Shown here: positions 1 through 64,000 of the stretch, piece by piece
Numbering within the stretch: position 1 is the first letter of the stretch
How the letters are laid out: each line of letters starts with the position of its first letter
Assembly (NCBI GenBank): GCA_016790705.1
Contig: JAEUOT010000058.1
Span: 124,001 to 188,000 of the forward strand
Length of the DNA: 64,000 bases
Reading direction: 5' to 3'
DNA from: Hydrogenophaga sp.
GTDB taxonomy: Bacteria; Pseudomonadota; Gammaproteobacteria; Burkholderiales; Burkholderiaceae_C
Notes under the pieces: generated by a model
What the model was told of the DNA's origin: nothing
Databases searched by the model: none
The model's input: the letters and a program-made list of their open reading frames with translations, nothing else
Program-made: the position numbers and the translations under genes

Positions 1-58
1 TCGCCGACCCGCGAGCGCCTCTTACTTTCTCTCCGATCGCTCATCGTTGGAACCGTCC

Positions 59-1009
59 ATGACCGCATTCGCATTTGTTTTTCCCGGCCAGGGCTCGCAG
101 TCCGTCGGCATGCTCGATGCCTGGGGGGATCACCCCGAAGTCCTCCGTGCTGTTCAGGAAGCGTCCGATTCGCTGGGTGAGGACGTGGGGCGCCTGATCA
201 AGGAAGGTCCCAAGGAGACCCTTGCGCTGACCACCAACACCCAGCCGGTAATGCTGGTGGCTGGCGTGGCTGCATGGCGGGTCTGGCGTGCCGAAGGCGG
301 CGCCTTGCCAGCGGTTGTGGCTGGACATTCCTTGGGTGAGTACAGCGCCTTGGTCGCGTCTGGCGTGCTCACGCTGGCGCAGGCTGCGCCGCTGGTGCGC
401 TTTCGCGCAGCGGCCATGCAGGAAGCGGTGCCGGTGGGAACGGGGGCCATGGCTGCCATCCTGGGCATGGACGCCGACAGGGTGAAAGCCGGGTGTGCCG
501 AGGCTCAGGCCGCCTTCGCTGCAGGCAGTGGCGAGGTGGTGGAGGCCGTCAACTTCAACGATCCCGCGCAGACCGTGATCGCCGGCAGCAAGGCCGCAGT
601 CGAGAAGGCCTGCGAGTTGCTCAAGGCCAACGGAGCCAAACGCGCGCTGCCGTTGCCGGTGTCGGCGCCGTTCCACTCCAGCCTCATGAAGCCCGCCGCC
701 GACAAGCTGCGCGAGCGACTGGCTGAGACGACTTTCGCCACGCCGCAGATCCCGGTGGTCAACAACATCGATGTGGCTGTGGAGGCCGATGCCGATCGCA
801 TCCGCGATGCGCTGTACCGCCAGGCGTTTGGCCCGGTGCGCTGGGTCGAGTGCGTGCAGGCCATCAAGGCCCGTGGCATCACCACTCTGGTGGAATGTGG
901 CCCCGGCAAAGTGCTTGCGGGCATGACCAAGCGCATCGATGTCGAACTGACTGGTGCCCCGCTGTTTGACCCTGCCTCGCTGGTCGAAGCGAAGGCCTTG
1001 CTGGCCTGA
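59..1009 (+). CDS. fabD: Malonyl-CoA:ACP transacylase FabD
   Basis: FabD moves malonyl groups from CoA to acyl carrier protein, the entry step for chain extension in type II fatty-acid synthesis in the cytoplasm. The 316-residue product is normal length. It opens with the family signature FVFPGQGSQ, carries the nucleophile elbow GHSLGEYS with Ser91 as the acyl-accepting serine, and has the later SAPFHS segment with the catalytic His. I chose ATG 59 rather than TTG 47, because it gives the usual FabD start (MTAFAFVFPGQGS). It is the first gene of the run fabD-fabG-acpP-fabF and is 30 bases from fabG. fabH, the usual upstream neighbour, is not visible in the first 58 bases. Confidence 0.97.
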   Translation: MTAFAFVFPGQGSQSVGMLDAWGDHPEVLRAVQEASDSLGEDVGRLIKEGPKETLALTTNTQPVMLVAGVAAWRVWRAEGGALPAVVAGHSLGEYSALVASGVLTLAQAAPLVRFRAAAMQEAVPVGTGAMAAILGMDADRVKAGCAEAQAAFAAGSGEVVEAVNFNDPAQTVIAGSKAAVEKACELLKANGAKRALPLPVSAPFHSSLMKPAADKLRERLAETTFATPQIPVVNNIDVAVEADADRIRDALYRQAFGPVRWVECVQAIKARGITTLVECGPGKVLAGMTKRIDVELTGAPLFDPASLVEAKALLA

Positions 1010-1039
1010 CCGCCGGCGACACAGAACAAGGAGACCCGA

Positions 1040-1801
1040 ATGACGGAAGTGAAGTTTGCAGGTCAGGTGGCCCTGGTGACCGGTGCCTCGCGCGGCATTG
1101 GGGCGGCGATCGCCGCCGAACTGGTGGCCAAGGGGCTGATCGTGATCGGCACCGCGACCAGTGATGACGGCGCCGCCAAGATTTCGGCCGCCTTGAAGGC
1201 TGTTGCTGGTGCGGCTGATGGTTGCCGCGGTGCCAAGCTGGATGTCAATGACGCGGCCGCCGCCGAAGCCCTGATCGACGAGATCACCAAGGCCCATGGC
1301 GCGCTGCACGTGCTGGTCAACAACGCCGGCATCACGCGGGACATGCTGGCCATGCGCCTGAAGGATGAAGACTGGGATGCGGTGCTGGACACCAACCTCA
1401 AGGCGGTGTTCCGGATGAGCCGCGCCGTGATCCGCCCGATGATGAAGCAGCGTTATGGCCGCATCATCAGCATCACCAGCGTGGTCGGTGCGTCCGGCAA
1501 TCCCGGCCAGGCGAACTATGCGGCCGCCAAGGCCGGCGTGGCGGGCATGACCCGCGCGCTGGCTCGTGAGCTGGGCAGCCGCAACATCACCGTCAACTGT
1601 GTCGCGCCCGGATTCATCGAGACCGACATGACGGCGGCGCTGCCCGAGGAACAGCAGAAGGCGCTGCTGGGCCAGATCCCGCTGGGTCATTTGGGAAAGC
1701 CAGCCGACATCGCCCATGCTGTGGCGTACCTGGCGAGCCCGCAGGCTGCCTATGTGACGGGCCAGGAGCTGCACGTCAACGGCGGCATGTTCATGGCCTG
1801 A
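1040..1801 (+). CDS. fabG: 3-oxoacyl-ACP reductase FabG
   Basis: FabG is the NADPH-dependent reductase that turns 3-oxoacyl-ACP into 3-hydroxyacyl-ACP in each elongation round. The 253-residue protein is a classical short-chain dehydrogenase: cofactor loop TGASRGIG at residues 14-21, NNAG at 94-97, catalytic Ser147, Tyr160 and Lys164 in the YxxxK arrangement, and the C-terminal HVNGGMFM typical of FabG. The ATG at 1040 follows AAGGAG at 1028-1033. It lies between fabD and acpP and is probably transcribed with fabD. Confidence 0.97.
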   Translation: MTEVKFAGQVALVTGASRGIGAAIAAELVAKGLIVIGTATSDDGAAKISAALKAVAGAADGCRGAKLDVNDAAAAEALIDEITKAHGALHVLVNNAGITRDMLAMRLKDEDWDAVLDTNLKAVFRMSRAVIRPMMKQRYGRIISITSVVGASGNPGQANYAAAKAGVAGMTRALARELGSRNITVNCVAPGFIETDMTAALPEEQQKALLGQIPLGHLGKPADIAHAVAYLASPQAAYVTGQELHVNGGMFMA

Positions 1802-2140
<339 letters not shown>

Positions 2141-2147
2141 TTGATCC

Positions 2148-3392
2148 ATGAGCCGTCGTCGCGTCGTCGTGACCGGCCTGGGTTGTGTCTCGCCCGTGGG
2201 CAACACGGTGCAGGACGCCTGGGCCAACCTCCTGGCCGGTCAGTCCGGTATTGATCTCATCACCAAGTTCGATGCGTCGGGCATGGCCTGCAAGATTGCG
2301 GGCGAGGTCAAGGGGTTTGATCTCGAGTCCTACATGAGCGCCAAAGAGGCGCGCACGATGGACACCTTTATCCATTACGGTATTGCCGCAGCCCATCAGG
2401 CCGTGGTCGATTCCGGGCTTCCCACGGGCGAAGCGCTGGATGATGAGTTGGCCACGCGCATCGGCTGCATCGTGGGCTCCGGCATTGGCGGCCTGCCGCT
2501 GATCGAGGAGACCCACGCAGAATATGTCAGTCGCGGAGCACGGCGGATTTCGCCGTTCTTCGTGCCTGCCTCGATCATCAACATGATCTCCGGTCATGTG
2601 TCGATGCGGTTCGGTTTCAAGGGACCCAACCTGGCCGTGGTGACCGCCTGCACAACCGGCTTGCACTGCATCGGCGAAGGCGCCCGAAAGATCGAGTACG
2701 GCGATGCCGACGTGATCGTTGCCGGCGGGTCCGAAGCGACCGTATCGCCGCTGGGCGTGGGCGGTTTCGCAGCCATGCGGGCCTTGTCGACCCGCAACGA
2801 TGATCCGAAGACCGCCTCGCGTCCTTGGGACAAGGACCGTGACGGTTTTGTCCTGGGTGAAGGCGCCGGTGTGATGGTGCTCGAAGAGTACGAACACGCA
2901 AAGGCCCGTGGCGCCAAGATCTATGCGGAGGTCATCGGCTATGGCATGAGCGCTGACGCCGGACACATGACTGCGCCGAACATGGATGGTCCGCGCCGGG
3001 CCATGGTCAGTGCGCTGCGCAATGCCGGCGTCAACGCCGATCAGGTCCATTACCTGAACGCGCACGGTACCTCCACACCGCTGGGGGATGTCAACGAGAG
3101 CAATGCGATCAAGGCTGCGCTGGGTGATCACGCACACAAGGTCGTGGTGAATTCGACCAAGTCCATGACCGGGCACTTGCTTGGCGGGGCTGGCGGCATT
3201 GAAAGCGTGTTCACTGTGCTGGCTGTTCATCATCAGAAGAGCCCTCCGACCATCAACATCTTCAGCCAGGATCCCGAGTGCGATCTGGACTACTGTGCCA
3301 ACACGGCACGCGACATGAAGATTGACGTGGCGGTCAAGAACAACTTCGGTTTTGGCGGCACCAACGGGACCCTGGTGTTCAAGCGGGTCTGA
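2148..3392 (+). CDS. fabF: 3-oxoacyl-ACP synthase II FabF
   Basis: FabF condenses malonyl-ACP with the growing acyl-ACP. The 414-residue protein shows the Cys-His-His triad of the thiolase fold: Cys168 in VTACTTG, His in NAHGTST and His in STKSMTGH. It ends with the usual NNFGFGGTNGTLVFKR. It follows acpP by 7 bases, the standard acpP-fabF pairing that provides carrier and condensing enzyme together. Confidence 0.97.
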   Translation: MSRRRVVVTGLGCVSPVGNTVQDAWANLLAGQSGIDLITKFDASGMACKIAGEVKGFDLESYMSAKEARTMDTFIHYGIAAAHQAVVDSGLPTGEALDDELATRIGCIVGSGIGGLPLIEETHAEYVSRGARRISPFFVPASIINMISGHVSMRFGFKGPNLAVVTACTTGLHCIGEGARKIEYGDADVIVAGGSEATVSPLGVGGFAAMRALSTRNDDPKTASRPWDKDRDGFVLGEGAGVMVLEEYEHAKARGAKIYAEVIGYGMSADAGHMTAPNMDGPRRAMVSALRNAGVNADQVHYLNAHGTSTPLGDVNESNAIKAALGDHAHKVVVNSTKSMTGHLLGGAGGIESVFTVLAVHHQKSPPTINIFSQDPECDLDYCANTARDMKIDVAVKNNFGFGGTNGTLVFKRV

Positions 3393-3431
3393 CGGTTTTT
3401 TACCGCCCGGAGCCGCTTTTCTGTCTGCATC

Positions 3432-3857
3432 ATGCGCAACGCCCCATCGGTTTCTTACCTGGTGGGGCGTTCGGCTTTTCTGGGCGGGCTGACGGTGGGC
3501 GTCGGTGTGTTGGGGATGGCCGCCGTGTTGCTGGTGATCACCTACGGCCAACTCTTCGCTGGCCTGCTCCTTGTCCCGGTCTGGCTTGTGTGGGCTCTTG
3601 CGGCCTGGCGAATGCGGTCGCGTCAGGTGCACGGACGTCTGACGTGGTCTGCCAAGGAGAGTGAATGGTCCTGGTCGAGTGCAGCGTACCTGCACGGGGT
3701 CGGATTGAGCCGCGTGGAACGCGTGTATGACCTGCAGGCCTGGATATTGCTCCGCCTGCACAACCCCGATGGGGCCCGTATCTGGGTCTGGGCAGAGAGG
3801 CAGCGCGATCCCGTGCACTGGGACGCCTTGCGACGCGCCTTGCGTGCGCATGCCTGA
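3432..3857 (+). CDS. Conserved hypothetical membrane protein before rpoE
   Basis: A 141-residue protein with two hydrophobic stretches at about residues 14-37 and 40-60, then a Trp/Arg-rich cytoplasmic part (SAKESEWSW, then IWVWAERQRDPVHWDALRRALR). The layout (two helices and a soluble WxWAERQ..-type tail) is like the YgfX/CptA-type proteins often found near the rpoE operon in proteobacteria. That resemblance is my inference and not a firm family assignment. It lies between fabF and rpoE on the same strand. The start is uncertain because a hairpin overlaps its first codons. Confidence 0.7.
   Translation: MRNAPSVSYLVGRSAFLGGLTVGVGVLGMAAVLLVITYGQLFAGLLLVPVWLVWALAAWRMRSRQVHGRLTWSAKESEWSWSSAAYLHGVGLSRVERVYDLQAWILLRLHNPDGARIWVWAERQRDPVHWDALRRALRAHA
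3438..3475 (+). terminator. Possible terminator hairpin after fabF
   Basis: AACGCCCCA (3438-3446) pairs perfectly with TGGGGCGTT (3463-3471) around a 16-base loop, followed by CGGCTTTTC. This could terminate or attenuate fabF transcription. It overlaps the first codons of the next reading frame (ATG 3432), so either that gene starts later or the hairpin also affects its translation. The short T tract makes the terminator reading uncertain. Confidence 0.35.
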
Positions 3858-3914
3858 GGCGTCTTTTCCTGCACAGGGCTTGCGGTATATTTCTGCGGCC
3901 CCAGTTGCCCCTGC

Positions 3915-4559
3915 ATGAACCTTCCCGAAGACCACAACGCCCCCCCAGCACCGGACAGCGATGCCCTGTTGGTCCAGCGTACGTTGGCGGGGGAGATGCG
4001 GGCATACGAGCTGCTGGTGATGAAGTACCAGCGCCGGGTCGAGCGCCTGGTGGGGCGCATGGTCAGAGACAGTGATCTGGTGCAGGACATTGCCCAGGAG
4101 ACGTTTCTGCGCGCCTACCGGGCGCTGGCCCAGTTCCGCGGTGACGCCCAGTTCTACACCTGGCTGTATCGCATCGCGGTCAACACGGCCAAGAAACAGT
4201 TGATGCAGCTCAAGCGGGATCCCCTGGTGTTCCAGTCTCAGCTGGCATCGGCCGAAGACGATGAAACTTCCGCAGCGGAGCGCGAACTAACCCACAGCGC
4301 CGCCGATACCGAAACGCCGGACGCGGTGCTGGCCAGCAAGGAGATTGCGGAGGCGGTGAACGCTGCCATGGATGCCCTGCCGGAAGAACTCCGGATGGCC
4401 ATCACCTTGCGGGAAATCGAAGGGCTGAGCTATGAAGAAATTGCATTGGCACTGGACTGTCCGATCGGGACTGTCCGCTCACGGATCTTTCGCGCCCGGG
4501 AGGCCATTTCCAGCAGGATCAAGCCAATGCTGGAGCGGCAGTCGGGCAAACGCTGGTAA
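3915..4559 (+). CDS. rpoE: ECF RNA polymerase sigma factor RpoE (sigma-E/AlgU)
   Basis: Extracytoplasmic-function sigma factor that directs RNA polymerase to envelope-stress genes. The 214-residue protein has region 2 (residues about 25-100, with DLVQDIAQETFLRAYRAL and the TWLYRIAVNTAKK promoter-melting segment) and region 4 (about 150-205, LREIEGLSYEEIALALDCPIGTVRSR), the HTH for -35 recognition. It is followed by its anti-sigma factor rseA, then rseB and mucD, the standard arrangement of a sigma factor with its membrane regulator and stress protease. A TATATT at 3886-3891 could be the -10 of its own promoter. Confidence 0.95.
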   Translation: MNLPEDHNAPPAPDSDALLVQRTLAGEMRAYELLVMKYQRRVERLVGRMVRDSDLVQDIAQETFLRAYRALAQFRGDAQFYTWLYRIAVNTAKKQLMQLKRDPLVFQSQLASAEDDETSAAERELTHSAADTETPDAVLASKEIAEAVNAAMDALPEELRMAITLREIEGLSYEEIALALDCPIGTVRSRIFRAREAISSRIKPMLERQSGKRW

Positions 4560-4606
4560 GCCAGCGAATCACCTCATGTCAGAAACCTATGCATCGGGCG
4601 TCATCC

Positions 4607-5260
4607 ATGAACAAGCATGACCACACTGGGTCGTCGGAGGCCGGCATGCGGCCGACCGACGAGGGGCATCTTCAAAGGGTGTCGGCGCTGGTGGACGGGG
4701 AACTGGCGCCCGATGAGCTTGAGGTGCTGCTGCACGATGAAGGTGCTGCGGACCATGACTGGGGCGCGGACTGGGCGACCTATCACCTGATCGGTGAAGC
4801 GCTTCGAGGCGGTTCAGCCACGTCGGCCCCATTGGCTTCAACGGATTTTGCTGCGGCGGTTTCCCGCCGCTTGCGCGATGAGGGCCTGGCGGTTCCCGTG
4901 CAGACACACGCCGTGACGCTGCCTGCGCGGCCGTCCGCTGCCAACGACGCCGTGTTTCACTGGAAGCTGGTGGCCGGGCTGGCTTCGCTGGCGGCTGTGG
5001 CCGCTGTGGGTTGGAGCCTGGTCGGTGGTGCCGGCCCGGTGGCCAGCCCGACGGCCGGGCCGCAGATGGCGCTGGTGTCGCCGCCCCCGCAGGCTGCCGA
5101 CGTTCCGGTGGTGGTGCAGACGGCGCAGGGTCAGATGCTGCGGGACACGCGACTGGAGCAATTGCTTCTGGAGCATCGCCAGTACGGTGGCATGTCGGCC
5201 TTCCAGACCTCGACCGGGTTCCTGCGCAATGCGACCTATGACAGCGGCGCCCAGCGGTGA
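4607..5260 (+). CDS. rseA: Anti-sigma-E factor RseA/MucA family
   Basis: RseA holds sigma-E inactive at the inner membrane until envelope damage triggers its proteolysis. The 217-residue product has the N-terminal RseA domain (residues about 18-75, VSALVDGELAPDE...DWATYHLIGEALRG), one membrane helix at about 123-143 (LVAGLASLAAVAAVGWSLVGG) and a periplasmic tail rich in Pro and Gln. ATG 4607 gives MNKHDH; ATG 4589 in the same frame is an alternative. It lies 47 bases after rpoE and 7 bases before rseB, consistent with one operon. Confidence 0.88.
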   Translation: MNKHDHTGSSEAGMRPTDEGHLQRVSALVDGELAPDELEVLLHDEGAADHDWGADWATYHLIGEALRGGSATSAPLASTDFAAAVSRRLRDEGLAVPVQTHAVTLPARPSAANDAVFHWKLVAGLASLAAVAAVGWSLVGGAGPVASPTAGPQMALVSPPPQAADVPVVVQTAQGQMLRDTRLEQLLLEHRQYGGMSAFQTSTGFLRNATYDSGAQR

Positions 5261-5267
5261 AGCCGGC

Positions 5268-6305
5268 ATGAGAGCCTCCATGACACGTTCCGCTTCTGGC
5301 GGAATGGGCCGTGTACTGTGGCCTGTGATCGGTGCCCTGGTACTGGGGCTATGGCAACCGTCGTGGGCGCAAACGCCGCCCGCGTCTGGCGCGGTGGCGG
5401 CTCGCTCGCTGACGGAGTGGTTGACCCGCATGCACGATGCTTCGCGTCAGCGGGCTTACACCGGTACGCTGGTCGTGTCTTCGGCATCGACCATGTCCGC
5501 CGCGCGGATCTGGCACATCTGCGACGGCACGCAGCAGATGGAGCGGGTGGACACCCTGACCGGCGCACCTCGCTCCACCATCCGGCACAACAGCGATGTG
5601 ATTACCTTCGTGCCCGATGAGAAGCTCGCACTGGTGGACCGTCGCGAGTCGTTGGGCGTCTTCCCCGAACTGCTGCAGATGCCCAGCAGCAGCCTGCCGG
5701 ACTTTTACAGCCTGCGTGAGGGCAAGTCAGAGCGGGTGGCGGGCTATCCTGCGGATGTGGTGGAGATCACCCCGCGCGACAACCTGCGCTTCGGCTACCG
5801 GATCTGGTCTGAAAAAAGCACTGGGTTGGTGGTGAAACTGCAGACACTCGGTGAGCAGGGCACGGTGCTGGAGCAGGTCGCATTCTCCGAGTTGCAACTG
5901 GACGCCCCGGTCCGCATGGACAAGCTCAAGCGCTTGATGGGTGACACGCGTGGCTATACGGTGCATCGCCAGTCGTTGCGCAAGACCACCGCCGAGGCCG
6001 AGGGCTGGCGGCTGAAAGAGGTGGTGCCGGGGTTTCAGCCCATGAGTTGTCATACCCGAGAACCTGAGGCCGGTGCAGCGCCGGGTGCGACCCCGATGCA
6101 GTGGGTTTTCTCCGATGGGCTGACATCGGTCTCGTTGTTCATCGAGCCGTTCGACCCGCAGCGGCACGTTGGAGAAAAAATCACGGCGACGGGGGCAACG
6201 CATGCGCTGACGCGGCGTCTCGGAACCTACTGGGTCACGGCGTTGGGAGAGGTGCCTCCTGCCACCTTGCGCAGGTTTGCAAACGCGCTCGAACGCAGCC
6301 GTTGA
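5268..6305 (+). CDS. rseB: Sigma-E regulatory protein RseB/MucB
   Basis: RseB is a periplasmic lipid-sensing protein that binds RseA and shields it from proteolysis. The 345-residue protein begins with a signal peptide (hydrophobic VLWPVIGALVLGLWQ, cleavage near SWAQ), followed by the LolA-like N-terminal domain with the typical AYTGTLVV start and a C-terminal MucB/RseB domain (VVPGFQPM ... QWVFSDGLTSVSLFIEPF). I chose ATG 5268, which gives the signal peptide; the longer frame to 5025 overlaps rseA in another frame. It is 7 bases after rseA. Confidence 0.93.
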   Translation: MRASMTRSASGGMGRVLWPVIGALVLGLWQPSWAQTPPASGAVAARSLTEWLTRMHDASRQRAYTGTLVVSSASTMSAARIWHICDGTQQMERVDTLTGAPRSTIRHNSDVITFVPDEKLALVDRRESLGVFPELLQMPSSSLPDFYSLREGKSERVAGYPADVVEITPRDNLRFGYRIWSEKSTGLVVKLQTLGEQGTVLEQVAFSELQLDAPVRMDKLKRLMGDTRGYTVHRQSLRKTTAEAEGWRLKEVVPGFQPMSCHTREPEAGAAPGATPMQWVFSDGLTSVSLFIEPFDPQRHVGEKITATGATHALTRRLGTYWVTALGEVPPATLRRFANALERSR

Positions 6306-6375
6306 AATGCGGTTTGTCGCCACCATGTGACGGCCGATTGCCTGTTCCCAGCTCCAGACCCACCGGAGGATGTCC

Positions 6376-7851
6376 ATGACGCTTGCTCTTCGATCCCGAC
6401 GCCTGCACCGCTCGCTGCTGACCCATGCGGTTCTGGGCGTGGCGGTTTTGTTTGCGTTTGCCCTGCCCACGGGGGTGCACGCGCAGTCGACGATTGTGCG
6501 GGGGCTGCCGGACTTTACCGAGCTGGTTGAGCAGGTCGGGCCCTCGGTCGTCAATATCCGGACGCTGGAGAAAGTGGGTTCGGATGGCAACGGCAATGTC
6601 GATGAGCAGATGCTCGAATTCTTCAAGCGTTTCGGTATCCCGGTGCCACCGGGTCTGAATCCCAAGACTCCGCGTCAGGACAAGGGCTCCGGTGAAGAGG
6701 CGCAGCCGCGTGGGGTTGGATCGGGCTTCATTCTCAGCACCGATGGTCTGATCATGACCAATGCCCACGTGGTCGACGGTGCGGATGAGCTCGTGGTCAC
6801 ACTGCCGGACAAGCGGGAATACAAGGCCAAGCTGGTGGGCGCCGACAAGCGGACCGACGTGGCGGTGGTCAAGATCGAGGCCAGCGGGCTGAGCGCCGTG
6901 CGCATTGGCGATGTGGGGCGGCTGAAGGTCGGCGAATGGGTGATGGCAATCGGCTCACCGTTCGGCCTGGAAAACACGGTCACTGCGGGGATCGTGAGTG
7001 CCAAGAAGCGGGAGACCGGAGACTTCCTGCCGTTTATCCAGACGGACGTCGCGATCAACCCGGGCAACTCCGGGGGGCCACTGATCAACATGCGCGGGGA
7101 AGTGGTCGGCATCAACAGCCAGATCTATTCGCGCTCGGGCGGCTTCCAGGGGATCTCGTTTGCGATTCCGATTGATGAAGCCGTCAGGGTTGCGGACCAG
7201 TTGCGCGCCAACGGACGGGTGACCCGCGGTCGTATCGGGGTCCAGATCGGCCAAGTCAGCAAGGATGTGGCGGAATCGATCGGCCTGGGACAGCCGCGCG
7301 GCGCTCTCGTCAATGGCGTGGAGCCGAACTCACCGGCGTCCAAGGCGGGTCTGGAGCCGGGCGACATCATCCTGCGCTTTGATGGTCGAGACGTCGAGAA
7401 GTCCACCGACTTGCCGCGCATCGTGGGCAACACCAAGCCAGGCAACCGCAGCACGGTGACGGTGTTCCGGCGTGGCAGCCAGCGCGACCTCACGATCACG
7501 GTGGCTGAATTGGAGCCCGAGCGCGGTGATCGGCGCGCTGGCGCGCCTGAGGTCCGGCCGCCAGCCGGCAGCGCATTGCCTGCACTCGGTCTGACGCTGT
7601 CCGAGCTCACATCCGCCCAGAAGAAGGAGTTGAACCTCAAGACGGGTGTTCGCGTGGATGTGGCCGAAGGCGCTGCCGCCCGCGCCGGCCTTCGGGAGGG
7701 CGATGTGATTGTGACGGTTGCCAATGTCGAGGTCGGTAGCGTCAAGGAGGTGGAGTCCGTGGTGGCCAAGTTGGACAAGACGCGTCCCATCAATGTGCTG
7801 TTCCGTCGTGGCGACTGGGCCCAATACGCGGTGATCCGTGTGGCGCGCTGA
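6376..7851 (+). CDS. mucD: Periplasmic serine protease MucD/DegP (Do family)
   Basis: DegP-type periplasmic protease/chaperone that removes misfolded envelope proteins and feeds back on the sigma-E pathway. The ATG at 6376 is 6 bases from GGAGG (6365-6369); ATG 6370, two codons earlier in frame, is too close to it. The 491-residue protein has a signal peptide ending near VHAQ, a trypsin-like domain with catalytic His (TNAHVV), Asp (RTDVAVV) and Ser (GNSGGP), and two PDZ domains (about 275-375 and 400-490). It is the last gene of the rpoE-rseA-rseB-mucD operon and is followed by a 519-base intergenic region. Confidence 0.95.
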   Translation: MTLALRSRRLHRSLLTHAVLGVAVLFAFALPTGVHAQSTIVRGLPDFTELVEQVGPSVVNIRTLEKVGSDGNGNVDEQMLEFFKRFGIPVPPGLNPKTPRQDKGSGEEAQPRGVGSGFILSTDGLIMTNAHVVDGADELVVTLPDKREYKAKLVGADKRTDVAVVKIEASGLSAVRIGDVGRLKVGEWVMAIGSPFGLENTVTAGIVSAKKRETGDFLPFIQTDVAINPGNSGGPLINMRGEVVGINSQIYSRSGGFQGISFAIPIDEAVRVADQLRANGRVTRGRIGVQIGQVSKDVAESIGLGQPRGALVNGVEPNSPASKAGLEPGDIILRFDGRDVEKSTDLPRIVGNTKPGNRSTVTVFRRGSQRDLTITVAELEPERGDRRAGAPEVRPPAGSALPALGLTLSELTSAQKKELNLKTGVRVDVAEGAAARAGLREGDVIVTVANVEVGSVKEVESVVAKLDKTRPINVLFRRGDWAQYAVIRVAR

Positions 7852-8292
7852 GGTGGACGACACCTCGAAAGCGTGTGAGCAGGATGAAATAACCCCTTGT
7901 CTTCATTGGGTTTATCGGGGTTCCGCCGGAGTTGGTTGTTTTGCCACAGGGTTTTCTCATCGAAAGCGGGCGCCGTGGACGTGCCTATAAGTTTGTGAAC
8001 ACTCACAAATATTTCCAGGTGTTGACCGAATTCGATAAAATCCCGCCTGTCCGCTCCGGATTTCGGCACCGAACGCTGTTCAGTGTTCACCATGTGGGAG
8101 TTTGCTGATGTTGTCCCCGGGCGGTCCACAACTGGTTCACAAGATGTGCCGTTTTCCTGTGGATGAGTTGTGAACAAGTTTCGCGTTGCTGCGTTGCAAC
8201 AGGCGTCTGCGGGTGGTTTCTGGCTGTGCAGCCTGGGCTTTTTGCCTACAATGAAATCCCAACTATCGCAGTTGCCATTGATTGTTGGTTAC
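7852..8292. other. Long mucD-lepA intergenic region with DnaA-box-like sites
   Basis: No convincing gene is present in this stretch. It holds a perfect palindrome TTTGTGA-ACAC-TCACAAA (7992-8009) and further copies of the same 8-mer: GTTCACAA at 8135-8142 and TTGTGAAC at 8168-8175. The second of these extends to TGTGAACAA at 8169-8177, an exact reverse match to the DnaA-box pattern TTRTNCACA. TGTGGATGA (8158-8166) and TGGTTCACA (8133-8141) are one-mismatch relatives. A -10-like TACAAT lies at 8247-8252, about 40 bases before the terminator below. What binds here cannot be told from the sequence. Confidence 0.4.
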
Positions 8293-8323
8293 GGGCGCGT
8301 CACGACCTGACGCGCCCTTTTTT
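8293..8323 (+). terminator. Strong intrinsic terminator upstream of lepA
   Basis: A perfect 10-bp stem (GGGCGCGTCA at 8293-8302 and TGACGCGCCC at 8308-8317) with a 5-base loop CGACC is followed directly by six T. This is a textbook rho-independent terminator. It is 442 bases past the mucD stop but only 47 bases before the lepA start, so it may end the long mucD transcript or a short RNA starting near the TACAAT at 8247-8252. lepA would then need a promoter downstream of it or read-through. Confidence 0.8.
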
Positions 8324-8370
8324 ATGGTCTACCACCGGGTGGTATCGACCTGCTCTCCTGCGCATTTCTG

Positions 8371-10182
8371 ATGAACCATATCCGCAATTTCTCCATCATC
8401 GCGCACATCGATCATGGCAAGTCCACACTGGCCGACCGCATCATTTCCCTGTGTGGCGGCCTCTCCGACCGCGAGATGAGCGAACAAGTGCTCGACTCCA
8501 TGGATCTGGAGAAGGAGCGCGGTATCACCATCAAGGCGCAGACGGCGGCGCTGAAGTACACGGCGCGCGACGGCAAGGTCTACAACCTCAATCTGATCGA
8601 TACGCCCGGTCACGTGGACTTCTCATATGAGGTTTCGCGCTCACTCTCTGCGTGCGAAGGCGCGCTGCTGGTGGTGGACGCCAGCCAGGGTGTGGAAGCG
8701 CAGACGGTGGCCAACTGCTACACCGCGCTGGATCTGGGCGTTGAAGTGTTGCCGGTGCTGAACAAGATGGACCTGCCGCAGGCCGACCCGGACAACGCCA
8801 AGCAGGAAATCGAGGACGTGATCGGCATCGACGCAACCGATGCCGTGCCGTGTTCGGCCAAGACTGGCATGGGTGTCGAGGACATCCTGGAGATGGTGGT
8901 GGCCAAGGTGCCCGCACCAAGGGGCAATCCGGATGCACCGCTGCGCGCCATGATCATCGACAGCTGGTTCGACAACTACGTCGGTGTGGTGATGCTGGTG
9001 CGTGTGGTCGATGGCCGGCTGGCCAGGGGCGACAAGATCAAGCTGATGGCGACCGAGTCGCTCTACAACGCCGAGAAACTCGGTGTATTCACGCCGCACA
9101 ACGAGCCGCGCGAGTCGCTGGAGGCCGGTGAGGTGGGCTACATCATCGCCGGCATCAAGGAGCTCAAAGCCGCCAAGGTGGGCGACACGGTCACTGCCAT
9201 CAAGACCAGCAGCGGCGCCAACCTCACGTTTGCCACCGAAGCATTGCCCGGTTTCAAGGAGGTGCAGCCGCAGGTGTTCGCCGGCCTCTATCCGTCCGAG
9301 GCGAGCGAATATGACCAGTTGCGCGACGCGCTGGAGAAGCTGCAGCTCAACGATGCGGCGCTGCGCTACGAGCCCGAGGTGTCGCAGGCGCTGGGCTTTG
9401 GTTTCCGCTGCGGTTTCCTGGGCCTGCTGCACATGGAGATCGTGCAGGAGCGGCTGGAGCGCGAATTCGACCAGGACCTGATCACCACCGCGCCGAGCGT
9501 GGTCTACCAGGTGGTCAAGGGCGACGGCGAAGTGATCATGGTGGAGAACCCGTCCAAGATGCCTGACGTCGGCCGCATCGAGGAGATCCGCGAACCCATC
9601 GTGACGGTGCACCTCTACATGCCGCAGGAATATGTCGGCCCGGTGATGACGCTGGCCAATCAGAAGCGCGGCGTTCAGATCAACATGGCTTACCACGGCA
9701 AGCAGGTCATGCTGACCTATGAGCTGCCGCTGGGCGAAATCGTGCTGGACTTCTTCGACAAGCTCAAGTCGGTCAGCCGTGGCTACGCGTCCATGGACTA
9801 CGAGTTCAAGGAGTACCGCGCGTCCGACGTGGTCAAGGTGGACATGCTGCTCAACGGCGAGAAGGTGGACGCGCTGTCCATCATCGTGCACCGCACGCAG
9901 GCTCAGTATCGCGGCCGCGCGGTGGCCGCCAAGATGCGCGAGATCATCAGCCGCCAGCAGTTCGATGTGGCCATCCAGGCAGCCATCGGTGGCAACGTGA
10001 TCGCCCGCGAAACCATCAAGGCGCTGCGCAAGAACGTGCTGGCCAAGTGCTATGGCGGGGACATCACCCGCAAGCGCAAGCTCCTTGAGAAGCAGAAGGC
10101 CGGCAAGAAGCGCATGAAACAGATCGGTTCGGTCGAGGTGCCCCAGGAGGCATTCCTGGCCATCCTGCAAGTGGAGGAGTGA
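8371..10182 (+). CDS. lepA: Elongation factor 4 LepA
   Basis: LepA (EF-4) is a ribosome-bound GTPase that back-translocates or remodels stalled ribosomes. The 603-residue protein is full length: P-loop AHIDHGKST at residues 11-19, switch-[23 protein letters not shown] and a SAKTG motif, followed by the EF-G-like domains and the LepA-specific C-terminal domain ([29 protein letters not shown]). It overlaps lepB at TGATG, the usual lepA-lepB coupling. Confidence 0.98.
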
Positions 10183-11162
10183 TGCAAAAAACCATGGGTG
10201 TGATCACGGCAGTGATCCTGGCCGCGTTCGCCGCGTACGCAGCGGCGTTTTTCTTCGGCGTGATCGAGGGCAATTTTTCCCTCTTGCTGATGCTTGCCAC
10301 GGGGGTGACCGGACTGTATTGGCTGGCTGAGCGGTTCCACTTTCTTCCCGCCCGCCGGCGCGCCACGGAACAGGCCGCCCAGGAGGTGCAGCGTCGGCAG
10401 GAAGAGCTCACCCGCCAGGGAATCGCGCGGACCGATCTGGGATTCGACGAGTCTGCGCGACAGCGCATGCTGTCGCAGCCCTGGTGGCTGGACTGGACCG
10501 CGGGCCTGTTTCCCGTGATTCTGGCTGTGTTCGTGTTGCGCAGCTTCTTGTTCGAACCATTCAAGATTCCGTCGGGCTCGATGATTCCGACACTGCGGGT
10601 GGGCGACCTGATCCTGGTGAACAAATTTCACTATGGCATCCGGCTGCCGGTGTTCAATACCAAGCTCATTTCGAACCATGAGCCCCAGCGCGGCGACGTG
10701 ATGGTGTTTCACTATCCGCCCAAGCCCAGCCTCGACTACATCAAGCGCGTGATTGGCGTGCCGGGCGACGAGGTGGCTTTTCTAAACAAGCAGCTCACGG
10801 TCAACGGTCAGCCGGTGCCTCGAAGCAATCAGCCCGATTTTTTCGAAGCCGACCAGATGCGCTACGTCAAGCAGTTCGGTGAGGAATACGGCGGGCACCG
10901 CTACAACACCCTCAATGACGACATGCGCTCGCCGAATGCGGCACCGATCGCGGAATTCGCGTTTCGTGAAAATTGTCGTTATTCCGCAGAGGGTGTCGTC
11001 TGCAAAGTTCCACCCGGTCACTACTTCATGATGGGTGACAATCGGGATAATTCGCTGGATTCCCGTTTTTGGGGGTTTGTCCCGGAGTCCAACATCGTGG
11101 GCAAGGCATTCTTTGTCTGGATGAACTTCGGTGATCTTGGGCGTATCGGTTCGTTCGAGTAA
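10182..11162 (+). CDS. lepB: Signal peptidase I LepB
   Basis: Leader peptidase that cleaves signal peptides of exported proteins on the outer face of the inner membrane. The 326-residue protein has two N-terminal membrane segments (about 5-27 and 33-50), a third near 106-122, the catalytic serine in PSGSMIPTL (Ser133), the catalytic lysine in DYIKRVIGVPGD, and the box E motif GDNRDNSLDSRFWG. The ATG at 10182 shares a base with the lepA stop codon; a GTG three bases earlier is also in frame but less likely. Confidence 0.97.
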   Translation: MQKTMGVITAVILAAFAAYAAAFFFGVIEGNFSLLLMLATGVTGLYWLAERFHFLPARRRATEQAAQEVQRRQEELTRQGIARTDLGFDESARQRMLSQPWWLDWTAGLFPVILAVFVLRSFLFEPFKIPSGSMIPTLRVGDLILVNKFHYGIRLPVFNTKLISNHEPQRGDVMVFHYPPKPSLDYIKRVIGVPGDEVAFLNKQLTVNGQPVPRSNQPDFFEADQMRYVKQFGEEYGGHRYNTLNDDMRSPNAAPIAEFAFRENCRYSAEGVVCKVPPGHYFMMGDNRDNSLDSRFWGFVPESNIVGKAFFVWMNFGDLGRIGSFE

Positions 11163-11187
11163 ACGAGATATTTCTGGAGGTGGGGTG

Positions 11188-11535
11188 ATGAAACTCAAGC
11201 AGCAGCAGCGTGGCCTGACGTTCTTTGGTCTGCTCTTTGTCGGGATCTTCCTGGCATTTGCGGGGGTGACGCTGGCGCAGGTGGTACCCACGTACGTGGA
11301 GTACATGGCCGTGCAGAAGGCAGCCAAAAAGGCGGCTGAAGGCACGACGGTTGCAGAGGTGCGCTCAATCTTCGATAAAGCCGCGCAGATTGACGACATC
11401 ACAACCATCTCGGGCAAGGATCTTCAGATCGGCAAACAGGGCAACACCGTGGTGGTGTCGTTTGATTACGCCCGCGAGATCCATCTGGTGGGGCCCGCCT
11501 ATCTGGTGATGAAGTATTCGGGGTCTTCGCAGTGA
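11188..11535 (+). CDS. DUF4845 family membrane protein
   Basis: A 115-residue protein with an N-terminal type IV pilin-like hydrophobic segment (QRGLTFFGLLFVGIFLAFAGVTLAQVVP) and a small soluble domain ending in FDYAREIHLVGPAYLVMKY. This matches the DUF4845 family, which in betaproteobacteria typically sits between lepB and rnc as here. The function is unknown. The ATG at 11188 follows CTGGAGGTGGGG (strong ribosome site). It may be co-transcribed with lepB and rnc. Confidence 0.88.
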   Translation: MKLKQQQRGLTFFGLLFVGIFLAFAGVTLAQVVPTYVEYMAVQKAAKKAAEGTTVAEVRSIFDKAAQIDDITTISGKDLQIGKQGNTVVVSFDYAREIHLVGPAYLVMKYSGSSQ

Positions 11536-11581
11536 TGCCAGGTTTTCGCCGGGTCACTGCCCGGCCTGAGGTTTCCCTTCC

Positions 11582-12286
11582 TTGAGCCCGGAGTTGGTGG
11601 CGCTTCAAAAGCGCCTTGGACACGAGTTTGCGCATCCGCGCCTTTTGGAGCGGGCGCTGACCCACCGAAGCTTCTCCTCTGACCACAATGAGCGGCTGGA
11701 GTTTCTGGGCGATTCGGTCCTGAACCTGGCCGTGTCCGGGCTGTTGTTCGAAAAGCTCGACCGTCTGCCCGAGGGCGATCTCTCGCGGATCAGGGCCAAT
11801 CTGGTCAAGCAGGATGCCCTGCACCAGATGGCCGTCGGGTTATCGCTGTCGGTGGGGCTTCGGCTGGGCGATGGCGAGAAACGCTCGGGAGGGCACAAGC
11901 GCCCGTCCATCCTCGCGGATGCGCTCGAGGCCGTGATCGGCGCGGTGTATCTGGATGCGGGATTCGATGTGGCCTCCGACCTGGTGCGGCGCCTGTACGG
12001 CGGCATTGAGCTCAACGCCCAGATGAGCGCCATGGGCAAGGACTCCAAAACCGACCTGCAGGAGTGGCTGCAGGCGCGCAAGATGAAGCTCCCGCAATAC
12101 CGCGTGGTCGCGACCACCGGTGAGGCGCACCGTCAGACGTTTGACGTGGAGTGCCTGGTCGAAGAGCTGCAACGCGGTGAGCGGGGCCTTGGTGCCTCGC
12201 GCCGGGCCGGCGAACAGGCGGCAGCGGCCGCCATGCTGCAATACCTGCGGGACCACGAAGCCGGGCTGACCAAGCCTCCGCAGTGA
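11582..12286 (+). CDS. rnc: Ribonuclease III
   Basis: Rnc cuts double-stranded RNA, processing the rRNA precursor and many mRNAs. The 234-residue protein has the nuclease signature [13 protein letters not shown] with the metal-binding Glu and Asp residues, the second acidic site [14 protein letters not shown], and a C-terminal dsRNA-binding domain ([14 protein letters not shown] ... [16 protein letters not shown]). The reading frame opens only with TTG at 11582 ([16 protein letters not shown]), which matches where RNase III normally begins, so a rare TTG start is the best choice. It abuts era. Confidence 0.95.
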
Positions 12287-12318
12287 CAACCCCCTGTTTT
12301 TTCCGGACACTGTCTTCC

Positions 12319-13353
12319 ATGCCCCGACCACCCCGTCATTCGCCTGAGGCGACTCCCTCCGCCCAACCGGAAGCCGATCTGGATGCGATGCTCGCCAAGG
12401 CACTGGGGAAAAGCCTGCCAGAGGCGGCGGCCACTGACGCATCCATTGAGGCCTCTGAGCCGGTGGATCCTTCGTTGCAGCGCTGCGGCTATGTGGCGAT
12501 CGTTGGCAAGCCGAACGTCGGCAAATCGACCCTGCTCAACGCCCTGGTCGGTCAGAAGATCAGCATCACCTCGCGCAAGGCCCAGACCACCCGCCACCGT
12601 ATCACCGGCTACCGCACGGAGGGCGTGAGCCAGTTCGTGTTTGTCGATACACCTGGCTTCCAGACCCGGCACGGCAATGCGCTGAACCGCTCGCTAAACA
12701 AGACGGTGCTGGGCGCGGTGACGGACGTGGACCTGATCCTGTTCGTGGTCGAGGCAGGCCATTTCACACCCGCCGACCAGAAGGTGCTGGAGCTGCTGCC
12801 GGCGGCGGTGCCGGTGATCCTGCTGGCCAACAAGTTCGACCTCGTGCATCGTCGGGGGGACCTGGCGCCCTGGCTGAAATCCATGCAGGAGAAGCGCTCG
12901 TTTGCCGAGTTCGTGCCGATGTCGGCCAAGACGCCACGCGACATCCAGCGCCTGTTCGCGATCTGCGAGAAGTACCTGCCGCAGCAGCCCTGGATGCACG
13001 ATCCGGAGGAGCTGACCGATCGCAGCGAACGCTTTATGGCCGCCGAGATGGTGCGCGAGAAACTGTTCCGTCTCACGGGCGACGAATTGCCCTACACCTC
13101 CACGGTGGTGATTGACAAGTTCGAGGAGGAGGGCGCCCTCAAACGTATCGCCGCATCGATTGTGGTCGAGCGCGAAGGGCACAAGGGCATGGTGATCGGC
13201 GAGAAGGGCGAGAAGCTCAAGCGCATCGGCACCGAGGCCCGGCAGGAGCTGGAGAAGATCTGGAACTGCAAGGTGTTTCTGGAGCTGTGGGTCAAGGTTC
13301 GTTCGGGATGGGCCGATGACGATGCCCGTGTCAGGTCGTTCGGTTACGAGTGA
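12319..13353 (+). CDS. era: GTPase Era
   Basis: Era binds 16S rRNA and is needed for 30S assembly. The product is about 344 residues, longer than the ~300 of E. coli because of a roughly 55-residue Pro/Ala/Glu-rich N-terminal extension seen in other Burkholderiales. The core has the P-loop GKPNVGKST, switch [20 protein letters not shown] and a C-terminal KH domain ([19 protein letters not shown]). ATG 12319 is chosen; GTG 12283, overlapping the rnc stop, is an in-frame alternative. The rnc-era-recO order is classical. Confidence 0.95.
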
Positions 13354-13358
13354 CAGGA

Positions 13359-14162
13359 ATGGCCACGCGCCGGACATCTGAAGAACCCGCTTTCGTTCTT
13401 CACCGCTACGACTGGAGCGAGTCCAGTCTCATCCTCGAAGTCTTCACACGCCACCACGGGCGTATCGCGCTGGTGGCCAAGGGTGTCAAGAAGCCGACCT
13501 CGCAGTTCCGCCCGGTGCTGCTGCCGCTGCAGCCGCTGGCGCTGAGCTGGGGGGGCGACGCCGAGGTGCGCACGCTCAAGGCCGCGCAATGGCAGGGCGG
13601 CCACGTCATGCCGACCGGCGACGCGCTTCTCTCGGGCAGCTACCTCAACGAGTTGCTGATGCGCCTGCTCGCGCGTGACGACCCCCATCCCGGCCTCTTC
13701 GATCACTATGCGCTGGCGGTGCAGTTGCTGGCCGAGAAGGCCGACGCCCAGCAGCCGATCCTGCGGGCTTTCGAGTTGTTGCTGTTGCAGTCGGTCGGGC
13801 TGTTGCCCGACCTCGGGTGTGAGGGCAGCACGCTGGCGCCGCTGGACGACGCGGGCGTCTACGTGCTCAGCCCCGAATCCGGTCTTTGCCGGGCGAACGA
13901 AGACGATGCTCAGGCGCTCGGTGCCGGGCAATGGCTCTCACTGCAGGCAGCGCTGCAGGGGCCGGATCCCTTCATCGCCTCTTTGCGCGTCTGCGCCGCC
14001 TGCCAGGCGGGTTTGCAGCCACAGTTGCGTGCCCTGCTGCACTACCATAGCGGCGTCCGGGTGTTCCGGACCCGTCAATTGCTGCTGGATGTGCAGTCCC
14101 TGGTGCGGCCCCGCATGGCCGCCGAACCCGGTGCAGCAGCCTCCGGCATTCCGTCCCCTTGA
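13359..14162 (+). CDS. recO: DNA repair protein RecO
   Basis: RecO works with RecF and RecR to load RecA onto SSB-coated gapped DNA. The roughly 267-residue protein has the N-terminal OB-fold start ([35 protein letters not shown]) and the helical C-terminal half with [14 protein letters not shown]. The C-terminal zinc-finger cysteines are only partly present (CEGS and VCAACQAG). GTG 13350 is an alternative start overlapping the era stop. It follows era and precedes pdxJ, as is common in proteobacteria. Confidence 0.93.
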
Positions 14163-14165
14163 CCC

Positions 14166-14942
14166 ATGGCACACGCTGCATCCGATATGACCGCACTGTC
14201 GGTCAATCTCAACAAAGTGGCTCTGGTGCGCAACACGCGTCACCTCGGCATCCCCTCTGTCACCCGCGCCGCGACCCTGTGTCTGCAGGCAGGTGCGCGG
14301 GGCATCACCGTGCATCCGCGGCCGGACGAACGCCACATTCGTCTCCACGATGTCTTCGACCTGGCCGAGCTGATGCGCGAATGGCCTGACCGTGAATTCA
14401 ACATCGAGGGCAATCCGTTTCACAACCTGATGGCAGTGGCGCACGAGGTCCGGGCGCGCGGCCTTCCGCTGCACCAGCTCACCTTTGTCCCCGACAGCGA
14501 AGGGCAGTTCACCAGCGACCACGGCTGGGCCTTCCCGCAGGATGCCGATCGCTTGCGCCCGGTGATCGAGCAGGCCAGGGCCCTGGGCGCCCGCGTGAGC
14601 CTGTTCATGGACCCGGAGCCGGCGCAGATGGCCGCAGCGAGGGCCGTGGGCGCCGACCGTGTCGAGCTCTACACCGAGCCCTATGCGGCGGCGTGGTCCA
14701 CGCCAGCCGGCGAACATCAACTGGCGCGCTACCGGGCAGCGGCCCGGGCCGCGCTTGATGCCGGCCTGGGAGTGAACGCCGGCCACGACCTCAACCGCGA
14801 CAACCTCACGGCCTTTCTGCGGGTGGTGCCGGGCGTGGCCGAAGTGTCGATCGGCCACGCGCTGATTGCCGATGCGCTGGAGCTGGGCTACGCCGCCACC
14901 GTCAGGGACTACAACCGCTGCATCGCGGACGCCTTTGCATGA
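14166..14942 (+). CDS. pdxJ: Pyridoxine 5'-phosphate synthase PdxJ
   Basis: PdxJ closes the ring of vitamin B6, joining 3-amino-2-oxopropyl phosphate with 1-deoxyxylulose 5-phosphate. The 258-residue TIM-barrel protein has the family marks [15 protein letters not shown], the HPRPDERHI loop (His and Arg for substrate binding), FNIEGNP, and GHDLNRDNL. Start ATG 14166 gives [17 protein letters not shown] 14187 is possible. It overlaps acpS by 4 bases (ATGA), a conserved coupling. Confidence 0.96.
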
Positions 14943-15331
14943 TCTTCGGCATTGGCACCGACATCTGCGACATCCGCCGCATCGAGGCCACGTTTCAGCG
15001 CCAGGGCGAGCGCTTCGCCCAGCGGGTGCTCGGGGAGCAGGAGCTGGCGATCTGGCGCCGACGCGGGGCGCGTTGGCCGCAGCGGGGCCTGCGCTATCTC
15101 GCCACCCGCTTCTCGGCGAAAGAAGCCTTCTCCAAGGCGATTGGTTTTGGCATGCACACGCCGATGGCGTGGCGGCGCTGCGAGATCCTCAACCTGGCCA
15201 GTGGCCAGCCGGTGATCGTGCTCCATGGCGAACTGAAGATGTGGTTCGAGTCACAGGGCCTGCGCGCCCACGTGACCGTGACCGACGAGACCGATTACGC
15301 CGCGAGTTTTGTCGTGGTCGAGAAAGACTGA
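14939..15331 (+). CDS. acpS: Holo-ACP synthase AcpS
   Basis: AcpS transfers 4'-phosphopantetheine from CoA to Ser37 of AcpP. The 130-residue protein carries [13 protein letters not shown] at the N terminus (metal-binding Asp) and [16 protein letters not shown], the second conserved motif with the metal-binding Glu. It overlaps pdxJ by 4 bases and is one base from nagZ. Confidence 0.96.
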
Positions 15332-15332
15332 C

Positions 15333-16424
15333 ATGCACACCCACGCACCTCTGATCATCGACGTTGCTGGTGTCGAACTGACCGACACCGACCGCCAGCG
15401 TCTGGCGCACCCCCTGGTCGGCGGCCTCATCCTGTTCGGTCGCAACTGGCAGAGCCGCGAGCAACTGGCGAGGCTGTGCGCGCAGGTGAAGGCCGTGCGT
15501 CCCGACCTCCTGATTGCGGTGGATCACGAAGGCGGGCGCGTGCAACGCTTCCGAACCGATGGATTCACCCACCTGCCGCCCATGGCCGCTTTCGGCCAGT
15601 TGTGGCTGTCGGCGCCGCAGAAGGATGAGCTTGAAGGCGGCCCGGCCCTGCGGGCCACCAATTCCGCCTCAGCCGCAGGCTATGTCCTGGGCGCTGAATT
15701 GCGGGCCTGCGGCGTTGACCTGAGCTTCACGCCCGTGCTCGACCTGGACCATGGCGAAAGCTCGGTGATCGGGGACCGGTCCTTCGGACGCGACCCGCGC
15801 ATGGTGAGCGTGCTGGCGCAGGCGCTGATGCATGGCCTGCGCGCCAGTGGCATGGGCAACTGCGGCAAGCATTTCCCCGGTCATGGCTTTGTGAAGGCCG
15901 ACTCGCATCTGGCGATCCCGGTCGACAAGCGCAGTCTCAAGGCCATTCTGGCCGAGGATGCCGCGCCCTATGGCTGGCTGTCGGCCAGTCTGGATGCGGT
16001 GATGCCCGCACACGTGATCTATCCGAGGGTGGACAACAAACCGGCTGGCTTCTCGCCCCGTTGGCTGCAGGATGTGCTGCGCCACCGCCTGGGTTTCACG
16101 GGCGCCATCTTCAGCGACGACCTGAGTATGGCCGCTGCCCGCCGCATCGAAGGGCGCGAGGTGAGCTTCACCGAGGCCGCTCTGGCCGCGCTCACTGCAG
16201 GCGGTGACATGGTGCTGCTGTGCAACCAGAGCGTGGTGCATGGTGGCGCGCCCATCGACGAGGCGATCGAGGCGCTGTCCACGGCGATGGTGCAGGGTGA
16301 CTGGCAGCCCAACCCGGCCAGCGAAGAGCGCCGTCTGGCGCTGCTGCCCCGGGGGGAGGCGATGGACTGGGACGGTCTGATGGTCAGTGCGCGCTACATG
16401 CACGCGCTGAGCCTGTTGCCCTGA
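15333..16424 (+). CDS. nagZ: Beta-N-acetylhexosaminidase NagZ
   Basis: NagZ (GH3) removes GlcNAc from anhydromuropeptides in the cytoplasm during peptidoglycan recycling and can influence beta-lactamase induction. The 363-residue protein has [12 protein letters not shown], the KHFPGHG motif holding the mobile catalytic His loop, and the nucleophile region FSDDLSMAA. The ATG at 15333 lies just after the acpS stop. It ends tail to tail with the next gene without any gap (16424/16425). Confidence 0.95.
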
Positions 16425-17087
16425 CTACCGCTCGACGCCCAGCTTGTCCAGCAGGTCGGAGATCAGCTCCAGCCGCAGCATCGGGTTGTCCAGCGTCATC
16501 AGCCGCTGCTTGAGTTCGGCTGGTGCCGGCAGCAGCTCGGCCCATCGATTCGCCACCCAGCCGCTGTCTTCCCACTGATAGGGCGGTTGCAAAGGCAGTT
16601 CGTTCATCGACGTCGGTTCGCGCTCCTGCAGATTGGCGAGCACGCGTTGCAGCGCATCCCGTGTGCTGCGCAGATGGCTGGGGACCGGTACCGCAGGTTC
16701 GGGGTCGTCGAGCCGAACGTCTGCGACCCAGAGGCCATGCGTCAGCCGGTGACTGGCCGTGATGTGAAACCGCTGCTGGCCGCGGCAGTGGATGAACATC
16801 AGGCCTGGCTGCGGATGGGCGACCTGTTCGATCCGCGCCAGTGTGCCGACCGGAAAGAAGGCCTCATGAGCAAAGCCGTCGGGCGCTGCAGGGTCGGCGC
16901 GACGCACTTCGCTGCCTTCGCTCAGGCAGACCACTCCAAAGGGGGCCCCCGCCGCATGGCAGCGCTTGATCATGTCCAGGTAGCGCACCTCGAAGATGCG
17001 CAGCGGCATCCAGCCGCCGGGAAACAGCACCGTCTGCAGCGGAAACAGGGGCAACTGGTTCAGCGTCAGCGGGCCGGCGTCACTCAA
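16425..17087 (-). CDS. LON peptidase substrate-binding domain protein
   Basis: A 220-residue stand-alone protein matching the N-terminal substrate-recognition domain of Lon ([29 protein letters not shown]), without the AAA+ or protease domains. Such proteins are common in betaproteobacteria; their role is not established. It overlaps accD by 4 bases, so it is translated from the accD transcript. It converges with nagZ with no intergenic space, so no terminator hairpin fits between the stop codons. Confidence 0.9.
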
Positions 17088-17962
17088 TCGGCCACCACCG
17101 CATCCGCGCTCTGGCGCTGCAGCATGGCCAGCGTGTTGGCCACGGTGCTGCGCAACTCGCGGCGATCGCAGATGAAGTCCACCGCGCCCTTGGTCTGCAG
17201 GAACTCGGCGCGCTGGAAGCCTTCGGGCAGCTTCACGCGCACGGTGTTCTCGATCACGCGGGGGCCGGCAAAACCGATCAGCGCCTTGGGTTCGGCGATC
17301 ACGACGTCGCCCACAAAGGCGAAGCCGGCCGAGACGCCGCCCATGGTCGGGTCGGTCAGCACGCTGATGTAGGGCAGGTTCTTCTTGGCCAGGCGGGTCA
17401 GCGCCGCGTTGGTCTTGGCCATCTGCATCAGCGACAGCAGGCCTTCCTGCATGCGCGCGCCGCCGGTGGCGGTGAAGCAGACGAAGGGAACCTTCTGGGC
17501 GATGGCTTCTTCAACACCGCGCACGAAGCGTTCACCGACCACCGAGCCCATGGAGCCGCCCATGAAGTCGAACTCGAAGCAGGCGGCCACCAGGCTGATG
17601 CCCTGCACCGCTCCGCCCATGACGATCAGCGCGTCGGTCTCGCCCGTGGTTTCCAGCGCTTCCTTGAGGCGCTCGGGGTATTTGCGGCTGTCCTTGAACT
17701 TCAGCGCGTCGACCGGCAGCACCTCTTGCGCCAGCTCATAGCGGCCTTCGGCATCAAGGAAGGCGTTCAGGCGCGCACGCGCACCGATGCGGTGGTGGTG
17801 GCTGCAGTGCGGGCAGACGTTCTGGTTCTTCTCCAGGTCGGTCTTGTAGAGCACGGCCTCGCAGCTCGGGCACTTGATCCACAGGCCCTCGGGCACGCTG
17901 CGGCGCTCGGCCGGGTCGGTGTGCGTGATCTTGGGCGGCAGCAGTTTTTCAAGCCAGGACAT
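17084..17962 (-). CDS. accD: Acetyl-CoA carboxylase carboxyltransferase subunit beta
   Basis: AccD pairs with AccA to transfer the carboxyl group from biotin to acetyl-CoA, making malonyl-CoA. The 292-residue protein has the N-terminal zinc ribbon with Cys31, Cys34, Cys50 and Cys53, and the crotonase-like body ([52 protein letters not shown]). It lies downstream of trpA with 52 bases between, the widespread trpB-trpA-accD order. Confidence 0.97.
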
Positions 17963-18014
17963 CAGAAACTCCTAACGGTGGGCCGGTCTCAGGGGCCGGC
18001 TTAGGGATGGCGGA

Positions 18015-18824
18015 TTATGCGTCCAGGGCTTTCCGGATGGTGCGCAGGAAGTGCGCCGCTACCGGCACCACTTTCTCGAACGGCTCGTGCTCGATCAGCT
18101 GGATGATCTTGCTGCCGATCACGACTGCGTCGGCGGTCTTGCCAATCGCCTTCGCCGTTTCCGCGTCGCGAATGCCGAAGCCCACACCGACGGGGATGCT
18201 CACATGCGCCCGGATGCGCGGCAGCATCGCCTCGACCTGGCCCACGTCCAGCGTGCCGGCGCCGGTCACGCCCTTGAGCGAGACGTAGTAAACGTAGCCG
18301 CTGGCCACGCGCGCCACCTGGGCCATGCGCTCGTCGGTGCTGGTCGGGGCCAGCAGGAAGATCAGGTCCATGTTCGCGGCGCGCAGCGCGGCGGCGAAGT
18401 CCTCGCATTCCTCGGGTGGGTAGTCCACCACCAGCACACCGTCCACGCCGGCGGCAGAGGCATCGCGCACGAAGCTGCCTGCGCCGTGCTTCTGGTCGTA
18501 GCGCTCGATCGGGTTGGCATAACCCATGAGCACCACTGGTGTGGCATCGTTCTCCTTGCGGAACTCGCGCACCATGGCGATCACCTGCGCCAGACCGATG
18601 CCCAGCGCCAGCGCGCGGTCACCGGCCTTCTGGATCACCGGGCCATCGGCCGACGGATCGGAGAACGGGACCCCGAGTTCGATGATGTCGGCGCCGCCCT
18701 CGACCATGCCGTGCATCAGCTTGGGCGTGATGTCGGCATAGGGGAAACCGGCGGTGACGAAGGGAATCAGGGCCTTGCGGTTCTGCGCCTTGAGTGCGCT
18801 CAGGGTTTTTTCGATGCGGCTCAT
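18015..18824 (-). CDS. trpA: Tryptophan synthase alpha chain
   Basis: TrpA cleaves indole-3-glycerol phosphate and passes indole through a tunnel to TrpB. The 269-residue TIM barrel has the catalytic Glu in [12 protein letters not shown] and the second acid in the following loop, PPEECEDF, and the phosphate-binding GVGFGI. It overlaps trpB by 4 bases (ATGA), giving coupled translation of the two subunits. Confidence 0.97.
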
Positions 18825-20113
18825 TTGGAGACCTTCACAACGGATTCGGCGCCGCCCTTGACGGACTGGCCGCGGCAGCTGGGGCGGCAGTAGAAGTCGG
18901 CGTTCGAGAGGTCGGCCACGGTGCCGATGTCCTTGTCGCCGCGGCCGGAGAGGTTGACCAGCACGGACTGCGTCGGCTTCATCGTCTTGGCCAGCTTCAT
19001 GCCGTAGGCCACAGCGTGACTGGATTCGAGCGCGGGGATGATGCCCTCGGTGCGGCAGAGGTAGTGGAAGGCTTCGAGCGCCTCCTTGTCGGTGATGCCG
19101 ACGTACTCGGCGCGGCCGATGTCCTTGAGGAAGGCATGCTCGGGGCCGACGCCGGGGTAGTCCAGGCCGGCGCTGACGCTGTGCGTCTCGGTGACCTGGC
19201 CGTTGTCGTCTTGCAGCACGTAGGTGCGGTTGCCGTGCAGCACGCCGGGGCTGCCCTTTTGCAGCGACGCGGAGTGCTTGCCGCTGTCCAGGCCTTCACC
19301 CGCCGCCTCGACGCCGATCAGGCGCGTGGCGCTGTGGTTGATGTAAGGGTAGAAGATGCCCATGGCGTTGCTGCCACCGCCCACGCAGGCGACCACCGCG
19401 TCGGGCTGATCGCCTTCGCAGCCGGCTTCCTTCAGCATCTGCGGCATCTGCACCAGGCATTCGTTGCCGATCACGCTCTGGAAGTCGCGCACCATCATGG
19501 GATACGGGTGAGGTCCGGCCACGGTGCCGATGATGTAGAAGGTGTTGTCCACGTTGGCGACCCAGTCGCGCATGGCTTCGTTGAGCGCGTCCTTGAGCGT
19601 TTTGCTGCCCGACTCGACCGGCACCACGGTCGCGCCCAGCAGCTTCATGCGGTAAACGTTGGGGCTCTGGCGCTTCACGTCTTCGCTGCCCATGTACACC
19701 ACGCACTCCAGGCCGTAGCGCGCGCAGATGGTGGCGGTGGCCACGCCGTGTTGTCCGGCACCGGTTTCGGCGATCACGCGCGGCTTGCCCATGCGCTTGG
19801 CGAGCATGGCCTGGCCGATCACGTTGTTGATCTTGTGCGCGCCGGTGTGGTTGAGGTCTTCGCGTTTGAGGAAGATCTGCGCGCCGCCCTGTTCGCGGCT
19901 CATGCGCTCTGCGTGGTAGACCGGGCTGGGCCGGCCGACGAAATGGGCAAGTTCCTTGCGGAATTCGGCCAGGAACTCTGGGTCGTGCTGGTACTTGGCG
20001 TACGCGGCCTTGAGCTCGTTGATGGCGTGGGTGAGCGTCTCGCTCACGAAGCTGCCGCCGTAGATGCCGAAGTGGCCGAGGGCGTCGGGTTGCTGGTAGG
20101 TGCTGGTGTCCAT
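18821..20113 (-). CDS. trpB: Tryptophan synthase beta chain
   Basis: TrpB makes tryptophan from indole and serine using pyridoxal phosphate. The 430-residue protein has the PLP lysine in [10 protein letters not shown], the phosphate-binding GGGSNAMG and the [10 protein letters not shown] substrate loop. ATG 20113 ([16 protein letters not shown]) is preferred to the in-frame start at 20152, because the sequence before it ([13 protein letters not shown]) does not look like TrpB. The C-terminal tail ([22 protein letters not shown]) carries an extra short extension. Confidence 0.96.
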
Positions 20114-20166
20114 GTGAGGGGTCTCGTTGCTGGGCCCGAGCCACCCGTTCACGTTGGAACCAAGGG

Positions 20167-20841
20167 TCAGCTGGGGCGGGGGTGTTGCGCGTCGGCCGCT
20201 CGCACGGCGGCCACGAAGGCGAGCATCTTGTCGGGGTCCTTGATGCCTTTGGAGACTTCGACCCCGGAGCTCACGTCAACGGCCCAAGGCCGCACGAGGC
20301 GAATGCCATCGGTCACGTTTGCAGGCGTGAGTCCACCAGACAAAACGAGGCGAGAGCTGGCGTTTAGTAGCGGATGTGACCAAGGGAAAGCATTCCAGTC
20401 GAAGGATTGACCACCACCGCCGTAGCCCTCTACGTGGGCATCGAGCAGGATGGCCTGCGCGGCAGCGAAGTCGGACGCGTATTTTAGGAGATCGAAGCCC
20501 GCGCCGGCCGGACCAGGGGGAATGCGCGCAGCGCGCATGAACGGACGGCCTGCGGCCAGGCAGTCGGCAGGGGTTTCGTCGCCGTGAAACTGCAACAGAG
20601 CATGGGGCACGGCGGCCAGGCCCTGGGCGATGAATTCAGGGCTGGCGTTGACGAGCAGCAGCACCGGCGTCACGAATGGCGGCAGGCGGCGCGCCAACTC
20701 GCCGGCCCGTTCCGGCGACACGAATCGCGGGCTGTTGGGGTAGAGCACGAAGCCGATCGCATCGGCACCGGCACGCACCGCGGCATCCACATCGCTTTCG
20801 CGGGTGAGGCCACAAATCTTGATGCGGGTGCGGTGGGTCAT
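20167..20841 (-). CDS. trpF: Phosphoribosylanthranilate isomerase
   Basis: TrpF converts phosphoribosyl-anthranilate to CdRP in tryptophan synthesis. The 224-residue TIM barrel has the active-site Cys in [13 protein letters not shown], the general-acid Asp in [20 protein letters not shown], and [11 protein letters not shown] with VDVSSGVE for phosphate binding. A much longer open frame extends upstream to 21804 but only this segment is TrpF; the upstream part is a shadow of truA. It lies 5 bases after truA. Confidence 0.95.
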
Positions 20842-20846
20842 GGGGC

Positions 20847-21680
20847 TCAGGGCAACCAGTCGAATGCAGGGGTGCGGTCTGGGAGATTCCAGGACGGATC
20901 GTAGACCGGCCCGAGGAAGTACAGCCCGTCGGGTGCGAACGTGGGCGCAGCGACGTCGCGGCTTTTTGCTGCCAGCACTTCGGCCATCCACGACGGCGGG
21001 CGGTTCCCGGTCCCGACGGCAATCAAGCAGCCCATGATGTTGCGGATCATGTGGTGCAGGAAGGCCGAGGCCTCGAACTCGAAACGCCAGTAGGCGCCAC
21101 GGCGGGCAATGGTGATGCGCCGCATGTCCTTGACCGGGCTGTGTGCCTGGCAGGACGAGGCGCGGAACGAGGTGAAGTCGTGTTCGCCCAGCAGGCTGTC
21201 CGCGGCCCGCTGCATGGAGGTCTGGTCCAGTGGGCGGAATACCCAGCCGACCTGTCCGTGGTCCACGCTCGGGCGCACGGGCGATTCCAGCAGGACGTAG
21301 GCGTAGCGCCGCCCGGTGGCGCTGGCGCGGGCATGAAAACCCGGCGGCACATGGCGTGCCCACTGCACGGCGATGTCGGGCGGCAGAAAGCTGTTGGTGC
21401 CACGCACCCAGGCGTTGTCCGGGCGCTCGAGCATGCTGTCGAAGTGCACCACCTGATTCAGGCCGTGCACCCCTGCGTCGGTACGGCCGGCGCACAGGGT
21501 GTTGACGCTCTCTACAGCGAGAAACCGGGACAGTGCGCGCTCCAGCCGGTCCTGGACCGTGTTCCCGCTGGGCTGGCTTTGCCAACCGTCGTAGGCACGG
21601 CCGTTGTAGGAGACGCCCAGGGCGATGCGACAACCATCTCGCCCGTGCGGGCGAGATGTGTCGGGGTCTGTGGCAGACAA
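20847..21680 (-). CDS. truA: tRNA pseudouridine synthase A
   Basis: TruA makes pseudouridine at positions 38-40 of the tRNA anticodon arm. The 277-residue protein has the catalytic Asp in CAGRTDAGVHGLNQVVHF, plus the conserved RRYAYVLL and FLHHMIRNIMG segments. It lies between fimV and trpF on the same strand, the fimV-truA-trpF-trpB order common in Burkholderiales and Pseudomonadales. Confidence 0.96.
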   Translation of the reverse strand: MSATDPDTSRPHGRDGCRIALGVSYNGRAYDGWQSQPSGNTVQDRLERALSRFLAVESVNTLCAGRTDAGVHGLNQVVHFDSMLERPDNAWVRGTNSFLPPDIAVQWARHVPPGFHARASATGRRYAYVLLESPVRPSVDHGQVGWVFRPLDQTSMQRAADSLLGEHDFTSFRASSCQAHSPVKDMRRITIARRGAYWRFEFEASAFLHHMIRNIMGCLIAVGTGNRPPSWMAEVLAAKSRDVAAPTFAPDGLYFLGPVYDPSWNLPDRTPAFDWLP

Positions 21681-21694
21681 GGTCCGGGCGCGCG

Positions 21695-24493
21695 TCAGGC
21701 CAGGTCGGCCAGGAAGGCGCTGGCCTTGGTCTTGAGCGCGCCGCTGGCCTCAGCCAGCACTTCCTCTGCCAGTGACCGGGCGCCTTCCAGGTCTCCGATG
21801 GCACGGAATTCCTCGGCCAGCGAGAGTTTGGTTTCCAGCGGGTTTTCTCCGCTCAGCGCATCGCCACCCATCTCGGTGGGGGTCGCAGCAGCACCCTTGT
21901 CGAGATCCAGATTCAGGCCGTCGAGGTCGAACGACATCAACTCGGCTGGCGGGGCCGCGCTGGCAGGAGCGGGTTGCGACGGCACCGACAGGTCGAAATC
22001 CGGCAGCACTTCACCGTCGTCGAAGGTCGGCTGCGGAGCTGCCGAGGCCATGGGCTCAGGTGTCAGCGGCATGGGGTCTGACGGGAAATCCAGGTCGAAG
22101 TCCATGGGGCGCGAAGCCGCTGCCCCCAGGCTGTCAGGCTTGGATGTCAGCACTTCGGTCTGCGAAAGGTCATCCATTGCGGAGACAGGGGCCGGCGCGG
22201 AAAGCACCGAGTCCCGGCCAAGCGGCGCGCGGGATGACTCTTCGATAAAGTCCAGATCGAGGTCCAGGCTGCTGTCCACGGCATCGGACTTGCTGTTCTG
22301 GCCCAGGGTGCTGGCGCCGAAAGGCACCGTGTTGGGGACGCCGCCGACCGGTTGCGCAGGGGCGCCCGGCCGTGCCGCAGGCGCACCCCCGGGCTTGTAC
22401 ATCGGGTTCTCGGGGTCCAGCTCTTTGCCCAGCTCGCAGGCGTGCTCCCATTCGGGTCCCTGGCCTTGCGTGAGTCCGTAGGCCTCGGTGGCCACCACTT
22501 CGAAGGCCTTCGCGTCACGACGCTTGGCGTAGATCTCCATCAGCTTGTTGTGGATGGCCACGCGCGTTGGTGCGCTGCGCATGGCTTCCTTGAGGATTTC
22601 CTCCGCCTGGAGGTCACGTCCGTAGGCCAGGTACACGTCCGCCTCTGCCACCGGATCCACGTCACCGGCGGCATCGAGCTGGCTGGGGGAGTAGACCATC
22701 GAGGAGCCTGAGGCAGTCGCTTCGTTGGTGTCGATGCGCTGGCCTCCACTGGACCCGAAGAAGGAGTCGGGCTGAAGGCGGCTCTCCAGGAAGGAGCTGT
22801 CGACGCCGCTGCCCTTCTTCTTCTGGCGCATGCGATAGAAGCCGAAACCACCGAGCAGTGCCAGCAACGCGCCCGCGCCAGGCAGGACGTACGGGTTGTC
22901 CAGTAACTGGCTGATGAAGGACGGCTCTTCGGCTGGTGCGGGGGCCGGCGTGGCGGGCGGTGCCGGGGGCTTGGGTGCAGGTGCAGGTGCAGGTGCAGGT
23001 GCAGGTGCAGGTGCAGGTGCAGGTGCAGGTGCAGGTGCAGGTGCAGGTGCAGGTGCAGGTGCAGGTGCAGGTGCAGGTGCAGGTGCAGGCGGCGTGGCCG
23101 CAGGTGCAGCCGGCGAAGGCGTCGGGGCAGGTGCTGGCGCAGGCGCAGCGGCGACCGGTGCCGCAGCAGGAGCGGCCGCAGGTGCGACGGCTGCGGGTGC
23201 CGGCGCTGCGGGCGGAGTCGCGGGCGGCTTTGCCGCAGCCGGTGTGCCGACAGGAATCGACGGTGTGGCCGGGGTTGCGGCTGGCTTTGCCGGTGCCGCA
23301 GGGGCGCCAGCCGGAGCCGCAGGTGTCAGCTTCGACAACTCGTCGATGTTGCGGGACAGCTCGGCCACACGCGTCGTGGACTCCTTGGCCTGTCGCTCCT
23401 TGGCGATCTTGTCTTCCTTCGCGTTCTGGCCTGCGGAGCCCTTGGAGAGGGTCAGCTTGTCCTGCGTGGCGGCTGCAGGTTTTTTGTCTTCAATCTCGGT
23501 CTGCACCTTGCCGGTGGCCTGGCGATCTGCAGCAGCGACCGGCGCAGCAGGCGCGGCACTGGCCAGCCTGCGGCGGAACTCATTGAAATCGCGGCTTTGT
23601 GCGGCGACGATCCGCCGGGCCTCGGTGGCCGTCACATCGATGGCTGCGGCCTCGGTGGGGAGGTCGAGGATTGCGCCAGACCGGATGCGGTTGACATTGC
23701 CACCGATGAAAGCCTTCGGGTTGTTGCGCAGCATCGTGACCAGCATCTGGTCAAGCGAGGCGTTGGCGGGGAGGTTGGCGGACGCGATCCGCCCTGCGGT
23801 GTCGCCCGCCTTGACGCGGACCTGCTTCTGTTCGCCAGCATCGGCGGCCTTGCTTGGGGCGGACGGCTCGGCGGCAGGCACTTCGCTTTTGGGTGCGGCT
23901 TTTTCCGCCCGTGTCGCCGGTTTTGCTGCTGGCGTGGCCGTCGGCATGATCGAAGTCGAGGCGGGAGCGCCCGGCGCTGCAGTGGCCGGCGCCGTCGGTG
24001 CGGCTGTCGGCGCACGCGAAACCGCCGCATTGACGGGGGCGGGCGCTGGCGCGGCGATCTTTGGGGGGTCCAGCAGCAGGGTGTAGTCGCGAACCAGCTT
24101 GCCGGATGCCCAGTTCACTTCCAGCACCATGTCCAGGAACGGTTCGTTGACCGGCCGGGATCCAGTGAGACTCAGATAGGGCCGCCCGTCCGCACGACGC
24201 TGCAGGCTCACCTGCAAACCGCCCAGCGCTCCGCTGAGTTCCATGCCGGCAGCGCGGAATGCTTCCGCAGAGGCCACGCCGACGCGAAGGCTGCCAGATT
24301 CTTCTGCTGTGATGTCGAGGACTTCGACTTCGGCTCGCAGCGGCTCTCCCAGCGCGGATTGCACCGCCACGCGGCCCAGTGCCAGTGCCGACGCATCGAC
24401 GTGGTGCAGCAGACCGGCGCACAACAGCGCCGCCGCAGCCACGGCCTGTAACTTCGCTGCGCCTCGCCGTTCGGCTTCCACGGACGTTGTCAT
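21695..24493 (-). CDS. fimV: FimV/HubP-like polar hub protein with (Pro-Ala)19 repeat
   Basis: FimV-type proteins organise the cell pole and are required for type IV pilus function and twitching. The 932-residue product has a signal peptide (LQAVAAAALLCAGLLHHVDASA), a periplasmic N-terminal domain beginning LGRVAVQSALGEPLRAEVEVLD, a LysM-like peptidoglycan-binding region (VKAGDTAGRIASANLP..ASLDQMLV), and a long Ala/Pro-rich linker. Then come one membrane helix (YVLPGAGALLALLGGFGFYRM), a cytoplasmic TPR-like part and the conserved FimV C terminus ending FLADLA. ATG 24493 is chosen (MTTSVEAERR); the frame also opens at 24532. The linker contains 19 exact hexanucleotide repeats, so its length may vary between strains. 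Confidence 0.9.
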   Translation of the reverse strand: MTTSVEAERRGAAKLQAVAAAALLCAGLLHHVDASALALGRVAVQSALGEPLRAEVEVLDITAEESGSLRVGVASAEAFRAAGMELSGALGGLQVSLQRRADGRPYLSLTGSRPVNEPFLDMVLEVNWASGKLVRDYTLLLDPPKIAAPAPAPVNAAVSRAPTAAPTAPATAAPGAPASTSIMPTATPAAKPATRAEKAAPKSEVPAAEPSAPSKAADAGEQKQVRVKAGDTAGRIASANLPANASLDQMLVTMLRNNPKAFIGGNVNRIRSGAILDLPTEAAAIDVTATEARRIVAAQSRDFNEFRRRLASAAPAAPVAAADRQATGKVQTEIEDKKPAAATQDKLTLSKGSAGQNAKEDKIAKERQAKESTTRVAELSRNIDELSKLTPAAPAGAPAAPAKPAATPATPSIPVGTPAAAKPPATPPAAPAPAAVAPAAAPAAAPVAAAPAPAPAPTPSPAAPAATPPAPAPAPAPAPAPAPAPAPAPAPAPAPAPAPAPAPAPAPKPPAPPATPAPAPAEEPSFISQLLDNPYVLPGAGALLALLGGFGFYRMRQKKKGSGVDSSFLESRLQPDSFFGSSGGQRIDTNEATASGSSMVYSPSQLDAAGDVDPVAEADVYLAYGRDLQAEEILKEAMRSAPTRVAIHNKLMEIYAKRRDAKAFEVVATEAYGLTQGQGPEWEHACELGKELDPENPMYKPGGAPAARPGAPAQPVGGVPNTVPFGASTLGQNSKSDAVDSSLDLDLDFIEESSRAPLGRDSVLSAPAPVSAMDDLSQTEVLTSKPDSLGAAASRPMDFDLDFPSDPMPLTPEPMASAAPQPTFDDGEVLPDFDLSVPSQPAPASAAPPAELMSFDLDGLNLDLDKGAAATPTEMGGDALSGENPLETKLSLAEEFRAIGDLEGARSLAEEVLAEASGALKTKASAFLADLA
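22974..23087. repeat. Hexanucleotide tandem repeat (GGTGCA)19 in fimV
   Basis: Nineteen uninterrupted, perfect copies of GGTGCA on the plus strand (TGCACC on the coding strand) cover 114 bases and encode Pro-Ala dipeptides in the FimV linker. Because the unit is 6 bases, gain or loss of copies keeps the reading frame and only changes the linker length between the peptidoglycan-binding and membrane parts. Such perfect repeats are prone to slippage and to assembly error. Confidence 0.95.
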
Positions 24494-24562
24494 GGTCCCG
24501 AACAAAGGGGTAGGGCGGGTGGGATGGGGCACTTGAACCTCGACGTAAAAAACCGAGAATTG

Positions 24563-24591
24563 ACCATAACATCAACGTATTACGGTGACAA
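24563..24591 (-). promoter_or_regulatory. Candidate sigma-70 promoter of fimV
   Basis: On the minus strand, TTGTCA (24591-24586) and TATGGT (24568-24563) are separated by exactly 17 bases, giving 4-5 matches out of 6 in each hexamer. The predicted transcript would begin about 60 bases before the fimV ATG at 24493, and might also carry truA-trpF-trpB-trpA-accD. Confidence 0.6.
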
Positions 24592-24669
24592 GCTGAGAAT
24601 CCGCTTGAGTTTCCAGGGCGACCTTTGGTCGGGTGATCGGCGGTGTTGTCGTTGCGGACTCACAACGAC

Positions 24670-24695
24670 AAAGCCGGTCCCAAGGACCGGCTTTT
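24670..24695 (-). terminator. Intrinsic terminator after asd
   Basis: AAGCCGGTCC (24671-24680) and GGACCGGCTT (24684-24693) form a perfect 10-bp stem with a CAA loop, flanked by A on one side and T on the other, so it can work in either direction. It lies 26 bases past the asd stop on the minus strand and upstream of the fimV promoter, which separates the two transcripts. Confidence 0.7.
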
Positions 24696-24718
24696 GTCAA
24701 AGTAAGTAAGAAGTAGTG

Positions 24719-25849
24719 TCAGGCGTCAAGCAGGATGCGCAACATGCGGCGCAGCGGCTCGGCAGCGCCCCACAGAAGCTGGTCGCCGATGGTGAACGCA
24801 CCGACGTATTCCGGACCCATGGCCAGCTTGCGGATGCGGCCGACCGGGATGGTCATGGTGCCGGTCACAGCCACGGGCGTCAGGTCCTTGATGGTGGCTT
24901 CACGCGTGTTCGGCACGACCTTGGCCCAAGGGTTGTCGGCGGCGATCATGGCTTCAATGTCGGCCACCGGCACGTCCTTCTTCAGCTTGAAGGTCAGGGC
25001 CTGGCTGTGGCAGCGCATGGCGCCCACGCGCACGCAGAAACCGTCGACCGGGATCGCGGCCGAGCCGAAGCCCTCGCCCAGACCCAGGATCTTGTTGGTC
25101 TCGGCCATGCCCTTCCACTCTTCCTTGGACATGCCGTTGCCCAGGTCCTTGTCGATCCAGGGGATTAGGCTGCCGCCCAGCGGCACGCCGAAGTTGGCGG
25201 TTTCGGCGCCCGTCAGGCTGCGCTGCTTGGCGATCACCTTGCGGTCGATTTCCAGGATGGCGCTCTTGGGGTCGTCCAGCAGGGCCTTCACTTCGGCGTT
25301 CAGCGTGCCGTACTGCGTCAGCAGCTCGCGCATGTGCTGTGCACCGCCGCCGGATGCGGCCTGGTAGGTCTGGGTGGACATCCACTCGACCAGACCGGCC
25401 TTGTACAGCGCGCCCACGCCCATCAGCATGCAGGACACGGTGCAGTTCCCGCCGATCCATTCCCTGCCACCCTTGGCCAGGGCGTTCTTGATCACCGGCA
25501 TGTTGACCGGGTCGAGGATGATGACGGCGTCCTTTTCCATGCGCAGGGCCGACGCCGCGTCGATCCAGTGGCCGTTCCAGCCGGCGGCGCGCAGCTTGGG
25601 GTACACCTCGTTGGTGTAGTCGCCGCCCTGGGCGGTGATGATGATCTCGCAGCGCTTGAGAGCGTCGATGTTGTTCGCGTCCTGCAGCGTGGTCTCGTTC
25701 TTGGCCATCGCGGGGGCCTTGCCGCCGGCGTTGGAAGTGGAGAAAAACAGCGGTTCGATCAGGTCGAAGTCTTTTTCCTCGACCATGCGATCCATCAACA
25801 CGGAGCCGACCATGCCACGCCAGCCGACCAGACCAACCAACTTGCTCAT
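24719..25849 (-). CDS. asd: Aspartate-semialdehyde dehydrogenase
   Basis: Asd reduces aspartyl phosphate to aspartate semialdehyde, the branch point to lysine, methionine, threonine and diaminopimelate. The 376-residue protein has the NADP-binding [18 protein letters not shown] start, the catalytic Cys in [10 protein letters not shown], and the active-site His and Arg in [14 protein letters not shown]. This is the Gram-negative Asd type. It is preceded by about 245 bases without a recognised gene and followed by a terminator hairpin. Confidence 0.97.
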
Positions 25850-25944
25850 TGAGAATGCCCTTTCAAGTGAATAAAACAGGTCCAGACCAGACCGACTTGC
25901 CCGGCTCGTCTGGCCGGGGAGGGCGCACGACGAACCAGGCTGGA

Positions 25945-26046
25945 TCAGCCCTTAATGGTCGTGGTTTTGATGGAGGTTGCGCGCACGGCCACACCGGCCA
26001 GGGCGGCGGGTGCTTTGTTCAGGAGGAACGGGCTGGCGACAAACAT
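25945..26046 (-). CDS. Possible 33-residue leader ORF before asd
   Basis: An open frame [13 protein letters not shown]...KTTTIKG lies in the 245-base stretch between the DUF2322 gene and asd, on the asd strand. A -10-like TACAAT (26060-26055) is only about 9 bases before its ATG, so a transcript starting there would be nearly leaderless for this ORF and give asd a ~200-base leader. There is no ribosome site and no known relative that I recognise. It may be chance; the only support is position and codon look. Confidence 0.2.
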
Positions 26047-26093
26047 AGCCCGCGATTGTAGTTCAAGCCCCTTGACGCGAATCTGACCGCCGG

Positions 26094-26411
26094 TCAGGCG
26101 TTGTGCAGTCGCACCAGATACGTCGCCGTGCCCTGTGACCAGGAAACGAGCCTGTCGATGTTCGGGTGCTTGCCCGGATGGGCCAGGGCGTCAGCGGTGT
26201 GCTCGGCGTACCACTGCAATCCCGTCGCGGCAGCCTTCGGCGTGATGCGGCCGCCGTCCTGTTGTGCCAGCGCGTGGTAGATGGCCAGGGAGCCGGCCTG
26301 GCCCGGTTGGTTGAGGATCGTGGCGACCACATGGCCGGTGTCGTCCAGCAGGTCCATCGAGGCGAGGTGGGCGACGGAAGGCAGGGTCTTGAGGCGTTCT
26401 GCAAAATTCAT
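26094..26411 (-). CDS. DUF2322 family protein
   Basis: A 105-residue soluble protein that fits the DUF2322 family as I remember it: N-terminal LKTLPSVAHLASMDLLDD, central GSLAIYHALAQQDGGRI, and the end AEHTADALAHPGKHPNIDRL. The function is unknown. It lies divergently from the M14-type peptidase gene (33 bases apart) and upstream of asd on the same strand. Confidence 0.8.
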   Translation of the reverse strand: MNFAERLKTLPSVAHLASMDLLDDTGHVVATILNQPGQAGSLAIYHALAQQDGGRITPKAAATGLQWYAEHTADALAHPGKHPNIDRLVSWSQGTATYLVRLHNA

Positions 26412-26444
26412 GGGTCACATTGTCGCCCGCGAACAAGGCCGCTC

Positions 26445-27392
26445 ATGAATACGCACACCGACTCTTCCGCCGTTTTCCGTTCCATCGGCACTCCCGGGCA
26501 GCCCTGGTCCACCGCCGAACGAGAACAGTGGCGCGCGGCACAACAGCGCCGTCGCAGCTACGCCGACGACGTGATGCCACGCGTGGACCGGCTGCGCGAC
26601 CGCCTGGACGTGCTGACATACGGGGAGCTGGCCTATGACGGCGAGACGTTTCCCCTGTTGTGCCTGCGTAGCCGCGGCTGGCGGGACGACCGCCCGCTGG
26701 TGCTGGTGACCGGCGGCGTGCACGGGTATGAGACCAGCGGCGTGTCGGGTGCGCTGCGTTTTCTGGAGGCGCACGCGGCGGCCTACGCTGATCGTGTGAA
26801 CCTGCTGGTCGCGCCGTGTGTCAGTCCCTGGGCCTATGAGCGAATACAGCGCTGGAATTTCGATGCCGTCGACCCCAACCGATCCTTCCGGGAGCCCAGT
26901 CCGGCGCAGGAGTCGGCGGCACTCATGCGTCTCGTGGCGCCGCTGAAGGGCCGGTTCTCCGCCCACATCGATCTGCACGAGACCACCGACAGCGACGAGT
27001 CCGAATTCCGTCCCGCCAAGGCCGCGCGCGACGGAGAGCCGTTCGAGCCCTGCGAGATCCCGGATGGTTTCTACCTGGTTGACGACGAGGAGAATCCGCA
27101 GCCCGCATTCCAGCACGCGATCATCGACGCCGTGGCCCGGGTCACCCATATCGCAGAGCCCGATGCGCAGGGCGGCATCATCGGCTCGCCGGTCGTTGCG
27201 CCGGGCGTGATCCGCTATGCGCTGCGTTCGCTGGGTTTGTGCACCAGCATCACCGGCGCCCCCTACACCACGACAACCGAGGTCTATCCCGACAGTCCCC
27301 GGGCAACGCCGTCGCAATGCGAGGCGGCGCAGGTGGCGGCGGTTTGCGCGGCCATCGACTTCATCCTCCAGGCAGCCGGGACCGGCGATTGA
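26445..27392 (+). CDS. M14-family zinc carboxypeptidase / desuccinylase-like protein
   Basis: A 315-residue cytoplasmic protein with the metallo-carboxypeptidase (M14/AstE-AspA) zinc site: His93 and Glu96 in GGVHGYETSG and a third ligand in the AHIDLHE segment (around His174). The substrate binding DPNRSFRE loop (Asn/Arg) and the TTTEVYPDSP end with the general-base Glu are also present. No signal peptide is seen, so it is probably an intracellular peptide or acyl-amino-acid hydrolase and not a secreted digestive enzyme. The exact substrate cannot be read. ATG 26445 is preferred over longer frames reaching 26166, which overlap the divergent DUF2322 gene. Confidence 0.85.
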   Translation: MNTHTDSSAVFRSIGTPGQPWSTAEREQWRAAQQRRRSYADDVMPRVDRLRDRLDVLTYGELAYDGETFPLLCLRSRGWRDDRPLVLVTGGVHGYETSGVSGALRFLEAHAAAYADRVNLLVAPCVSPWAYERIQRWNFDAVDPNRSFREPSPAQESAALMRLVAPLKGRFSAHIDLHETTDSDESEFRPAKAARDGEPFEPCEIPDGFYLVDDEENPQPAFQHAIIDAVARVTHIAEPDAQGGIIGSPVVAPGVIRYALRSLGLCTSITGAPYTTTTEVYPDSPRATPSQCEAAQVAAVCAAIDFILQAAGTGD

Positions 27393-27560
27393 CTGTGCTG
27401 TCTTTTGCGGAGCAGTAATGCCAGAGCAACACGGGGGACATCGGGCATTGGTTCTTGAGAAACGGTCTGTGGCGACGTGACGCACATGCCAGGCATCTTT
27501 CTGTCCGAACCCGCCGGGTCGGAAGCGGATGCGATGAGCGTTGGCTGATAGCGTCTGCGT

Positions 27561-28466
27561 TCAGCCTTTTCCCTGCATCCACGCGGACCAGTGCTCGATG
27601 CAGGCCCGGATCTTGGGCAGGCGATGACGTTCGGGCAGCATCACCGCGTAGATCGGCACCCGGCTGCGATCGAACCACTCGTCGAGCACTGCGACCAATG
27701 CACCGGCGGCAAGGTAACGACGGCTCACCACGTCGTTCAGGCGGGCAATGCCGACCCCCTGCAGCACCAGTGCCAGCGTCAGCGAGGTGTTGTCGCTGCG
27801 GGTGTGCCCGCGTGCCTGGTACGCGCTGCCCCTGGGCTGGCCGGCCTGTTCGGACCATGGCCAGCGGTTGAGCAGCGGGCTGGCACTGCTGGTGATCAGC
27901 CGGTGCTGCGCCAGGTCGTCCGGGTGTTGTGGCGTGCCGAAGCGTTGCAGGTAGGCAGGAGAGGCGAACAGGCGCCGGCCGTGCTCGGCCATGGGGCGCG
28001 CCACCAGGTTGTCGCCTGCGGGTGAGCCGGTGCGGATCGCGACGTCGACGCCGTCGCGCGCCATGTCGTGCAGCCTGTCGTCGGCCATCACCTCGACCTG
28101 CAACTGCGGGTACTGGTCGTAGAGCGAGGGCAGGCTCGGCGCGATCACTGCCTCGGCCAGTGCGGGGCTGACCGCCAGCCGCACCCAGCCGCTGGGACCG
28201 CCCCGCTTGATGTGCAGCGCCGCCGCCAGCTCGTCGCGGGTATCGACCAGCCGTCGGGCATGTGCGGCGAAGGTATCGCCCTCGTCGGTCAGGCTCAGGC
28301 CATGGGTGGTCCGGTGCATCAGCCGGACGCCCCAGCGCGACTCCAGCCGCGCCAGCGTGCGCGAGACCTGGCTGACCGGTGCGTTGCGCTCGCGCGCGGC
28401 GGCCGAGAGCGAGCCGAGTTCCGCCACCCGAAGAAACAGGGCGGCTTCGTCCAGGTCCAGGTTCAT
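27561..28466 (-). CDS. LysR-family transcriptional regulator
   Basis: A 301-residue LTTR: winged HTH in residues about 5-62 (AALFLRVAELGSLSAAARERNAPVSQVSRTLARLESRWGVRL) and a substrate-binding domain (WVRLAVSPALAEAVIAPSLPSL ... GIARLNDVVSRRYL). ATG 28466 follows AAGGAG on the minus strand. It is divergent from a small ORF and a tautomerase gene, and a long palindrome lies between them, so it probably controls that pair as well as itself. Confidence 0.93.
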   Translation of the reverse strand: MNLDLDEAALFLRVAELGSLSAAARERNAPVSQVSRTLARLESRWGVRLMHRTTHGLSLTDEGDTFAAHARRLVDTRDELAAALHIKRGGPSGWVRLAVSPALAEAVIAPSLPSLYDQYPQLQVEVMADDRLHDMARDGVDVAIRTGSPAGDNLVARPMAEHGRRLFASPAYLQRFGTPQHPDDLAQHRLITSSASPLLNRWPWSEQAGQPRGSAYQARGHTRSDNTSLTLALVLQGVGIARLNDVVSRRYLAAGALVAVLDEWFDRSRVPIYAVMLPERHRLPKIRACIEHWSAWMQGKG

Positions 28467-28493
28467 CCGGTTGCTCCTTGGTTTTGCTTGAAT

Positions 28494-28541
28494 TGCAAAG
28501 CCAATTGTCATTCAAGGAGGTTTCCATAGATTGGCTTTGCA
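28494..28541. promoter_or_regulatory. Candidate LysR operator (12-bp inverted repeat)
   Basis: TGCAAAGCCAAT (28494-28505) is repeated exactly in inverse as ATTGGCTTTGCA (28530-28541), with 24 bases between. It sits in the divergent space between the LysR gene and the 28580 gene, where LTTR tetramers bind. The internal dyad TGCAAAGCCAATTG also fits the loose T-N11-A rule. Confidence 0.65.
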
Positions 28542-28579
28542 TGGAAAGTGTGGTCACCGCCAACCTTCAGGAGCCTCAG

Positions 28580-28789
28580 ATGACACCCGATCGCCTCGAC
28601 ACCCTCATTCGTGCCCATCAACACGCCGCTGCGCTTCGCCAAGCCGAGAGCGACCGTCACCAGGCCATCAACGATTTCTGGCGCGGCGCCGACGCGGTGT
28701 GGGTTCGGGTCCAGCAGAGCGCCAGCGAACGGCTGAGCCGCAGCGCGCGGCGGCTGCAGGCCCGGCTGGACCGGCGTGCCGCAGCCTGA
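28580..28789 (+). CDS. Small hypothetical protein upstream of tautomerase
   Basis: A 69-residue, helix-rich, charged protein (MTPDRLDTLIRAHQHAAALRQ...RLQARLDRRAAA) with no membrane segment or Cys. The ATG at 28580 follows CAGGAG; ATG 28541 in frame would overlap the palindrome. It is 20 bases before the tautomerase gene and likely in the same LysR-controlled transcript. I do not recognise a family. Confidence 0.65.
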   Translation: MTPDRLDTLIRAHQHAAALRQAESDRHQAINDFWRGADAVWVRVQQSASERLSRSARRLQARLDRRAAA

Positions 28790-28809
28790 GGCTCCCGGGG
28801 AGAACCGAC

Positions 28810-29190
28810 ATGCCCATCGTCACCCTGACCCTGCGCCAACGCCGACCCGCCGTCTACAAGGCCGCTGTGCTCGACGCCATCCATGCCGCGCTGGTGCAGT
28901 CCGGCGTGCCCGAGACCGACCGCTTCCAGCGCGTCTTCACGCTCGATCCGGCCGACGTTCACATGGACCCGACCTACCCCGATCTGGCGCGACCACGGAC
29001 CGCCGACGCGCTGCTGATCGAGATCCTCTGGTCGGTCGGGCGCAGCGTGAAGGTCAAGCGCGCCCTGCTGGCCGACCTAATGCAACGCCTGTCCGGACTC
29101 GGCATCGACACCGAACAGGTGATGGTGGTGTTGCAGGAGACGTCCTGGGAAAACTGGAGTTTCGGCGGTGGGCGGCAGCTGCATGTGTAA
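28810..29190 (+). CDS. Tautomerase-superfamily protein
   Basis: A 126-residue protein with the catalytic Pro2 of the 4-oxalocrotonate tautomerase/MIF fold (MPIVTLTLRQ), the repeat segment for a beta-alpha-beta pair (YKAAVLDAIHAALVQSGVPETDRFQRVF) and the C-terminal QVMVVLQETSWENWSFGGG, as in LysR-linked tautomerases. Substrate unknown. It follows the small gene at 28580 and is opposite a divergent LysR regulator. Confidence 0.88.
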   Translation: MPIVTLTLRQRRPAVYKAAVLDAIHAALVQSGVPETDRFQRVFTLDPADVHMDPTYPDLARPRTADALLIEILWSVGRSVKVKRALLADLMQRLSGLGIDTEQVMVVLQETSWENWSFGGGRQLHV

Positions 29191-29203
29191 CGCCCCTCGG
29201 ACC

Positions 29204-29533
29204 ATGCAGGAACAATCCGGTGGCGTCACGGTTGAGATGCTCAACTGCGGTCTTGCCGAGTTGGACGTGCAGGACAAGCGGTTGAATGAGTTCTACCGTG
29301 TGTTGATGGCGGGCTTGCCTGGCAAAGACAAATCTTCCCTCAGGGCATCCCAGCGAGACTGGCTCAAATCTTTCGCGATAGCGAGAGGGTTTGTCGAGAA
29401 CTTCATCCAGCACAAGTTCTACGACCTGCAGATGGGGCGACAGCAGGAACCGAAGGCGTCGGCCAACACCCAGGTACCTGAGACTCCCGCCATGGCCGCG
29501 CGCGAAGTGCCTGAACCTGCCTTGAGCCGTTGA
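29204..29533 (+). CDS. LprI-like (DUF1311) protein without signal peptide
   Basis: A 109-residue protein whose first ~70 residues match the lysozyme-inhibitor LprI N-terminal pattern (MLNCGLAELDVQDKRLNEFYRVLMAGL ... LRASQRDWLKSFA), but no signal peptide precedes it and only one of the usual cysteines is present. The C-terminal tail is Pro/Ala-rich and ends VPETPAM....VPEPALSR, strikingly like the tails of the predicted secreted effectors at 36116 and 49216. The frame also opens at 29168, overlapping the tautomerase. It may be an inhibitor, an immunity-like protein or a remnant of an effector module; this is open. Confidence 0.55.
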   Translation: MQEQSGGVTVEMLNCGLAELDVQDKRLNEFYRVLMAGLPGKDKSSLRASQRDWLKSFAIARGFVENFIQHKFYDLQMGRQQEPKASANTQVPETPAMAAREVPEPALSR

Positions 29534-29583
29534 CGCGTGTGCCTTGGTCCCTAACGATGCCCCGCCGGGCCAGCGTGACCGCG

Positions 29584-30120
29584 TTACGACTGGATCAATT
29601 GCGCCAGTCCTACATGGCGGTACAGATGGGCCTGTCCATGGCGGTAGGTGATCTCGCGTTCGAGCGTCGCGCCGAGCCGGCGGGCCACCGCCTGTGACGC
29701 CGGGTTATGGACCGACACCACGCTCACGGCCGTGGTCCATCCGAAGTCCTCATAGGCCGCGCGCAGCGCGCGCCGGGCACCTTCGGTTGCGTAGCCCATG
29801 CCGTGCGCACCCGGCACCAGCGCCCAGGTGATCTCCGGTTCAGCCCATCCCTCGGGGTACCACAAGCCGGTGAGGCCGACGTACTGGCCGGACGCCTTGT
29901 CCTCCAGCGCCCACGGGCCATAACCCCGCAGCAACCAATGCCCCGAATACACCGCGAACTTGCGCCAGGCGTCTTCGCGTCCGCAGGGACCACCGTAGTA
30001 GGCCGACACCGGGTCGGCGAAAAACGCCGCCATCGGCTCGAAGTCGGAGGCGCGGAACGGCCGCAGGATCAGGCGTTCGGATTCGAGGGTCGGGATGGGT
30101 GTGCTGGTCGGACGGCTCAT
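29584..30120 (-). CDS. GNAT-family N-acetyltransferase (RimJ/RimL type)
   Basis: A 178-residue acetyltransferase with the RimJ-like N terminus (LESERLILRPFRASDFEPMAAFF), the acetyl-CoA binding GMGYATEGARRAL (motif A) and NPASQAVARRLGATLEREI (motif B). It may acetylate a protein N terminus or a small amine; the substrate is not readable. ATG 30120 (MSRPTSTPIP) is chosen over 30162. Confidence 0.9.
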   Translation of the reverse strand: MSRPTSTPIPTLESERLILRPFRASDFEPMAAFFADPVSAYYGGPCGREDAWRKFAVYSGHWLLRGYGPWALEDKASGQYVGLTGLWYPEGWAEPEITWALVPGAHGMGYATEGARRALRAAYEDFGWTTAVSVVSVHNPASQAVARRLGATLEREITYRHGQAHLYRHVGLAQLIQS

Positions 30121-30130
30121 GCCGGCCATG

Positions 30131-30754
30131 CTAACCGTCGACCTCGACCGCCTCGACCTCAATCACGCCCTCGAACAGGTCGATCGCCGTGGCCGCAACC
30201 TGCGCGGTATCGACGTATGCGTAGGCACCCATCCCCACCGCGCCGATCACCGGAACCCAGCGCGCGGCCCCTTTGCCCGCTGCTTTCTGGGCGAGCTTGG
30301 CGCCGATGCGGCGGGTGATGTTGCGGATCAGCAGGGGCGAGGCCTTGCGCACCAGCGTGCGCTCGCCTACGCGCACCACCAGATCGCGCACACCCTGCGC
30401 CGCTGTGTGCTGGAACAGGCAGTACACAACCTGCTCGGGCGTCAGCGAGTCCTGTTTGCCGTAGATCGCCGCGATGTCGGCCACCAACTGTTTCTGGATC
30501 TTCCAGACACCCATCATTTCCGGAAGGATCGTCAGCCAGCCGACCACACCCGGCGGCAGCGCCAGCGCCCCGGCGGCGAGCGCCGCCTTGGCCGCAGCGG
30601 CGTTGGCCTTGCGGCGCGCGTCCTCCGCCGGCTGGCGGCTCTTCGGTTCCCGGGAGGAGGGAACCTTGCCGATCAGCGAGAGGATGGCCTGGCCGATCGG
30701 GGACGGGTCGGTGTCGGGCGGGGTGCGGGTGGCTTTGCGGGCGCGGGTGGTCAT
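30131..30754 (-). CDS. EcsC-like hypothetical protein
   Basis: A 207-residue protein with a basic N terminus, an Ala-rich hydrophobic stretch (AALAAGALALPPGVVGWLTILPEMMGVWKIQKQLVADIAAIYG) and a C-terminal hydrophobic part (ARWVPVIGAVGMGAYAYVDTAQVAATAIDLFEG). The pattern of a Leu/Pro hydrophobic block followed by QLVADIAAIYGK resembles EcsC-family proteins, but I only assign it tentatively. It lies 10 bases upstream of the acetyltransferase gene on the same strand. Confidence 0.6.
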   Translation of the reverse strand: MTTRARKATRTPPDTDPSPIGQAILSLIGKVPSSREPKSRQPAEDARRKANAAAAKAALAAGALALPPGVVGWLTILPEMMGVWKIQKQLVADIAAIYGKQDSLTPEQVVYCLFQHTAAQGVRDLVVRVGERTLVRKASPLLIRNITRRIGAKLAQKAAGKGAARWVPVIGAVGMGAYAYVDTAQVAATAIDLFEGVIEVEAVEVDG

Positions 30755-30881
30755 GGGAGATGAAGGGCAGGTGTGGGCGTGGCGTGACCATTCTCGGTCA
30801 ATGGTTGCCGGGCTTGATCCGTTCCCCTGCTGCGCCTTAGCATTTGCCGACATCACCAGCGCTGATGCGGAAACCCATTCC

Positions 30882-31169
30882 ATGTGCGAAGTCGACCAGC
30901 TGCCAGCCGTCAAGCAGGGCCATTGGTTCCACGGGGGCCTCACCGCCTGTCCGGTGCGCATCGTCCGGCACCACACCCTGTTCGGCAGCCACGACCCGGA
31001 AGACCCGCCCGAACTCGCGGCGGACCGGGTCGCCGAGTGTTACTACATTCGCTACCACCCGCCCGGCCGCCACGAATCCTGGCACGACGGCGGCATCGCA
31101 CTGTCGCTGCGCGAGGCGGTGTTCCTGGCCGAACGCAAGCTCGGACCGGTGGTGCAGTGGGACGACTGA
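30882..31169 (+). CDS. Hypothetical protein
   Basis: A 95-residue protein with many His, Trp and Cys residues (HWFHGGLTACPVRIVRHHTLFG, then CYYIRYHPPGRHESWHDGG). No membrane segment or signal. It is divergent from the EcsC-like gene. I do not recognise a family; the Cys/His content might suggest metal binding, which is conjecture. Confidence 0.6.
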   Translation: MCEVDQLPAVKQGHWFHGGLTACPVRIVRHHTLFGSHDPEDPPELAADRVAECYYIRYHPPGRHESWHDGGIALSLREAVFLAERKLGPVVQWDD

Positions 31170-31279
31170 ACGCAGGGTCCACCGCCGGGACTTGACGCGC
31201 CTCAAGGCGGCGCCGAATGCTGCGGTTCATCATGAAACCAGCTTCAGGGAGGACGTTCTTCCAACCACGAGGTTTGATC

Positions 31280-31597
31280 ATGATGAAGTCCCTTCGCACC
31301 CGTCTGCTTCCCGTTGCCCTGGTCGTCGCTGCGGCGTCGTTCGGCCCATCCGTCTCGCAGGCGCAGGTCGTCATGGCCGGTTCCCACGTCGCGTCCACCG
31401 AGGTGGCGTGCGTGCCCGGATCCGACGAGAAGATCAACAACTGGGTGCGCGCCTGCCGGTTGAGCCGGAACCAGACCTTCAACCGCGTGACCGTGCGCAA
31501 TCCCGGAATGCCGCCGACCACGGCGCCGATGGCCTGTCCGGCGGGCAACCTCGCCCGTTTTGACGAGTACGGCTACATCACCAGTTGCACGCCCTGA
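31280..31597 (+). CDS. Small secreted hypothetical protein
   Basis: A 105-residue protein with a clear signal peptide (MMKSLRTRLLPVALVVAAASFGPSVSQAQ). The mature part of ~75 residues has four Cys, likely two disulfides, and segments VRACRLSRNQTFNRVTVRNPGMPP and FDEYGYITSCTP. ATG 31280 follows a GAGG. I do not recognise the family. It is followed by about 295 bases without a gene. Confidence 0.65.
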   Translation: MMKSLRTRLLPVALVVAAASFGPSVSQAQVVMAGSHVASTEVACVPGSDEKINNWVRACRLSRNQTFNRVTVRNPGMPPTTAPMACPAGNLARFDEYGYITSCTP

Positions 31598-31641
31598 ATG
31601 CGTGCCATGAGGCCGGGGGCACCGCTCGGGAATACCCCGGC

Positions 31642-31650
31642 TGCTACACT
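31642..31650 (+). promoter_or_regulatory. Possible extended -10 promoter with long infA leader
   Basis: TGCTACACT (31642-31650) fits an extended -10 element (TGn plus TACACT). A transcript from it would have a ~235-base leader before infA. The stretch 31598-31892 has no other gene-like feature. Long leaders before small RNA-binding protein genes occur in cold-responsive genes, but that is only suggested by layout. Confidence 0.3.
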
Positions 31651-31892
31651 CCCGGCTGTCACTGCGATGTGCTCTCCTTGCGGTGTCTGTTGTCTGACAC
31701 GGCGCGCGGTCGTTCCGCATGACCCGCCGACAGACCAGGGCAACTGGTCGTGCCGGTGCTCAAACTCCCTCCACGGCGAGCCTCACCGGCCCACATCCCG
31801 GGCCCTTTTCCGCATCCCCTTCAGCCATCCGCTGAACCGCGTGGTCTTTTCTGCGTGCCCGGGCGTTGCATCACACACCACAAGGAGTTGGC

Positions 31893-32162
31893 ATGGCCAA
31901 AGAAGAACTGATTGAAATGCGCGGCAAGGTGGACGAAATCCTGCCGGACTCGCGCTACCGCGTGACCCTGGAAAACGGTCACACCCTCATCGCCTACACC
32001 GGCGGCAAGATGCGCAAGCACCACATCCGCATCCTGGCCGGCGACAACGTGTCGCTCGAACTCTCGCCCTATGACCTGACCAAGGGCCGGATCACCTTCC
32101 GTCACCTGGAGCCGCGTTCCGGTGGGTCCACGCCGCCGCCGGCGCGACGGACCTTCCGCTGA
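31893..32162 (+). CDS. infA: Translation initiation factor IF-1
   Basis: IF-1 binds the ribosomal A site at initiation. The 89-residue OB-fold protein shows [30 protein letters not shown] and [33 protein letters not shown]. It is longer than the typical 72 residues, with a Pro/Arg-rich C-terminal tail ([13 protein letters not shown]), as seen in accessory infA copies of Burkholderiales. The start ATG 31893 follows AAGGAG (31882-31887). Another infA in the ribosomal protein cluster is expected elsewhere in the genome but not in this window. Confidence 0.9.
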
Positions 32163-32171
32163 CGCGCCCGT

Positions 32172-32528
32172 TCAACCCAGCAGGTTGCTCCACTTGCCGA
32201 CGTTGAACACCCGCGTGTAGCCGTTCTTCTTCAGCATCATCCTGGCCATCCCGCTGCGCGTGCCGCTGGCGCAGCAGACCACCACCGGCGCGGTCTTCGG
32301 AATCTCGGCCAGGCGCTGACCCAGCTCCGGCAGCGGAATGTTGAGCGAGCCCGGCGCATTGCCGGCCGCGAACTCTGCCGCCGAGCGCACATCCACCAGT
32401 GTCGCCCCCTGCTGACGCAGCGCGGGCAACATCGCGACGACCCTGCGCGCGCTCCACCACTTGTAGCCAAACCACAGAGCCAGCGCCATCAGCGGCCAGT
32501 ACTGCTGAACAAAACCTTCGAGATTCAT
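32172..32528 (-). CDS. Membrane-anchored rhodanese-like protein
   Basis: A 118-residue protein with an N-terminal membrane helix (YWPLMALALWFGYKWW) and a rhodanese domain whose active-site loop is CCASGTRS, the first or second Cys being the sulfur-carrying one. It also has LVDVRSAAEFAAGNAPGSLNIPL. Likely a single-domain sulfurtransferase or thiol-handling protein at the inner membrane. It converges on infA (9 bases apart). Confidence 0.88.
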   Translation of the reverse strand: MNLEGFVQQYWPLMALALWFGYKWWSARRVVAMLPALRQQGATLVDVRSAAEFAAGNAPGSLNIPLPELGQRLAEIPKTAPVVVCCASGTRSGMARMMLKKNGYTRVFNVGKWSNLLG

Positions 32529-32696
32529 GGGACTCCTGCGGACGGCGCGTCGACGGAGCGACCCTTCGTCCGTCGTTTGTTACACCCCGGAGTATCGTTC
32601 AGATCGAACTGGGGGGTATTTGCCGAGCTCATCCGCCCTTAGGCCCACGTGTCGGCTTCGTATGCTGCACCGAGCCGCCCAATGGAGCCGAATCCC

Positions 32697-33650
32697 ATGA
32701 ACAACTCGCTGCACGACATCAACGAGCGCACCCAGCTCACCAGCAACAACCAGTTCGAGCTGATGCTGTTCCGTCTCGGCCAGGCTCCCGACAGCGAGCG
32801 CCGCGAACTCTTCGGCATCAACGTCTTCAAGGTGCGCGAGATCATGGTGATGCCCACCATCACCGCCATGTTCAACGCGCCGCCCCACGTGCTCGGCGTC
32901 GCCAACATCCGCGGTCAGATCATTCCGGTGATCGATCTGCCGGCGGTCGTGGGCTGCAACCCCACGCGCGGGCACACCATCCTGATGGTGACCGAATACG
33001 CGCGCACCACCCAGGCCTTCGCCGTCGAAGAAGTCGACGAGATCGTCCGGCTCGACTGGAGCCGCGTGCTGGCGGCCGAAGGCAACGGCGGCAACCTCGT
33101 GACCAGCATCGCCAAGCTCGACGGCGACACCGACAAGTCTCGGCTGGTGCAGGTGCTGGACGTCGAGCAGATCCTGCGCAACGTCATGCCCAGCGCGAAC
33201 AACGAGATCACGGCGGAATCCGTGGGCGATGCCATCCGCCTGCCCAAGGACACGGTCATCCTCGCGGCCGACGACTCGCCCGTGGCGCGCATGATGATCG
33301 AGCAGGGACTTGGCGCCATGGGCGTGGACTTCATCATGACCAAGACCGGGCAGGAAGCCTGGGAACGGCTGCAGGCCATCGAAGAGCAGGCCCACGCCGA
33401 AGGCAAGTCGGCGACAGACAAGGTGGCCCTCGTCCTCACCGACCTTGAAATGCCGGTGATGGACGGCTTTACGCTGACCCGCAACATCAAGCAGGACGCC
33501 CGCTTCAAGACCATCCCCGTGGTCATCCATTCCTCGCTCACCGGCACCACCAACGAGGCCCACGTCAACGCGGTCGGCGCCGATGCCTACGTGGCGAAGT
33601 TCGAGGCCTCCGAACTGGCTTCAGCCCTGCGCCGGGTCATCCACCATTGA
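32697..33650 (+). CDS. cheV: Chemotaxis coupling/response regulator CheV
   Basis: CheV couples chemoreceptors to the CheA kinase and has its own phospho-receiver. The 317-residue protein has a CheW-like domain (residues about 12-165: FELMLFRLG, FGINVFKVREIM, VLGVANIRGQIIPVIDL) and a REC domain (about 185-315) with the acidic pair AADDSPV, phospho-acceptor Asp in LVLTDLEMPVMDG, Ser in IHSSL and Lys in YVAKFEASEL. ATG 32697 follows GGAG (32684-32687). No other chemotaxis gene lies nearby. Confidence 0.92.
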   Translation: MNNSLHDINERTQLTSNNQFELMLFRLGQAPDSERRELFGINVFKVREIMVMPTITAMFNAPPHVLGVANIRGQIIPVIDLPAVVGCNPTRGHTILMVTEYARTTQAFAVEEVDEIVRLDWSRVLAAEGNGGNLVTSIAKLDGDTDKSRLVQVLDVEQILRNVMPSANNEITAESVGDAIRLPKDTVILAADDSPVARMMIEQGLGAMGVDFIMTKTGQEAWERLQAIEEQAHAEGKSATDKVALVLTDLEMPVMDGFTLTRNIKQDARFKTIPVVIHSSLTGTTNEAHVNAVGADAYVAKFEASELASALRRVIHH

Positions 33651-33687
33651 CCCCGCAGGCCGCCCGCCGCTGGAATACCATGCGGCC

Positions 33688-34524
33688 ATGAGCGACACCC
33701 CGAACCCCAAAGCCCCCTACACCCCGCCCGCCGTCTGGACCTGGGACCAGGCCAGCGGCGGCAAATTCGCCAACATCAACCGGCCCATCGCCGGCCCGAC
33801 GCACGACAAGGATCTCCCGGTCGGTTGGCACCCGCTGCAGCTCTACTCGATGGGCACGCCCAACGGCGTGAAGGTCACGGTCATGCTCGAAGAGCTGATC
33901 GAGCTCGGTCACACGGGTGCCGAGTACGACGCCTGGCTCATCAAGATCAACGAAGGCGACCAGTTCTCCAGCGGCTTCGTCGACGCCAACCCCAACTCCA
34001 AGATCCCGGCCCTGATGGACCACAGCACCGAGCCGCCCACCCGCGTGTTCGAGTCGGGTTCCATCCTGCTGTACCTGGCCGAGAAGTTCGGCGCCTTCCT
34101 GCCCAAGGACCACACGGCACGCACCGAGACGCTCAACTGGCTGTTCTGGCAGATGGGCTCCGCGCCCTTCGTCGGCGGCGGCTTCGGTCACTTCTACGCC
34201 TACGCGCCCGAGAAGTTCGAGTACCCCATCAACCGCTACGCGATGGAGACCAAGCGCCAGCTCGACGTGCTCAACCGGCATCTCGCCACGCACACCTACA
34301 TGGCCGGCGACGACTACACCATCGCCGACATCGCCATCTACCCCTGGTACGGATGGATGGTCGAAGGCAAGCTCTACAGCGCGGGCGAGTTCCTCTCGGT
34401 GCACGAATACACCCACGTCCAGCGCTGGGCCAAGGCCATCGGTGAACGCCCGGCCGTCAGGCGCGGCCGTCGCATCAACCGCGTCTGGGGCGACGAGGCC
34501 GACCAGGTGCCCGAGCGGCACTGA
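33688..34524 (+). CDS. yghU: Glutathione-dependent disulfide-bond oxidoreductase YghU-like
   Basis: A 278-residue glutathione S-transferase of the Nu class (YghU/YfcG), which reduces disulfides and peroxides with glutathione. It has the thioredoxin-like N domain (LYSMGTPNGVKVTVMLEEL with the key Thr/Asn, NPNSKIPALMD, ESGSILLYLAEKFG) and the helical C domain (TYMAGDDYTIADIAIYPWYGWM). ATG 33688 gives MSDTPNPKAPYTPPAVWTW, the family's normal start. Confidence 0.93.
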   Translation: MSDTPNPKAPYTPPAVWTWDQASGGKFANINRPIAGPTHDKDLPVGWHPLQLYSMGTPNGVKVTVMLEELIELGHTGAEYDAWLIKINEGDQFSSGFVDANPNSKIPALMDHSTEPPTRVFESGSILLYLAEKFGAFLPKDHTARTETLNWLFWQMGSAPFVGGGFGHFYAYAPEKFEYPINRYAMETKRQLDVLNRHLATHTYMAGDDYTIADIAIYPWYGWMVEGKLYSAGEFLSVHEYTHVQRWAKAIGERPAVRRGRRINRVWGDEADQVPERH

Positions 34525-34556
34525 GTCTCCCGGGACGGGGCCTCCCTGCGCAGGCC

Positions 34557-34562
34557 TATACT
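34557..34562 (+). promoter_or_regulatory. Possible -10 element of effector module A
   Basis: TATACT at 34557-34562, followed by a run of nine A, lies in the 155-base gap before the lipoprotein gene at 34680. No matching -35 is clear. It is the best promoter candidate for the two-gene module A. Confidence 0.35.
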
Positions 34563-34679
34563 CCGCAAAAAAAAAGCATCCAGGGAGCGCCAGCGCAGAC
34601 AGCCTGTGACCCGTCGCGCGTCATCAGCCTTGCGCAGCCTCCCTCGTTCCTTCAACGGTTCGCATCCAGGAGGTAGTTC

Positions 34680-35123
34680 GTGACCACACCCCGTTCCCCG
34701 CACACGCGCCGACCTTGGCTCGTCGGCCTGTCCGCCGGTCTTCTCGCCCTCTCCGGAACCGCCTGTTCCGGCACCACCCCCGTCAGGAATGCCATGAACG
34801 CCAACGCATCGCCCTCCCTCGTCAGCGCCTGGAACATCCAGTTTCGACCCGTGGGCAACGAGCAGGCCCAACTGAGCTTCCGCCCGCTGGTCTCCAGCGC
34901 CAAGAAGTACGTCGGCGCCGACCACCGCAGCGACGGCAAGACGCTGTGGGTCACGCTCAAGAGCTGCCTGGTCACCGAGACCTGCAGCGCCATGAGCCCG
35001 GCACAGCCGGCGCCGGGCAACGCCGACAAGTTCACCTACATGGTGGTGCTGCCGTACAAGGGCGAGAAGGTCATCGTGCAGGGGCAGGGCGAGGTGCAGG
35101 AGGAGTTGCCGGTCTCGCGTTGA
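34680..35123 (+). CDS. Predicted lipoprotein, candidate immunity protein of module A
   Basis: A 147-residue exported protein: signal peptide with Arg-rich start (TTPRSPHTRRPWLVGLSAGLLALSG) and a Cys at the expected lipidation point (GTACSG), though the -3 residue is not the usual Leu. The mature part is a small beta-rich-looking domain (SAWNIQFRPVGNEQAQLSFRPL ... FTYMVVLPYKGEKVIVQGQGEVQEEL). GTG 34680 follows a very good AGGAGG (34668-34674). It is 37 bases before the predicted effector gene at 35161, same strand. In X-T4SS toxin modules the immunity proteins are periplasmic lipoproteins encoded next to the effector; by that analogy this is the likely antidote. Confidence 0.75.
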   Translation: MTTPRSPHTRRPWLVGLSAGLLALSGTACSGTTPVRNAMNANASPSLVSAWNIQFRPVGNEQAQLSFRPLVSSAKKYVGADHRSDGKTLWVTLKSCLVTETCSAMSPAQPAPGNADKFTYMVVLPYKGEKVIVQGQGEVQEELPVSR

Positions 35124-35160
35124 GCCACTCTCGGTGCCAGCGTTTCAGGGGAGGAACAAC

Positions 35161-36045
35161 ATGTCGGATGAAGTCATCCTGGGCGTTCACAGCAACGTCC
35201 GCAAGGGGCAGATCGACCCCGAAACCGGCCAGCCCTACGGCTTCGACGCCGGTCACGCCTGGATCTCGGTCACGCGCAACGGCAAGACCACCAACTACGG
35301 CCTCTGGCCCGACGGCCATCCGCGCGTCGAAGACAACGGCAGCGGCAGCGACATCCGGACCGGCATGGAAGACGGCGACACACCCGCCGCCAGCCGCTAC
35401 TACCGTCTGACTCCCGAACAGGCCACCAAGCTCGACGGCCTGCTCAAGGCGAACGAAACCTGGGGCTACACCAACAACTGCTCGTCGTGGGCCCGCGACA
35501 CCGTCGAAGCGGTCACCGGCGTGCACCTGAACGCCGACGATCCCGGCGTACTCTGGACCGAGACGCCACGCCAGCTCGGCGACAGCATCCACCGCCTCGA
35601 AGAGAAAGACCGGACCAGCCCCACAAGCCCGACCACACCGCCCGTCAAAGGCAGCAGCACGCTCGGCGCCCGCGCCGACCTGTCGGACACGTCCCGCCAG
35701 TTGCTGCAGGACAGCGACCAGCACGTGAGGCGCCTGGCCGAACAGCACGGGCTGCCCTGGGACCAAGGAATGGACAACACCGTCGCGGCGGTGGCCCGAC
35801 AGGCGCGAGACGACGGCCTGACCGGCATCACCCACCTCAAGGCCGGTGGCGGCGAGCTGCGGTTTGCCCAGGCCGATGGCCACGGGCTCAAGGAAGGCGC
35901 GGTGGACGCACGCGCCGCCGCCAACACCCCGGCGCAAGAGTCCGAGGCCGCGCTGGCCATGGCCGACGCGCGAACGGCGCCGGCGCCCGTCGCCGACAGC
36001 CGTGGAGCGCTGCAGGTCGACGCGCCGGCGATGCAGATGGGCTGA
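35161..36045 (+). CDS. Predicted X-T4SS-like effector A: permuted papain-like peptidase plus XVIPCD
   Basis: A 294-residue protein without signal peptide. Residues about 1-150 hold GHAWISVTRNGK (His32) and WGYTNNCSSWARD (Cys107), a His-before-Cys order typical of circularly permuted NlpC/P60/LRAT/DUF4105-type cysteine peptidases or amidases; an attack on cell-wall peptides is plausible. A Ser/Thr/Pro linker follows (151-173). Residues about 175-270 match the XVIPCD layout: LLQDSDQHVRRLAEQHG, MDNTVAAVARQARDDGLTGITHLK, GELRFAQADG, LKEGAVDARAAANTP. That domain is the type IV secretion signal of Xanthomonas-type antibacterial effectors. The same domain is in the GH19 protein at 49216. ATG 35161 follows GGGGAGG. 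The catalytic assignment is an inference from motifs. Confidence 0.72.
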   Translation: MSDEVILGVHSNVRKGQIDPETGQPYGFDAGHAWISVTRNGKTTNYGLWPDGHPRVEDNGSGSDIRTGMEDGDTPAASRYYRLTPEQATKLDGLLKANETWGYTNNCSSWARDTVEAVTGVHLNADDPGVLWTETPRQLGDSIHRLEEKDRTSPTSPTTPPVKGSSTLGARADLSDTSRQLLQDSDQHVRRLAEQHGLPWDQGMDNTVAAVARQARDDGLTGITHLKAGGGELRFAQADGHGLKEGAVDARAAANTPAQESEAALAMADARTAPAPVADSRGALQVDAPAMQMG

Positions 36046-36046
36046 C

Positions 36047-36100
36047 CTAGGCCTGCCACACCCCGAACCCGGCCGAGCGCAGGTCAATGCCGATGTTGAC
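36047..36100. repeat. Direct repeat copy 1: relic of the GIY-YIG-like gene 3' end
   Basis: These 54 bases match 37515-37568 at 50 positions in the same orientation. On the minus strand they would read NIGIDLRSAGFGVWQA followed by TAG, i.e. the C terminus and stop codon of the gene at 37515-37838. The rest of that gene is absent here. The two copies bracket the whole module B (effector plus lipoprotein), as expected of an integrated cassette. Confidence 0.9.
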
Positions 36101-36115
36101 TCAGGGCGCAGACAC

Positions 36116-36970
36116 TCAACGGGTCATGGCTGGCGTCTCGGGCGTGCGCTCCGCAGGGGCAGCCTGGAGGCTGGGGGCAGTCGGCCGTCCGCTCGTCACG
36201 TCATGCGCCAGCGCATCGGATACCTTCATTTCTGATATCGCGCCCTCGTGTTTGAGGGCGATGGTCTCGCCATTTTTGCTGAGCAGATAGCGTTGGACCG
36301 GGCCGCGTTGAACGTTGGCTGCTTCAAGGCCCAGGGCTGATGCGCTGATCGTTCGGATCTGCTCCTCGGTGTACCCACGCGCTTGCAGATCTGGCCCAAG
36401 CTGTGCGGAAACTTTGTCCAACGGTGCCTTGCTGGGCGATGTGGTCGACTTTGCGTCCCCTGCCTTTTCCGCCCGGGGCTCAAATGGTGTTTCATAACCG
36501 CCGAACTTCTTCACGTACGAAGAGATGGGCGTTCCGTTGCCGTCCTTGCCGTCGGTCTTTCCGTTGGACGTGACGTAGTCCTTCAGCCCGCTGATGCCGA
36601 GCAGGTGCGCGCCGGCCAGCAAACCACTCTCGGTGATCTTCACGCCATCGCTCATGGTTTGGCCGACGTATTTGTCGAGACCGTAGTGGCGGATGTACCC
36701 CCACTGCACCTTCATGTAGTCCTTGATGGCGTTGTCCTGTGCTGCAGGAGACCCCAGGAAATCATCCTTGCTGCGGATGCCGTCTTTACCGGTCCAGGTT
36801 CCGGCCCAGTCGTTTTTGCGCGTGCCATCTTTCTGGTAGTAGCCGCTGTCGATCAGGGCCGGTTCGCCCATCTGATACTTGCCCAGATATCCGATCGGGT
36901 TCGCGATGTCGTACCTGCCACCGGACTCCTTGGCCGCCACCTCCTCCAGAAACTCGTTGTATGTCGGCAT
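36116..36970 (-). CDS. Predicted effector B: lysozyme-like peptidoglycan hydrolase with XVIPCD-like tail
   Basis: A 284-residue protein without signal peptide. Residues 1-160 look like the lysozyme/lytic transglycosylase superfamily: VAAKESGGRYDI (candidate catalytic Glu15), IGYLGKYQMGEPALIDSGYY (the GxYQM-type motif of goose-type and SLT lysozymes), AIKDYMKVQWGYIRHYG, and ESGLLAGAHLLGISGLKDYV. After a linker (165-185) residues about 186-262 resemble a diverged XVIPCD (GYTEEQIRTISASALGL, YLLSKNGETIALKHEGAISEMKVSDALAHDV). It ends TPETPAMTR. It lies 33 bases after its lipoprotein partner and converges with effector A. Confidence 0.7.
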   Translation of the reverse strand: MPTYNEFLEEVAAKESGGRYDIANPIGYLGKYQMGEPALIDSGYYQKDGTRKNDWAGTWTGKDGIRSKDDFLGSPAAQDNAIKDYMKVQWGYIRHYGLDKYVGQTMSDGVKITESGLLAGAHLLGISGLKDYVTSNGKTDGKDGNGTPISSYVKKFGGYETPFEPRAEKAGDAKSTTSPSKAPLDKVSAQLGPDLQARGYTEEQIRTISASALGLEAANVQRGPVQRYLLSKNGETIALKHEGAISEMKVSDALAHDVTSGRPTAPSLQAAPAERTPETPAMTR

Positions 36971-37003
36971 GTAGTTGTTCTCCCTGCTTGTGCTGCTGGC
37001 CGG

Positions 37004-37471
37004 TCAGGGGCAGCGCTTCGAAATCTCGTAGGCACTACCCTGCCAGTGCCACTCGGACGTGCAACTGCTGCCAGCATCCACGCCGAGATCCCGTACACCG
37101 GCCGTGCGGGTTGGCAACAGCCGCACATCGCCACCGGACTTGAACTGGCTGGTCCAGCGACCACCCGCCTTCACAAACACCTCCGAGGCCTGCCCAGCTT
37201 TTCCGAGGCACGACGAGCCAGACTTGACGATGAGGATGGCGGGTATCTGGTGACCGATCTCCAGCGGCTGCACCTCGTAGTCCACTCTCTGATTGGCGCA
37301 GGCGGGATCGACCACAGAGCCCTTCTCGGCCACCAGCAGCCCCCCGGAAGCTTCCTTGGCCCATGTCGTCACGCTCGGCTGGGTGGTCACTGTCGATGTC
37401 GTTGTGGAGCTGGCGCACGCCGCCAGAGTGGCTGCCAGCGCGCAGGCGGCCGCCCATCGAATTGAATGCAT
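37004..37471 (-). CDS. Predicted lipoprotein, candidate immunity protein of module B
   Basis: A 155-residue exported lipoprotein: signal peptide MHSIRWAAACALAATLAACASS with lipobox LAAC. The mature part contains several Cys (VVDPACANQRVDYEVQPL, VKSGSSCLG, GSSCTSEWHWQG, SKRCP) likely forming disulfides. ATG 37471 follows AGGGAG on the minus strand. It is the first gene of a two-gene unit with the lysozyme-like protein, 33 bases apart, so it is the likely periplasmic antidote to it. No family is recognised. Confidence 0.75.
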   Translation of the reverse strand: MHSIRWAAACALAATLAACASSTTTSTVTTQPSVTTWAKEASGGLLVAEKGSVVDPACANQRVDYEVQPLEIGHQIPAILIVKSGSSCLGKAGQASEVFVKAGGRWTSQFKSGGDVRLLPTRTAGVRDLGVDAGSSCTSEWHWQGSAYEISKRCP

Positions 37472-37514
37472 GAAAACTCCCTGAAAAAGCAACGCGTCAT
37501 TCTAGAAGTGGCGA

Positions 37515-37568
37515 CTACGCCTGCCACACCCCGAACCCGGCCGAGCGCAGGTCGATGCCGATTTCGAC
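37515..37568. repeat. Direct repeat copy 2: intact 3' end of the GIY-YIG-like gene
   Basis: The second copy of the 54-base direct repeat (see 36047-36100), including the TAG stop codon and the last 17 codons of the gene. The distance between the repeats is about 1.47 kb and contains only module B. Confidence 0.9.
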
Positions 37569-37838
37569 CTCGCGTTCTTGCGCAGTCTCGTAGCTCATGG
37601 GGTTAAAGCCCTCGTACAGATCGGGCAGCAGGCGCAGCCCGTACCTCATCACGTAGGCGTTGGCCTGGATGCCCGCCTTGTGTTTGTCGAAGCGCACATC
37701 CGGGTCCAGCCCCGTCATGCCCACGTACACACACGGTTTGCCCTCGACATAGCCCGGATTGCATTTGCGAAAGCGCGGCTCCTGCAGCACATCCGGGTGC
37801 AGCTCGATCACGTAGACGTGGTGGTGGGGGCGGGGCAT
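37515..37838 (-). CDS. GIY-YIG-like small protein
   Basis: A 107-residue protein with HHVYVIELHPDVL and CVYVGMTGLDPDVRFDKHKAG, which fits the two half-motifs (V-Y-V...Y-V-G) of the GIY-YIG nuclease fold, though the pattern is loose and homologues are often listed as hypothetical. The end YETAQEREVEIGIDLRSAGFGVWQA is duplicated as a relic at 36047-36100. Whether it is an active nuclease is unclear. Its 3' end appears to have served as the integration point of module B. Confidence 0.65.
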   Translation of the reverse strand: MPRPHHHVYVIELHPDVLQEPRFRKCNPGYVEGKPCVYVGMTGLDPDVRFDKHKAGIQANAYVMRYGLRLLPDLYEGFNPMSYETAQEREVEIGIDLRSAGFGVWQA

Positions 37839-37852
37839 CGGCCGCCTTCGGC

Positions 37853-38359
37853 TCAGTGTTTCAACGGTTGGGCTGCGGGGCGGGTTGCCGATCGTCTGAC
37901 CGGCTGCGGTTTCCGCACCGGCTCCAGCACCGGCCCACGGAGGTAGCGAATCACGCCGATCACCAGCAGCACATTGCCGATCAGGATCATCGCTTCCAAC
38001 CACGGCCCCAGCGCCACCAACGCCATCAGCACGGCCATCATCACGTAGCCACCCTCCGGCTTGCCCGTGGCCCAGGAGAACACCGAGCTGACGGCGCCGA
38101 CCACCGCGGAGTGCAGCAACAGAATGATCAGCAGGCCCAGCAGGATCTGTTTCAGACCGGTGGTCCAGCCGCCAATGTGCTCTTGCTTCAGCAGCCAGTA
38201 CACCGCAGCGCCAGCCAGCAACGCCGACACGAACAGCACACTGCTCTCGATACCGACATGGGTGAGCAAACGCCCGACGTACTGGCCGGGCCACGCCTTC
38301 CCGAGCGTGGTGAACCACTGCGCGAGCAACACCGTCAAAGCCAGAAAAAGGCGGATCAT
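37853..38359 (-). CDS. Hypothetical multi-pass membrane protein
   Basis: A 168-residue protein with four or five hydrophobic segments (MIRLFLALTVLLAQWF, SSVLFVSALLAGAAVYWLL, ILLGLLIILLLHSAVVGAV, YVMMAVLMALVALGPWLEAMILIGNVLLVIGVI) and a short basic tail. No family recognised. It overlaps the zinc-ribbon membrane protein gene by 4 bases (ATGA), so the two are translated as a unit and may act together. Confidence 0.75.
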   Translation of the reverse strand: MIRLFLALTVLLAQWFTTLGKAWPGQYVGRLLTHVGIESSVLFVSALLAGAAVYWLLKQEHIGGWTTGLKQILLGLLIILLLHSAVVGAVSSVFSWATGKPEGGYVMMAVLMALVALGPWLEAMILIGNVLLVIGVIRYLRGPVLEPVRKPQPVRRSATRPAAQPLKH

Positions 38360-39075
38360 TCGGCGGCCTCTTGTTCGTCTGGGGTCTTCAGCCAGCGGGA
38401 CCACTCGACCAGATGCATCGTGAAGACCGCACCGAGCACCACCATCGTGAGCGTGATCGTGGCGTTTTCAACCACGGGCCAGACGTCGCTGCCGAGTTTG
38501 TCGAAGCTCCCGCTCATCATGCTCAAGCCCGGGGCCTGCATGACCCCGATGTAGACCAGGGCCAACAACACAATCACGGCCCGTCGGCCCTTGGGTAGCG
38601 ACACGCTGCGCTGTGCGCCGAGCGCAAAGAGGATCAGCGCAGCCAGTGCGATGGACAACAACGTGCCGGCCAGGCTTACTTCGACCGAGAAGAACCGGGC
38701 GCCCAGTCCGCCCCCATAGACATCGGACAGTACGCTCTGGCCCCGAAAACCCAGGTGCTTGAGTAAGCGCGTCAGAGAAAACACCGGTTCGAGAACCACA
38801 CCCAGCGCGACCGACAGCAGCAGCGCGTCCAGGGTGGTGGCCTCCGTCCCGGGTCGAACCGTGCTGACCGGGGCAGGTCCTGCGGCTTTGGACGGCTTGC
38901 CGGCGGGGCGGGCGTGTGGCGTGGTGACCTGGTCTGCGGCCGCAGGCGGTGGCGCAGGCGGACGGTACTTGCCATAAATGATCCCGCACCGAGGGCATTC
39001 GTAGGCCGGAGCACGCTCCTCCTCCTTGCGGATGTACCCGCATTTCGGGCACACCTTCAACTCAAGCAGCTTCAC
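38356..39075 (-). CDS. Zinc-ribbon multi-pass membrane protein
   Basis: A 239-residue protein: N-terminal zinc ribbon (VCPKCGYIRKEEERAPAYECPRCGIIYG, four Cys), a Pro/Ala-rich linker (to about 75), then about four membrane helices. The layout of a cytosolic zinc ribbon joined to a membrane domain is seen in uncharacterised proteins with functions in membrane or envelope stress; here I can only state the layout. It is the first gene of a two-gene operon with 37853. Confidence 0.75.
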   Translation of the reverse strand: MKLLELKVCPKCGYIRKEEERAPAYECPRCGIIYGKYRPPAPPPAAADQVTTPHARPAGKPSKAAGPAPVSTVRPGTEATTLDALLLSVALGVVLEPVFSLTRLLKHLGFRGQSVLSDVYGGGLGARFFSVEVSLAGTLLSIALAALILFALGAQRSVSLPKGRRAVIVLLALVYIGVMQAPGLSMMSGSFDKLGSDVWPVVENATITLTMVVLGAVFTMHLVEWSRWLKTPDEQEAAE

Positions 39076-39289
39076 GGTCTCCTCCCCTTCGTCCGGTTGT
39101 AAGGTTTTGTGTCCGGATGATAAGTGAGCCGAAGGTCAGGCAATCAGTGCGCCGGATCTCGCATCGGCAGTGTGGGGCTGCACCTGAAAGACGATGAGGC
39201 GGTTGGCGACGCGTTGCCTGCGTCAGCCAATCTGGCGCGGCTCAGGTTTTCAAGGAGACCTCAACCAACTGCACCGGAGCTCATACAGC

Positions 39290-39334
39290 GCTTTCGACAT
39301 CGCGTAGGACGTAATCAAGGTGATGACGCTACGT
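39290..39334 (+). pseudogene. Helicase motif V relic (fragment 1)
   Basis: ATCAAGGTGATGACGCT at 39314-39330 is identical to 42462-42478 and encodes IKVMTL, the start of the motif V region of a UvrD-like helicase. The bases before it read SAFDIA-stop-DVIKV, in line with the same protein but already broken. The reading is lost after 39334, where the next gene begins (its 3' end is at 39335). The 215 bases before it (39076-39289) hold nothing I recognise. Confidence 0.45.
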
Positions 39335-40306
39335 CTAGTTGTGTTTCCCGGAGAACACGACTTCTTTGAAGAAATAGGCTGTCGGGTCCCAACGCGGACG
39401 GTTCTGCCTCGGGCCTTCCGTCGTGTACTGCCCCTCTGCATCGGAGCAGGCGACGGGGAGGTTCAACTCGTCGAGGGAACGGTTTTCCACCGAGCCATAG
39501 ATCATGAGGGCTGTGTACTCGGCGACCTTTTCGGTCGAATCGATTCGATTGACCGAGTACCCGACACGCAGGACGCCGTTTCGCCTGTCCTCTTCCGTCG
39601 TTTGGTCGACTTGGGATACCTCGTATTCGGCTCTAGGACCGATGTCTTCTAGACCGACGATGCCTTCTTCCTTGGAGGAATGTGGCCAGGGTTGGCTGCT
39701 CCTCGCGAGTTCTCTTTTCCGGACTTCAGGATGCTGGTCCCACCAGGCCACGCGCGCGATCCGCTGGTACTTCCATTCAACGTAGGCCACGCCACCTCGC
39801 ACCATCGACGCCGCCAGCGCTTCGTTTGAATGAAGCCACGGGGGAGTTTTGGGCGGGCGCGTTGGATCATTCTGCTCCCGTTCACTTTGGTCCTTTTTCT
39901 TGTCGGGTTCCGAGATGCGAATACCGGCATCCGGTTCAATGGCTCTACCGTATGGGGCTGGCCGCTGCGCACACTGGCGCATCAAATAAGCCCGAGCGTT
40001 GGAGTGAGCCGTTTGCAAGTCCATTTCCAGCCTCTCGGCGTGCTTGGCCTTGCTCAACTTGAGTTGCTCAAGCGCGGCCCGTTCCGCTTGTCGCTCCGTC
40101 TCCAGATGCGACCGAATTGCCACAGTCGTTCCGAGGAATACCAAAACGGTCACCGCCGCTGCCGTGGGGACTCGTATCGCCTTGCTTGACGTGATCTTGC
40201 CCACCAAGCCGTAAAAGCCAAGGAAAGCGACGTATCCCAACCCCAGAGCGATCGCAGCGACCACTGCAAAGGCCGCAAAGATCACCAGTTTCAAAAATAC
40301 GAGCAT
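39335..40306 (-). CDS. Hypothetical membrane-anchored protein
   Basis: A 323-residue protein with two N-terminal membrane helices (MLVFLKLVIFAAFAVVAAIALGLGYVAFLGFYGLVG and AAAVTVLVFLGTTVAI), a charged coiled-coil-like stretch (HLETERQAERAALEQLKLSKAKHAERLEMDLQ), and a soluble C-terminal domain with many Trp and Arg (WHLHS-type and VEWKYQRIARVAWWDQHP). No recognised family. Its 3' end abuts a helicase relic, so it may have been brought in by the same events that broke the helicase gene. Confidence 0.6.
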   Translation of the reverse strand: MLVFLKLVIFAAFAVVAAIALGLGYVAFLGFYGLVGKITSSKAIRVPTAAAVTVLVFLGTTVAIRSHLETERQAERAALEQLKLSKAKHAERLEMDLQTAHSNARAYLMRQCAQRPAPYGRAIEPDAGIRISEPDKKKDQSEREQNDPTRPPKTPPWLHSNEALAASMVRGGVAYVEWKYQRIARVAWWDQHPEVRKRELARSSQPWPHSSKEEGIVGLEDIGPRAEYEVSQVDQTTEEDRRNGVLRVGYSVNRIDSTEKVAEYTALMIYGSVENRSLDELNLPVACSDAEGQYTTEGPRQNRPRWDPTAYFFKEVVFSGKHN

Positions 40307-40359
40307 GTGTCCCCCTTGCGATCTGCGTTTTCCTACTTGGAAGCCTACAAGCCGTGGGA

Positions 40360-40686
40360 CTAGATCCGTTGATAGGTGCCTCGGCACGCGCCGCAACTGC
40401 AGGCCGTGCGCAGCGGCGGCGGCTCGCCAGGTTGGACAAGCGCCTCCTTGTCTTCGTACACCGAGATGGTGTCTCCACAAATGGGACAGGGCGTCCTGTT
40501 TTGACGCGTTGCGGTAAACGCTTTGAGCGCAACCACTGCTGCATTGGAAGCTGCGGATAGGCGCTGAAACTCTTCCGCAGGGTCGGGGGGGCTGAGTTTG
40601 TACGAAGCCGCAGCAATGATGACCACCACCACAACGAAAACAAAGGCCAAAGCCGCAACAGCAAGAAGAACGAAATCGCCGCCCAT
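40360..40686 (-). CDS. Small membrane protein with C-terminal zinc-finger-like cysteines
   Basis: A 108-residue protein: N-terminal membrane helix (VLLAVAALAFVFVVVVVIIAAASY), then a domain with CPICG and CSCGAC, five closely spaced Cys that suggest a zinc site. It is 53 bases upstream of the 39335-40306 gene on the same strand, possibly one operon. No family recognised. Confidence 0.6.
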   Translation of the reverse strand: MGGDFVLLAVAALAFVFVVVVVIIAAASYKLSPPDPAEEFQRLSAASNAAVVALKAFTATRQNRTPCPICGDTISVYEDKEALVQPGEPPPLRTACSCGACRGTYQRI

Positions 40687-40969
40687 GAGCCACCCTGTGT
40701 GTCTTGTTCGTATTGTTGCGAATGATAGGAGCTCTTTGGTTGGCGCATCCAGCGACCGAATGCCCGGCTTTCAATGGCGACAGCATCCCAGGGATATCCA
40801 GGAAGCTGTGACAAGAACCGACTGGACCGCTTCACTGTTTCGTCGTACTGCGCCGGTGGCCCAGCGCTTCTTACTCCCGCTTGATGACCGGCGAAAGGTC
40901 CAACAGGTTGCGCGCGTGGCGCGGTCGCTGCTTCGGGGTGGGCGACCGCAGCGCTTGCGCCGGGGGCAG
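40687..40969. other. Gene-free stretch upstream of helicase relic
   Basis: About 280 bases without a convincing gene. Short segments look coding-like (for example an open frame ending LLDLSPVIKRE-stop on the minus strand near 40877-40930), but I cannot assign them. It is probably part of the decayed insertion region. Confidence 0.3.
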
Positions 40970-41115
40970 GTCACCAGCCAACGGCCTGCTCGTGCTGTAC
41001 GACGACGCGCAGAGCGTCTACGAATGCGCGCAGAAGAAAAAACTTCTAGTTTGAGAGTCTGGGCATCCAGGCGCAGGGGCGCACCACCATTCTCAAGATC
41101 AACTACCGCGACGAA
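40970..41115 (+). pseudogene. UvrD-like helicase fragment 2 (broken)
   Basis: The stretch reads NGLLVLYDDAQSVYE..AQKKK and, after a one-base frame change at the A-run near 41037-41042 plus a TAG, FESLGIQAQGRTTILKINYRD. This is the Walker B/motif III neighbourhood (LYDDAQS) and the GRTTILKINYR segment of superfamily-1 helicases. Both a frameshift and a stop codon are visible, so the gene is dead. It continues in frame into an IS3 transposase fragment. Confidence 0.65.
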
Positions 41116-41296
41116 TTCAACCGCGAAGGGTTGCGCATCGAAGTCGATTCCAGCCTGTCGGGTGCGCGCGTCATCCGCGCGCTCAACGAGCTGGTTGAAG
41201 TGCGCGGAGCGCCACCGTCGATTCGCCTGGAGAACGGCCCGGTGCTCGTCGCCCAAGCCTTGGCCCAATGGGCGCAGTCATTCGAGAGGACTTCAA
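41110..41296 (+). mobile_element. IS3-family transposase OrfB fragment
   Basis: From about 41110 the frame reads DEFNREGLRIEVDSSLSGARVIRALNEL, then PPSIRLENGPVLVAQALAQWA. This matches the DDE core of IS3-type transposases (DDFNREGL.IEVD.SLPA.RVIR.L, then the I-R-x-DNGPE catalytic Asp), except that the catalytic Asp-Asn-Gly-Pro-Glu is now ENGPV, so both the Asp and Glu are lost. No OrfA, no terminal repeats. It is an internal remnant joined in frame to the helicase relic. Confidence 0.65.
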
Positions 41297-41434
41297 GTCA
41301 CCTTTTTGGGTGATGGTGGGACAGAACGATGAGGCGCACACTATAAAGGCATGTGTGACATATTGGGCCGCAGATGCATGGACCTATAAACCCTTGTCGT
41401 TAAATGACTAAGTAGTCTCATTCCGGAGGAAAAG

Positions 41435-41797
41435 ATGTTAAAAATTTCTCGCGGTATCGTGCTCATGGCGCTCATGGGTTGTGCTGGGCATGGCTTTGGT
41501 GCAGATCTTCAAACGCGGAAGAGTGTAGATAAGATAAATGAGGATAAATTGTTGCAGGCCAACGATTCTCAGTCAATTAAAAGAGACGTCCCTATTAGAA
41601 CTCTTCCCGGGGGGTCCTGGAGAAATAGTTGTGATTTCAATCCAGTGGCTGGGTGGCGTTCTGATTATGTATTTGGATATAGTTGTTCAAGGAAGAGTCG
41701 AACATTTGGCTCGTATTGGGATAACAGCACTTGCCCAGAAATGATAACGTGCTTTAGCTGGAAATCCTTAAGAATGCGGTGTGGGGAGACTTGCTAA
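41435..41797 (+). CDS. Small secreted Cys-rich protein, possibly CVNH-like
   Basis: A 120-residue protein with a signal peptide (MLKISRGIVLMALMGCAGHGFGAD) and a mature domain with six or more Cys and the pattern PGGSWRNSC, YSCSRKSRTFGSYWDNSTC, which is reminiscent of cyanovirin-N-homology domains (GSY..SC ... C....W....LD..C). The evidence is slim. GGAGGA at 41425-41430 is a strong ribosome site. The codon use is AT-richer than the flanking chromosome. It stands alone between relics. Confidence 0.5.
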   Translation: MLKISRGIVLMALMGCAGHGFGADLQTRKSVDKINEDKLLQANDSQSIKRDVPIRTLPGGSWRNSCDFNPVAGWRSDYVFGYSCSRKSRTFGSYWDNSTCPEMITCFSWKSLRMRCGETC

Positions 41798-42274
41798 TTG
41801 TTGCATTGGTATGCAATCGCGTGTTTGCTGCCTATATTTTCGCGAGAGTGCTGAGCCAATAGCAAGAATCGAATTCGTCACGGTACGAGCCCCTCGAACT
41901 GAGGCAGGATTGGGTGAGCCGAGTATCTGCTGTTGGGGTGGATTTCGAATTGTTTCACTCCACGGCGGTGGGGAGCCATAATCCGAAGATCTCAGACTTC
42001 GCGTTTGCTTATCGTTGATAGGATTCGTCGCTCGGACAGTGAGTACGGGAGCCTCAGCATTGGCTGCGCAGAGCGCTGAATTTGAAATGCGCAGTAAAGC
42101 CTGGGCTAAGTCGCGCTGGAGGCGACTCAAACGGAAGTCCGACGCCGCAAGGGGCCGCGCGAGAGCACCTTTGACGACCAAGGCGGCGATGGAGTCGACC
42201 ACAAAGCGCGGGTGTTTTGGTTCAACGAGAGAGATGTGCGAATCTATCGCCACAAATGGGGATCCTTGGGCGAC
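41798..42274. other. Gene-free stretch in the relic island
   Basis: About 480 bases with only disjoint open frames on both strands and no protein I recognise. It lies between the CVNH-like gene and helicase fragment 3 and probably contains further decayed coding sequence. Confidence 0.3.
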
Positions 42275-42530
42275 CACTGACACCAGGTGGCCGAGCTGCT
42301 GCCACAGCCCACCGTGAAGGCCACGCCTGGGCCGACATGGGCATCCTCTGCCGCCTCCACAGCGAAATGGATATGTGCGCCGAATTCCTGCGTAAACGCA
42401 AGCTGCCGCACCAGTTGCTCCGGAACTTGTCCAGCGTGTTCGACCTTGCCACGACAGCAGTATCAAGGTGATGACGCTGCACGTCAGCAAAGGGCTGGAG
42501 TTCTCGGTGGTGGCAAGTTTTCCGCTTGCA
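42275..42530 (+). pseudogene. UvrD-like helicase fragment 3 (frameshifted)
   Basis: Reading forward: VAELLPQ, then after a frame change AHREGHAWADMGILCRLHSEMDMCAEFLRKRKLPHQ, then a stop and another frame change, then SIKVMTLHVSKGLEFSVVA. The last part is helicase motif V (T.H..KGLEF.VV). At least two frame changes show it is dead. Its end is repeated at 43464, with an orphan membrane gene between the two copies. Confidence 0.65.
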
Positions 42531-42688
42531 TCCGAGGATAAAAAATTCTGAACCTTGTGACTGTTGCTACGATGTATGCGGTTTAGTGAAATAAGTTTGC
42601 TTTTAGTCGGACTGCAAATTTCAAATAGTTGGGCTTTTGTGAGAGGACTCTTGTGTTGGAGTGAGCTGGGAAATTAAAGGAGATATGT

Positions 42689-43417
42689 ATGAAGTCGCCG
42701 ATTGCTCGTCCAGGAACAAATATGTTCATGGTCTTCTCAATGCTTCTGCTTGGCGTTTTTGCCTCGGCATTAGTCGTAACTTTTGACTTCTGGATAAAAA
42801 ATGATGAGTTGGCATTATCTACCGCAGTGATAAGAAAAATTGCAGAAAGAAATGTCCCTACCGCGTGGGTTGTTGCCATTGCAGGTCCGACAGCTATGTC
42901 AATTGGTTTCTTTTTTTATCTAATTTCTTTTTTTCTGCTGGCGGTTCCGGCATTTGGGCTGCGGAAGTTCATTGAAAAAATAAGCAAAAATCAAAAAATT
43001 GACATCTTTCAACAGGTCAGCGAAAAGACAATTAAGAACTATCTGCCTGAGGGAGTGACTGTTGTGCCAGGTAGAAAATTTTCTGATGCCTTTATGTATC
43101 TATTGTTGACAAGTCGAGATTCGCATATAGCATCTGCGGCCCGGTTTTCATTTACGCAAATCATGTTCGCTCGATCCATAGGGGCTATCATGATCGGATT
43201 TTCATCTTATTTGTGTTGGATTCAATTAATTCCGTTGAAATCTAGTATTTTAATTATTGCGGCTACTTGGGTGTCTTTGATAGCGCTCTATGGAGTGGGT
43301 TTGACTTTTTTTGAACGCGTGGTGATTTCGGGGATTTTGATTGAGAGGCTTCATCAAAAGACGAGGCCGCAAAGTGGCAGTGCAAAGCAAGTCAGCAGTG
43401 GAGATAAGAGCAGTTAG
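42689..43417 (+). CDS. Orphan AT-rich membrane protein
   Basis: A 242-residue protein with about four membrane segments (NMFMVFSMLLLGVFASALVVTF, AMSIGFFFYLISFFLLAVPAFGL, ARSIGAIMIGFSSYLCWIQLI, SILIIAATWVSLIALYGVGL) and a cytosolic loop in the middle. AAAGGAGATAT before ATG 42689 is a good ribosome site. It is much AT-richer than the chromosome and lies between two copies of a 45-base helicase segment. No family recognised; a horizontally acquired cargo gene. Confidence 0.7.
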   Translation: MKSPIARPGTNMFMVFSMLLLGVFASALVVTFDFWIKNDELALSTAVIRKIAERNVPTAWVVAIAGPTAMSIGFFFYLISFFLLAVPAFGLRKFIEKISKNQKIDIFQQVSEKTIKNYLPEGVTVVPGRKFSDAFMYLLLTSRDSHIASAARFSFTQIMFARSIGAIMIGFSSYLCWIQLIPLKSSILIIAATWVSLIALYGVGLTFFERVVISGILIERLHQKTRPQSGSAKQVSSGDKSS

Positions 43418-43463
43418 GTATTGCTTGCAACCCCCAGGTGCTCTTGATTCGAGTTGAGAAATT

Positions 43464-43652
43464 TTGATGACGCTGCACGTCAACAAGGGGCTGGAGTTCC
43501 CGGTGTTGGCGCTGGTGGGCGCCGGGCGCATGCCCGCCGTGGCAGAAGACGAGCGCGAGGAGGCGCGGCTGTCTTATGTGGGGGCCACTCGGGCGACGCA
43601 GCGGTTGGTGATTAGGGCGGGTGGGGGAGGGAAGTTCGCCACGCGTATGTAG
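43464..43652 (+). pseudogene. UvrD-like helicase C-terminal fragment 4
   Basis: An open piece encoding MTLHVNKGLEFPVLALVGAGRMP (motif V) and EDEREEARLSYVGATRATQRLVI (motif VI, with the Arg finger region), ending GGKFATRM-stop. It is the C terminus of the same helicase as fragments 1-3. Without its upstream ATPase domains it cannot be functional. It ends 37 bases before the SIR2 gene's stop codon. Confidence 0.7.
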
Positions 43653-43689
43653 TCTTTTTGCTGGACTTGATCGCAATATTTTCTGCGAG

Positions 43690-44577
43690 TCACGCGTACA
43701 AGAGTCCGTTAGCCAAAAGCTCCTTGCGTCTCTCGCCACTCTTTTGAGCAAGCTCTTCGAGAATCATTGCTAGCTGCTCGTGATCATTGTCGGGCTTATA
43801 TCGAATAATCGATAGGCGCCGAAATTTTTTCCATAAATCGTCTGTTTCGTCGGATTCTCCTGATTGGAGAAGGTAGTGTGGCCTGGCATTCTGATGCGAA
43901 TATGCATATGACTCGAGGATGCTCGATATCGCTGGGTCGGCCATTGAAAATCCGATGAAAAGGAATGTATGCGTTAGAAGCAACGATGAAATGAAGTCTT
44001 TATAGTAAAAATTTTCATGCGCCCCGGACAAGTATGATGATTTGTCGAAAATCATCTCCTCTTGCTTGTCGATGTCGCCATGTAGTTTGATAATGTAATT
44101 GTTGTCGTCCCTGAACAGTTTGAATGCGTCCTTGTCGATTTTTGTGATTATGGTTGGGTAGCTTCGATCATTTGAATGCTCAATGTCCCAGGCAGTCTCT
44201 ATTAGCTTGTCAAAGTTTGTTGTTACAGTTATGCGTGGTTTTAGGCTTGTAACTGCCTTGTGGAGACGCGAAGGAGGTGCTTTTTTGCCAAAGGAGTCCC
44301 TGACGAAATCTTCCCATTGGTGTCCCAATTTTTCCTTAAGTAGTTGGCTTGCGAATAGGTATTCTTTTTCATTGACTAGTTGCTCTATTTTTCCCTTGAG
44401 TCTAGTGTCGTCCAGCAGAGATGTTGCATCATTAAGAAACTTGGCCCAGTCGGAAAAAGTACCGCCTCCATTTGGTTTCGCCCATTTTGAAGCTCCAGCC
44501 CCAATAAAAGGTACGAGCCTGCGCCGCGCTGCATCGGTTATCAGATCCGCGTTTAGCATGGTCGGTCCAGCGATCAC
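43690..44577 (-). CDS. SIR2-domain protein, candidate defence effector
   Basis: A 295-residue SIR2-like protein: PFIGAGAS (NAD-binding, residues 24-30), TVTTNFDKLIE (119-127, the Asn-Asp of the catalytic loop), IIKLHGDID (with His166) and FLFIGFSMADP (207-215). Proteins of this kind act as NADases that deplete NAD+ on phage infection in Thoeris, DSR, Nezha and pAgo-linked systems. Here it is the second gene of a two-gene unit, overlapping the ParA-like gene by 4 bases. AT-rich relative to the flanks. The defence role is inferred from the family and not shown. Confidence 0.85.
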   Translation of the reverse strand: MIAGPTMLNADLITDAARRRLVPFIGAGASKWAKPNGGGTFSDWAKFLNDATSLLDDTRLKGKIEQLVNEKEYLFASQLLKEKLGHQWEDFVRDSFGKKAPPSRLHKAVTSLKPRITVTTNFDKLIETAWDIEHSNDRSYPTIITKIDKDAFKLFRDDNNYIIKLHGDIDKQEEMIFDKSSYLSGAHENFYYKDFISSLLLTHTFLFIGFSMADPAISSILESYAYSHQNARPHYLLQSGESDETDDLWKKFRRLSIIRYKPDNDHEQLAMILEELAQKSGERRKELLANGLLYA

Positions 44578-45638
44578 AGGATATGGTGATCCAGATTCTC
44601 GATAAAGCGCTCAGATATACCCTTGAAAATTTCTCTTGCCTGTGCTCGCGTTGTCGTATAGCTGCCTTTCAGGGTCACGGTGATCATCGGTGAGTGAAGT
44701 GACTGGGACTTTGGGGCGAGGCTCGCAAGATGCTTAATAGTTCCGAGGCTTGGGTTGTATTCCCTGCTTGGAAAAAAATCCCTGAGAACCCGTGAAATTT
44801 CGCTGGGAATTTTGTCTTGGATAGATGCGTATGCTTCCACTACTCGAACATTGCCTGACTCGGATTTTTCTTTGTGTTGCTGGGTAACGTAGCCAAGGAA
44901 CCCAATTTTTTGGTTTCTTCGGAAGCTTTCGTTAATCTCAGATGGGTCCTCTGCTAGGCGAAGGCCATTGTTTATTTCATTTTGCCAAACTTTCAAGGCT
45001 TCTCCAATGTTCTTAATTGCCCATATTGAAAATATGTCAATTGACATCGGCATTAGAAAGAAGTCGGCGGAAAGTAGGATGGATCTGTTAATTGCACCCA
45101 GGGATGGGCCCATGTCGAAGAAAATAAAATCGTAATCCTTGCTTGCTTTGGAGATTAGGTCGGAAAAAACAAAAGTAGTCTTCAGTCCCCTGATTCCTCC
45201 TGCTTTTGCGTCGCGCCAGTCTTGAGCAAGCAGGTCTTCTTTGAGTGCTAGTCTTGGGTCTCCGATGATGATGTCAAAACCGAAATTCTTTGTTTTTCTA
45301 ATCGGTAGATTATCGGAATATCCTTTTCCAATGGAAAGGGGGTGTATTACATTGAAAATGGTGTTTGCTATGGGGTCTCCGGAGTAAATCTCCGTAAACT
45401 CATCATCTGTGAGTGCGTATTGAGTGAGGTTGCACTGCGGGTCTGCATCCACCACTAAAATGCGAAGCTTGTCTACTAAAGAGAGCTGGGCGGCTAGATT
45501 TGCTACCAAGGTTGTTTTTCCAACACCTCCTTTGTTGTTGAAAAAACAGATTGCCTTTGCAGACTTTTGTCCAAGTGCGTCAAACCTTCTTTTGAGTTCG
45601 GTGGTTCTAGCGGTGGAGATGCGCGTACGAGTAGTCAT
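44574..45638 (-). CDS. ParA/Soj-like ATPase paired with SIR2 protein
   Basis: A 354-residue ParA-family ATPase: deviant Walker A NNKGGVGKTT (residues 34-43), ADPQCNLTQ (A'), and DYDFIFFDMGPSLGAINRS with the Walker B Asp. N-terminal 25 residues look like a short helix. Middle and C-terminal parts lack a ParB-like partner in the window. It is 18 bases after the glnS stop on the same strand and overlaps the SIR2 gene by 4 bases. ParA ATPases can position or assemble partners; in a defence unit it may sense or organise the SIR2 effector. A partition role is unlikely, as no parB or parS is seen. Confidence 0.85.
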   Translation of the reverse strand: MTTRTRISTARTTELKRRFDALGQKSAKAICFFNNKGGVGKTTLVANLAAQLSLVDKLRILVVDADPQCNLTQYALTDDEFTEIYSGDPIANTIFNVIHPLSIGKGYSDNLPIRKTKNFGFDIIIGDPRLALKEDLLAQDWRDAKAGGIRGLKTTFVFSDLISKASKDYDFIFFDMGPSLGAINRSILLSADFFLMPMSIDIFSIWAIKNIGEALKVWQNEINNGLRLAEDPSEINESFRRNQKIGFLGYVTQQHKEKSESGNVRVVEAYASIQDKIPSEISRVLRDFFPSREYNPSLGTIKHLASLAPKSQSLHSPMITVTLKGSYTTTRAQAREIFKGISERFIENLDHHIL

Positions 45639-45656
45639 TTGTCGTCCTATCTTGGA

Positions 45657-47516
<1,860 letters not shown>

Positions 47517-47582
47517 TCGCCCATTCTAGGGCGGCGAATGAGGGGAACCCAGGCTTCGTCAGGTCTCGAACCTGTGCCCCGC

Positions 47583-48422
47583 CTAGAGGTTGTTCGACTT
47601 GTGGATGTATGAGGTGATGGACTCGACGTTCTGGTCGGGGCCAAGGTGAAGCTTGATCAGGATGTCGCGACGATTCCCTTTGATCCCCTCGCCGCGGTGG
47701 GTCGAGAAAACGATGTCGCTGGCCGACTCGTCGACATTCCCTTCACCAAGACCGCGCAGAAACGCCAATGCCCTGTCTCTGCTGGTCCCGACCGGCAGAC
47801 GGCTGGCGACGATGCTGCTGGTGTCGGCGCGCTGGCTGGCCACATTGGGGATCCGTGTGGCGTACATCTCATTCAGCCATGCTGCTTCGTTGTGTGTGGT
47901 GAGCGTTGGTTGGGCGGGTGCCTCCTTCTGGTCCAAAAGACAGGCCTGGACCCATGGCTGCGCGGCGAGTGCCTCAAGTGAGGGGTCTGGACGCTTGACG
48001 CGGACGAAATCGGCGTAGCAACGGCCATCCTTGCCATCCAGATCGCCGAGCTTGCCGCCGCACAGACGCAAGGGTCGATCAATGGTGTCCCAGCCGACAT
48101 CGCACTCAGTGCGTGTTTCTCTGCTGAGGCGCCCGCAAATGCGGATGCGCCGCGCTTCGACAGGGGAAATCGCTTCGGCCACGACCCTGCCTTGGTATTC
48201 GTCGTACGTGGCGACATGCGACCAGGTGCCGCAGATCCGATTTCCACGCTGTAGCAACAGGTAGCGGCTGCACAGGTCGGGTGTGTCATGGCGCCCGCAG
48301 GACTCCCAACTGCCCGCGAACGGTGCAGACACCTTGGACTTGCCCCCGCTGATGGTGTTCGTCGGTTGAGCGCCTGCGGCCATCGCAAACGCGATCAACA
48401 TCAGGAAAAAGACTTTCTTCAT
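47583..48422 (-). CDS. Secreted hypothetical protein near effector module C
   Basis: A 279-residue protein with a signal peptide (KKVFFLMLIAFAMAAGAQ). The mature part has many Cys (SWESCGRHDTPDLCSRYLLL, NRICGTW, RRIRICGRLSRETRTECDVGWD, LRLCGGKLGDLDGKDGRCYAD), suggesting disulfide bonds. It lies 98 bases after the second lipoprotein of module C, on the same strand, so it may be part of that locus. ATG 48422 (MKKVFF) is used; the frame opens earlier. No family recognised. Confidence 0.65.
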   Translation of the reverse strand: MKKVFFLMLIAFAMAAGAQPTNTISGGKSKVSAPFAGSWESCGRHDTPDLCSRYLLLQRGNRICGTWSHVATYDEYQGRVVAEAISPVEARRIRICGRLSRETRTECDVGWDTIDRPLRLCGGKLGDLDGKDGRCYADFVRVKRPDPSLEALAAQPWVQACLLDQKEAPAQPTLTTHNEAAWLNEMYATRIPNVASQRADTSSIVASRLPVGTSRDRALAFLRGLGEGNVDESASDIVFSTHRGEGIKGNRRDILIKLHLGPDQNVESITSYIHKSNNL

Positions 48423-48520
48423 TGGTTGACTCGCCTCTGTCGTTGAATGCAGAGAACAGGTTAGCCGTCGTGCGGCTGAGGTTGCCATGGCTTTGCCTCA
48501 GCTTGTGCCATAGGGCGTGA

Positions 48521-49105
48521 TTACCGTGTCCATCCCCGGCGTTTCACCCACTCGGGGTCGTCGACCATATGGGACATGAATGATCCAAGGTCGTCGTCCT
48601 TGTAGCGGCGCACGCAACGCGGGTCCGATGCAGATGCACCCAGCGGCCACCAGCCGGACGGAGCCTTTTCTGCGGTGATCGCCATCTGGTCGTTGGCTTC
48701 AACATCTCTGCCCATCGCGAACTGCAGGAACGCTCCTTTGTCCGTCGTGACAAACATGTTCTGCTGCGCGGAGACGGAAACCGTCTGTGTCATGAACCGT
48801 TTGTAGTCCTGGGGGTTTTCAGGGTGTTGAAACTGCACTTGACCTTGCCGGGTGCCGATGGCCACGTAGACGTATCCGGGGTTGTCTTCAGCCTTCCCCT
48901 GGAATCTGTGGAAGCCTGCTGACCCGCAAAGCGATATCACGCGCTGGTCTGTCAGTTCGCAGGAGAAGCCCGCGACTTCCTGCGGCTTGCACAGGTGGCG
49001 CTCCGTGCCGCGGGAGGCTGTTGGGCCAGTTGCACATGCGCTCATGGACGACGCAGCGATACCGACAGCAAGCGCTGCCGAAAAGAGGCGAGATGATTGA
49101 TTCAT
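48521..49105 (-). CDS. Second lipoprotein of module C (immunity paralogue)
   Basis: A 194-residue predicted lipoprotein (signal peptide SRLFSAALAVGIAASSMSACATGP, lipobox MSAC). It is clearly related to the lipoprotein at 50298: both show C-KPQE, FSCEL.D.R..S.C, F.G...DNPGY.Y...GT..G.VQ, P.NP.DYK, all in the same order. So the two arose by duplication. It lies 110 bases downstream of the GH19 effector. As in other toxin loci, an extra copy could be a second antidote against related toxins of rivals. Confidence 0.75.
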   Translation of the reverse strand: MNQSSRLFSAALAVGIAASSMSACATGPTASRGTERHLCKPQEVAGFSCELTDQRVISLCGSAGFHRFQGKAEDNPGYVYVAIGTRQGQVQFQHPENPQDYKRFMTQTVSVSAQQNMFVTTDKGAFLQFAMGRDVEANDQMAITAEKAPSGWWPLGASASDPRCVRRYKDDDLGSFMSHMVDDPEWVKRRGWTR

Positions 49106-49142
49106 GTTGTGAATTCGATCCGCTGACCGTGGTCGCGGCGTG

Positions 49143-49199
49143 TGTGACAAGCGGTCGATTGTGTCTTTCTCGTTGTGCGCTGGAATCCCGCAAACTGGG
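49143..49199. repeat. Duplicated upstream segment, copy near second lipoprotein
   Basis: 57 bases that match 50968-51024 at 50 positions, each copy lying about 35-40 bases before the start of a lipoprotein gene (49105 and 50933). It shows that the duplication covered the upstream region as well as the gene and that the effector lies between the two copies. It overlaps part of the intergenic space after the GH19 gene, including no other element. Confidence 0.85.
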
Positions 49200-49215
49200 T
49201 GCGTCTGCGGCGAGA

Positions 49216-50301
49216 TCAGTGAGTGAGCGCAGGTTCCTGCACGCGAACCGGCTCGGGTGCCGACGGGGCCGTTGCACGTTGAACCGGCGCCTTGTCCGCC
49301 TGCACCATGCGGCCCACAGACTCGTCCACCCCGGTGTTGGCCGCCACCTTTGCGTCGATCTGCGTTTCGCGCAACGGCTCGCCCTTGGCCTGTTGGGCGA
49401 ATCGGATCTGGCCGTCGACGACCTTGAGGCCGGTGATGTCGGTCATGCCCTGTTCGCGGGCCGACTGGGCGACGGCGAAGACGGTGTTGTCCATGCCCCG
49501 GTCCCAGGGAAGCTTGGCCTTGTCGGCCAACGCCCGGACATGGCGCTCGGCGTCCCGCAACAGTTCGCGGCTGGTGTCGTTGAGCTGGGACAGCGCTTCG
49601 GGGTGACGGTAGAGCGCGTCCTGGAGATAGCCTTTGTCGAGGGCGGCGGCCCAGGCGGTGGCGTTGGCTTGGCGGTCTTCGAGACCTTTGACTTTTCCGC
49701 AGATATCGCCCGTGTTGATGATCGAGCCTGCGTCGGTGACGCTGCCTCGATCTTTGGTCTTTGGCTGGACGTTGTCCTTCCAGTAACGAACGGCCAGTGT
49801 TTCGGCGTTGCCCTGGTCTGCTGCAAGGTCAGGCCGGTTGACAAGGTCCAGGCCAGTTTTTTGCTGATAGTTCGTGTAGTTGTCTCTGCCGGTCAACTGG
49901 ATGTAGCCACGACCGCGGTACTGGTAGCCGTCATCAGGTTCAGAGTTGCCGAGGTTCTTCTCACCCCATGCGCCACCGTAGATCTTGTTGGCAATGGCCT
50001 GGTGCCGCTGCTGAGGGTCTTCGATGGCCGCCAGTTCTCCGGCTTCTTTCTCGGTCAATACGTTGCGGGGCGGTACCTTGCCTCCGCCTTTGAAGGTGTC
50101 CCACAGGACGGAGCCCCGGTAGTTCAGGTTCTCTTCCAGTCGAGAGAAGTTCTGGCTCTCGTGCTGCGTCTGCCCCATGAAATTTGCCAGTTCCTTCGTA
50201 TCGGTGATGCCGCTGCGGTAGGCAGTCACCAACAGTGACTCGGCCCGCTCCCGCTGTCGAGCCGTGGCAAGCCCCGGAACCACGGGGTCGTTGGCGCTCA
50301 T
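49216..50301 (-). CDS. Predicted X-T4SS-like effector C: GH19 muramidase/chitinase-like plus XVIPCD
   Basis: A 361-residue protein without signal peptide. Residues about 15-230 are a glycoside hydrolase family 19 domain: FMGQTQHESQNFSRLEENLNY (catalytic Glu48 and following Glu), KIYGGAWGEKNLGN, YQYRGRGYIQLTGRDNY and the substrate-binding LAADQGNAETLAVRYWKD. GH19 endolysins and the Xanthomonas effector XAC2609 cut peptidoglycan. Residues about 242-336 match the XVIPCD plan (LLRDAERHVRALADKA, MDNTVFAVAQSAREQGMTDITGLK, GQIRFAQQ, PLRETQIDAKVAANTGVDES). The end is QEPALTH. ATG 50301 overlaps the lipoprotein stop codon (ATGA), coupling antidote and toxin. Confidence 0.78.
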   Translation of the reverse strand: MSANDPVVPGLATARQRERAESLLVTAYRSGITDTKELANFMGQTQHESQNFSRLEENLNYRGSVLWDTFKGGGKVPPRNVLTEKEAGELAAIEDPQQRHQAIANKIYGGAWGEKNLGNSEPDDGYQYRGRGYIQLTGRDNYTNYQQKTGLDLVNRPDLAADQGNAETLAVRYWKDNVQPKTKDRGSVTDAGSIINTGDICGKVKGLEDRQANATAWAAALDKGYLQDALYRHPEALSQLNDTSRELLRDAERHVRALADKAKLPWDRGMDNTVFAVAQSAREQGMTDITGLKVVDGQIRFAQQAKGEPLRETQIDAKVAANTGVDESVGRMVQADKAPVQRATAPSAPEPVRVQEPALTH

Positions 50302-50933
50302 GGTTGTTTGGCTTTGGCTTTTTCGGCTTCGCCTCGTTCTCGCTGTGGGTCCATCCAGGCTGAATCGTGCATGACTCCTGCGCCAAGGTAGCCGTCGAAC
50401 TCCAGCACGCGTTTGCATGCGCGCTTCTTGTCATTTGGTTTGATGGGCCAGCCGTCGGGCAAATTCTCAGGGGTCCATCGACCTGCCCCACCTTGTGGTT
50501 CGGATACCTCCTGTTCTGAGAAGAAGAAAAACTCTCCTTTCTCGGACGTGACAAACAGGTACGGAATGACGTGGGCGGATACGCCTTTGAAGAAGTGCTT
50601 TTTGTAGTCGTAGGGGTTGGGGGGGTAGCTGTACTGCACCACGCCTTCAGGTGTGCCGACGACCAGATAGGCGTAGCCCGGGTTGTCTTTGGGCTGTCCC
50701 TTGAACGTCGAGAGTTCCGGCGATGTGCACATGGACAACAGCCGGTGGTCTTGCAACTCGCAGGAGAAACGGACGGATTCTTGGGGTTTGCAGTTGTGGG
50801 TCGCGGGCGTCGCGCTTTGGGTGGCGGATGCCGTGGAGGGGCCTGCAGCACAGGCGCTCAGTGAAACCGCCGTGACGACGCCCAACAGTACGGTGGCCGC
50901 AGCGAGGCCGCGAAAGCGTGGTGATTTGTTCAT
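50298..50933 (-). CDS. Predicted lipoprotein, candidate immunity protein of module C
   Basis: A 211-residue lipoprotein with signal peptide NKSPRFRGLAAATVLLGVVTAVSLSACAAGPS (lipobox LSAC). Mature domain with conserved Cys pairs, related to the paralogue at 48521 but not to the module A and B lipoproteins. Translation is coupled to the GH19 effector (4-base overlap), so it is made with it. In Xanthomonas, the GH19 effector XAC2609 is neutralised by the lipoprotein XAC2610 encoded beside it; the present gene holds the same place. Confidence 0.78.
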   Translation of the reverse strand: MNKSPRFRGLAAATVLLGVVTAVSLSACAAGPSTASATQSATPATHNCKPQESVRFSCELQDHRLLSMCTSPELSTFKGQPKDNPGYAYLVVGTPEGVVQYSYPPNPYDYKKHFFKGVSAHVIPYLFVTSEKGEFFFFSEQEVSEPQGGAGRWTPENLPDGWPIKPNDKKRACKRVLEFDGYLGAGVMHDSAWMDPQRERGEAEKAKAKQP

Positions 50934-50967
50934 GTTGCGTGCATCCGCCGGTGTGTTCTGGCGGTGG

Positions 50968-51024
50968 TGTGACAGGCGGTCGATTGTGCCTTTCTCGACG
51001 TGCACTGCAATCCCGCAAACGGGG
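50968..51024. repeat. Duplicated upstream segment, copy near first lipoprotein
   Basis: The second copy of the 57-base segment (see 49143-49199), about 35 bases upstream of the 50933 start codon, likely holding the promoter of module C. Seven mismatches to the other copy. Confidence 0.85.
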
Positions 51025-51085
51025 CAACCATTCGTAAGGGTTGAGAGCGGAAACAAGCGTTTCAGACGCCTGCTCACCAAAATTA

Positions 51086-51105
51086 TTTCTGTCTTGACAG
51101 AAATT
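51086..51105. promoter_or_regulatory. Operator 1 for the GbsR/MarR regulator
   Basis: A perfect 20-bp palindrome, ATTTCTGTC-TT-GACAGAAAT, contains a TTGACA (51095-51100). It lies 25 bases before the start codon of the regulator gene and recurs with two inner changes at 51688-51707 before the regulated operon. Two such sites next to an autoregulated MarR-like gene are the expected binding pattern. Confidence 0.8.
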
Positions 51106-51129
51106 TCCACCAGGCGCACCATCCCGCCC

Positions 51130-51657
51130 ATGGAACTGACCGACACCGCACGACGCTTCGTGGTCCACTGGGGCGAGATGGGCACTGCTTGGGGCGTGAA
51201 CCGCACCGTGGCGCAGATTCACGCGCTGCTTTTCTTTCACGGCCGCCCGTTGCACGCTGAGGACATCTCGACCACGCTGGTGGTCGCGCGCTCCAATGTG
51301 AGCACCAGCCTGCGCGAGCTGCAGAACTGGGGCCTGATCCGGCAGACGCAGGTACTGGGCGACCGGCGCGACTACTTCGAAACTTCCTCCGACGTCTGGG
51401 AGCTGTTCCGCACCATCGTGCGCCAGCGCAAGGAGCGCGAGTTCCAGCCGACGGTGCAGATGCTGCAGTCGCTGGTCAGTACCCCGGAGTTCGAGAAGGA
51501 GTCGCCCGACGCTCAGGACCGGGTGCGCGAGACGCTGCGCTTCATGCAGACGCTGGGCGTGTGGACGGACGAGATGCTGCGGCTCTCGCCGGCGACGCTG
51601 GAGAAGGTGATGCGCCTGGGCGCGTCGGTGCAGAAGTTCGTGCGCTCCGAGACCTGA
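51130..51657 (+). CDS. GbsR/MarR-family transcriptional regulator
   Basis: A 175-residue regulator with the GbsR layout: WGEMGTAWGVNRTVAQIHALLFFHGRPLHAEDIS, the recognition helix region VVARSNVSTSLRELQNWGLI and the wing RQTQVLGDRRDYFET, followed by a helical dimerisation domain. The ATG 51130 sits 25 bases behind operator 1; operator 2 lies before the next gene, so it likely represses both itself and the SDR-DoxX-DUF2269 operon. Ligand unknown. Confidence 0.9.
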   Translation: MELTDTARRFVVHWGEMGTAWGVNRTVAQIHALLFFHGRPLHAEDISTTLVVARSNVSTSLRELQNWGLIRQTQVLGDRRDYFETSSDVWELFRTIVRQRKEREFQPTVQMLQSLVSTPEFEKESPDAQDRVRETLRFMQTLGVWTDEMLRLSPATLEKVMRLGASVQKFVRSET

Positions 51658-51687
51658 GCGGTCGCAGGGGCTTTTTTTTGAGTTCAT

Positions 51688-51707
51688 ATTTCTGTTTTGG
51701 CAGAAAT
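51688..51707. promoter_or_regulatory. Operator 2 before the SDR operon
   Basis: ATTTCTG-TTTTGG-CAGAAAT repeats the outer arms of operator 1 exactly and differs from it only at two inner positions. It lies 26 bases before the SDR gene start. The block of eight T just before it (51672-51679) could end the regulator transcript. Confidence 0.8.
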
Positions 51708-51732
51708 TACGGAAATCAACCAGGAGATGGCG

Positions 51733-52602
51733 ATGAAGGTCTATGTGGTGGGCGCGTCGGGTTTCGTGGGGCGGCATGTCTCGGCCGCGCTGTCGGCGGC
51801 GGGGCACGAGCTGGTGACCGGGCCGCGCGTCGATCTGGCGCAGGCGACGTCGGCGGCCGACTGGCTGCCGCGGCTGCAGGGTGTGGACGCGGTGGTCAAC
51901 GCGGTCGGGGTGTTGCGCGACACGCGGCGGCGCCCGATCTGGCCGACGCACGCGGAGGGGCCTAAGGCCCTGTTCGACGCCTGCGCGCAGGCGGGTGTGC
52001 GGCGCGTGGTGCAGGTGTCGGCGCTGGGCGTGGACAAGAGCGAGACGGTCTACGCGCGCAGCAAGCGCGCGGCCGACGAGCACCTGTGGTCGCTGGTGCG
52101 GGCGGGCCGGCTGGACGCGGTGGTGGTGCGGCCGAGCGTGGTGGTCGGGCCGGGTGGCGCGTCGACCGCGATGTTCCTGACGCTGGCGAAGCTGCCGGCG
52201 GTGATCCTGCCCGGGCCGGTGGCGCGCGGGCTGGCGCAGCCGGTGCATGTGAACGATGTGGCCGAGGCGGTGCGGCGCGCGCTGGAAGGCGAGGCGGACG
52301 CGCTGGTGGCGGGTGGGCCGAACGCGCTGCCCGTGGTCGGGCCGGAGGTGTTCACGCTGCGGGCGCTGATCGCGGGCTGGCGCACGGCGCTGGGTCGTTC
52401 GCCCGCGCTGGTGGCCTTGCTACCGGATGCGCTGAGCCGGCTGAGCGCGCGGATGGGCGACCAGGTGCCGGCGGTGCCTTGGTGCACCGAGGCGATGGCG
52501 CTGCTGGCGCAGCCGAACACGGGCGATGTGCAGCCGCTGACGCGCCTGCTGGGCCGGGCGCCGGTGTCGGTGCGGGACTGGCCAACGGAGCTGCGGGGAT
52601 GA
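51733..52602 (+). CDS. NAD(P)-binding SDR-family protein (atypical)
   Basis: A 289-residue Rossmann-fold protein with the N-terminal KVYVVGASGFVGRHV (GxxGxxG) and AVNAVGVLRDTR and VYARSKRAADEHL (the Y-x-x-x-K position of extended/atypical SDRs) and VVRPSVVVGPGG. Such NmrA-like proteins are often linked to DoxX and DUF2269 genes. The ATG at 51733 follows AGGAG; ATG 51727 is possible. It overlaps the next gene by 4 bases. Confidence 0.88.
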   Translation: MKVYVVGASGFVGRHVSAALSAAGHELVTGPRVDLAQATSAADWLPRLQGVDAVVNAVGVLRDTRRRPIWPTHAEGPKALFDACAQAGVRRVVQVSALGVDKSETVYARSKRAADEHLWSLVRAGRLDAVVVRPSVVVGPGGASTAMFLTLAKLPAVILPGPVARGLAQPVHVNDVAEAVRRALEGEADALVAGGPNALPVVGPEVFTLRALIAGWRTALGRSPALVALLPDALSRLSARMGDQVPAVPWCTEAMALLAQPNTGDVQPLTRLLGRAPVSVRDWPTELRG

Positions 52603-52958
52603 ACCCGCTGGAGCGCTGGAGCCTGGTCGCGCTCTGGTGGGGCACGGCGCTGGTGTCGGTGCTCGGCTGGGGCGGCATCAGCCATGCGCTGGTGAGCGAC
52701 GCGGGGCTGGTGCCGGCGGTCTGGGTGTCGCCGCTGGTGGCGGCGGGCATCGCGCTGGACGTGGCGATGGGTGCCTGGCTGGTCTGGCGGCCCGGTGTGG
52801 CGGCCTGCCGGGCGGGCATCGCGGTGGTGCTGGGCTTCACGGCGCTGGCGACGCTGCTGGTGCCCGGCGCCTGGCTGCACCCGTTCGGGCCGCTGCTGAA
52901 GAACCTGCCGATCCTGGCGCTGATGGCGCGCGGCAGTGGGTGGACGAAGGAACGGTGA
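52599..52958 (+). CDS. DoxX-like membrane protein
   Basis: A 119-residue protein with four membrane segments (LVALWWGTALVSVLGWGG, WVSPLVAAGIALDVAMGAWLVW, AGIAVVLGFTALATLLVPG, LLKNLPILALMARG), as in DoxX-like/SDR-linked integral membrane proteins. It overlaps the SDR gene by 4 bases (ATGA) and shares one base with the following gene (TGATG), so the three are coupled. Confidence 0.78.
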   Translation: MNPLERWSLVALWWGTALVSVLGWGGISHALVSDAGLVPAVWVSPLVAAGIALDVAMGAWLVWRPGVAACRAGIAVVLGFTALATLLVPGAWLHPFGPLLKNLPILALMARGSGWTKER

Positions 52959-53437
52959 TGAATCTCTATCTCTTGCTCAAGACGCTGCACATCGTGTCCA
53001 GCGTGGTGCTGGTCGGCACCGGCTTCGGCTCGGCGTTCTACCTGTTCATGACCCACCGCAGCAGCTCGGTGCCGGCGCTGGCGGTGGTGTCGCGGCTGGT
53101 GGTGAAGGCCGACTGGTGGATGACCACGCCGACGGTGTTGATCCAGCCGGCGACCGGCATCGCGCTGGCGCATCTGGCGGGCTGGCCGCTGAGCACGCCC
53201 TGGATCGCGCTGGCGCTGGGCTTGTATGTGCTCGCGGGGTTGTGCTGGCTGCCGGTGGTGGCGCTGCAGATCCGCATGGCGCGGCTGGCCGACGCTGCGG
53301 CGCGCAACGGGCAGAGCCTGCTGCCGGTGGGCTACTGGCGCATGGCGCGCTGGTGGGAGGGGCTGGGTTATCCGGCCTTCGCGGCGATGGTCGGGGTCTT
53401 CTGGCTGATGGTGTTCAAGCCGCCGCTCTGGGGCTGA
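52958..53437 (+). CDS. DUF2269 family membrane protein
   Basis: A 159-residue protein with about four membrane segments and the family pattern LLKTLHIVSSVVLVGTGFGSAFYLFM, VLIQPATGIALAHLAGWPL, and RMARWWEGLGYPAFAAM. DUF2269 proteins are of unknown function and often encoded with DoxX-like proteins and SDRs. It is the last gene of the regulated operon. Confidence 0.87.
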   Translation: MNLYLLLKTLHIVSSVVLVGTGFGSAFYLFMTHRSSSVPALAVVSRLVVKADWWMTTPTVLIQPATGIALAHLAGWPLSTPWIALALGLYVLAGLCWLPVVALQIRMARLADAAARNGQSLLPVGYWRMARWWEGLGYPAFAAMVGVFWLMVFKPPLWG

Positions 53438-53456
53438 AAGGGCTCGCGCGAATGGG

Positions 53457-54797
53457 TCAGGCCTGTTCGACGGCGCGGGCGTTGCCTTGCGCCAGGGCGC
53501 GGAAGCCGGGGCCGATGCGGGCGTCGTCCGCGACCGTAGCCCAGAAGCGCAGCGCCAGCGCGCGGGCGCGCGGCCAGACCGCCAGGGTGTGCACCGTGGG
53601 CCGCGGCGGCTGGGCCGCAAAGTCGCGCGGCACCACTTCACCGGCCACCGGCGCATAGAGCATGGGCAGCATGTCGTAGGCCGGCGCCAGGCGCCAGCGG
53701 TGCTCGCGCAGCAGCAGCGACAGGTTGCCGTGGTGGCGGTCGGTGTTGGCGATCAGGGCGCCGAAGGCGTCGAGCAGGCAGATGGTCTGGACATCGTCCG
53801 GGCTCAGGCGCTCGGGGCCGGCCCGGTCGGAGCGACTGGCGGTGTCTACCCAGTTGGTGCCCTGGCCGATGTACTGCCGGTCGTAGACCTCCAGCGACAC
53901 CATGCCGACGCGGCCGCCCTGCTGCGTGCGGTCGAAGCGGCGGCTTTCCAGGAACACGCGGCCCTGCGCCTCCACGGTGTCGGTCGGGGCGGCGTCGATG
54001 CCGGCCTCGGCAAGCGTCTGCAGCGCCAGGGCCTCGCACCGCAGCAGGTCGCGCCAGCGCTGGCTGGCCGCGCTGTCGTCGGCGGGTGAAAACTTCACCA
54101 GCACGGCGTGACCGTCGCGGACGGCGCTGAACTTCGGCTGTTCGCCGCCCGCGCTCGATCCGGCGGCGGACTGGCCCAGCGCCATCGCCGCCAGCGCCGG
54201 GTACTGGGCCTCCGGGTCGGTCACCACCGGGGCCGCGCTGCGCTGGGACACCGGCAGGCCAAGGTAGCGGTCGAAGGCAGCGGCACCGACGATCAGGTTG
54301 CCCGGCAGGTCTTCGCCGGCCTGCACCAGCGCCTTGAGGATGTGGTCGTCGTTCCAGTGCGTGAGGTTGGCGGGCAGTTGCAGGGCAGGGTGTGCGCCGG
54401 CAAAGCCGCGGCCCAGAAAGCCCTGCGGCCGCATGTCGTAGAGGAACCAGGGCAGGCTGTCGTGGAAGGCGCTGCTGCCGTGGGCCTTGTCGGCCTCATC
54501 CATCCAGAAGCCGCCGCCGGCCAGCGGGTAGAGCGTGCCGAAGGGGCGCAGCGGGCCGTCGGGCGTGACCTCGTGGATCGGCACCTGGCGGCCGACGCCG
54601 TCCACCTCGCGGGGCAGCAGGTAGCGCCGCGCCCGCGCCGCGCCGACGGCCACCACCTCGCCGCTGGCCAGCAGTGGCGCCAGCAGCCGCGAGACGCTGG
54701 GCTGACTCAGTTGCAGGGCGGCTTGCAGTTGGGCGCCGGTGGCGTGGCCGCCGAGGCGGCGCAGCAGCGTGGGAAGATCGGGCGGGGTGGGAGGCAT
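53457..54797 (-). CDS. HipH/YjjJ-like HipA-domain serine/threonine kinase
   Basis: A 446-residue protein like E. coli YjjJ (HipH, about 443 residues), a HipA-type kinase without a separate HipB. An N-terminal winged-HTH (residues about 1-60, TGAQLQAALQLSQPSVSRLLAPL) replaces the antitoxin. The HipA part has GGEQPKFSA (P-loop-like, 218-225), VKFSP with the ATP Lys235, Glu255, NTDRHHGNLSL (351-361, catalytic Asp) and AYDMLPM (Asp375). Overexpressed YjjJ can stop growth. Nested palindromes lie just upstream, so it may regulate itself. Confidence 0.88.
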   Translation of the reverse strand: MPPTPPDLPTLLRRLGGHATGAQLQAALQLSQPSVSRLLAPLLASGEVVAVGAARARRYLLPREVDGVGRQVPIHEVTPDGPLRPFGTLYPLAGGGFWMDEADKAHGSSAFHDSLPWFLYDMRPQGFLGRGFAGAHPALQLPANLTHWNDDHILKALVQAGEDLPGNLIVGAAAFDRYLGLPVSQRSAAPVVTDPEAQYPALAAMALGQSAAGSSAGGEQPKFSAVRDGHAVLVKFSPADDSAASQRWRDLLRCEALALQTLAEAGIDAAPTDTVEAQGRVFLESRRFDRTQQGGRVGMVSLEVYDRQYIGQGTNWVDTASRSDRAGPERLSPDDVQTICLLDAFGALIANTDRHHGNLSLLLREHRWRLAPAYDMLPMLYAPVAGEVVPRDFAAQPPRPTVHTLAVWPRARALALRFWATVADDARIGPGFRALAQGNARAVEQA

Positions 54798-54809
54798 GAA
54801 TGAATTATT

Positions 54810-54844
54810 GAATAGATAATTAAATTGAATTATCCGATCTATTC
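54810..54844. promoter_or_regulatory. Nested palindromes in the hipH-like promoter
   Basis: GAATAGAT (54810-54817) pairs with ATCTATTC (54837-54844), and inside them GATAATT (54815-54821) pairs with AATTATC (54828-54834) around AAATTG. It is an AT-rich block in GC-rich surroundings, starting 13 bases upstream of the hipH-like ATG (54797, minus). The site likely binds the protein's own N-terminal HTH. Confidence 0.6.
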
Positions 54845-54906
54845 GTTGAAATTCAATGCCTTGTACGAGATTTTCCCCGTGTGATGGCTCAGACGGTGAA
54901 TGGATA

Positions 54907-55851
54907 TCAAAGGCTGGTGTGGCCCCAGCCGGTGGCGGCGACCAGCCGCTCCAGTGCGAAGCCGCCGAGCACCGAATTGCCTTTGGCGTCGAGTTCGGGC
55001 GACCAGACCGCGACCGTGCCGACCTCGGGCACGACCGCCACGATGCCGCCGCCGACGCCGGTCTTGACCGGCAGGCCGATGCGGTAGGCGAAGTCGCCCG
55101 CCGCGTCGTAGGCGCCGCAGGTCAGCAGCAGGGCGTTGACGCGCCGGGTCTCTTCCGGGCTGAGGAACTGCTCGTCGGGTTGCCCGGTGCGGCTGAGGTC
55201 GCGGCCGTTGTTGGCCAGGAACAGCGTGGCCTGGGCGAGCTGGGCGCAGCTCATCTCGGTGGCGCACTGGCGGCAGTAGTTGTCGAGCACGGTCTCCGGA
55301 TCGTTGCGGAAGTTGCCGTGGCTTTTCATGAAATACGCCATCGCCATGTTGCGGTGCGCGGTCTCGCGCTCGCTGCGCGCCACGCGCGGGTTCCAGTGCA
55401 GCTCGGGCTCGTCGGCCAGCCGCCGCAGCGCGCCCAGCAGGGCGTAGTCGAGGTGGGCGTAGCGGGTGGTCAGGATGTCGGTGATGACGAGCGCGCCGGC
55501 GTTGATGAACGGGTTGCGCGGCACGCCGTTCTCGGTTTCGAGCTGCACGATGGAGTTGAAGGCCGCGCCCGAGGGCTCGCGGCCCACCCGCTTCCAGAGT
55601 GCGTCACCCTCCAGCTTGAGCGCCAGAACGAAGGTGAACAGCTTGGTGATGCTTTGCAGCGAGAACGGGGTGTGGGCGCTGCCGACGCTGTGGGTCTGGC
55701 CGTCGACGGTGGCGATCGCCATGCCGAACTGGTGAGGGTTCACTTCGGCGAGCGCCGGGATGTAGTCGGCCACGCGGCCTTGGCCGAACAGGGTCTGGGC
55801 GTCGTGGTGAATTCGCGTCAGCAGCGCCGGCAACTCGGTGTGGTTTTGCAT
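54907..55851 (-). CDS. glsA: Glutaminase
   Basis: Hydrolyses glutamine to glutamate and ammonia. The 314-residue serine-dependent beta-lactamase-fold protein has the Ser67-xx-Lys70 pair in FSLQSITKLF, NPFINAGALV, Tyr/Asn in NYCRQCATEMSC, TCGAYDAAGDFAYRIGLPVKTGVGGGI with the conserved Tyr and Gly loop. ATG 55851 (MQNHTELP) is the normal family start; the open frame extends back to 56196. Confidence 0.95.
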   Translation of the reverse strand: MQNHTELPALLTRIHHDAQTLFGQGRVADYIPALAEVNPHQFGMAIATVDGQTHSVGSAHTPFSLQSITKLFTFVLALKLEGDALWKRVGREPSGAAFNSIVQLETENGVPRNPFINAGALVITDILTTRYAHLDYALLGALRRLADEPELHWNPRVARSERETAHRNMAMAYFMKSHGNFRNDPETVLDNYCRQCATEMSCAQLAQATLFLANNGRDLSRTGQPDEQFLSPEETRRVNALLLTCGAYDAAGDFAYRIGLPVKTGVGGGIVAVVPEVGTVAVWSPELDAKGNSVLGGFALERLVAATGWGHTSL

Positions 55852-55987
55852 GGTGGGCGCGGATTCTAGGCGCGAATAGCCGACAAGGGGCGTACGGGAG
55901 GGTGTCAGCGGCAGGCGGTTTCCGATATCGTTGCGAGGTAGGTGCAAACGAATGTAAGCAGGCTGCCGCAGAGGACGCGAGGGACAT

Positions 55988-56359
55988 ATGACCAAGGACA
56001 ACCCGGACACCTTCGTGATGGAGGACCAGACCGAGTGGGAAGCCACGCAGGTCGACGATGTGTTCCTGCCGTCGGTGCAGGTGCTGGTCCGGTGGAGCGA
56101 TGTCGAGTCGGCGGTGGCGCGCGGGGCGATCGTGCCGACCGAGGCCCACGGTCTGTGGGCGAGTTGGGCGGCACCGGGCAGCCCGATGCGGCGCATGGCC
56201 CAGCTCGTCGAACAACCCTACCAGTCCACGCAGCCGGAAGACTCCCAGATGGACGATCTGCCGCACTTCCAGGCCCAGGGCGGCGGGATGAAGTCGGTGA
56301 TGATGTTGCTGCTGGGCGCTGCCGTCGGGGCCGCGCTGATGTTCGTCCTCAAGGGCTGA
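55988..56359 (+). CDS. Hypothetical protein with C-terminal membrane helix
   Basis: A 123-residue protein: acidic N-terminal part (MTKDNPDTFVMEDQTEWEATQVDDVFLPSVQVLVRWSDVESAV) and one C-terminal membrane helix (SVMMLLLGAAVGAALMFVLKG). Likely a tail-anchored inner-membrane protein. No family recognised. It lies in the divergent gap to glsA. Confidence 0.7.
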   Translation: MTKDNPDTFVMEDQTEWEATQVDDVFLPSVQVLVRWSDVESAVARGAIVPTEAHGLWASWAAPGSPMRRMAQLVEQPYQSTQPEDSQMDDLPHFQAQGGGMKSVMMLLLGAAVGAALMFVLKG

Positions 56360-56376
56360 GCGCCCGCCAGCCGGGC

Positions 56377-58188
56377 TCAGTCGGCCTGAGTGTCCCAGCC
56401 CCGGGCGGGACCGTGCTGGCGCTGGCGCGCCAGATCGTCCTGCATCTGCCGCTCGAATTCCTCGCGTGCCTCGCGCATGCGCTTGATGAGGTCGTCGCGG
56501 TCGTCTTCATGACGCGCCAGTTGCGCCTGTTTGACCGCGCCCTCGGCGTGGCGGCGGAAATCGTCGGCGATCTGCCGGGCGTGGAAACGGTCGAAGCCCA
56601 GCAGCTCCAGCGTCGCGCGGGCACTGCGCAGCGAACTCTCCAGCACCTCGCGCTGGACATGGTGCACATGCGCATCGACCAGATCCATTTCATGCACCGC
56701 GTCGAAGGCGCGCGCGAGGATTGGCAGCCCGGGATGGCTTTCGTGCAGCTCATGGGCCAGGCGCGTGGCCTGCGCGGCGTCGTCGATGGCGATCACGAAG
56801 GCACGCGCCGTGCCGACGCCTGCGGCGTGCAGCAGGTCGGGCTGGGTGGCGTCGCCGAAATGCACCTTGAAGCCGAAGCGGCGCGCCGAGTCGACGGTGT
56901 CGGCGTCGTGGTCTATCACGGTCGGCTTGATGCCCGCGCTCAGCAGCGTGCGGGCGACGATCTGGCCGTAGCGGCCGAAGCCGGCCAGCAGCACCGGCGC
57001 ATCGGCCTCCTCGATGGTGTCGGCCGGCCGGTTGTCGGTTTCGGGGCAGGTCCAGCGGTCGAAGGCGATCAGCAGCAGCGGCGTCGTCACCATCGACAGC
57101 GCCGCAATCAGCGTCAGCAGGTCGGCGGTGTCGGCGGGCAGCACCGATGAGGCCTTGGCCGCGGCCAGCACGACGAAGGCGAATTCGCCCACCTGCGACA
57201 GCAGGATCGCCAGCAGCGCGCGTTGTTGCCCTGCCAGCTTGACCAGCGGTCCGAGCAGCCACAGCCCCAGCGCCTTGAGCCCCACCACCAGCAGCAGGCC
57301 GACGATCACCTGCACCGGCGCGGTCAGCACCAGGCCCAGTTGCATGCTCATGCCGACCGCGATGAAGAACAGGCCCAGCAACAGGCCCTTGAACGGCAGG
57401 ATGTCGTTTTCCAGCGCGTGGCGGTATTCCGAACTGGCCAGCAGCACACCGGCCAGGAAGGCGCCCAGGCCCATCGACAGGCCGACGTAGTCCATCAGCG
57501 CCGCCACGCCCAGCACCAGCAGCAGCGCGAAGCCGGTGAACAGTTCACGGACATTGATGCGCGCGACAAAACGCATCGCGGGGTAGGCGACGAAGCGGCC
57601 GAACACGATCACGCCCGCGATCGCCGCGGCCTGCAGCAGCGGCCCGCCGTGGGCCGCGCCGTGGCTGGCCTCGGGTGCGGGCGGCGCGGCGGTGCCCAGC
57701 ACGGCCGCCAGCGCCAGCAGCGGAATCGCCGCGATGTCCTGGAACAGCAGCATCGCAAAGCCGGTCTGGCCGACCGGGCGCGGCATCAGGTTGCGCTCCT
57801 GCAGGATGGCGACGGCGATGGCAGTGGACGACAGCGCCAGCGCCAGCGCCGCGACCAGCGAGGCCTGCCAGGACCAGCCCATGAGCAGGCCGACCGGCAT
57901 CAGCAGCGCGGCGCAGACCAGCATCTGCAGCGCGCCGCCGCCGAAGACGATGCGCCGCATGGCCCAGAGGCGTTGCGGTTCGAGTTCGAGCCCGATCACG
58001 AACAGCATCAGCACCACGCCGAGCTCGGAGACATGCAGGATCGCGGTCGGGTCGCTGACCAGTCCGAAGCCGACCGGGCCGATCACCATGCCGGCCACCA
58101 GGTAGCCCAGCACCGAACCCAGCCCGGCGCGCACCGCCAGCGGCACGAAGACCAGTGCGGCCAGTAGGAACAGGATCGCCTGTGTCAT
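56377..58188 (-). CDS. kefC: Glutathione-regulated K+ efflux protein KefC/KefB-like
   Basis: A 603-residue K+/H+ antiporter of the CPA2 family: twelve or so membrane helices (residues about 5-390, with GLELEPQRLWAMRR and the QDIAAIPLLAL segment holding the Asp), then a cytosolic RCK/TrkA-N domain (VLLAGFGRYGQIVARTLLSAGIKPTVIDHD, GDATQPDLLHAAG) and a charged C terminus. KefF, encoded just upstream, is its usual activator. The system protects against electrophiles such as methylglyoxal by acidifying the cytoplasm. Confidence 0.92.
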   Translation of the reverse strand: MTQAILFLLAALVFVPLAVRAGLGSVLGYLVAGMVIGPVGFGLVSDPTAILHVSELGVVLMLFVIGLELEPQRLWAMRRIVFGGGALQMLVCAALLMPVGLLMGWSWQASLVAALALALSSTAIAVAILQERNLMPRPVGQTGFAMLLFQDIAAIPLLALAAVLGTAAPPAPEASHGAAHGGPLLQAAAIAGVIVFGRFVAYPAMRFVARINVRELFTGFALLLVLGVAALMDYVGLSMGLGAFLAGVLLASSEYRHALENDILPFKGLLLGLFFIAVGMSMQLGLVLTAPVQVIVGLLLVVGLKALGLWLLGPLVKLAGQQRALLAILLSQVGEFAFVVLAAAKASSVLPADTADLLTLIAALSMVTTPLLLIAFDRWTCPETDNRPADTIEEADAPVLLAGFGRYGQIVARTLLSAGIKPTVIDHDADTVDSARRFGFKVHFGDATQPDLLHAAGVGTARAFVIAIDDAAQATRLAHELHESHPGLPILARAFDAVHEMDLVDAHVHHVQREVLESSLRSARATLELLGFDRFHARQIADDFRRHAEGAVKQAQLARHEDDRDDLIKRMREAREEFERQMQDDLARQRQHGPARGWDTQAD

Positions 58189-58745
58189 GCAGCACCGCCT
58201 TGTCCGCCCGGCAGGCCGGCCAGGGCCTGGGCGTAGCGTTGCAGCAGTGCGCCGCAATGGGCGCTGACCTCGGCGTGGGAGTTGGCGTGGCCGCCGTGCA
58301 CGACAAAGGGCTCCAGCCAGTGCATGCCGCAGAAGCGGGCAGTGTGTTCGACGGGGGGGACGAAGTCGGTGAACGGGCGGCCGTGCGAGCCACCCGGTGT
58401 GTAGTCACCGAGCTGTCCGCCCGCGCTGGTGACCCACCAAGCGGTCTTGCCCCTCAAGGCGTCGCCGCCCGGTCCGTAGGCCCAGCCGTAGGCGAGCACC
58501 TGTTCGAACCAGTGCTTCATCAGCGAGGGCACGCTGTACCAGTAGACCGGCGAGAGCCAGACCACGAGGTCCGCGGCCTGCAGCGCGGCGCGTTCGGCGA
58601 CGATGTCGATGTCGAAGTCGGGGTAGAGGTCGTAGAGCGCTCGGACGGTGGTGTCCGGCTGGGAGTCGAATGTGCGGCGCAGGGCCTGGGTGACCAGGGA
58701 GGCGCTGGCGCGGGGATGGGCGTGGACGACCAGGGTGTTGGGCAT
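58185..58745 (-). CDS. kefF: KefF/KefG-like NAD(P)H oxidoreductase
   Basis: A 186-residue flavodoxin-like quinone oxidoreductase (VHAHPRASASLVTQALRRTF, the FMN-binding WLSPVYWYSVPSLMKHWFEQVLAYGWAYG, and TSAGGQLGDYTPGG). In E. coli KefF/KefG bind and activate KefC/KefB. It overlaps the kefC-like gene by 4 bases (ATGA), which ties the two products together. Confidence 0.9.
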   Translation of the reverse strand: MPNTLVVHAHPRASASLVTQALRRTFDSQPDTTVRALYDLYPDFDIDIVAERAALQAADLVVWLSPVYWYSVPSLMKHWFEQVLAYGWAYGPGGDALRGKTAWWVTSAGGQLGDYTPGGSHGRPFTDFVPPVEHTARFCGMHWLEPFVVHGGHANSHAEVSAHCGALLQRYAQALAGLPGGQGGAA

Positions 58746-58752
58746 GGGGCGG

Positions 58753-59358
58753 TCACTGCCCGAAGCGGGGGCCGTTTTGCAGGAAGGCGATTTCTTCCGG
58801 GGTGCTGGCGCGACCGAGCACGGCGTTGCGATGGGGGAAGCGGCCGAAGCGCTGGATGATGTCGCCGTGTTCGTGCGCGGCGCGCAGATTGCCCTGCAGC
58901 TTCTGCTGGAGTTCGGCCGGGCTCTGGCGCACCAGCGCCTCGAACTTGAGCAGGCATTCGTCCTGCAGGGCGGCGCTCTCCGCGTGCATCAGCGGCATGT
59001 AGAAAAACACCCGGCCGACGGTTGGCAGCTCGGCATCCTGCTCCAGCGCCAGGCTCTGAAGCACGATCCGCTGCGCCCGGCCGTCACCGGCAAAGGCGCG
59101 CGCCTGGCCGCGGTGGACATTGCGCGTGAACTGGTCGAGCAGGATCACCAGCGCCAGCCGGTCAAGCGGCGTCCGCTCCCAGTCCCCGAGTTCACCGTCG
59201 ATCGCGCGCTCGACCAGCGTGCCGAAGCGCTGCCGAATCCGGGCGTCCAGCTCAGGACCGCCGCCGAACCAGAGCGCGCCGCGGTCGTCCGAGGGCCAGC
59301 CCAGTTGCAGGCCGTCGCCCAGCCAGAAGTCGAGAACATCGTGAGGTTCGGGTTGCAT
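58753..59358 (-). CDS. DUF924 family protein
   Basis: A 201-residue helical protein of the DUF924 family: DVLDFWLGDGLQLGWPSDDR, WFGGGPELDARIRQRFG, LALVILLDQFTRNVHRG, FFYMPLMHAES and FGRFPHRNAVLGR. Structures of the family resemble TPR-like folds, but no function is known. It is 7 bases upstream of kefF, so the three genes form one operon. Confidence 0.92.
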   Translation of the reverse strand: MQPEPHDVLDFWLGDGLQLGWPSDDRGALWFGGGPELDARIRQRFGTLVERAIDGELGDWERTPLDRLALVILLDQFTRNVHRGQARAFAGDGRAQRIVLQSLALEQDAELPTVGRVFFYMPLMHAESAALQDECLLKFEALVRQSPAELQQKLQGNLRAAHEHGDIIQRFGRFPHRNAVLGRASTPEEIAFLQNGPRFGQ

Positions 59359-59490
59359 TCGGGTAAACCAGGGCCTTTCGGTTACGAATCGCTACGACAT
59401 TGACGCAGCGTGGGGTGCAGGTTAACGGCAAACGGCCTGTAATTCACTCACCGGGTCCGGTTCCGGGCCCGCAACATGGAGAACCTCACG

Positions 59491-59925
59491 ATGAACACCC
59501 TGACCTCTCGCCTGCAACGCTCTTCCGCCTGGGGCCGCGGCCTGCTGGCCATGGGCCTGGTGGCCGGTGCCTGGGCCCTGTCTGCGGGACAGGCGCAGGC
59601 CCGTGACGATGTTTACTGGTCGGTCGGCGTGGCCGGCCCCGGCGTGTCGATCGGTGCGTCGAACGCGCCGGCGGTGGTCTACCACCGTCCGCCAGCCTAT
59701 TACGTCGATCCGCGCCCGGTGGTGGTCGCGCCGCCGGTGGTGTACGCGCCGCCTGTGGTCTATTCGCCGCCGGTGGTGGTGCCTGCCCGTCCGGTGGTGA
59801 TCGGTGCCTACGGACCCGGCTACTGGCGCGACGACTACCGGGGCCGCCGGCACTGGCACAGGCACCACGACCACCGCCGTGACTGGGACGACGACGACGA
59901 CCGCCGGCCCGGGCGCATCCGCTAA
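59491..59925 (+). CDS. Secreted Pro/Val/Tyr-rich protein
   Basis: A 144-residue protein with a signal peptide (SSAWGRGLLAMGLVAGAWALSAGQAQA). The mature part starts with a small segment (RDDVYWSVGVAGPGVSIGASNAP), then a repeat-like stretch of PPVV/PPxY units and a basic-acidic C terminus (HWHRHHDHRRDWDDDDDRR). Such proteins are common in Burkholderiales and of unknown function. ATG 59491 follows GGAGAA; ATG 59476 is in frame. Confidence 0.75.
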   Translation: MNTLTSRLQRSSAWGRGLLAMGLVAGAWALSAGQAQARDDVYWSVGVAGPGVSIGASNAPAVVYHRPPAYYVDPRPVVVAPPVVYAPPVVYSPPVVVPARPVVIGAYGPGYWRDDYRGRRHWHRHHDHRRDWDDDDDRRPGRIR

Positions 59926-60872
59926 ACCGGCGCACGCCCGCGTGCAATGCGGGCGGCAATGCGGGCCGCCACCCGGGCGGTCCGTCCGTCCGGGTCGAGC
60001 GACGGGTTGAGTTCGGCGATGTCGGCGGCCAGCAGCTTTCCGCTCGCCAGCACCCGGTCCGCGACCGCCTCGACCAGCGACAGTGGCAGGCCCAGCGTCG
60101 ACGGGGCCGACACCCCCGGTGCCAGCGGCACCGGCAGCACATCCAGACACACAGTGAAGTACACGCCGTCGCAGGCCTGTAGCGCCGCGTCGAGTGCGTC
60201 GCAGGCCTGCGCCTGCTGATCCGGCGTCTGCAGGTTTTCATCCAGCCAGTAGCGCACGCCCAGCGCGTCGGCACGGTCGAACAGGGCGCGGGTGTTGGCG
60301 AAGCGGCTGATGCCCAGCACGTGGTACTCGAACGGGCGGCCATGGACCGCGCACCAGTCGGCGATCTGGCGGAAGGGCGTTCCCGAGTTGCCGCGCGACG
60401 CCTGGCGCAGGTCGAAGTGGGCGTCGAGGTTGACGATCAGCGGGTTCTTCAGATCGGGCCGCGCACGCATCAGCCCCTGGAAGCTGCCCCAGGCGACCTC
60501 GTGGCCGCCGCCGAGCACCAGCGGCCGGCAACCCTGAGCCATCACCGATGCGACGCGTTGCGCCAGCGCTTCCTGCGCCTGTTCCAAGGCGTCGTCGGTG
60601 GGGGCACCGGGGCAGGCCACGTCGCCTGCGTCCCACAGCGCGGGCTCGCCGAGCACCGGCAGGTTCGCGAGCGCGCCGCGCAGCGCGGCCGGGCCCTGCG
60701 CCGCGCCCGGTCGGCCACCGTTGCGGCGCACACCTTCGTCGACAGCGAAGCCGATCAGGGCCACACCGTCGCGCGAGTGCTGGTCGAAGGCCTGCACCTG
60801 CTGGTGCCAGCGCCGGGTGTCACCGGTCTCCTCGACATCGACGCGGCCTTGCCAGACAAAGGGTGCATTCAT
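59922..60872 (-). CDS. hutG: Formimidoylglutamase HutG with a substituted metal ligand
   Basis: HutG splits N-formimidoyl-glutamate to glutamate and formamide, the last step of this histidine route. The 316-residue ureohydrolase has [10 protein letters not shown] and [11 protein letters not shown] (two metal sites) but, where the family has T-I-D-L-D-V-L-P, it reads TVCLDVLP: the first Asp of the D-x-D metal pair is Cys (codon TGT, at about 60150). That may weaken or change metal binding, or be a sequence error. It overlaps hutI by 4 bases and ends the operon. Confidence 0.9.
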
Positions 60873-62083
60873 GCGCGCTCCTGTCCTCCCGCCACGACGC
60901 GGCGGCAGGGGTTGTGGCCGAACCAGTAGGCCAGCTCGTTCGGGTGGTCGAGATCCCAGGCGACGAAGTCGGCGCGTTGACCGGCGGCGAGCTGCCCGCG
61001 GTCGCGCAGGCCCAGCGCCCGCGCGGCGTGGACCGTGATGCCGCGCACGGCTTCGAGTGGTGTGAGGCGGAAGAAGGTGCAGGCCATGTGGGCCGCGAGC
61101 AGCAGCGACAGGCCGGGCGCCGTGCCGGGGTTGTGGTCGGTCGAGACCGCCATCGGCACGCCGGCTTCGCGCAGCGCCGCGATGGGCGGCAGTCGGGTTT
61201 CGCGCAGCATGTAGAAGGCACCCGGCAGCAGCACGGCCACGGTGCCGGCGGCCTTCATCGCGGCGATGCCTTCGGCGCTCAGGTGTTCGAGGTGGTCACA
61301 CGAGAGCGCGCCGAACGAGGCGGCGAGCGCGGCACCGCCCTGATCGGAGAGCTGTTCGGCGTGCAGCTTGACCGGCAGGCCCAGCACCTTCGCCGCTTCG
61401 AACACGCGCCGCGTCTGGGCGGGCGTGAAACCGATGTTCTCGCAGAAGGCATCGACCGCGTCGACCAGGCCCTGTGCGTGCAGCGCCGGCAGCCACTCGC
61501 AGACAGCCGCGATGTAGTCGTCGGGCCGGCCGTCGAACTCGGGCGGCAGCGCGTGGGCGCCGAGGAAGGTGGTGCGCACGTCGACCTGGCGGTCGGAGCC
61601 GATCTGGCGCGCGACGCGCAGGCAGCGCGCCTCGGCCTCCATCGACAGGCCGTAGCCGGACTTGATCTCCAGCGTGGTGACCCCTTCGTCCATCAGGGCC
61701 TGCGCACGCCGCGCGGCCAGGGTGAACAGCTCGGTCTCGCTGGCGGCACGCGTGGCCGCGACGGTCGAGCGGATACCGCCGCCGGCGCGTGCGATGGCTT
61801 CGTAGCTCGCGCCGTTGAGCCGCATCTCGGCCTCGGCCGCGCGTTGGCCGCCGTAGACCAGGTGGGTGTGGCAGTCGATCAGGCCCGGCGTGACCAGCAG
61901 GCCGCCGAGGTCCACCGACGCCGCTTCGCAGGCCGAAGGTGGCCGCTCGCGCAGCGGCCCGGCCCAGACGAGGCGCTCGCCCTCGGTGAGCAGCGCGCCG
62001 TCGTCGATCAGGCCCCAGCCGTCGTCCGCGCCGCCGACCAGCGTCGCCAGTCGCGCGTGGTGCCAGAGCGTGCGCGTGGCCAT
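60869..62083 (-). CDS. hutI: Imidazolonepropionase HutI
   Basis: HutI opens the imidazolone ring to give N-formimidoyl-glutamate. The 404-residue amidohydrolase has [15 protein letters not shown] (metal His pair), [30 protein letters not shown] (metal His) and ALATDHNPG-type [13 protein letters not shown] with the metal Asp. It follows hutH by 7 bases and overlaps hutG. Confidence 0.96.
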
Positions 62084-62090
62084 GGCGACC

Positions 62091-63629
62091 TCAGGCCCAG
62101 AGCTGGGTCAGCAGATCGTGCTGACCCAGGCCCGCGGCGCCGTCGAGCACCAGGCGGCGCGCGGCCTCGATGTCGGGCGCGAACAGGCGGTCCTGGTCGT
62201 AGAACGGGACCTGGGCGCGCAGCGCGGCGTGGGTCTTCGCCAGACGCGGGCTGGTCGTCAGCGGGCGGTGAAAGTCCACGCCCTGCGCGGCGGCCAGCCA
62301 CTCGATGCCCAGGATGGTCGCGGTGTTGTCGGCCATCTCGGCCAGGCGGCGGCCGGCGTAGGTCGCCATGCTCACGTGGTCTTCCTGGTTGGCGCTGGTG
62401 GGCAGGCTGTCGACGCTGGCGGGGTGGGCGTGCGACTTGTTCTCCGAGGCCAGCGCGGCGGCGGTGACGTGGGCGATCATGAAGCCGCTGTTCAGGCCCG
62501 GGTTGTTCACCAGGAAGGGGGGCAGGCCCGAGAGCGTGCTGTCGATCAGCAGCGCGATGCGGCGCTCGGAGATGGCGCCGATCTCGCTGATGGCCAGCGC
62601 CAGCGTGTCGGCCGCGAAGGCGACGGGCTCGGCGTGGAAGTTGCCGCCCGACAAGACTTCATTCGTGTCGGTGAACACCAGCGGGTTGTCGGTGACGGCG
62701 TTGGCCTCGGTCAGCAGGGTGCGCGCGGCGTTGGCGATCAGGTCGCGGCAGGCGCCCATGACCTGGGGCTGGCAGCGCAGGCTGTAGGGGTCCTGCACGC
62801 GCTCGTCGCCTTCCACGTGCGAGAGGCGGATCTGGCTGCCCTGCAACAGCGCACGCGTGACGGCGGCCTGGGCGATCTGGCCGGGCTGGCCACGCGCAGC
62901 GTGGATGCGCGGGTCGAAGGGTGCGTCGCTGCCCTTGGCCGCGTCGACGCAGAGTGCGCCGATGGTGGTGCCGGCTTCAAGCAGGCGCTCGGCCATGAAC
63001 AGGCCGTGCAGCGCGAGCGCGGTGGAGACCTGGGTGCCGTTGATCAGCGCCAGGCCTTCCTTGGCGGCCAGCGTCAGCGGCGCGATGCTGGCGGCCTTGA
63101 GTGCTTCGGCGGCCGGGCGCATCTCGCCGTTGACGCGCACCGGACCGACGCCCATCAGCGCCAGCGTCATGTGCGACAGCGGGGCGAGGTCGCCCGATGC
63201 GCCGACCGAGCCCTTGACCGGAATCACCGGCATCACGCCCGCGTTCAGCAGCGCGAGCAGGGTGTCGATGACGACCGGACGCACGCCCGAATAACCGCGC
63301 GCCAGGCTCGCGGCCTTCATCAGCATCACAAGCCGCACGGTGGCGTCGCTCATCGGCTCGCCGGTGCCCACCGAGTGCGACAGGATCAGGTTGCGCTGCA
63401 ACTGCTCCAGTTGTTCGTCGGGGATGCGGGTCTTGGCCAGCTTGCCAAAGCCGGTGTTGATGCCGTAGGCCGCGTCGCCCTTGGCGACGATGGCGTGGAT
63501 CGCTGCGGCCGAGGCGTCGATGGCGGCGCGGGCGTCGCCGGTCAGCGCGACGGTGACGGGCTGCTGCCATACGGCGCGCAGATCGGCCAGGGTCATCTGG
63601 CCGGGGTTCAGGGTCAGGGTGTGGGTCAT
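62091..63629 (-). CDS. hutH: Histidine ammonia-lyase HutH
   Basis: HutH removes ammonia from histidine to give urocanate. The 512-residue protein has [14 protein letters not shown], where Ala-Ser-Gly forms the MIO cofactor, plus [20 protein letters not shown] and the conserved [26 protein letters not shown]. It lies 24 bases after hutU and 7 bases before hutI. Confidence 0.97.
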
Positions 63630-63653
63630 GTCGTCAATGTCTTGTTATTGGGC

Positions 63654-64000
63654 TCAGGCCACCATCGGGAGTTTCAGGCCTTGTTTTTTCGCGGTCGCGA
63701 TGGCGAGCTCGTAACCCGCATCCGCATGGCGCATCACGCCCGAGCCGCAGTCGTTGACCAGCACGCGCGCCAGCCGCTCGGCCGCGGCATCGGTGCCGTC
63801 GGCCACGATGACCATGCCCGAGTGCTGCGAGTAGCCCATGCCGACGCCGCCGCCGTGGTGCAGCGACACCCAGCTCGCGCCGCCCGCGGTGTTGAGCAGG
63901 GCGTTGAGCAGCGGCCAGTCGCTCACGGCGTCGGTTCCGTCCTTCATGGCTTCGGTTTCGCGGTTGGGACTGGCGACCGAGCCGGTGTCCAGGTGGTCGC
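63654..64000 (-). CDS. hutU: Urocanate hydratase HutU, C-terminal part (runs off window)
   Basis: The C-terminal ~115 residues of urocanate hydratase, which hydrates urocanate to imidazolonepropionate with NAD+: [70 protein letters not shown] and [25 protein letters not shown]. The N-terminal part lies beyond position 64000. It is the first of the four hut genes seen here, all in one direction, so the operon order is hutU-hutH-hutI-hutG. Confidence 0.96.

What the first reader, a model, noticed from the sequence alone, without database searches (positions are those of the whole stretch)
34680..50933. Three toxin/antidote-like modules with an X-T4SS type secretion domain in one 16-kb accessory region
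Seen: proteins at 35161-36045, 36116-36970 and 49216-50301 lack signal peptides, have cell-wall-degrading-type N-terminal domains (Cys-peptidase-like, lysozyme-like, GH19), and each has a lipoprotein gene next to it (34680, 37004, 50298). The A and C proteins share a ~95-residue C-terminal domain with DxxLL.D...HVR.L, LPWD.GMDNTV..VA..AR..G.T.IT.LK, G..RFAQ, and DA..AANT in the same order. Known: XVIPCD is the recruitment domain for the antibacterial type IV secretion system of Xanthomonas and relatives, whose effectors are paired with lipoprotein immunity proteins. Inference: this is an X-T4SS-like effector arsenal in a Burkholderiales chromosome; the Cys-peptidase-like member may be an unreported effector type.
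Basis: partly seen in the sequence, partly recalled or inferred. Interest (0 to 1): 0.9.

Follow-up and report, generated by a model that had tools for sequence, protein, structure and literature searches.

The report
Second delivery tag for bacteria-killing secretion
A Hydrogenophaga-type bacterium carries genes for a secretion machine of a type known to kill neighbouring bacteria, and a scattered set of toxin-like proteins for it; two in this window bear the known delivery tag and a third bears a different, distantly related tag that the standard search model misses.

Summary
The finding holds and extends. The genome (genus Hydrogenophaga) has an X-T4SS locus on another contig: eleven of twelve VirB/VirD4 subunits by Pfam, VirB5 by position, VirB7 with an N0-type domain. 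Proteins A (35161-36045) and C (49216-50301) carry the XVIPCD recruitment domain; C aligns almost end to end with the X-T4SS effector TfcB. Each has a lipoprotein-like gene upstream.

B (36116-36970) has no Pfam-recognisable XVIPCD. Its phage-tail-lysozyme domain is followed by another C-terminal domain ('dom2'), which recurs on five more effector-like genes in this genome, one beside virD4. Across 67 genomes of the genus dom2 is in 20 of 20 with the X-T4SS VirD4 and 2 of 47 without (75 matches, against 47 for XVIPCD). Profile comparison makes dom2 a remote XVIPCD homologue. VirD4 of this lineage has an extra C-terminal tail with an E[Y/H]TGLxG[I/V] motif (14 of 14 loci, 0 of 66 others).

X-T4SS in Hydrogenophaga is already published; my four literature searches showed no report of dom2 or the tail.

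The parts
34680..35123 (+). lipoprotein-like gene, probable immunity protein of A (imperfect lipobox LSGTAC)
   Evidence: 37 bp upstream of A; no Pfam family
35161..36045 (+). effector A: N-terminal domain with invariant His and Cys (permuted papain-like? inferred) + C-terminal XVIPCD
   Evidence: PF20410 26.7 bits, cut-off 24.9; invariants in 5 aligned sequences, 3 of them close orthologues of each other
35698..35955 (+). XVIPCD of A (residues 180-265)
36116..36970 (-). effector B: phage-tail-lysozyme domain + dom2
   Evidence: phrog_27932 E 2.2e-24; relatives over residues 1-284 at 80% and 74% in two congeners
36161..36436 (-). dom2 of B (about residues 179-270)
   Evidence: B itself is in the profiles; not recognised by Pfam
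37004..37492 (-). lipoprotein gene, probable immunity protein of B
   Evidence: lipobox LAAC; 33 bp upstream of B
48521..49150 (-). second lipoprotein, 37% identical to that at 50298: possible extra immunity gene
49216..50301 (-). effector C: GH19 domain + XVIPCD, TfcB-like
   Evidence: PF00182 34.7 bits; residues 14-332 align with TfcB 7R6S 3-313, E 8.3e-28
49306..49566 (-). XVIPCD of C
   Evidence: 26.7 bits in the genome scan; 22.8 in the protein scan
50298..50933 (-). lipoprotein gene, probable immunity protein of C (4-bp overlap with C)
   Evidence: lipobox LSAC

Best explanation
A, B and C are antibacterial effectors of the genome's own X-type T4SS, each encoded behind its immunity lipoprotein. 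The effectors are made without a signal peptide and are recruited in the cytoplasm by the coupling ATPase VirD4 through a C-terminal domain. They are passed through the VirB channel into the periplasm of a touching Gram-negative cell, where the N-terminal domains cut peptidoglycan (B, C, probably A). The lipoprotein protects the producer. Two sister recruitment domains are in use: classical XVIPCD (A, C) and dom2 (B and five other genes in this genome). Dom2 is a remote, lineage-expanded XVIPCD homologue that Pfam PF20410 does not recognise. Shown by computation: domain content, gene pairing, the T4SS locus, genus-level co-occurrence, the remote homology. Inferred: recruitment, translocation, enzymatic action, immunity.
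For: XVIPCD by Pfam in A, C and a lipase-type gene on contig C51. C aligns almost end to end with TfcB. X-T4SS locus on C14: VirB7 with a TcpQ/N0-type domain (27.3 bits, cut-off 27). A gene with dom2 (P0008) directly follows virD4 and a lipoprotein gene there; its N-terminal domain is a weak relative of A's (33%, E 7.7e-4). Dom2 is in 20 of 20 genus genomes with the X-T4SS VirD4 (>=900 bits) and 2 of 47 without (55% and 64% complete); Fisher P 4e-15, not corrected for kinship. All 36 distinct dom2 copies examined end 14-54 residues before the C-terminus. hhalign dom2 vs XVIPCD: E 2.5e-6, score 35.6; best of 200 column shuffles 17.5, reversed 15.0. In 47 other X-T4SS genomes the dom2 profile gave 6 weak hits in 5 genomes: 3 lie on Pfam XVIPCDs (L217 72.8, L219 73.9, L222 69.5 bits; cut-off 24.9), a fourth (L216) on the C-terminus of a lipase-type protein next to an XVIPCD paralogue, 2 on unrelated sequence. 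Of the 9 effector genes in this genome, 6 have an upstream gene passing a strict lipobox rule, against 12 of 211 sampled genes (4 of those 12 are these very genes).
Against: No experiment and no structure model (structure prediction switched off). Dom2 matches no XVIPCD chain in the PDB sequences at E up to 10, and only 1 of 12 dom2 members touches PF20410, at E 0.071. The profile comparison with smaller input alignments gave only probability 25%, E 7.5e-4. The co-occurrence is confounded by common descent, and 6 of the 12 rows of the dom2 profile used for it come from X-T4SS loci of the same genus. A profile from this genome alone gave the same picture in the smaller family sample: present in G000, G208 and G280, which have the VirD4, absent from congener G114, which lacks it. 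G355 has an XVIPCD gene but no X-T4SS VirD4 or dom2. VirB5 was assigned by position (no Pfam hit). The gene upstream of A fails the strict lipobox rule. A's catalytic class is unproven.
Confidence: 0.85

Rival explanations
1. Dom2 is not an X-T4SS recruitment domain but serves another route, such as one of the other T4SSs in the genome or a T6SS; A and C alone are X-Tfes.
For: Dom2 is not recognised by PF20410. The genome has three further VirB4-type loci (C9, C10, C55), and the Tle1-like domain (PF09994) is named for T6SS.
Against: A dom2 gene sits in the virB/virD4 cluster. 20 of 20 genus genomes with the X-T4SS VirD4 have dom2; the 9 congeners whose only match at E <= 1e-100 is a lower-scoring VirD4 (432-444 bits: G307, G319, G320, G335, G340, G347, G350, G357, G360) have none. 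DUF2235 (PF09994) is listed among X-Tfe domains in PMC6536674 section 13. Remote homology to XVIPCD. T6SS genes were not searched for.
Confidence: 0.07
2. Dom2 is simply the Hydrogenophaga version of XVIPCD, read at the same VirD4 site, with no functional difference. (Compatible with the best explanation; a rival of the novel case.)
For: Remote homology and same position; bridge sequences in Lysobacter and Luteimonas genomes, such as L216:1282-2565.
Against: Both forms coexist as distinct families within single genomes (19 of 20 X-T4SS VirD4 genomes counted as having both, G349 of these on one marginal hit), and the lineage's VirD4 has an added tail. Neither excludes this reading.
Confidence: 0.5
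3. A, B and C are phage-lysis or housekeeping cell-wall enzymes.
For: The N-terminal domains of B and C resemble phage tail lysozyme and endolysin.
Against: C-terminal recruitment domains, upstream lipoprotein-like genes, no phage structural genes recognised nearby, sites scattered over the genome.
Confidence: 0.02
4. The loci are decayed remnants; the system is not functional here.
For: One dom2 gene (C71) is broken into separate ORFs; a short ORF at L008:13200-13481 looks by eye like a truncated copy of the VirB5-like gene.
Against: The other virB/virD4 genes, A, B, C and the other effector genes are open.
Confidence: 0.08

Closest known systems
X-T4SS effectors (X-Tfes) with XVIPCD, e.g. 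XAC2609 (7MU9) and TfcB of Stenotrophomonas maltophilia (7R6S; PMC11253643, passages read)
   Same: A and C: C-terminal XVIPCD, cell-wall-type N-terminal domain (clear for C), lipoprotein neighbour; C aligns almost end to end with TfcB
   Different: A's N-terminal domain has no Pfam family; B has dom2 instead of a Pfam-recognised XVIPCD
X-T4SS of Hydrogenophaga (PMC6536674; passages and section 13 read)
   Same: Same genus; its Table 1 lists Hydrogenophaga sp. A37 MUNZ01000181 and HGW PHCC01000002, both among my VirD4 loci (L065, L067)
   Different: The parts read name only XVIPCD as the signal; dom2 and the VirD4 tail do not appear in them (the rest of the paper and its figures were not read)
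Atypical T4Es of Lysobacter enzymogenes (PMC10989847; abstract and passages read)
   Same: Toxin plus immunity-like protein, lacking a recognised XVIPCD
   Different: Those are XVIPCD-less homologues of effectors; dom2 proteins carry a distinct conserved C-terminal domain
Coupling proteins whose C-terminal tails bind substrates or adaptors (F plasmid TraD, Legionella DotL; recalled, no call)
   Same: A linker and conserved terminal motif added after the ATPase
   Different: The E[Y/H]TGLxG[I/V] motif was found only in the Hydrogenophaga-type loci among the 80 searched; function unknown

Membership tests
X-T4SS (criteria of PMC6536674) | located in chromosomal DNA | tested here: met
   135-kb contig C14, flanked by folP-type (PF00809) and phosphoglucosamine-mutase-type (PF02878-80) genes; that these are core genes is recalled
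X-T4SS | VirB7 with C-terminal N0 domain | tested here: met
   PF10671 TcpQ 27.3 bits, cut-off 27; that TcpQ is N0-like is recalled
X-T4SS | all twelve VirB/VirD4 subunits | tested here: inconclusive
   11 by Pfam (VirB1 as a generic SLT domain); VirB5 by position only, no Pfam hit
X-T4SS | putative effectors with C-terminal XVIPCD | tested here: met
   3 in this genome above the PF20410 cut-off
X-Tfe: A | C-terminal XVIPCD | tested here: met
   26.7 bits, cut-off 24.9
X-Tfe: C | C-terminal XVIPCD | tested here: met
   26.7 bits (over 24.9), but 22.8 (below); supported by the TfcB alignment through its XVIPCD
X-Tfe: B | C-terminal XVIPCD as defined by PF20410 | tested here: not met
   no PF20410 hit at E up to 5; remote homology only
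X-Tfe | adjacent gene for an immunity lipoprotein | tested here: met
   B and C by strict lipobox; A only by an imperfect lipobox; immunity itself untested
X-Tfe | VirD4 binding and T4SS-dependent secretion | not testable with these tools
   needs experiments
GH19: C | GH19 profile and the two catalytic Glu positions | tested here: met
   34.7 bits, cut-off 25.5; Glu present in C at the columns aligned with TfcB HES and RLNE, taken by eye to be its Glu34 and Glu43
NlpC/P60 peptidase: A | PF00877 profile, Cys before His | tested here: not met
   no such Pfam hit; the conserved His of GH-x-W precedes the Cys; that NlpC/P60 has Cys first is recalled

The most novel reading that the evidence does not exclude
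The Hydrogenophaga X-T4SS uses two distinct recruitment codes. Dom2 is a second signal class, and the lineage-specific VirD4 C-terminal tail with its E[Y/H]TGLxG[I/V] motif is a second docking element that co-evolved with it, so one machine sorts two effector classes.
Probability: 0.25. Interest if true: 0.78.

Novelty: new variant of a known kind. Interest (0 to 1): 0.62.

Why it matters
X-T4SS effectors are usually found by searching for XVIPCD. In Hydrogenophaga that search misses the larger part of what the profiles find: 75 dom2 matches against 47 XVIPCD matches in 67 genomes (recounted; both counts at E <= 0.001, with weak and partial hits included and a capped first look, so neither is exact). 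PF20410 itself misses classical copies there: 0 in G208, where a broader profile found 2. A dom2 profile opens a new set of candidate antibacterial toxins and immunity proteins, and the VirD4 tail gives a direct test of how one coupling protein reads different secretion signals.

Tried and rejected
An early idea that G208 uses dom2 only (0 PF20410 hits) was dropped: the A4 profile finds 2 XVIPCD copies there. The best remaining dom2-only cases are G349 (99% complete; its single XVIPCD hit is partial, E 6.3e-4, with an internal stop) and G300 (81% complete, none). The dom2 profile match to BurrH/TALE repeats is a 28-residue helix with no significant single repeat; rejected as relationship. A DUF5625 link between the P0008 immunity-type lipoprotein and a Burkholderia ambifaria plasmid protein is weak (19.9 bits, cut-off 26.9; direct BLAST E 0.081). 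A prophage origin was judged unlikely. Viral-contig scans found no relative of A and one of B's lysozyme part; A's N-terminal part had no match in phage records or, as a profile, in PDB chains. Two of the six weak dom2 hits outside Hydrogenophaga (L220, L221) fall on unrelated sequence. Literature searches: 12 papers, all listed; 66 papers, 20 listed; 5; 1. The listings and the passages read from three papers show neither dom2 nor the tail; 'dom2' is my own label, so no search could name it, and subscription journals are not held.
Full report
Observation. A (35161-36045, +), B (36116-36970, -) and C (49216-50301, -) are open as described, each behind a lipoprotein-like gene. A and C share a C-terminal domain at 49% identity over 124 residues. 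Pfam calls it X-Tfes_XVIPCD: A 26.7 bits against a cut-off of 24.9, C 22.8; the genome scan gives 29.0 and 26.7. C is GH19, and its residues 14-332 of 361 align with the solved effector TfcB (7R6S), E 8.3e-28. B's N-terminal domain is a phage tail lysozyme (phrog_27932, E 2.2e-24; matches in 43 phage records). A's N-terminal domain has no family in Pfam, NCBIfam or PHROGs. In an alignment of five sequences (three of them close orthologues) it has invariant Gly31-His32, Trp34, Tyr46-Gly47, His53, Cys107 and Trp110, among others. Its relatives are the virD4-linked protein P0008 (33%, E 7.7e-4) and a Calothrix plasmid protein (31%, E 3e-7). A permuted papain-like fold is an inference from the His-before-Cys order.

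Organism. The genome (3.75 Mb, 71 contigs, 84.75% complete) is placed with 66 others in one genus. Its congener G280 has its VirD4 at the same contig position as the Hydrogenophaga pseudoflava CZa25-1 locus L063, so the genus is Hydrogenophaga.

The machine. There are four VirB4-type loci. The one on C14 runs folP-type gene - virB1-4 - small genes and virB5-like - virB6-11 - two small genes - virD4 - lipoprotein - P0008 - phosphoglucosamine-mutase-type gene (families; VirB5 by position only). VirB7 carries a TcpQ/N0-type domain (27.3 bits, cut-off 27). Of 183 related stretches found with VirD4 the best 80 were kept: 14 Hydrogenophaga-type at 68-91% identity, then 66 at 56-64%, mostly Xanthomonadales with one Neisseria and one Hydromonas. 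Another Comamonadaceae genome, G190, also has such a VirD4 (63%). Three of the four published X-T4SS criteria are met and the twelve-subunit one is open for VirB5. X-T4SS in Hydrogenophaga is already published (PMC6536674; passages and section 13 read).

The arsenal. PF20410 finds three XVIPCD genes in the genome: A, C and a lipase-type gene on C51. B's C-terminal region finds five more genes at E 2.5e-5 or better, and three weaker matches (E 0.15-0.59), one of them with internal stops, that I did not count. The five are C27 (weak TNT match, E 0.069), C71 (broken Tle1-like), C68 (Lipase_3, 20.4 bits, under the cut-off of 22), C14 (P0008) and C2 (Tle1-like, over the cut-off). Of the nine genes, six have an upstream gene passing a strict lipobox rule; A and C2 have imperfect lipoboxes by eye; C27 has an upstream gene without one. 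The background is 12 of 211 genes, including four of these six; the pair test allowed slightly later alternative starts than the background test. The lipoproteins of the two Tle1-like genes are related (35%, E 1e-20).

Dom2. In the genus the B-type domain occurs in 22 of 67 genomes: all 20 with the X-T4SS VirD4 (>=900 bits) and two others that are 55% and 64% complete (Fisher P 4e-15 without correction for kinship). Six of the 12 rows of that profile come from X-T4SS loci of the genus, so the test is not wholly independent. A profile from this genome alone matched 4 of 299 genomes of the family: G000, G208 and G280, which have the X-T4SS VirD4 (over 1000 bits), and G084 weakly (E 3.1e-4), whose best VirD4 match is only 423 bits; congener G114 has neither, and G190 has VirD4 and XVIPCD but no dom2. 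There are 75 dom2 and 47 XVIPCD matches in the genus. All 36 distinct dom2 copies that I examined end 14-54 residues before the C-terminus. Around 80 VirD4 loci, dom2 was found 9 times, in 7 of the 14 Hydrogenophaga-type loci and none of the 66 others. Over whole genomes reached by 50 of those loci, the 3 Hydrogenophaga-type controls gave 4 hits each (50 bits or more). The 47 others gave 6 weak hits (E 1.6e-5 to 0.008) in 5 genomes. Three of the six lie on Pfam XVIPCDs (L217, L219, L222) and one on the C-terminus of a lipase-type protein beside an XVIPCD paralogue (L216, itself without a Pfam XVIPCD hit). Two lie on unrelated sequence, one of them a hemerythrin.

Homology to XVIPCD. A profile seeded with A, C and the C51 gene grows to 58 hits in 18 of the 80 VirD4 loci, and a 13-sequence profile hits 7R6S, 7MU9 and 9P3H. 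Dom2 against the grown profile gives hhalign E 2.5e-6, probability 88.8, over 78 columns at 9% identity. The best of 200 column shuffles scores 17.5 against 35.6, and the reversed profile 15.0. With smaller input alignments it is only E 7.5e-4, probability 25%. Dom2 finds no XVIPCD chain in the PDB sequences at E up to 10, and 1 of 12 members touches PF20410, at E 0.071. I read dom2 as a remote, lineage-expanded sister of XVIPCD.

The receptor. VirD4 of the Hydrogenophaga-type loci runs 481-522 residues from the Walker A to its end in 13 of 14 loci (429 in L073), against 412-445 in 64 of 66 others; the two exceptions, L087 and L135, run 618 and 707. The extra tail is a variable linker followed by E[Y/H]TGLxG[I/V] near the end. 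A six-frame search finds this motif in 14 of 14 Hydrogenophaga-type loci and 0 of 66 others; in L073 it lies outside the VirD4 ORF that I read. G190 lacks it. Tail and dom2 both mark one clade, so their association may be common descent rather than a functional pair.

Mechanism. Knowledge of X-T4SS (PMC6536674) and this anatomy give: cytoplasmic effector, recruited by VirD4 through XVIPCD or dom2, translocated into a neighbouring Gram-negative cell, cell wall or lipid attacked, producer protected by the lipoprotein. Only the anatomy is shown here.

Verdict. The finding is real and its interpretation right for A and C. B reveals a second recruitment-domain class. The system type is known; I saw neither dom2 nor the VirD4 tail in the literature listings and passages named above.

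Noticed in passing
43690-45638: SIR2-like protein (PF13289; PADLOC ThsA/LmuA-like) next to a ParA/AAA_31-type ATPase, in a low-GC stretch (39000-45640, GC 0.513 against 0.644 for the window): candidate anti-phage defence pair.
   Followed up: partly
48521-49150: Lipoprotein paralogue of the putative C immunity gene on the other side of C: possible spare immunity gene.
   Followed up: partly
L008:11900-15058: In the vir locus, repeated small lipoprotein-like ORFs alternate with virB5-like copies, one of them short: looks by eye like a local tandem duplication.
   Followed up: no
L223:4427-10378 (Burkholderia ambifaria plasmid pBMC401): The start of a large 'calcium-binding protein' is 35% identical to the N-terminal part of P0008 and follows a DUF5625 protein: the same toxin-like domain may be used by another secretion route.
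   Followed up: partly
L010 and L011 (contigs C10 and C55): Two similar trb-type conjugation clusters with matching upstream genes: likely related integrative elements in one genome (by eye).
   Followed up: no
G355:C59:78466: A congener with an XVIPCD gene but no X-T4SS VirD4 or dom2: an orphan effector-like gene.
   Followed up: no
L025:4483-5805 (contig C71): A Tle1-like dom2 gene is broken into separate open frames while its upstream lipoprotein gene is open.
   Followed up: partly
30131-30976: EcsC-like protein, below the Pfam cut-off (23.9 against 30.4 bits), near the effector cluster.
   Followed up: no
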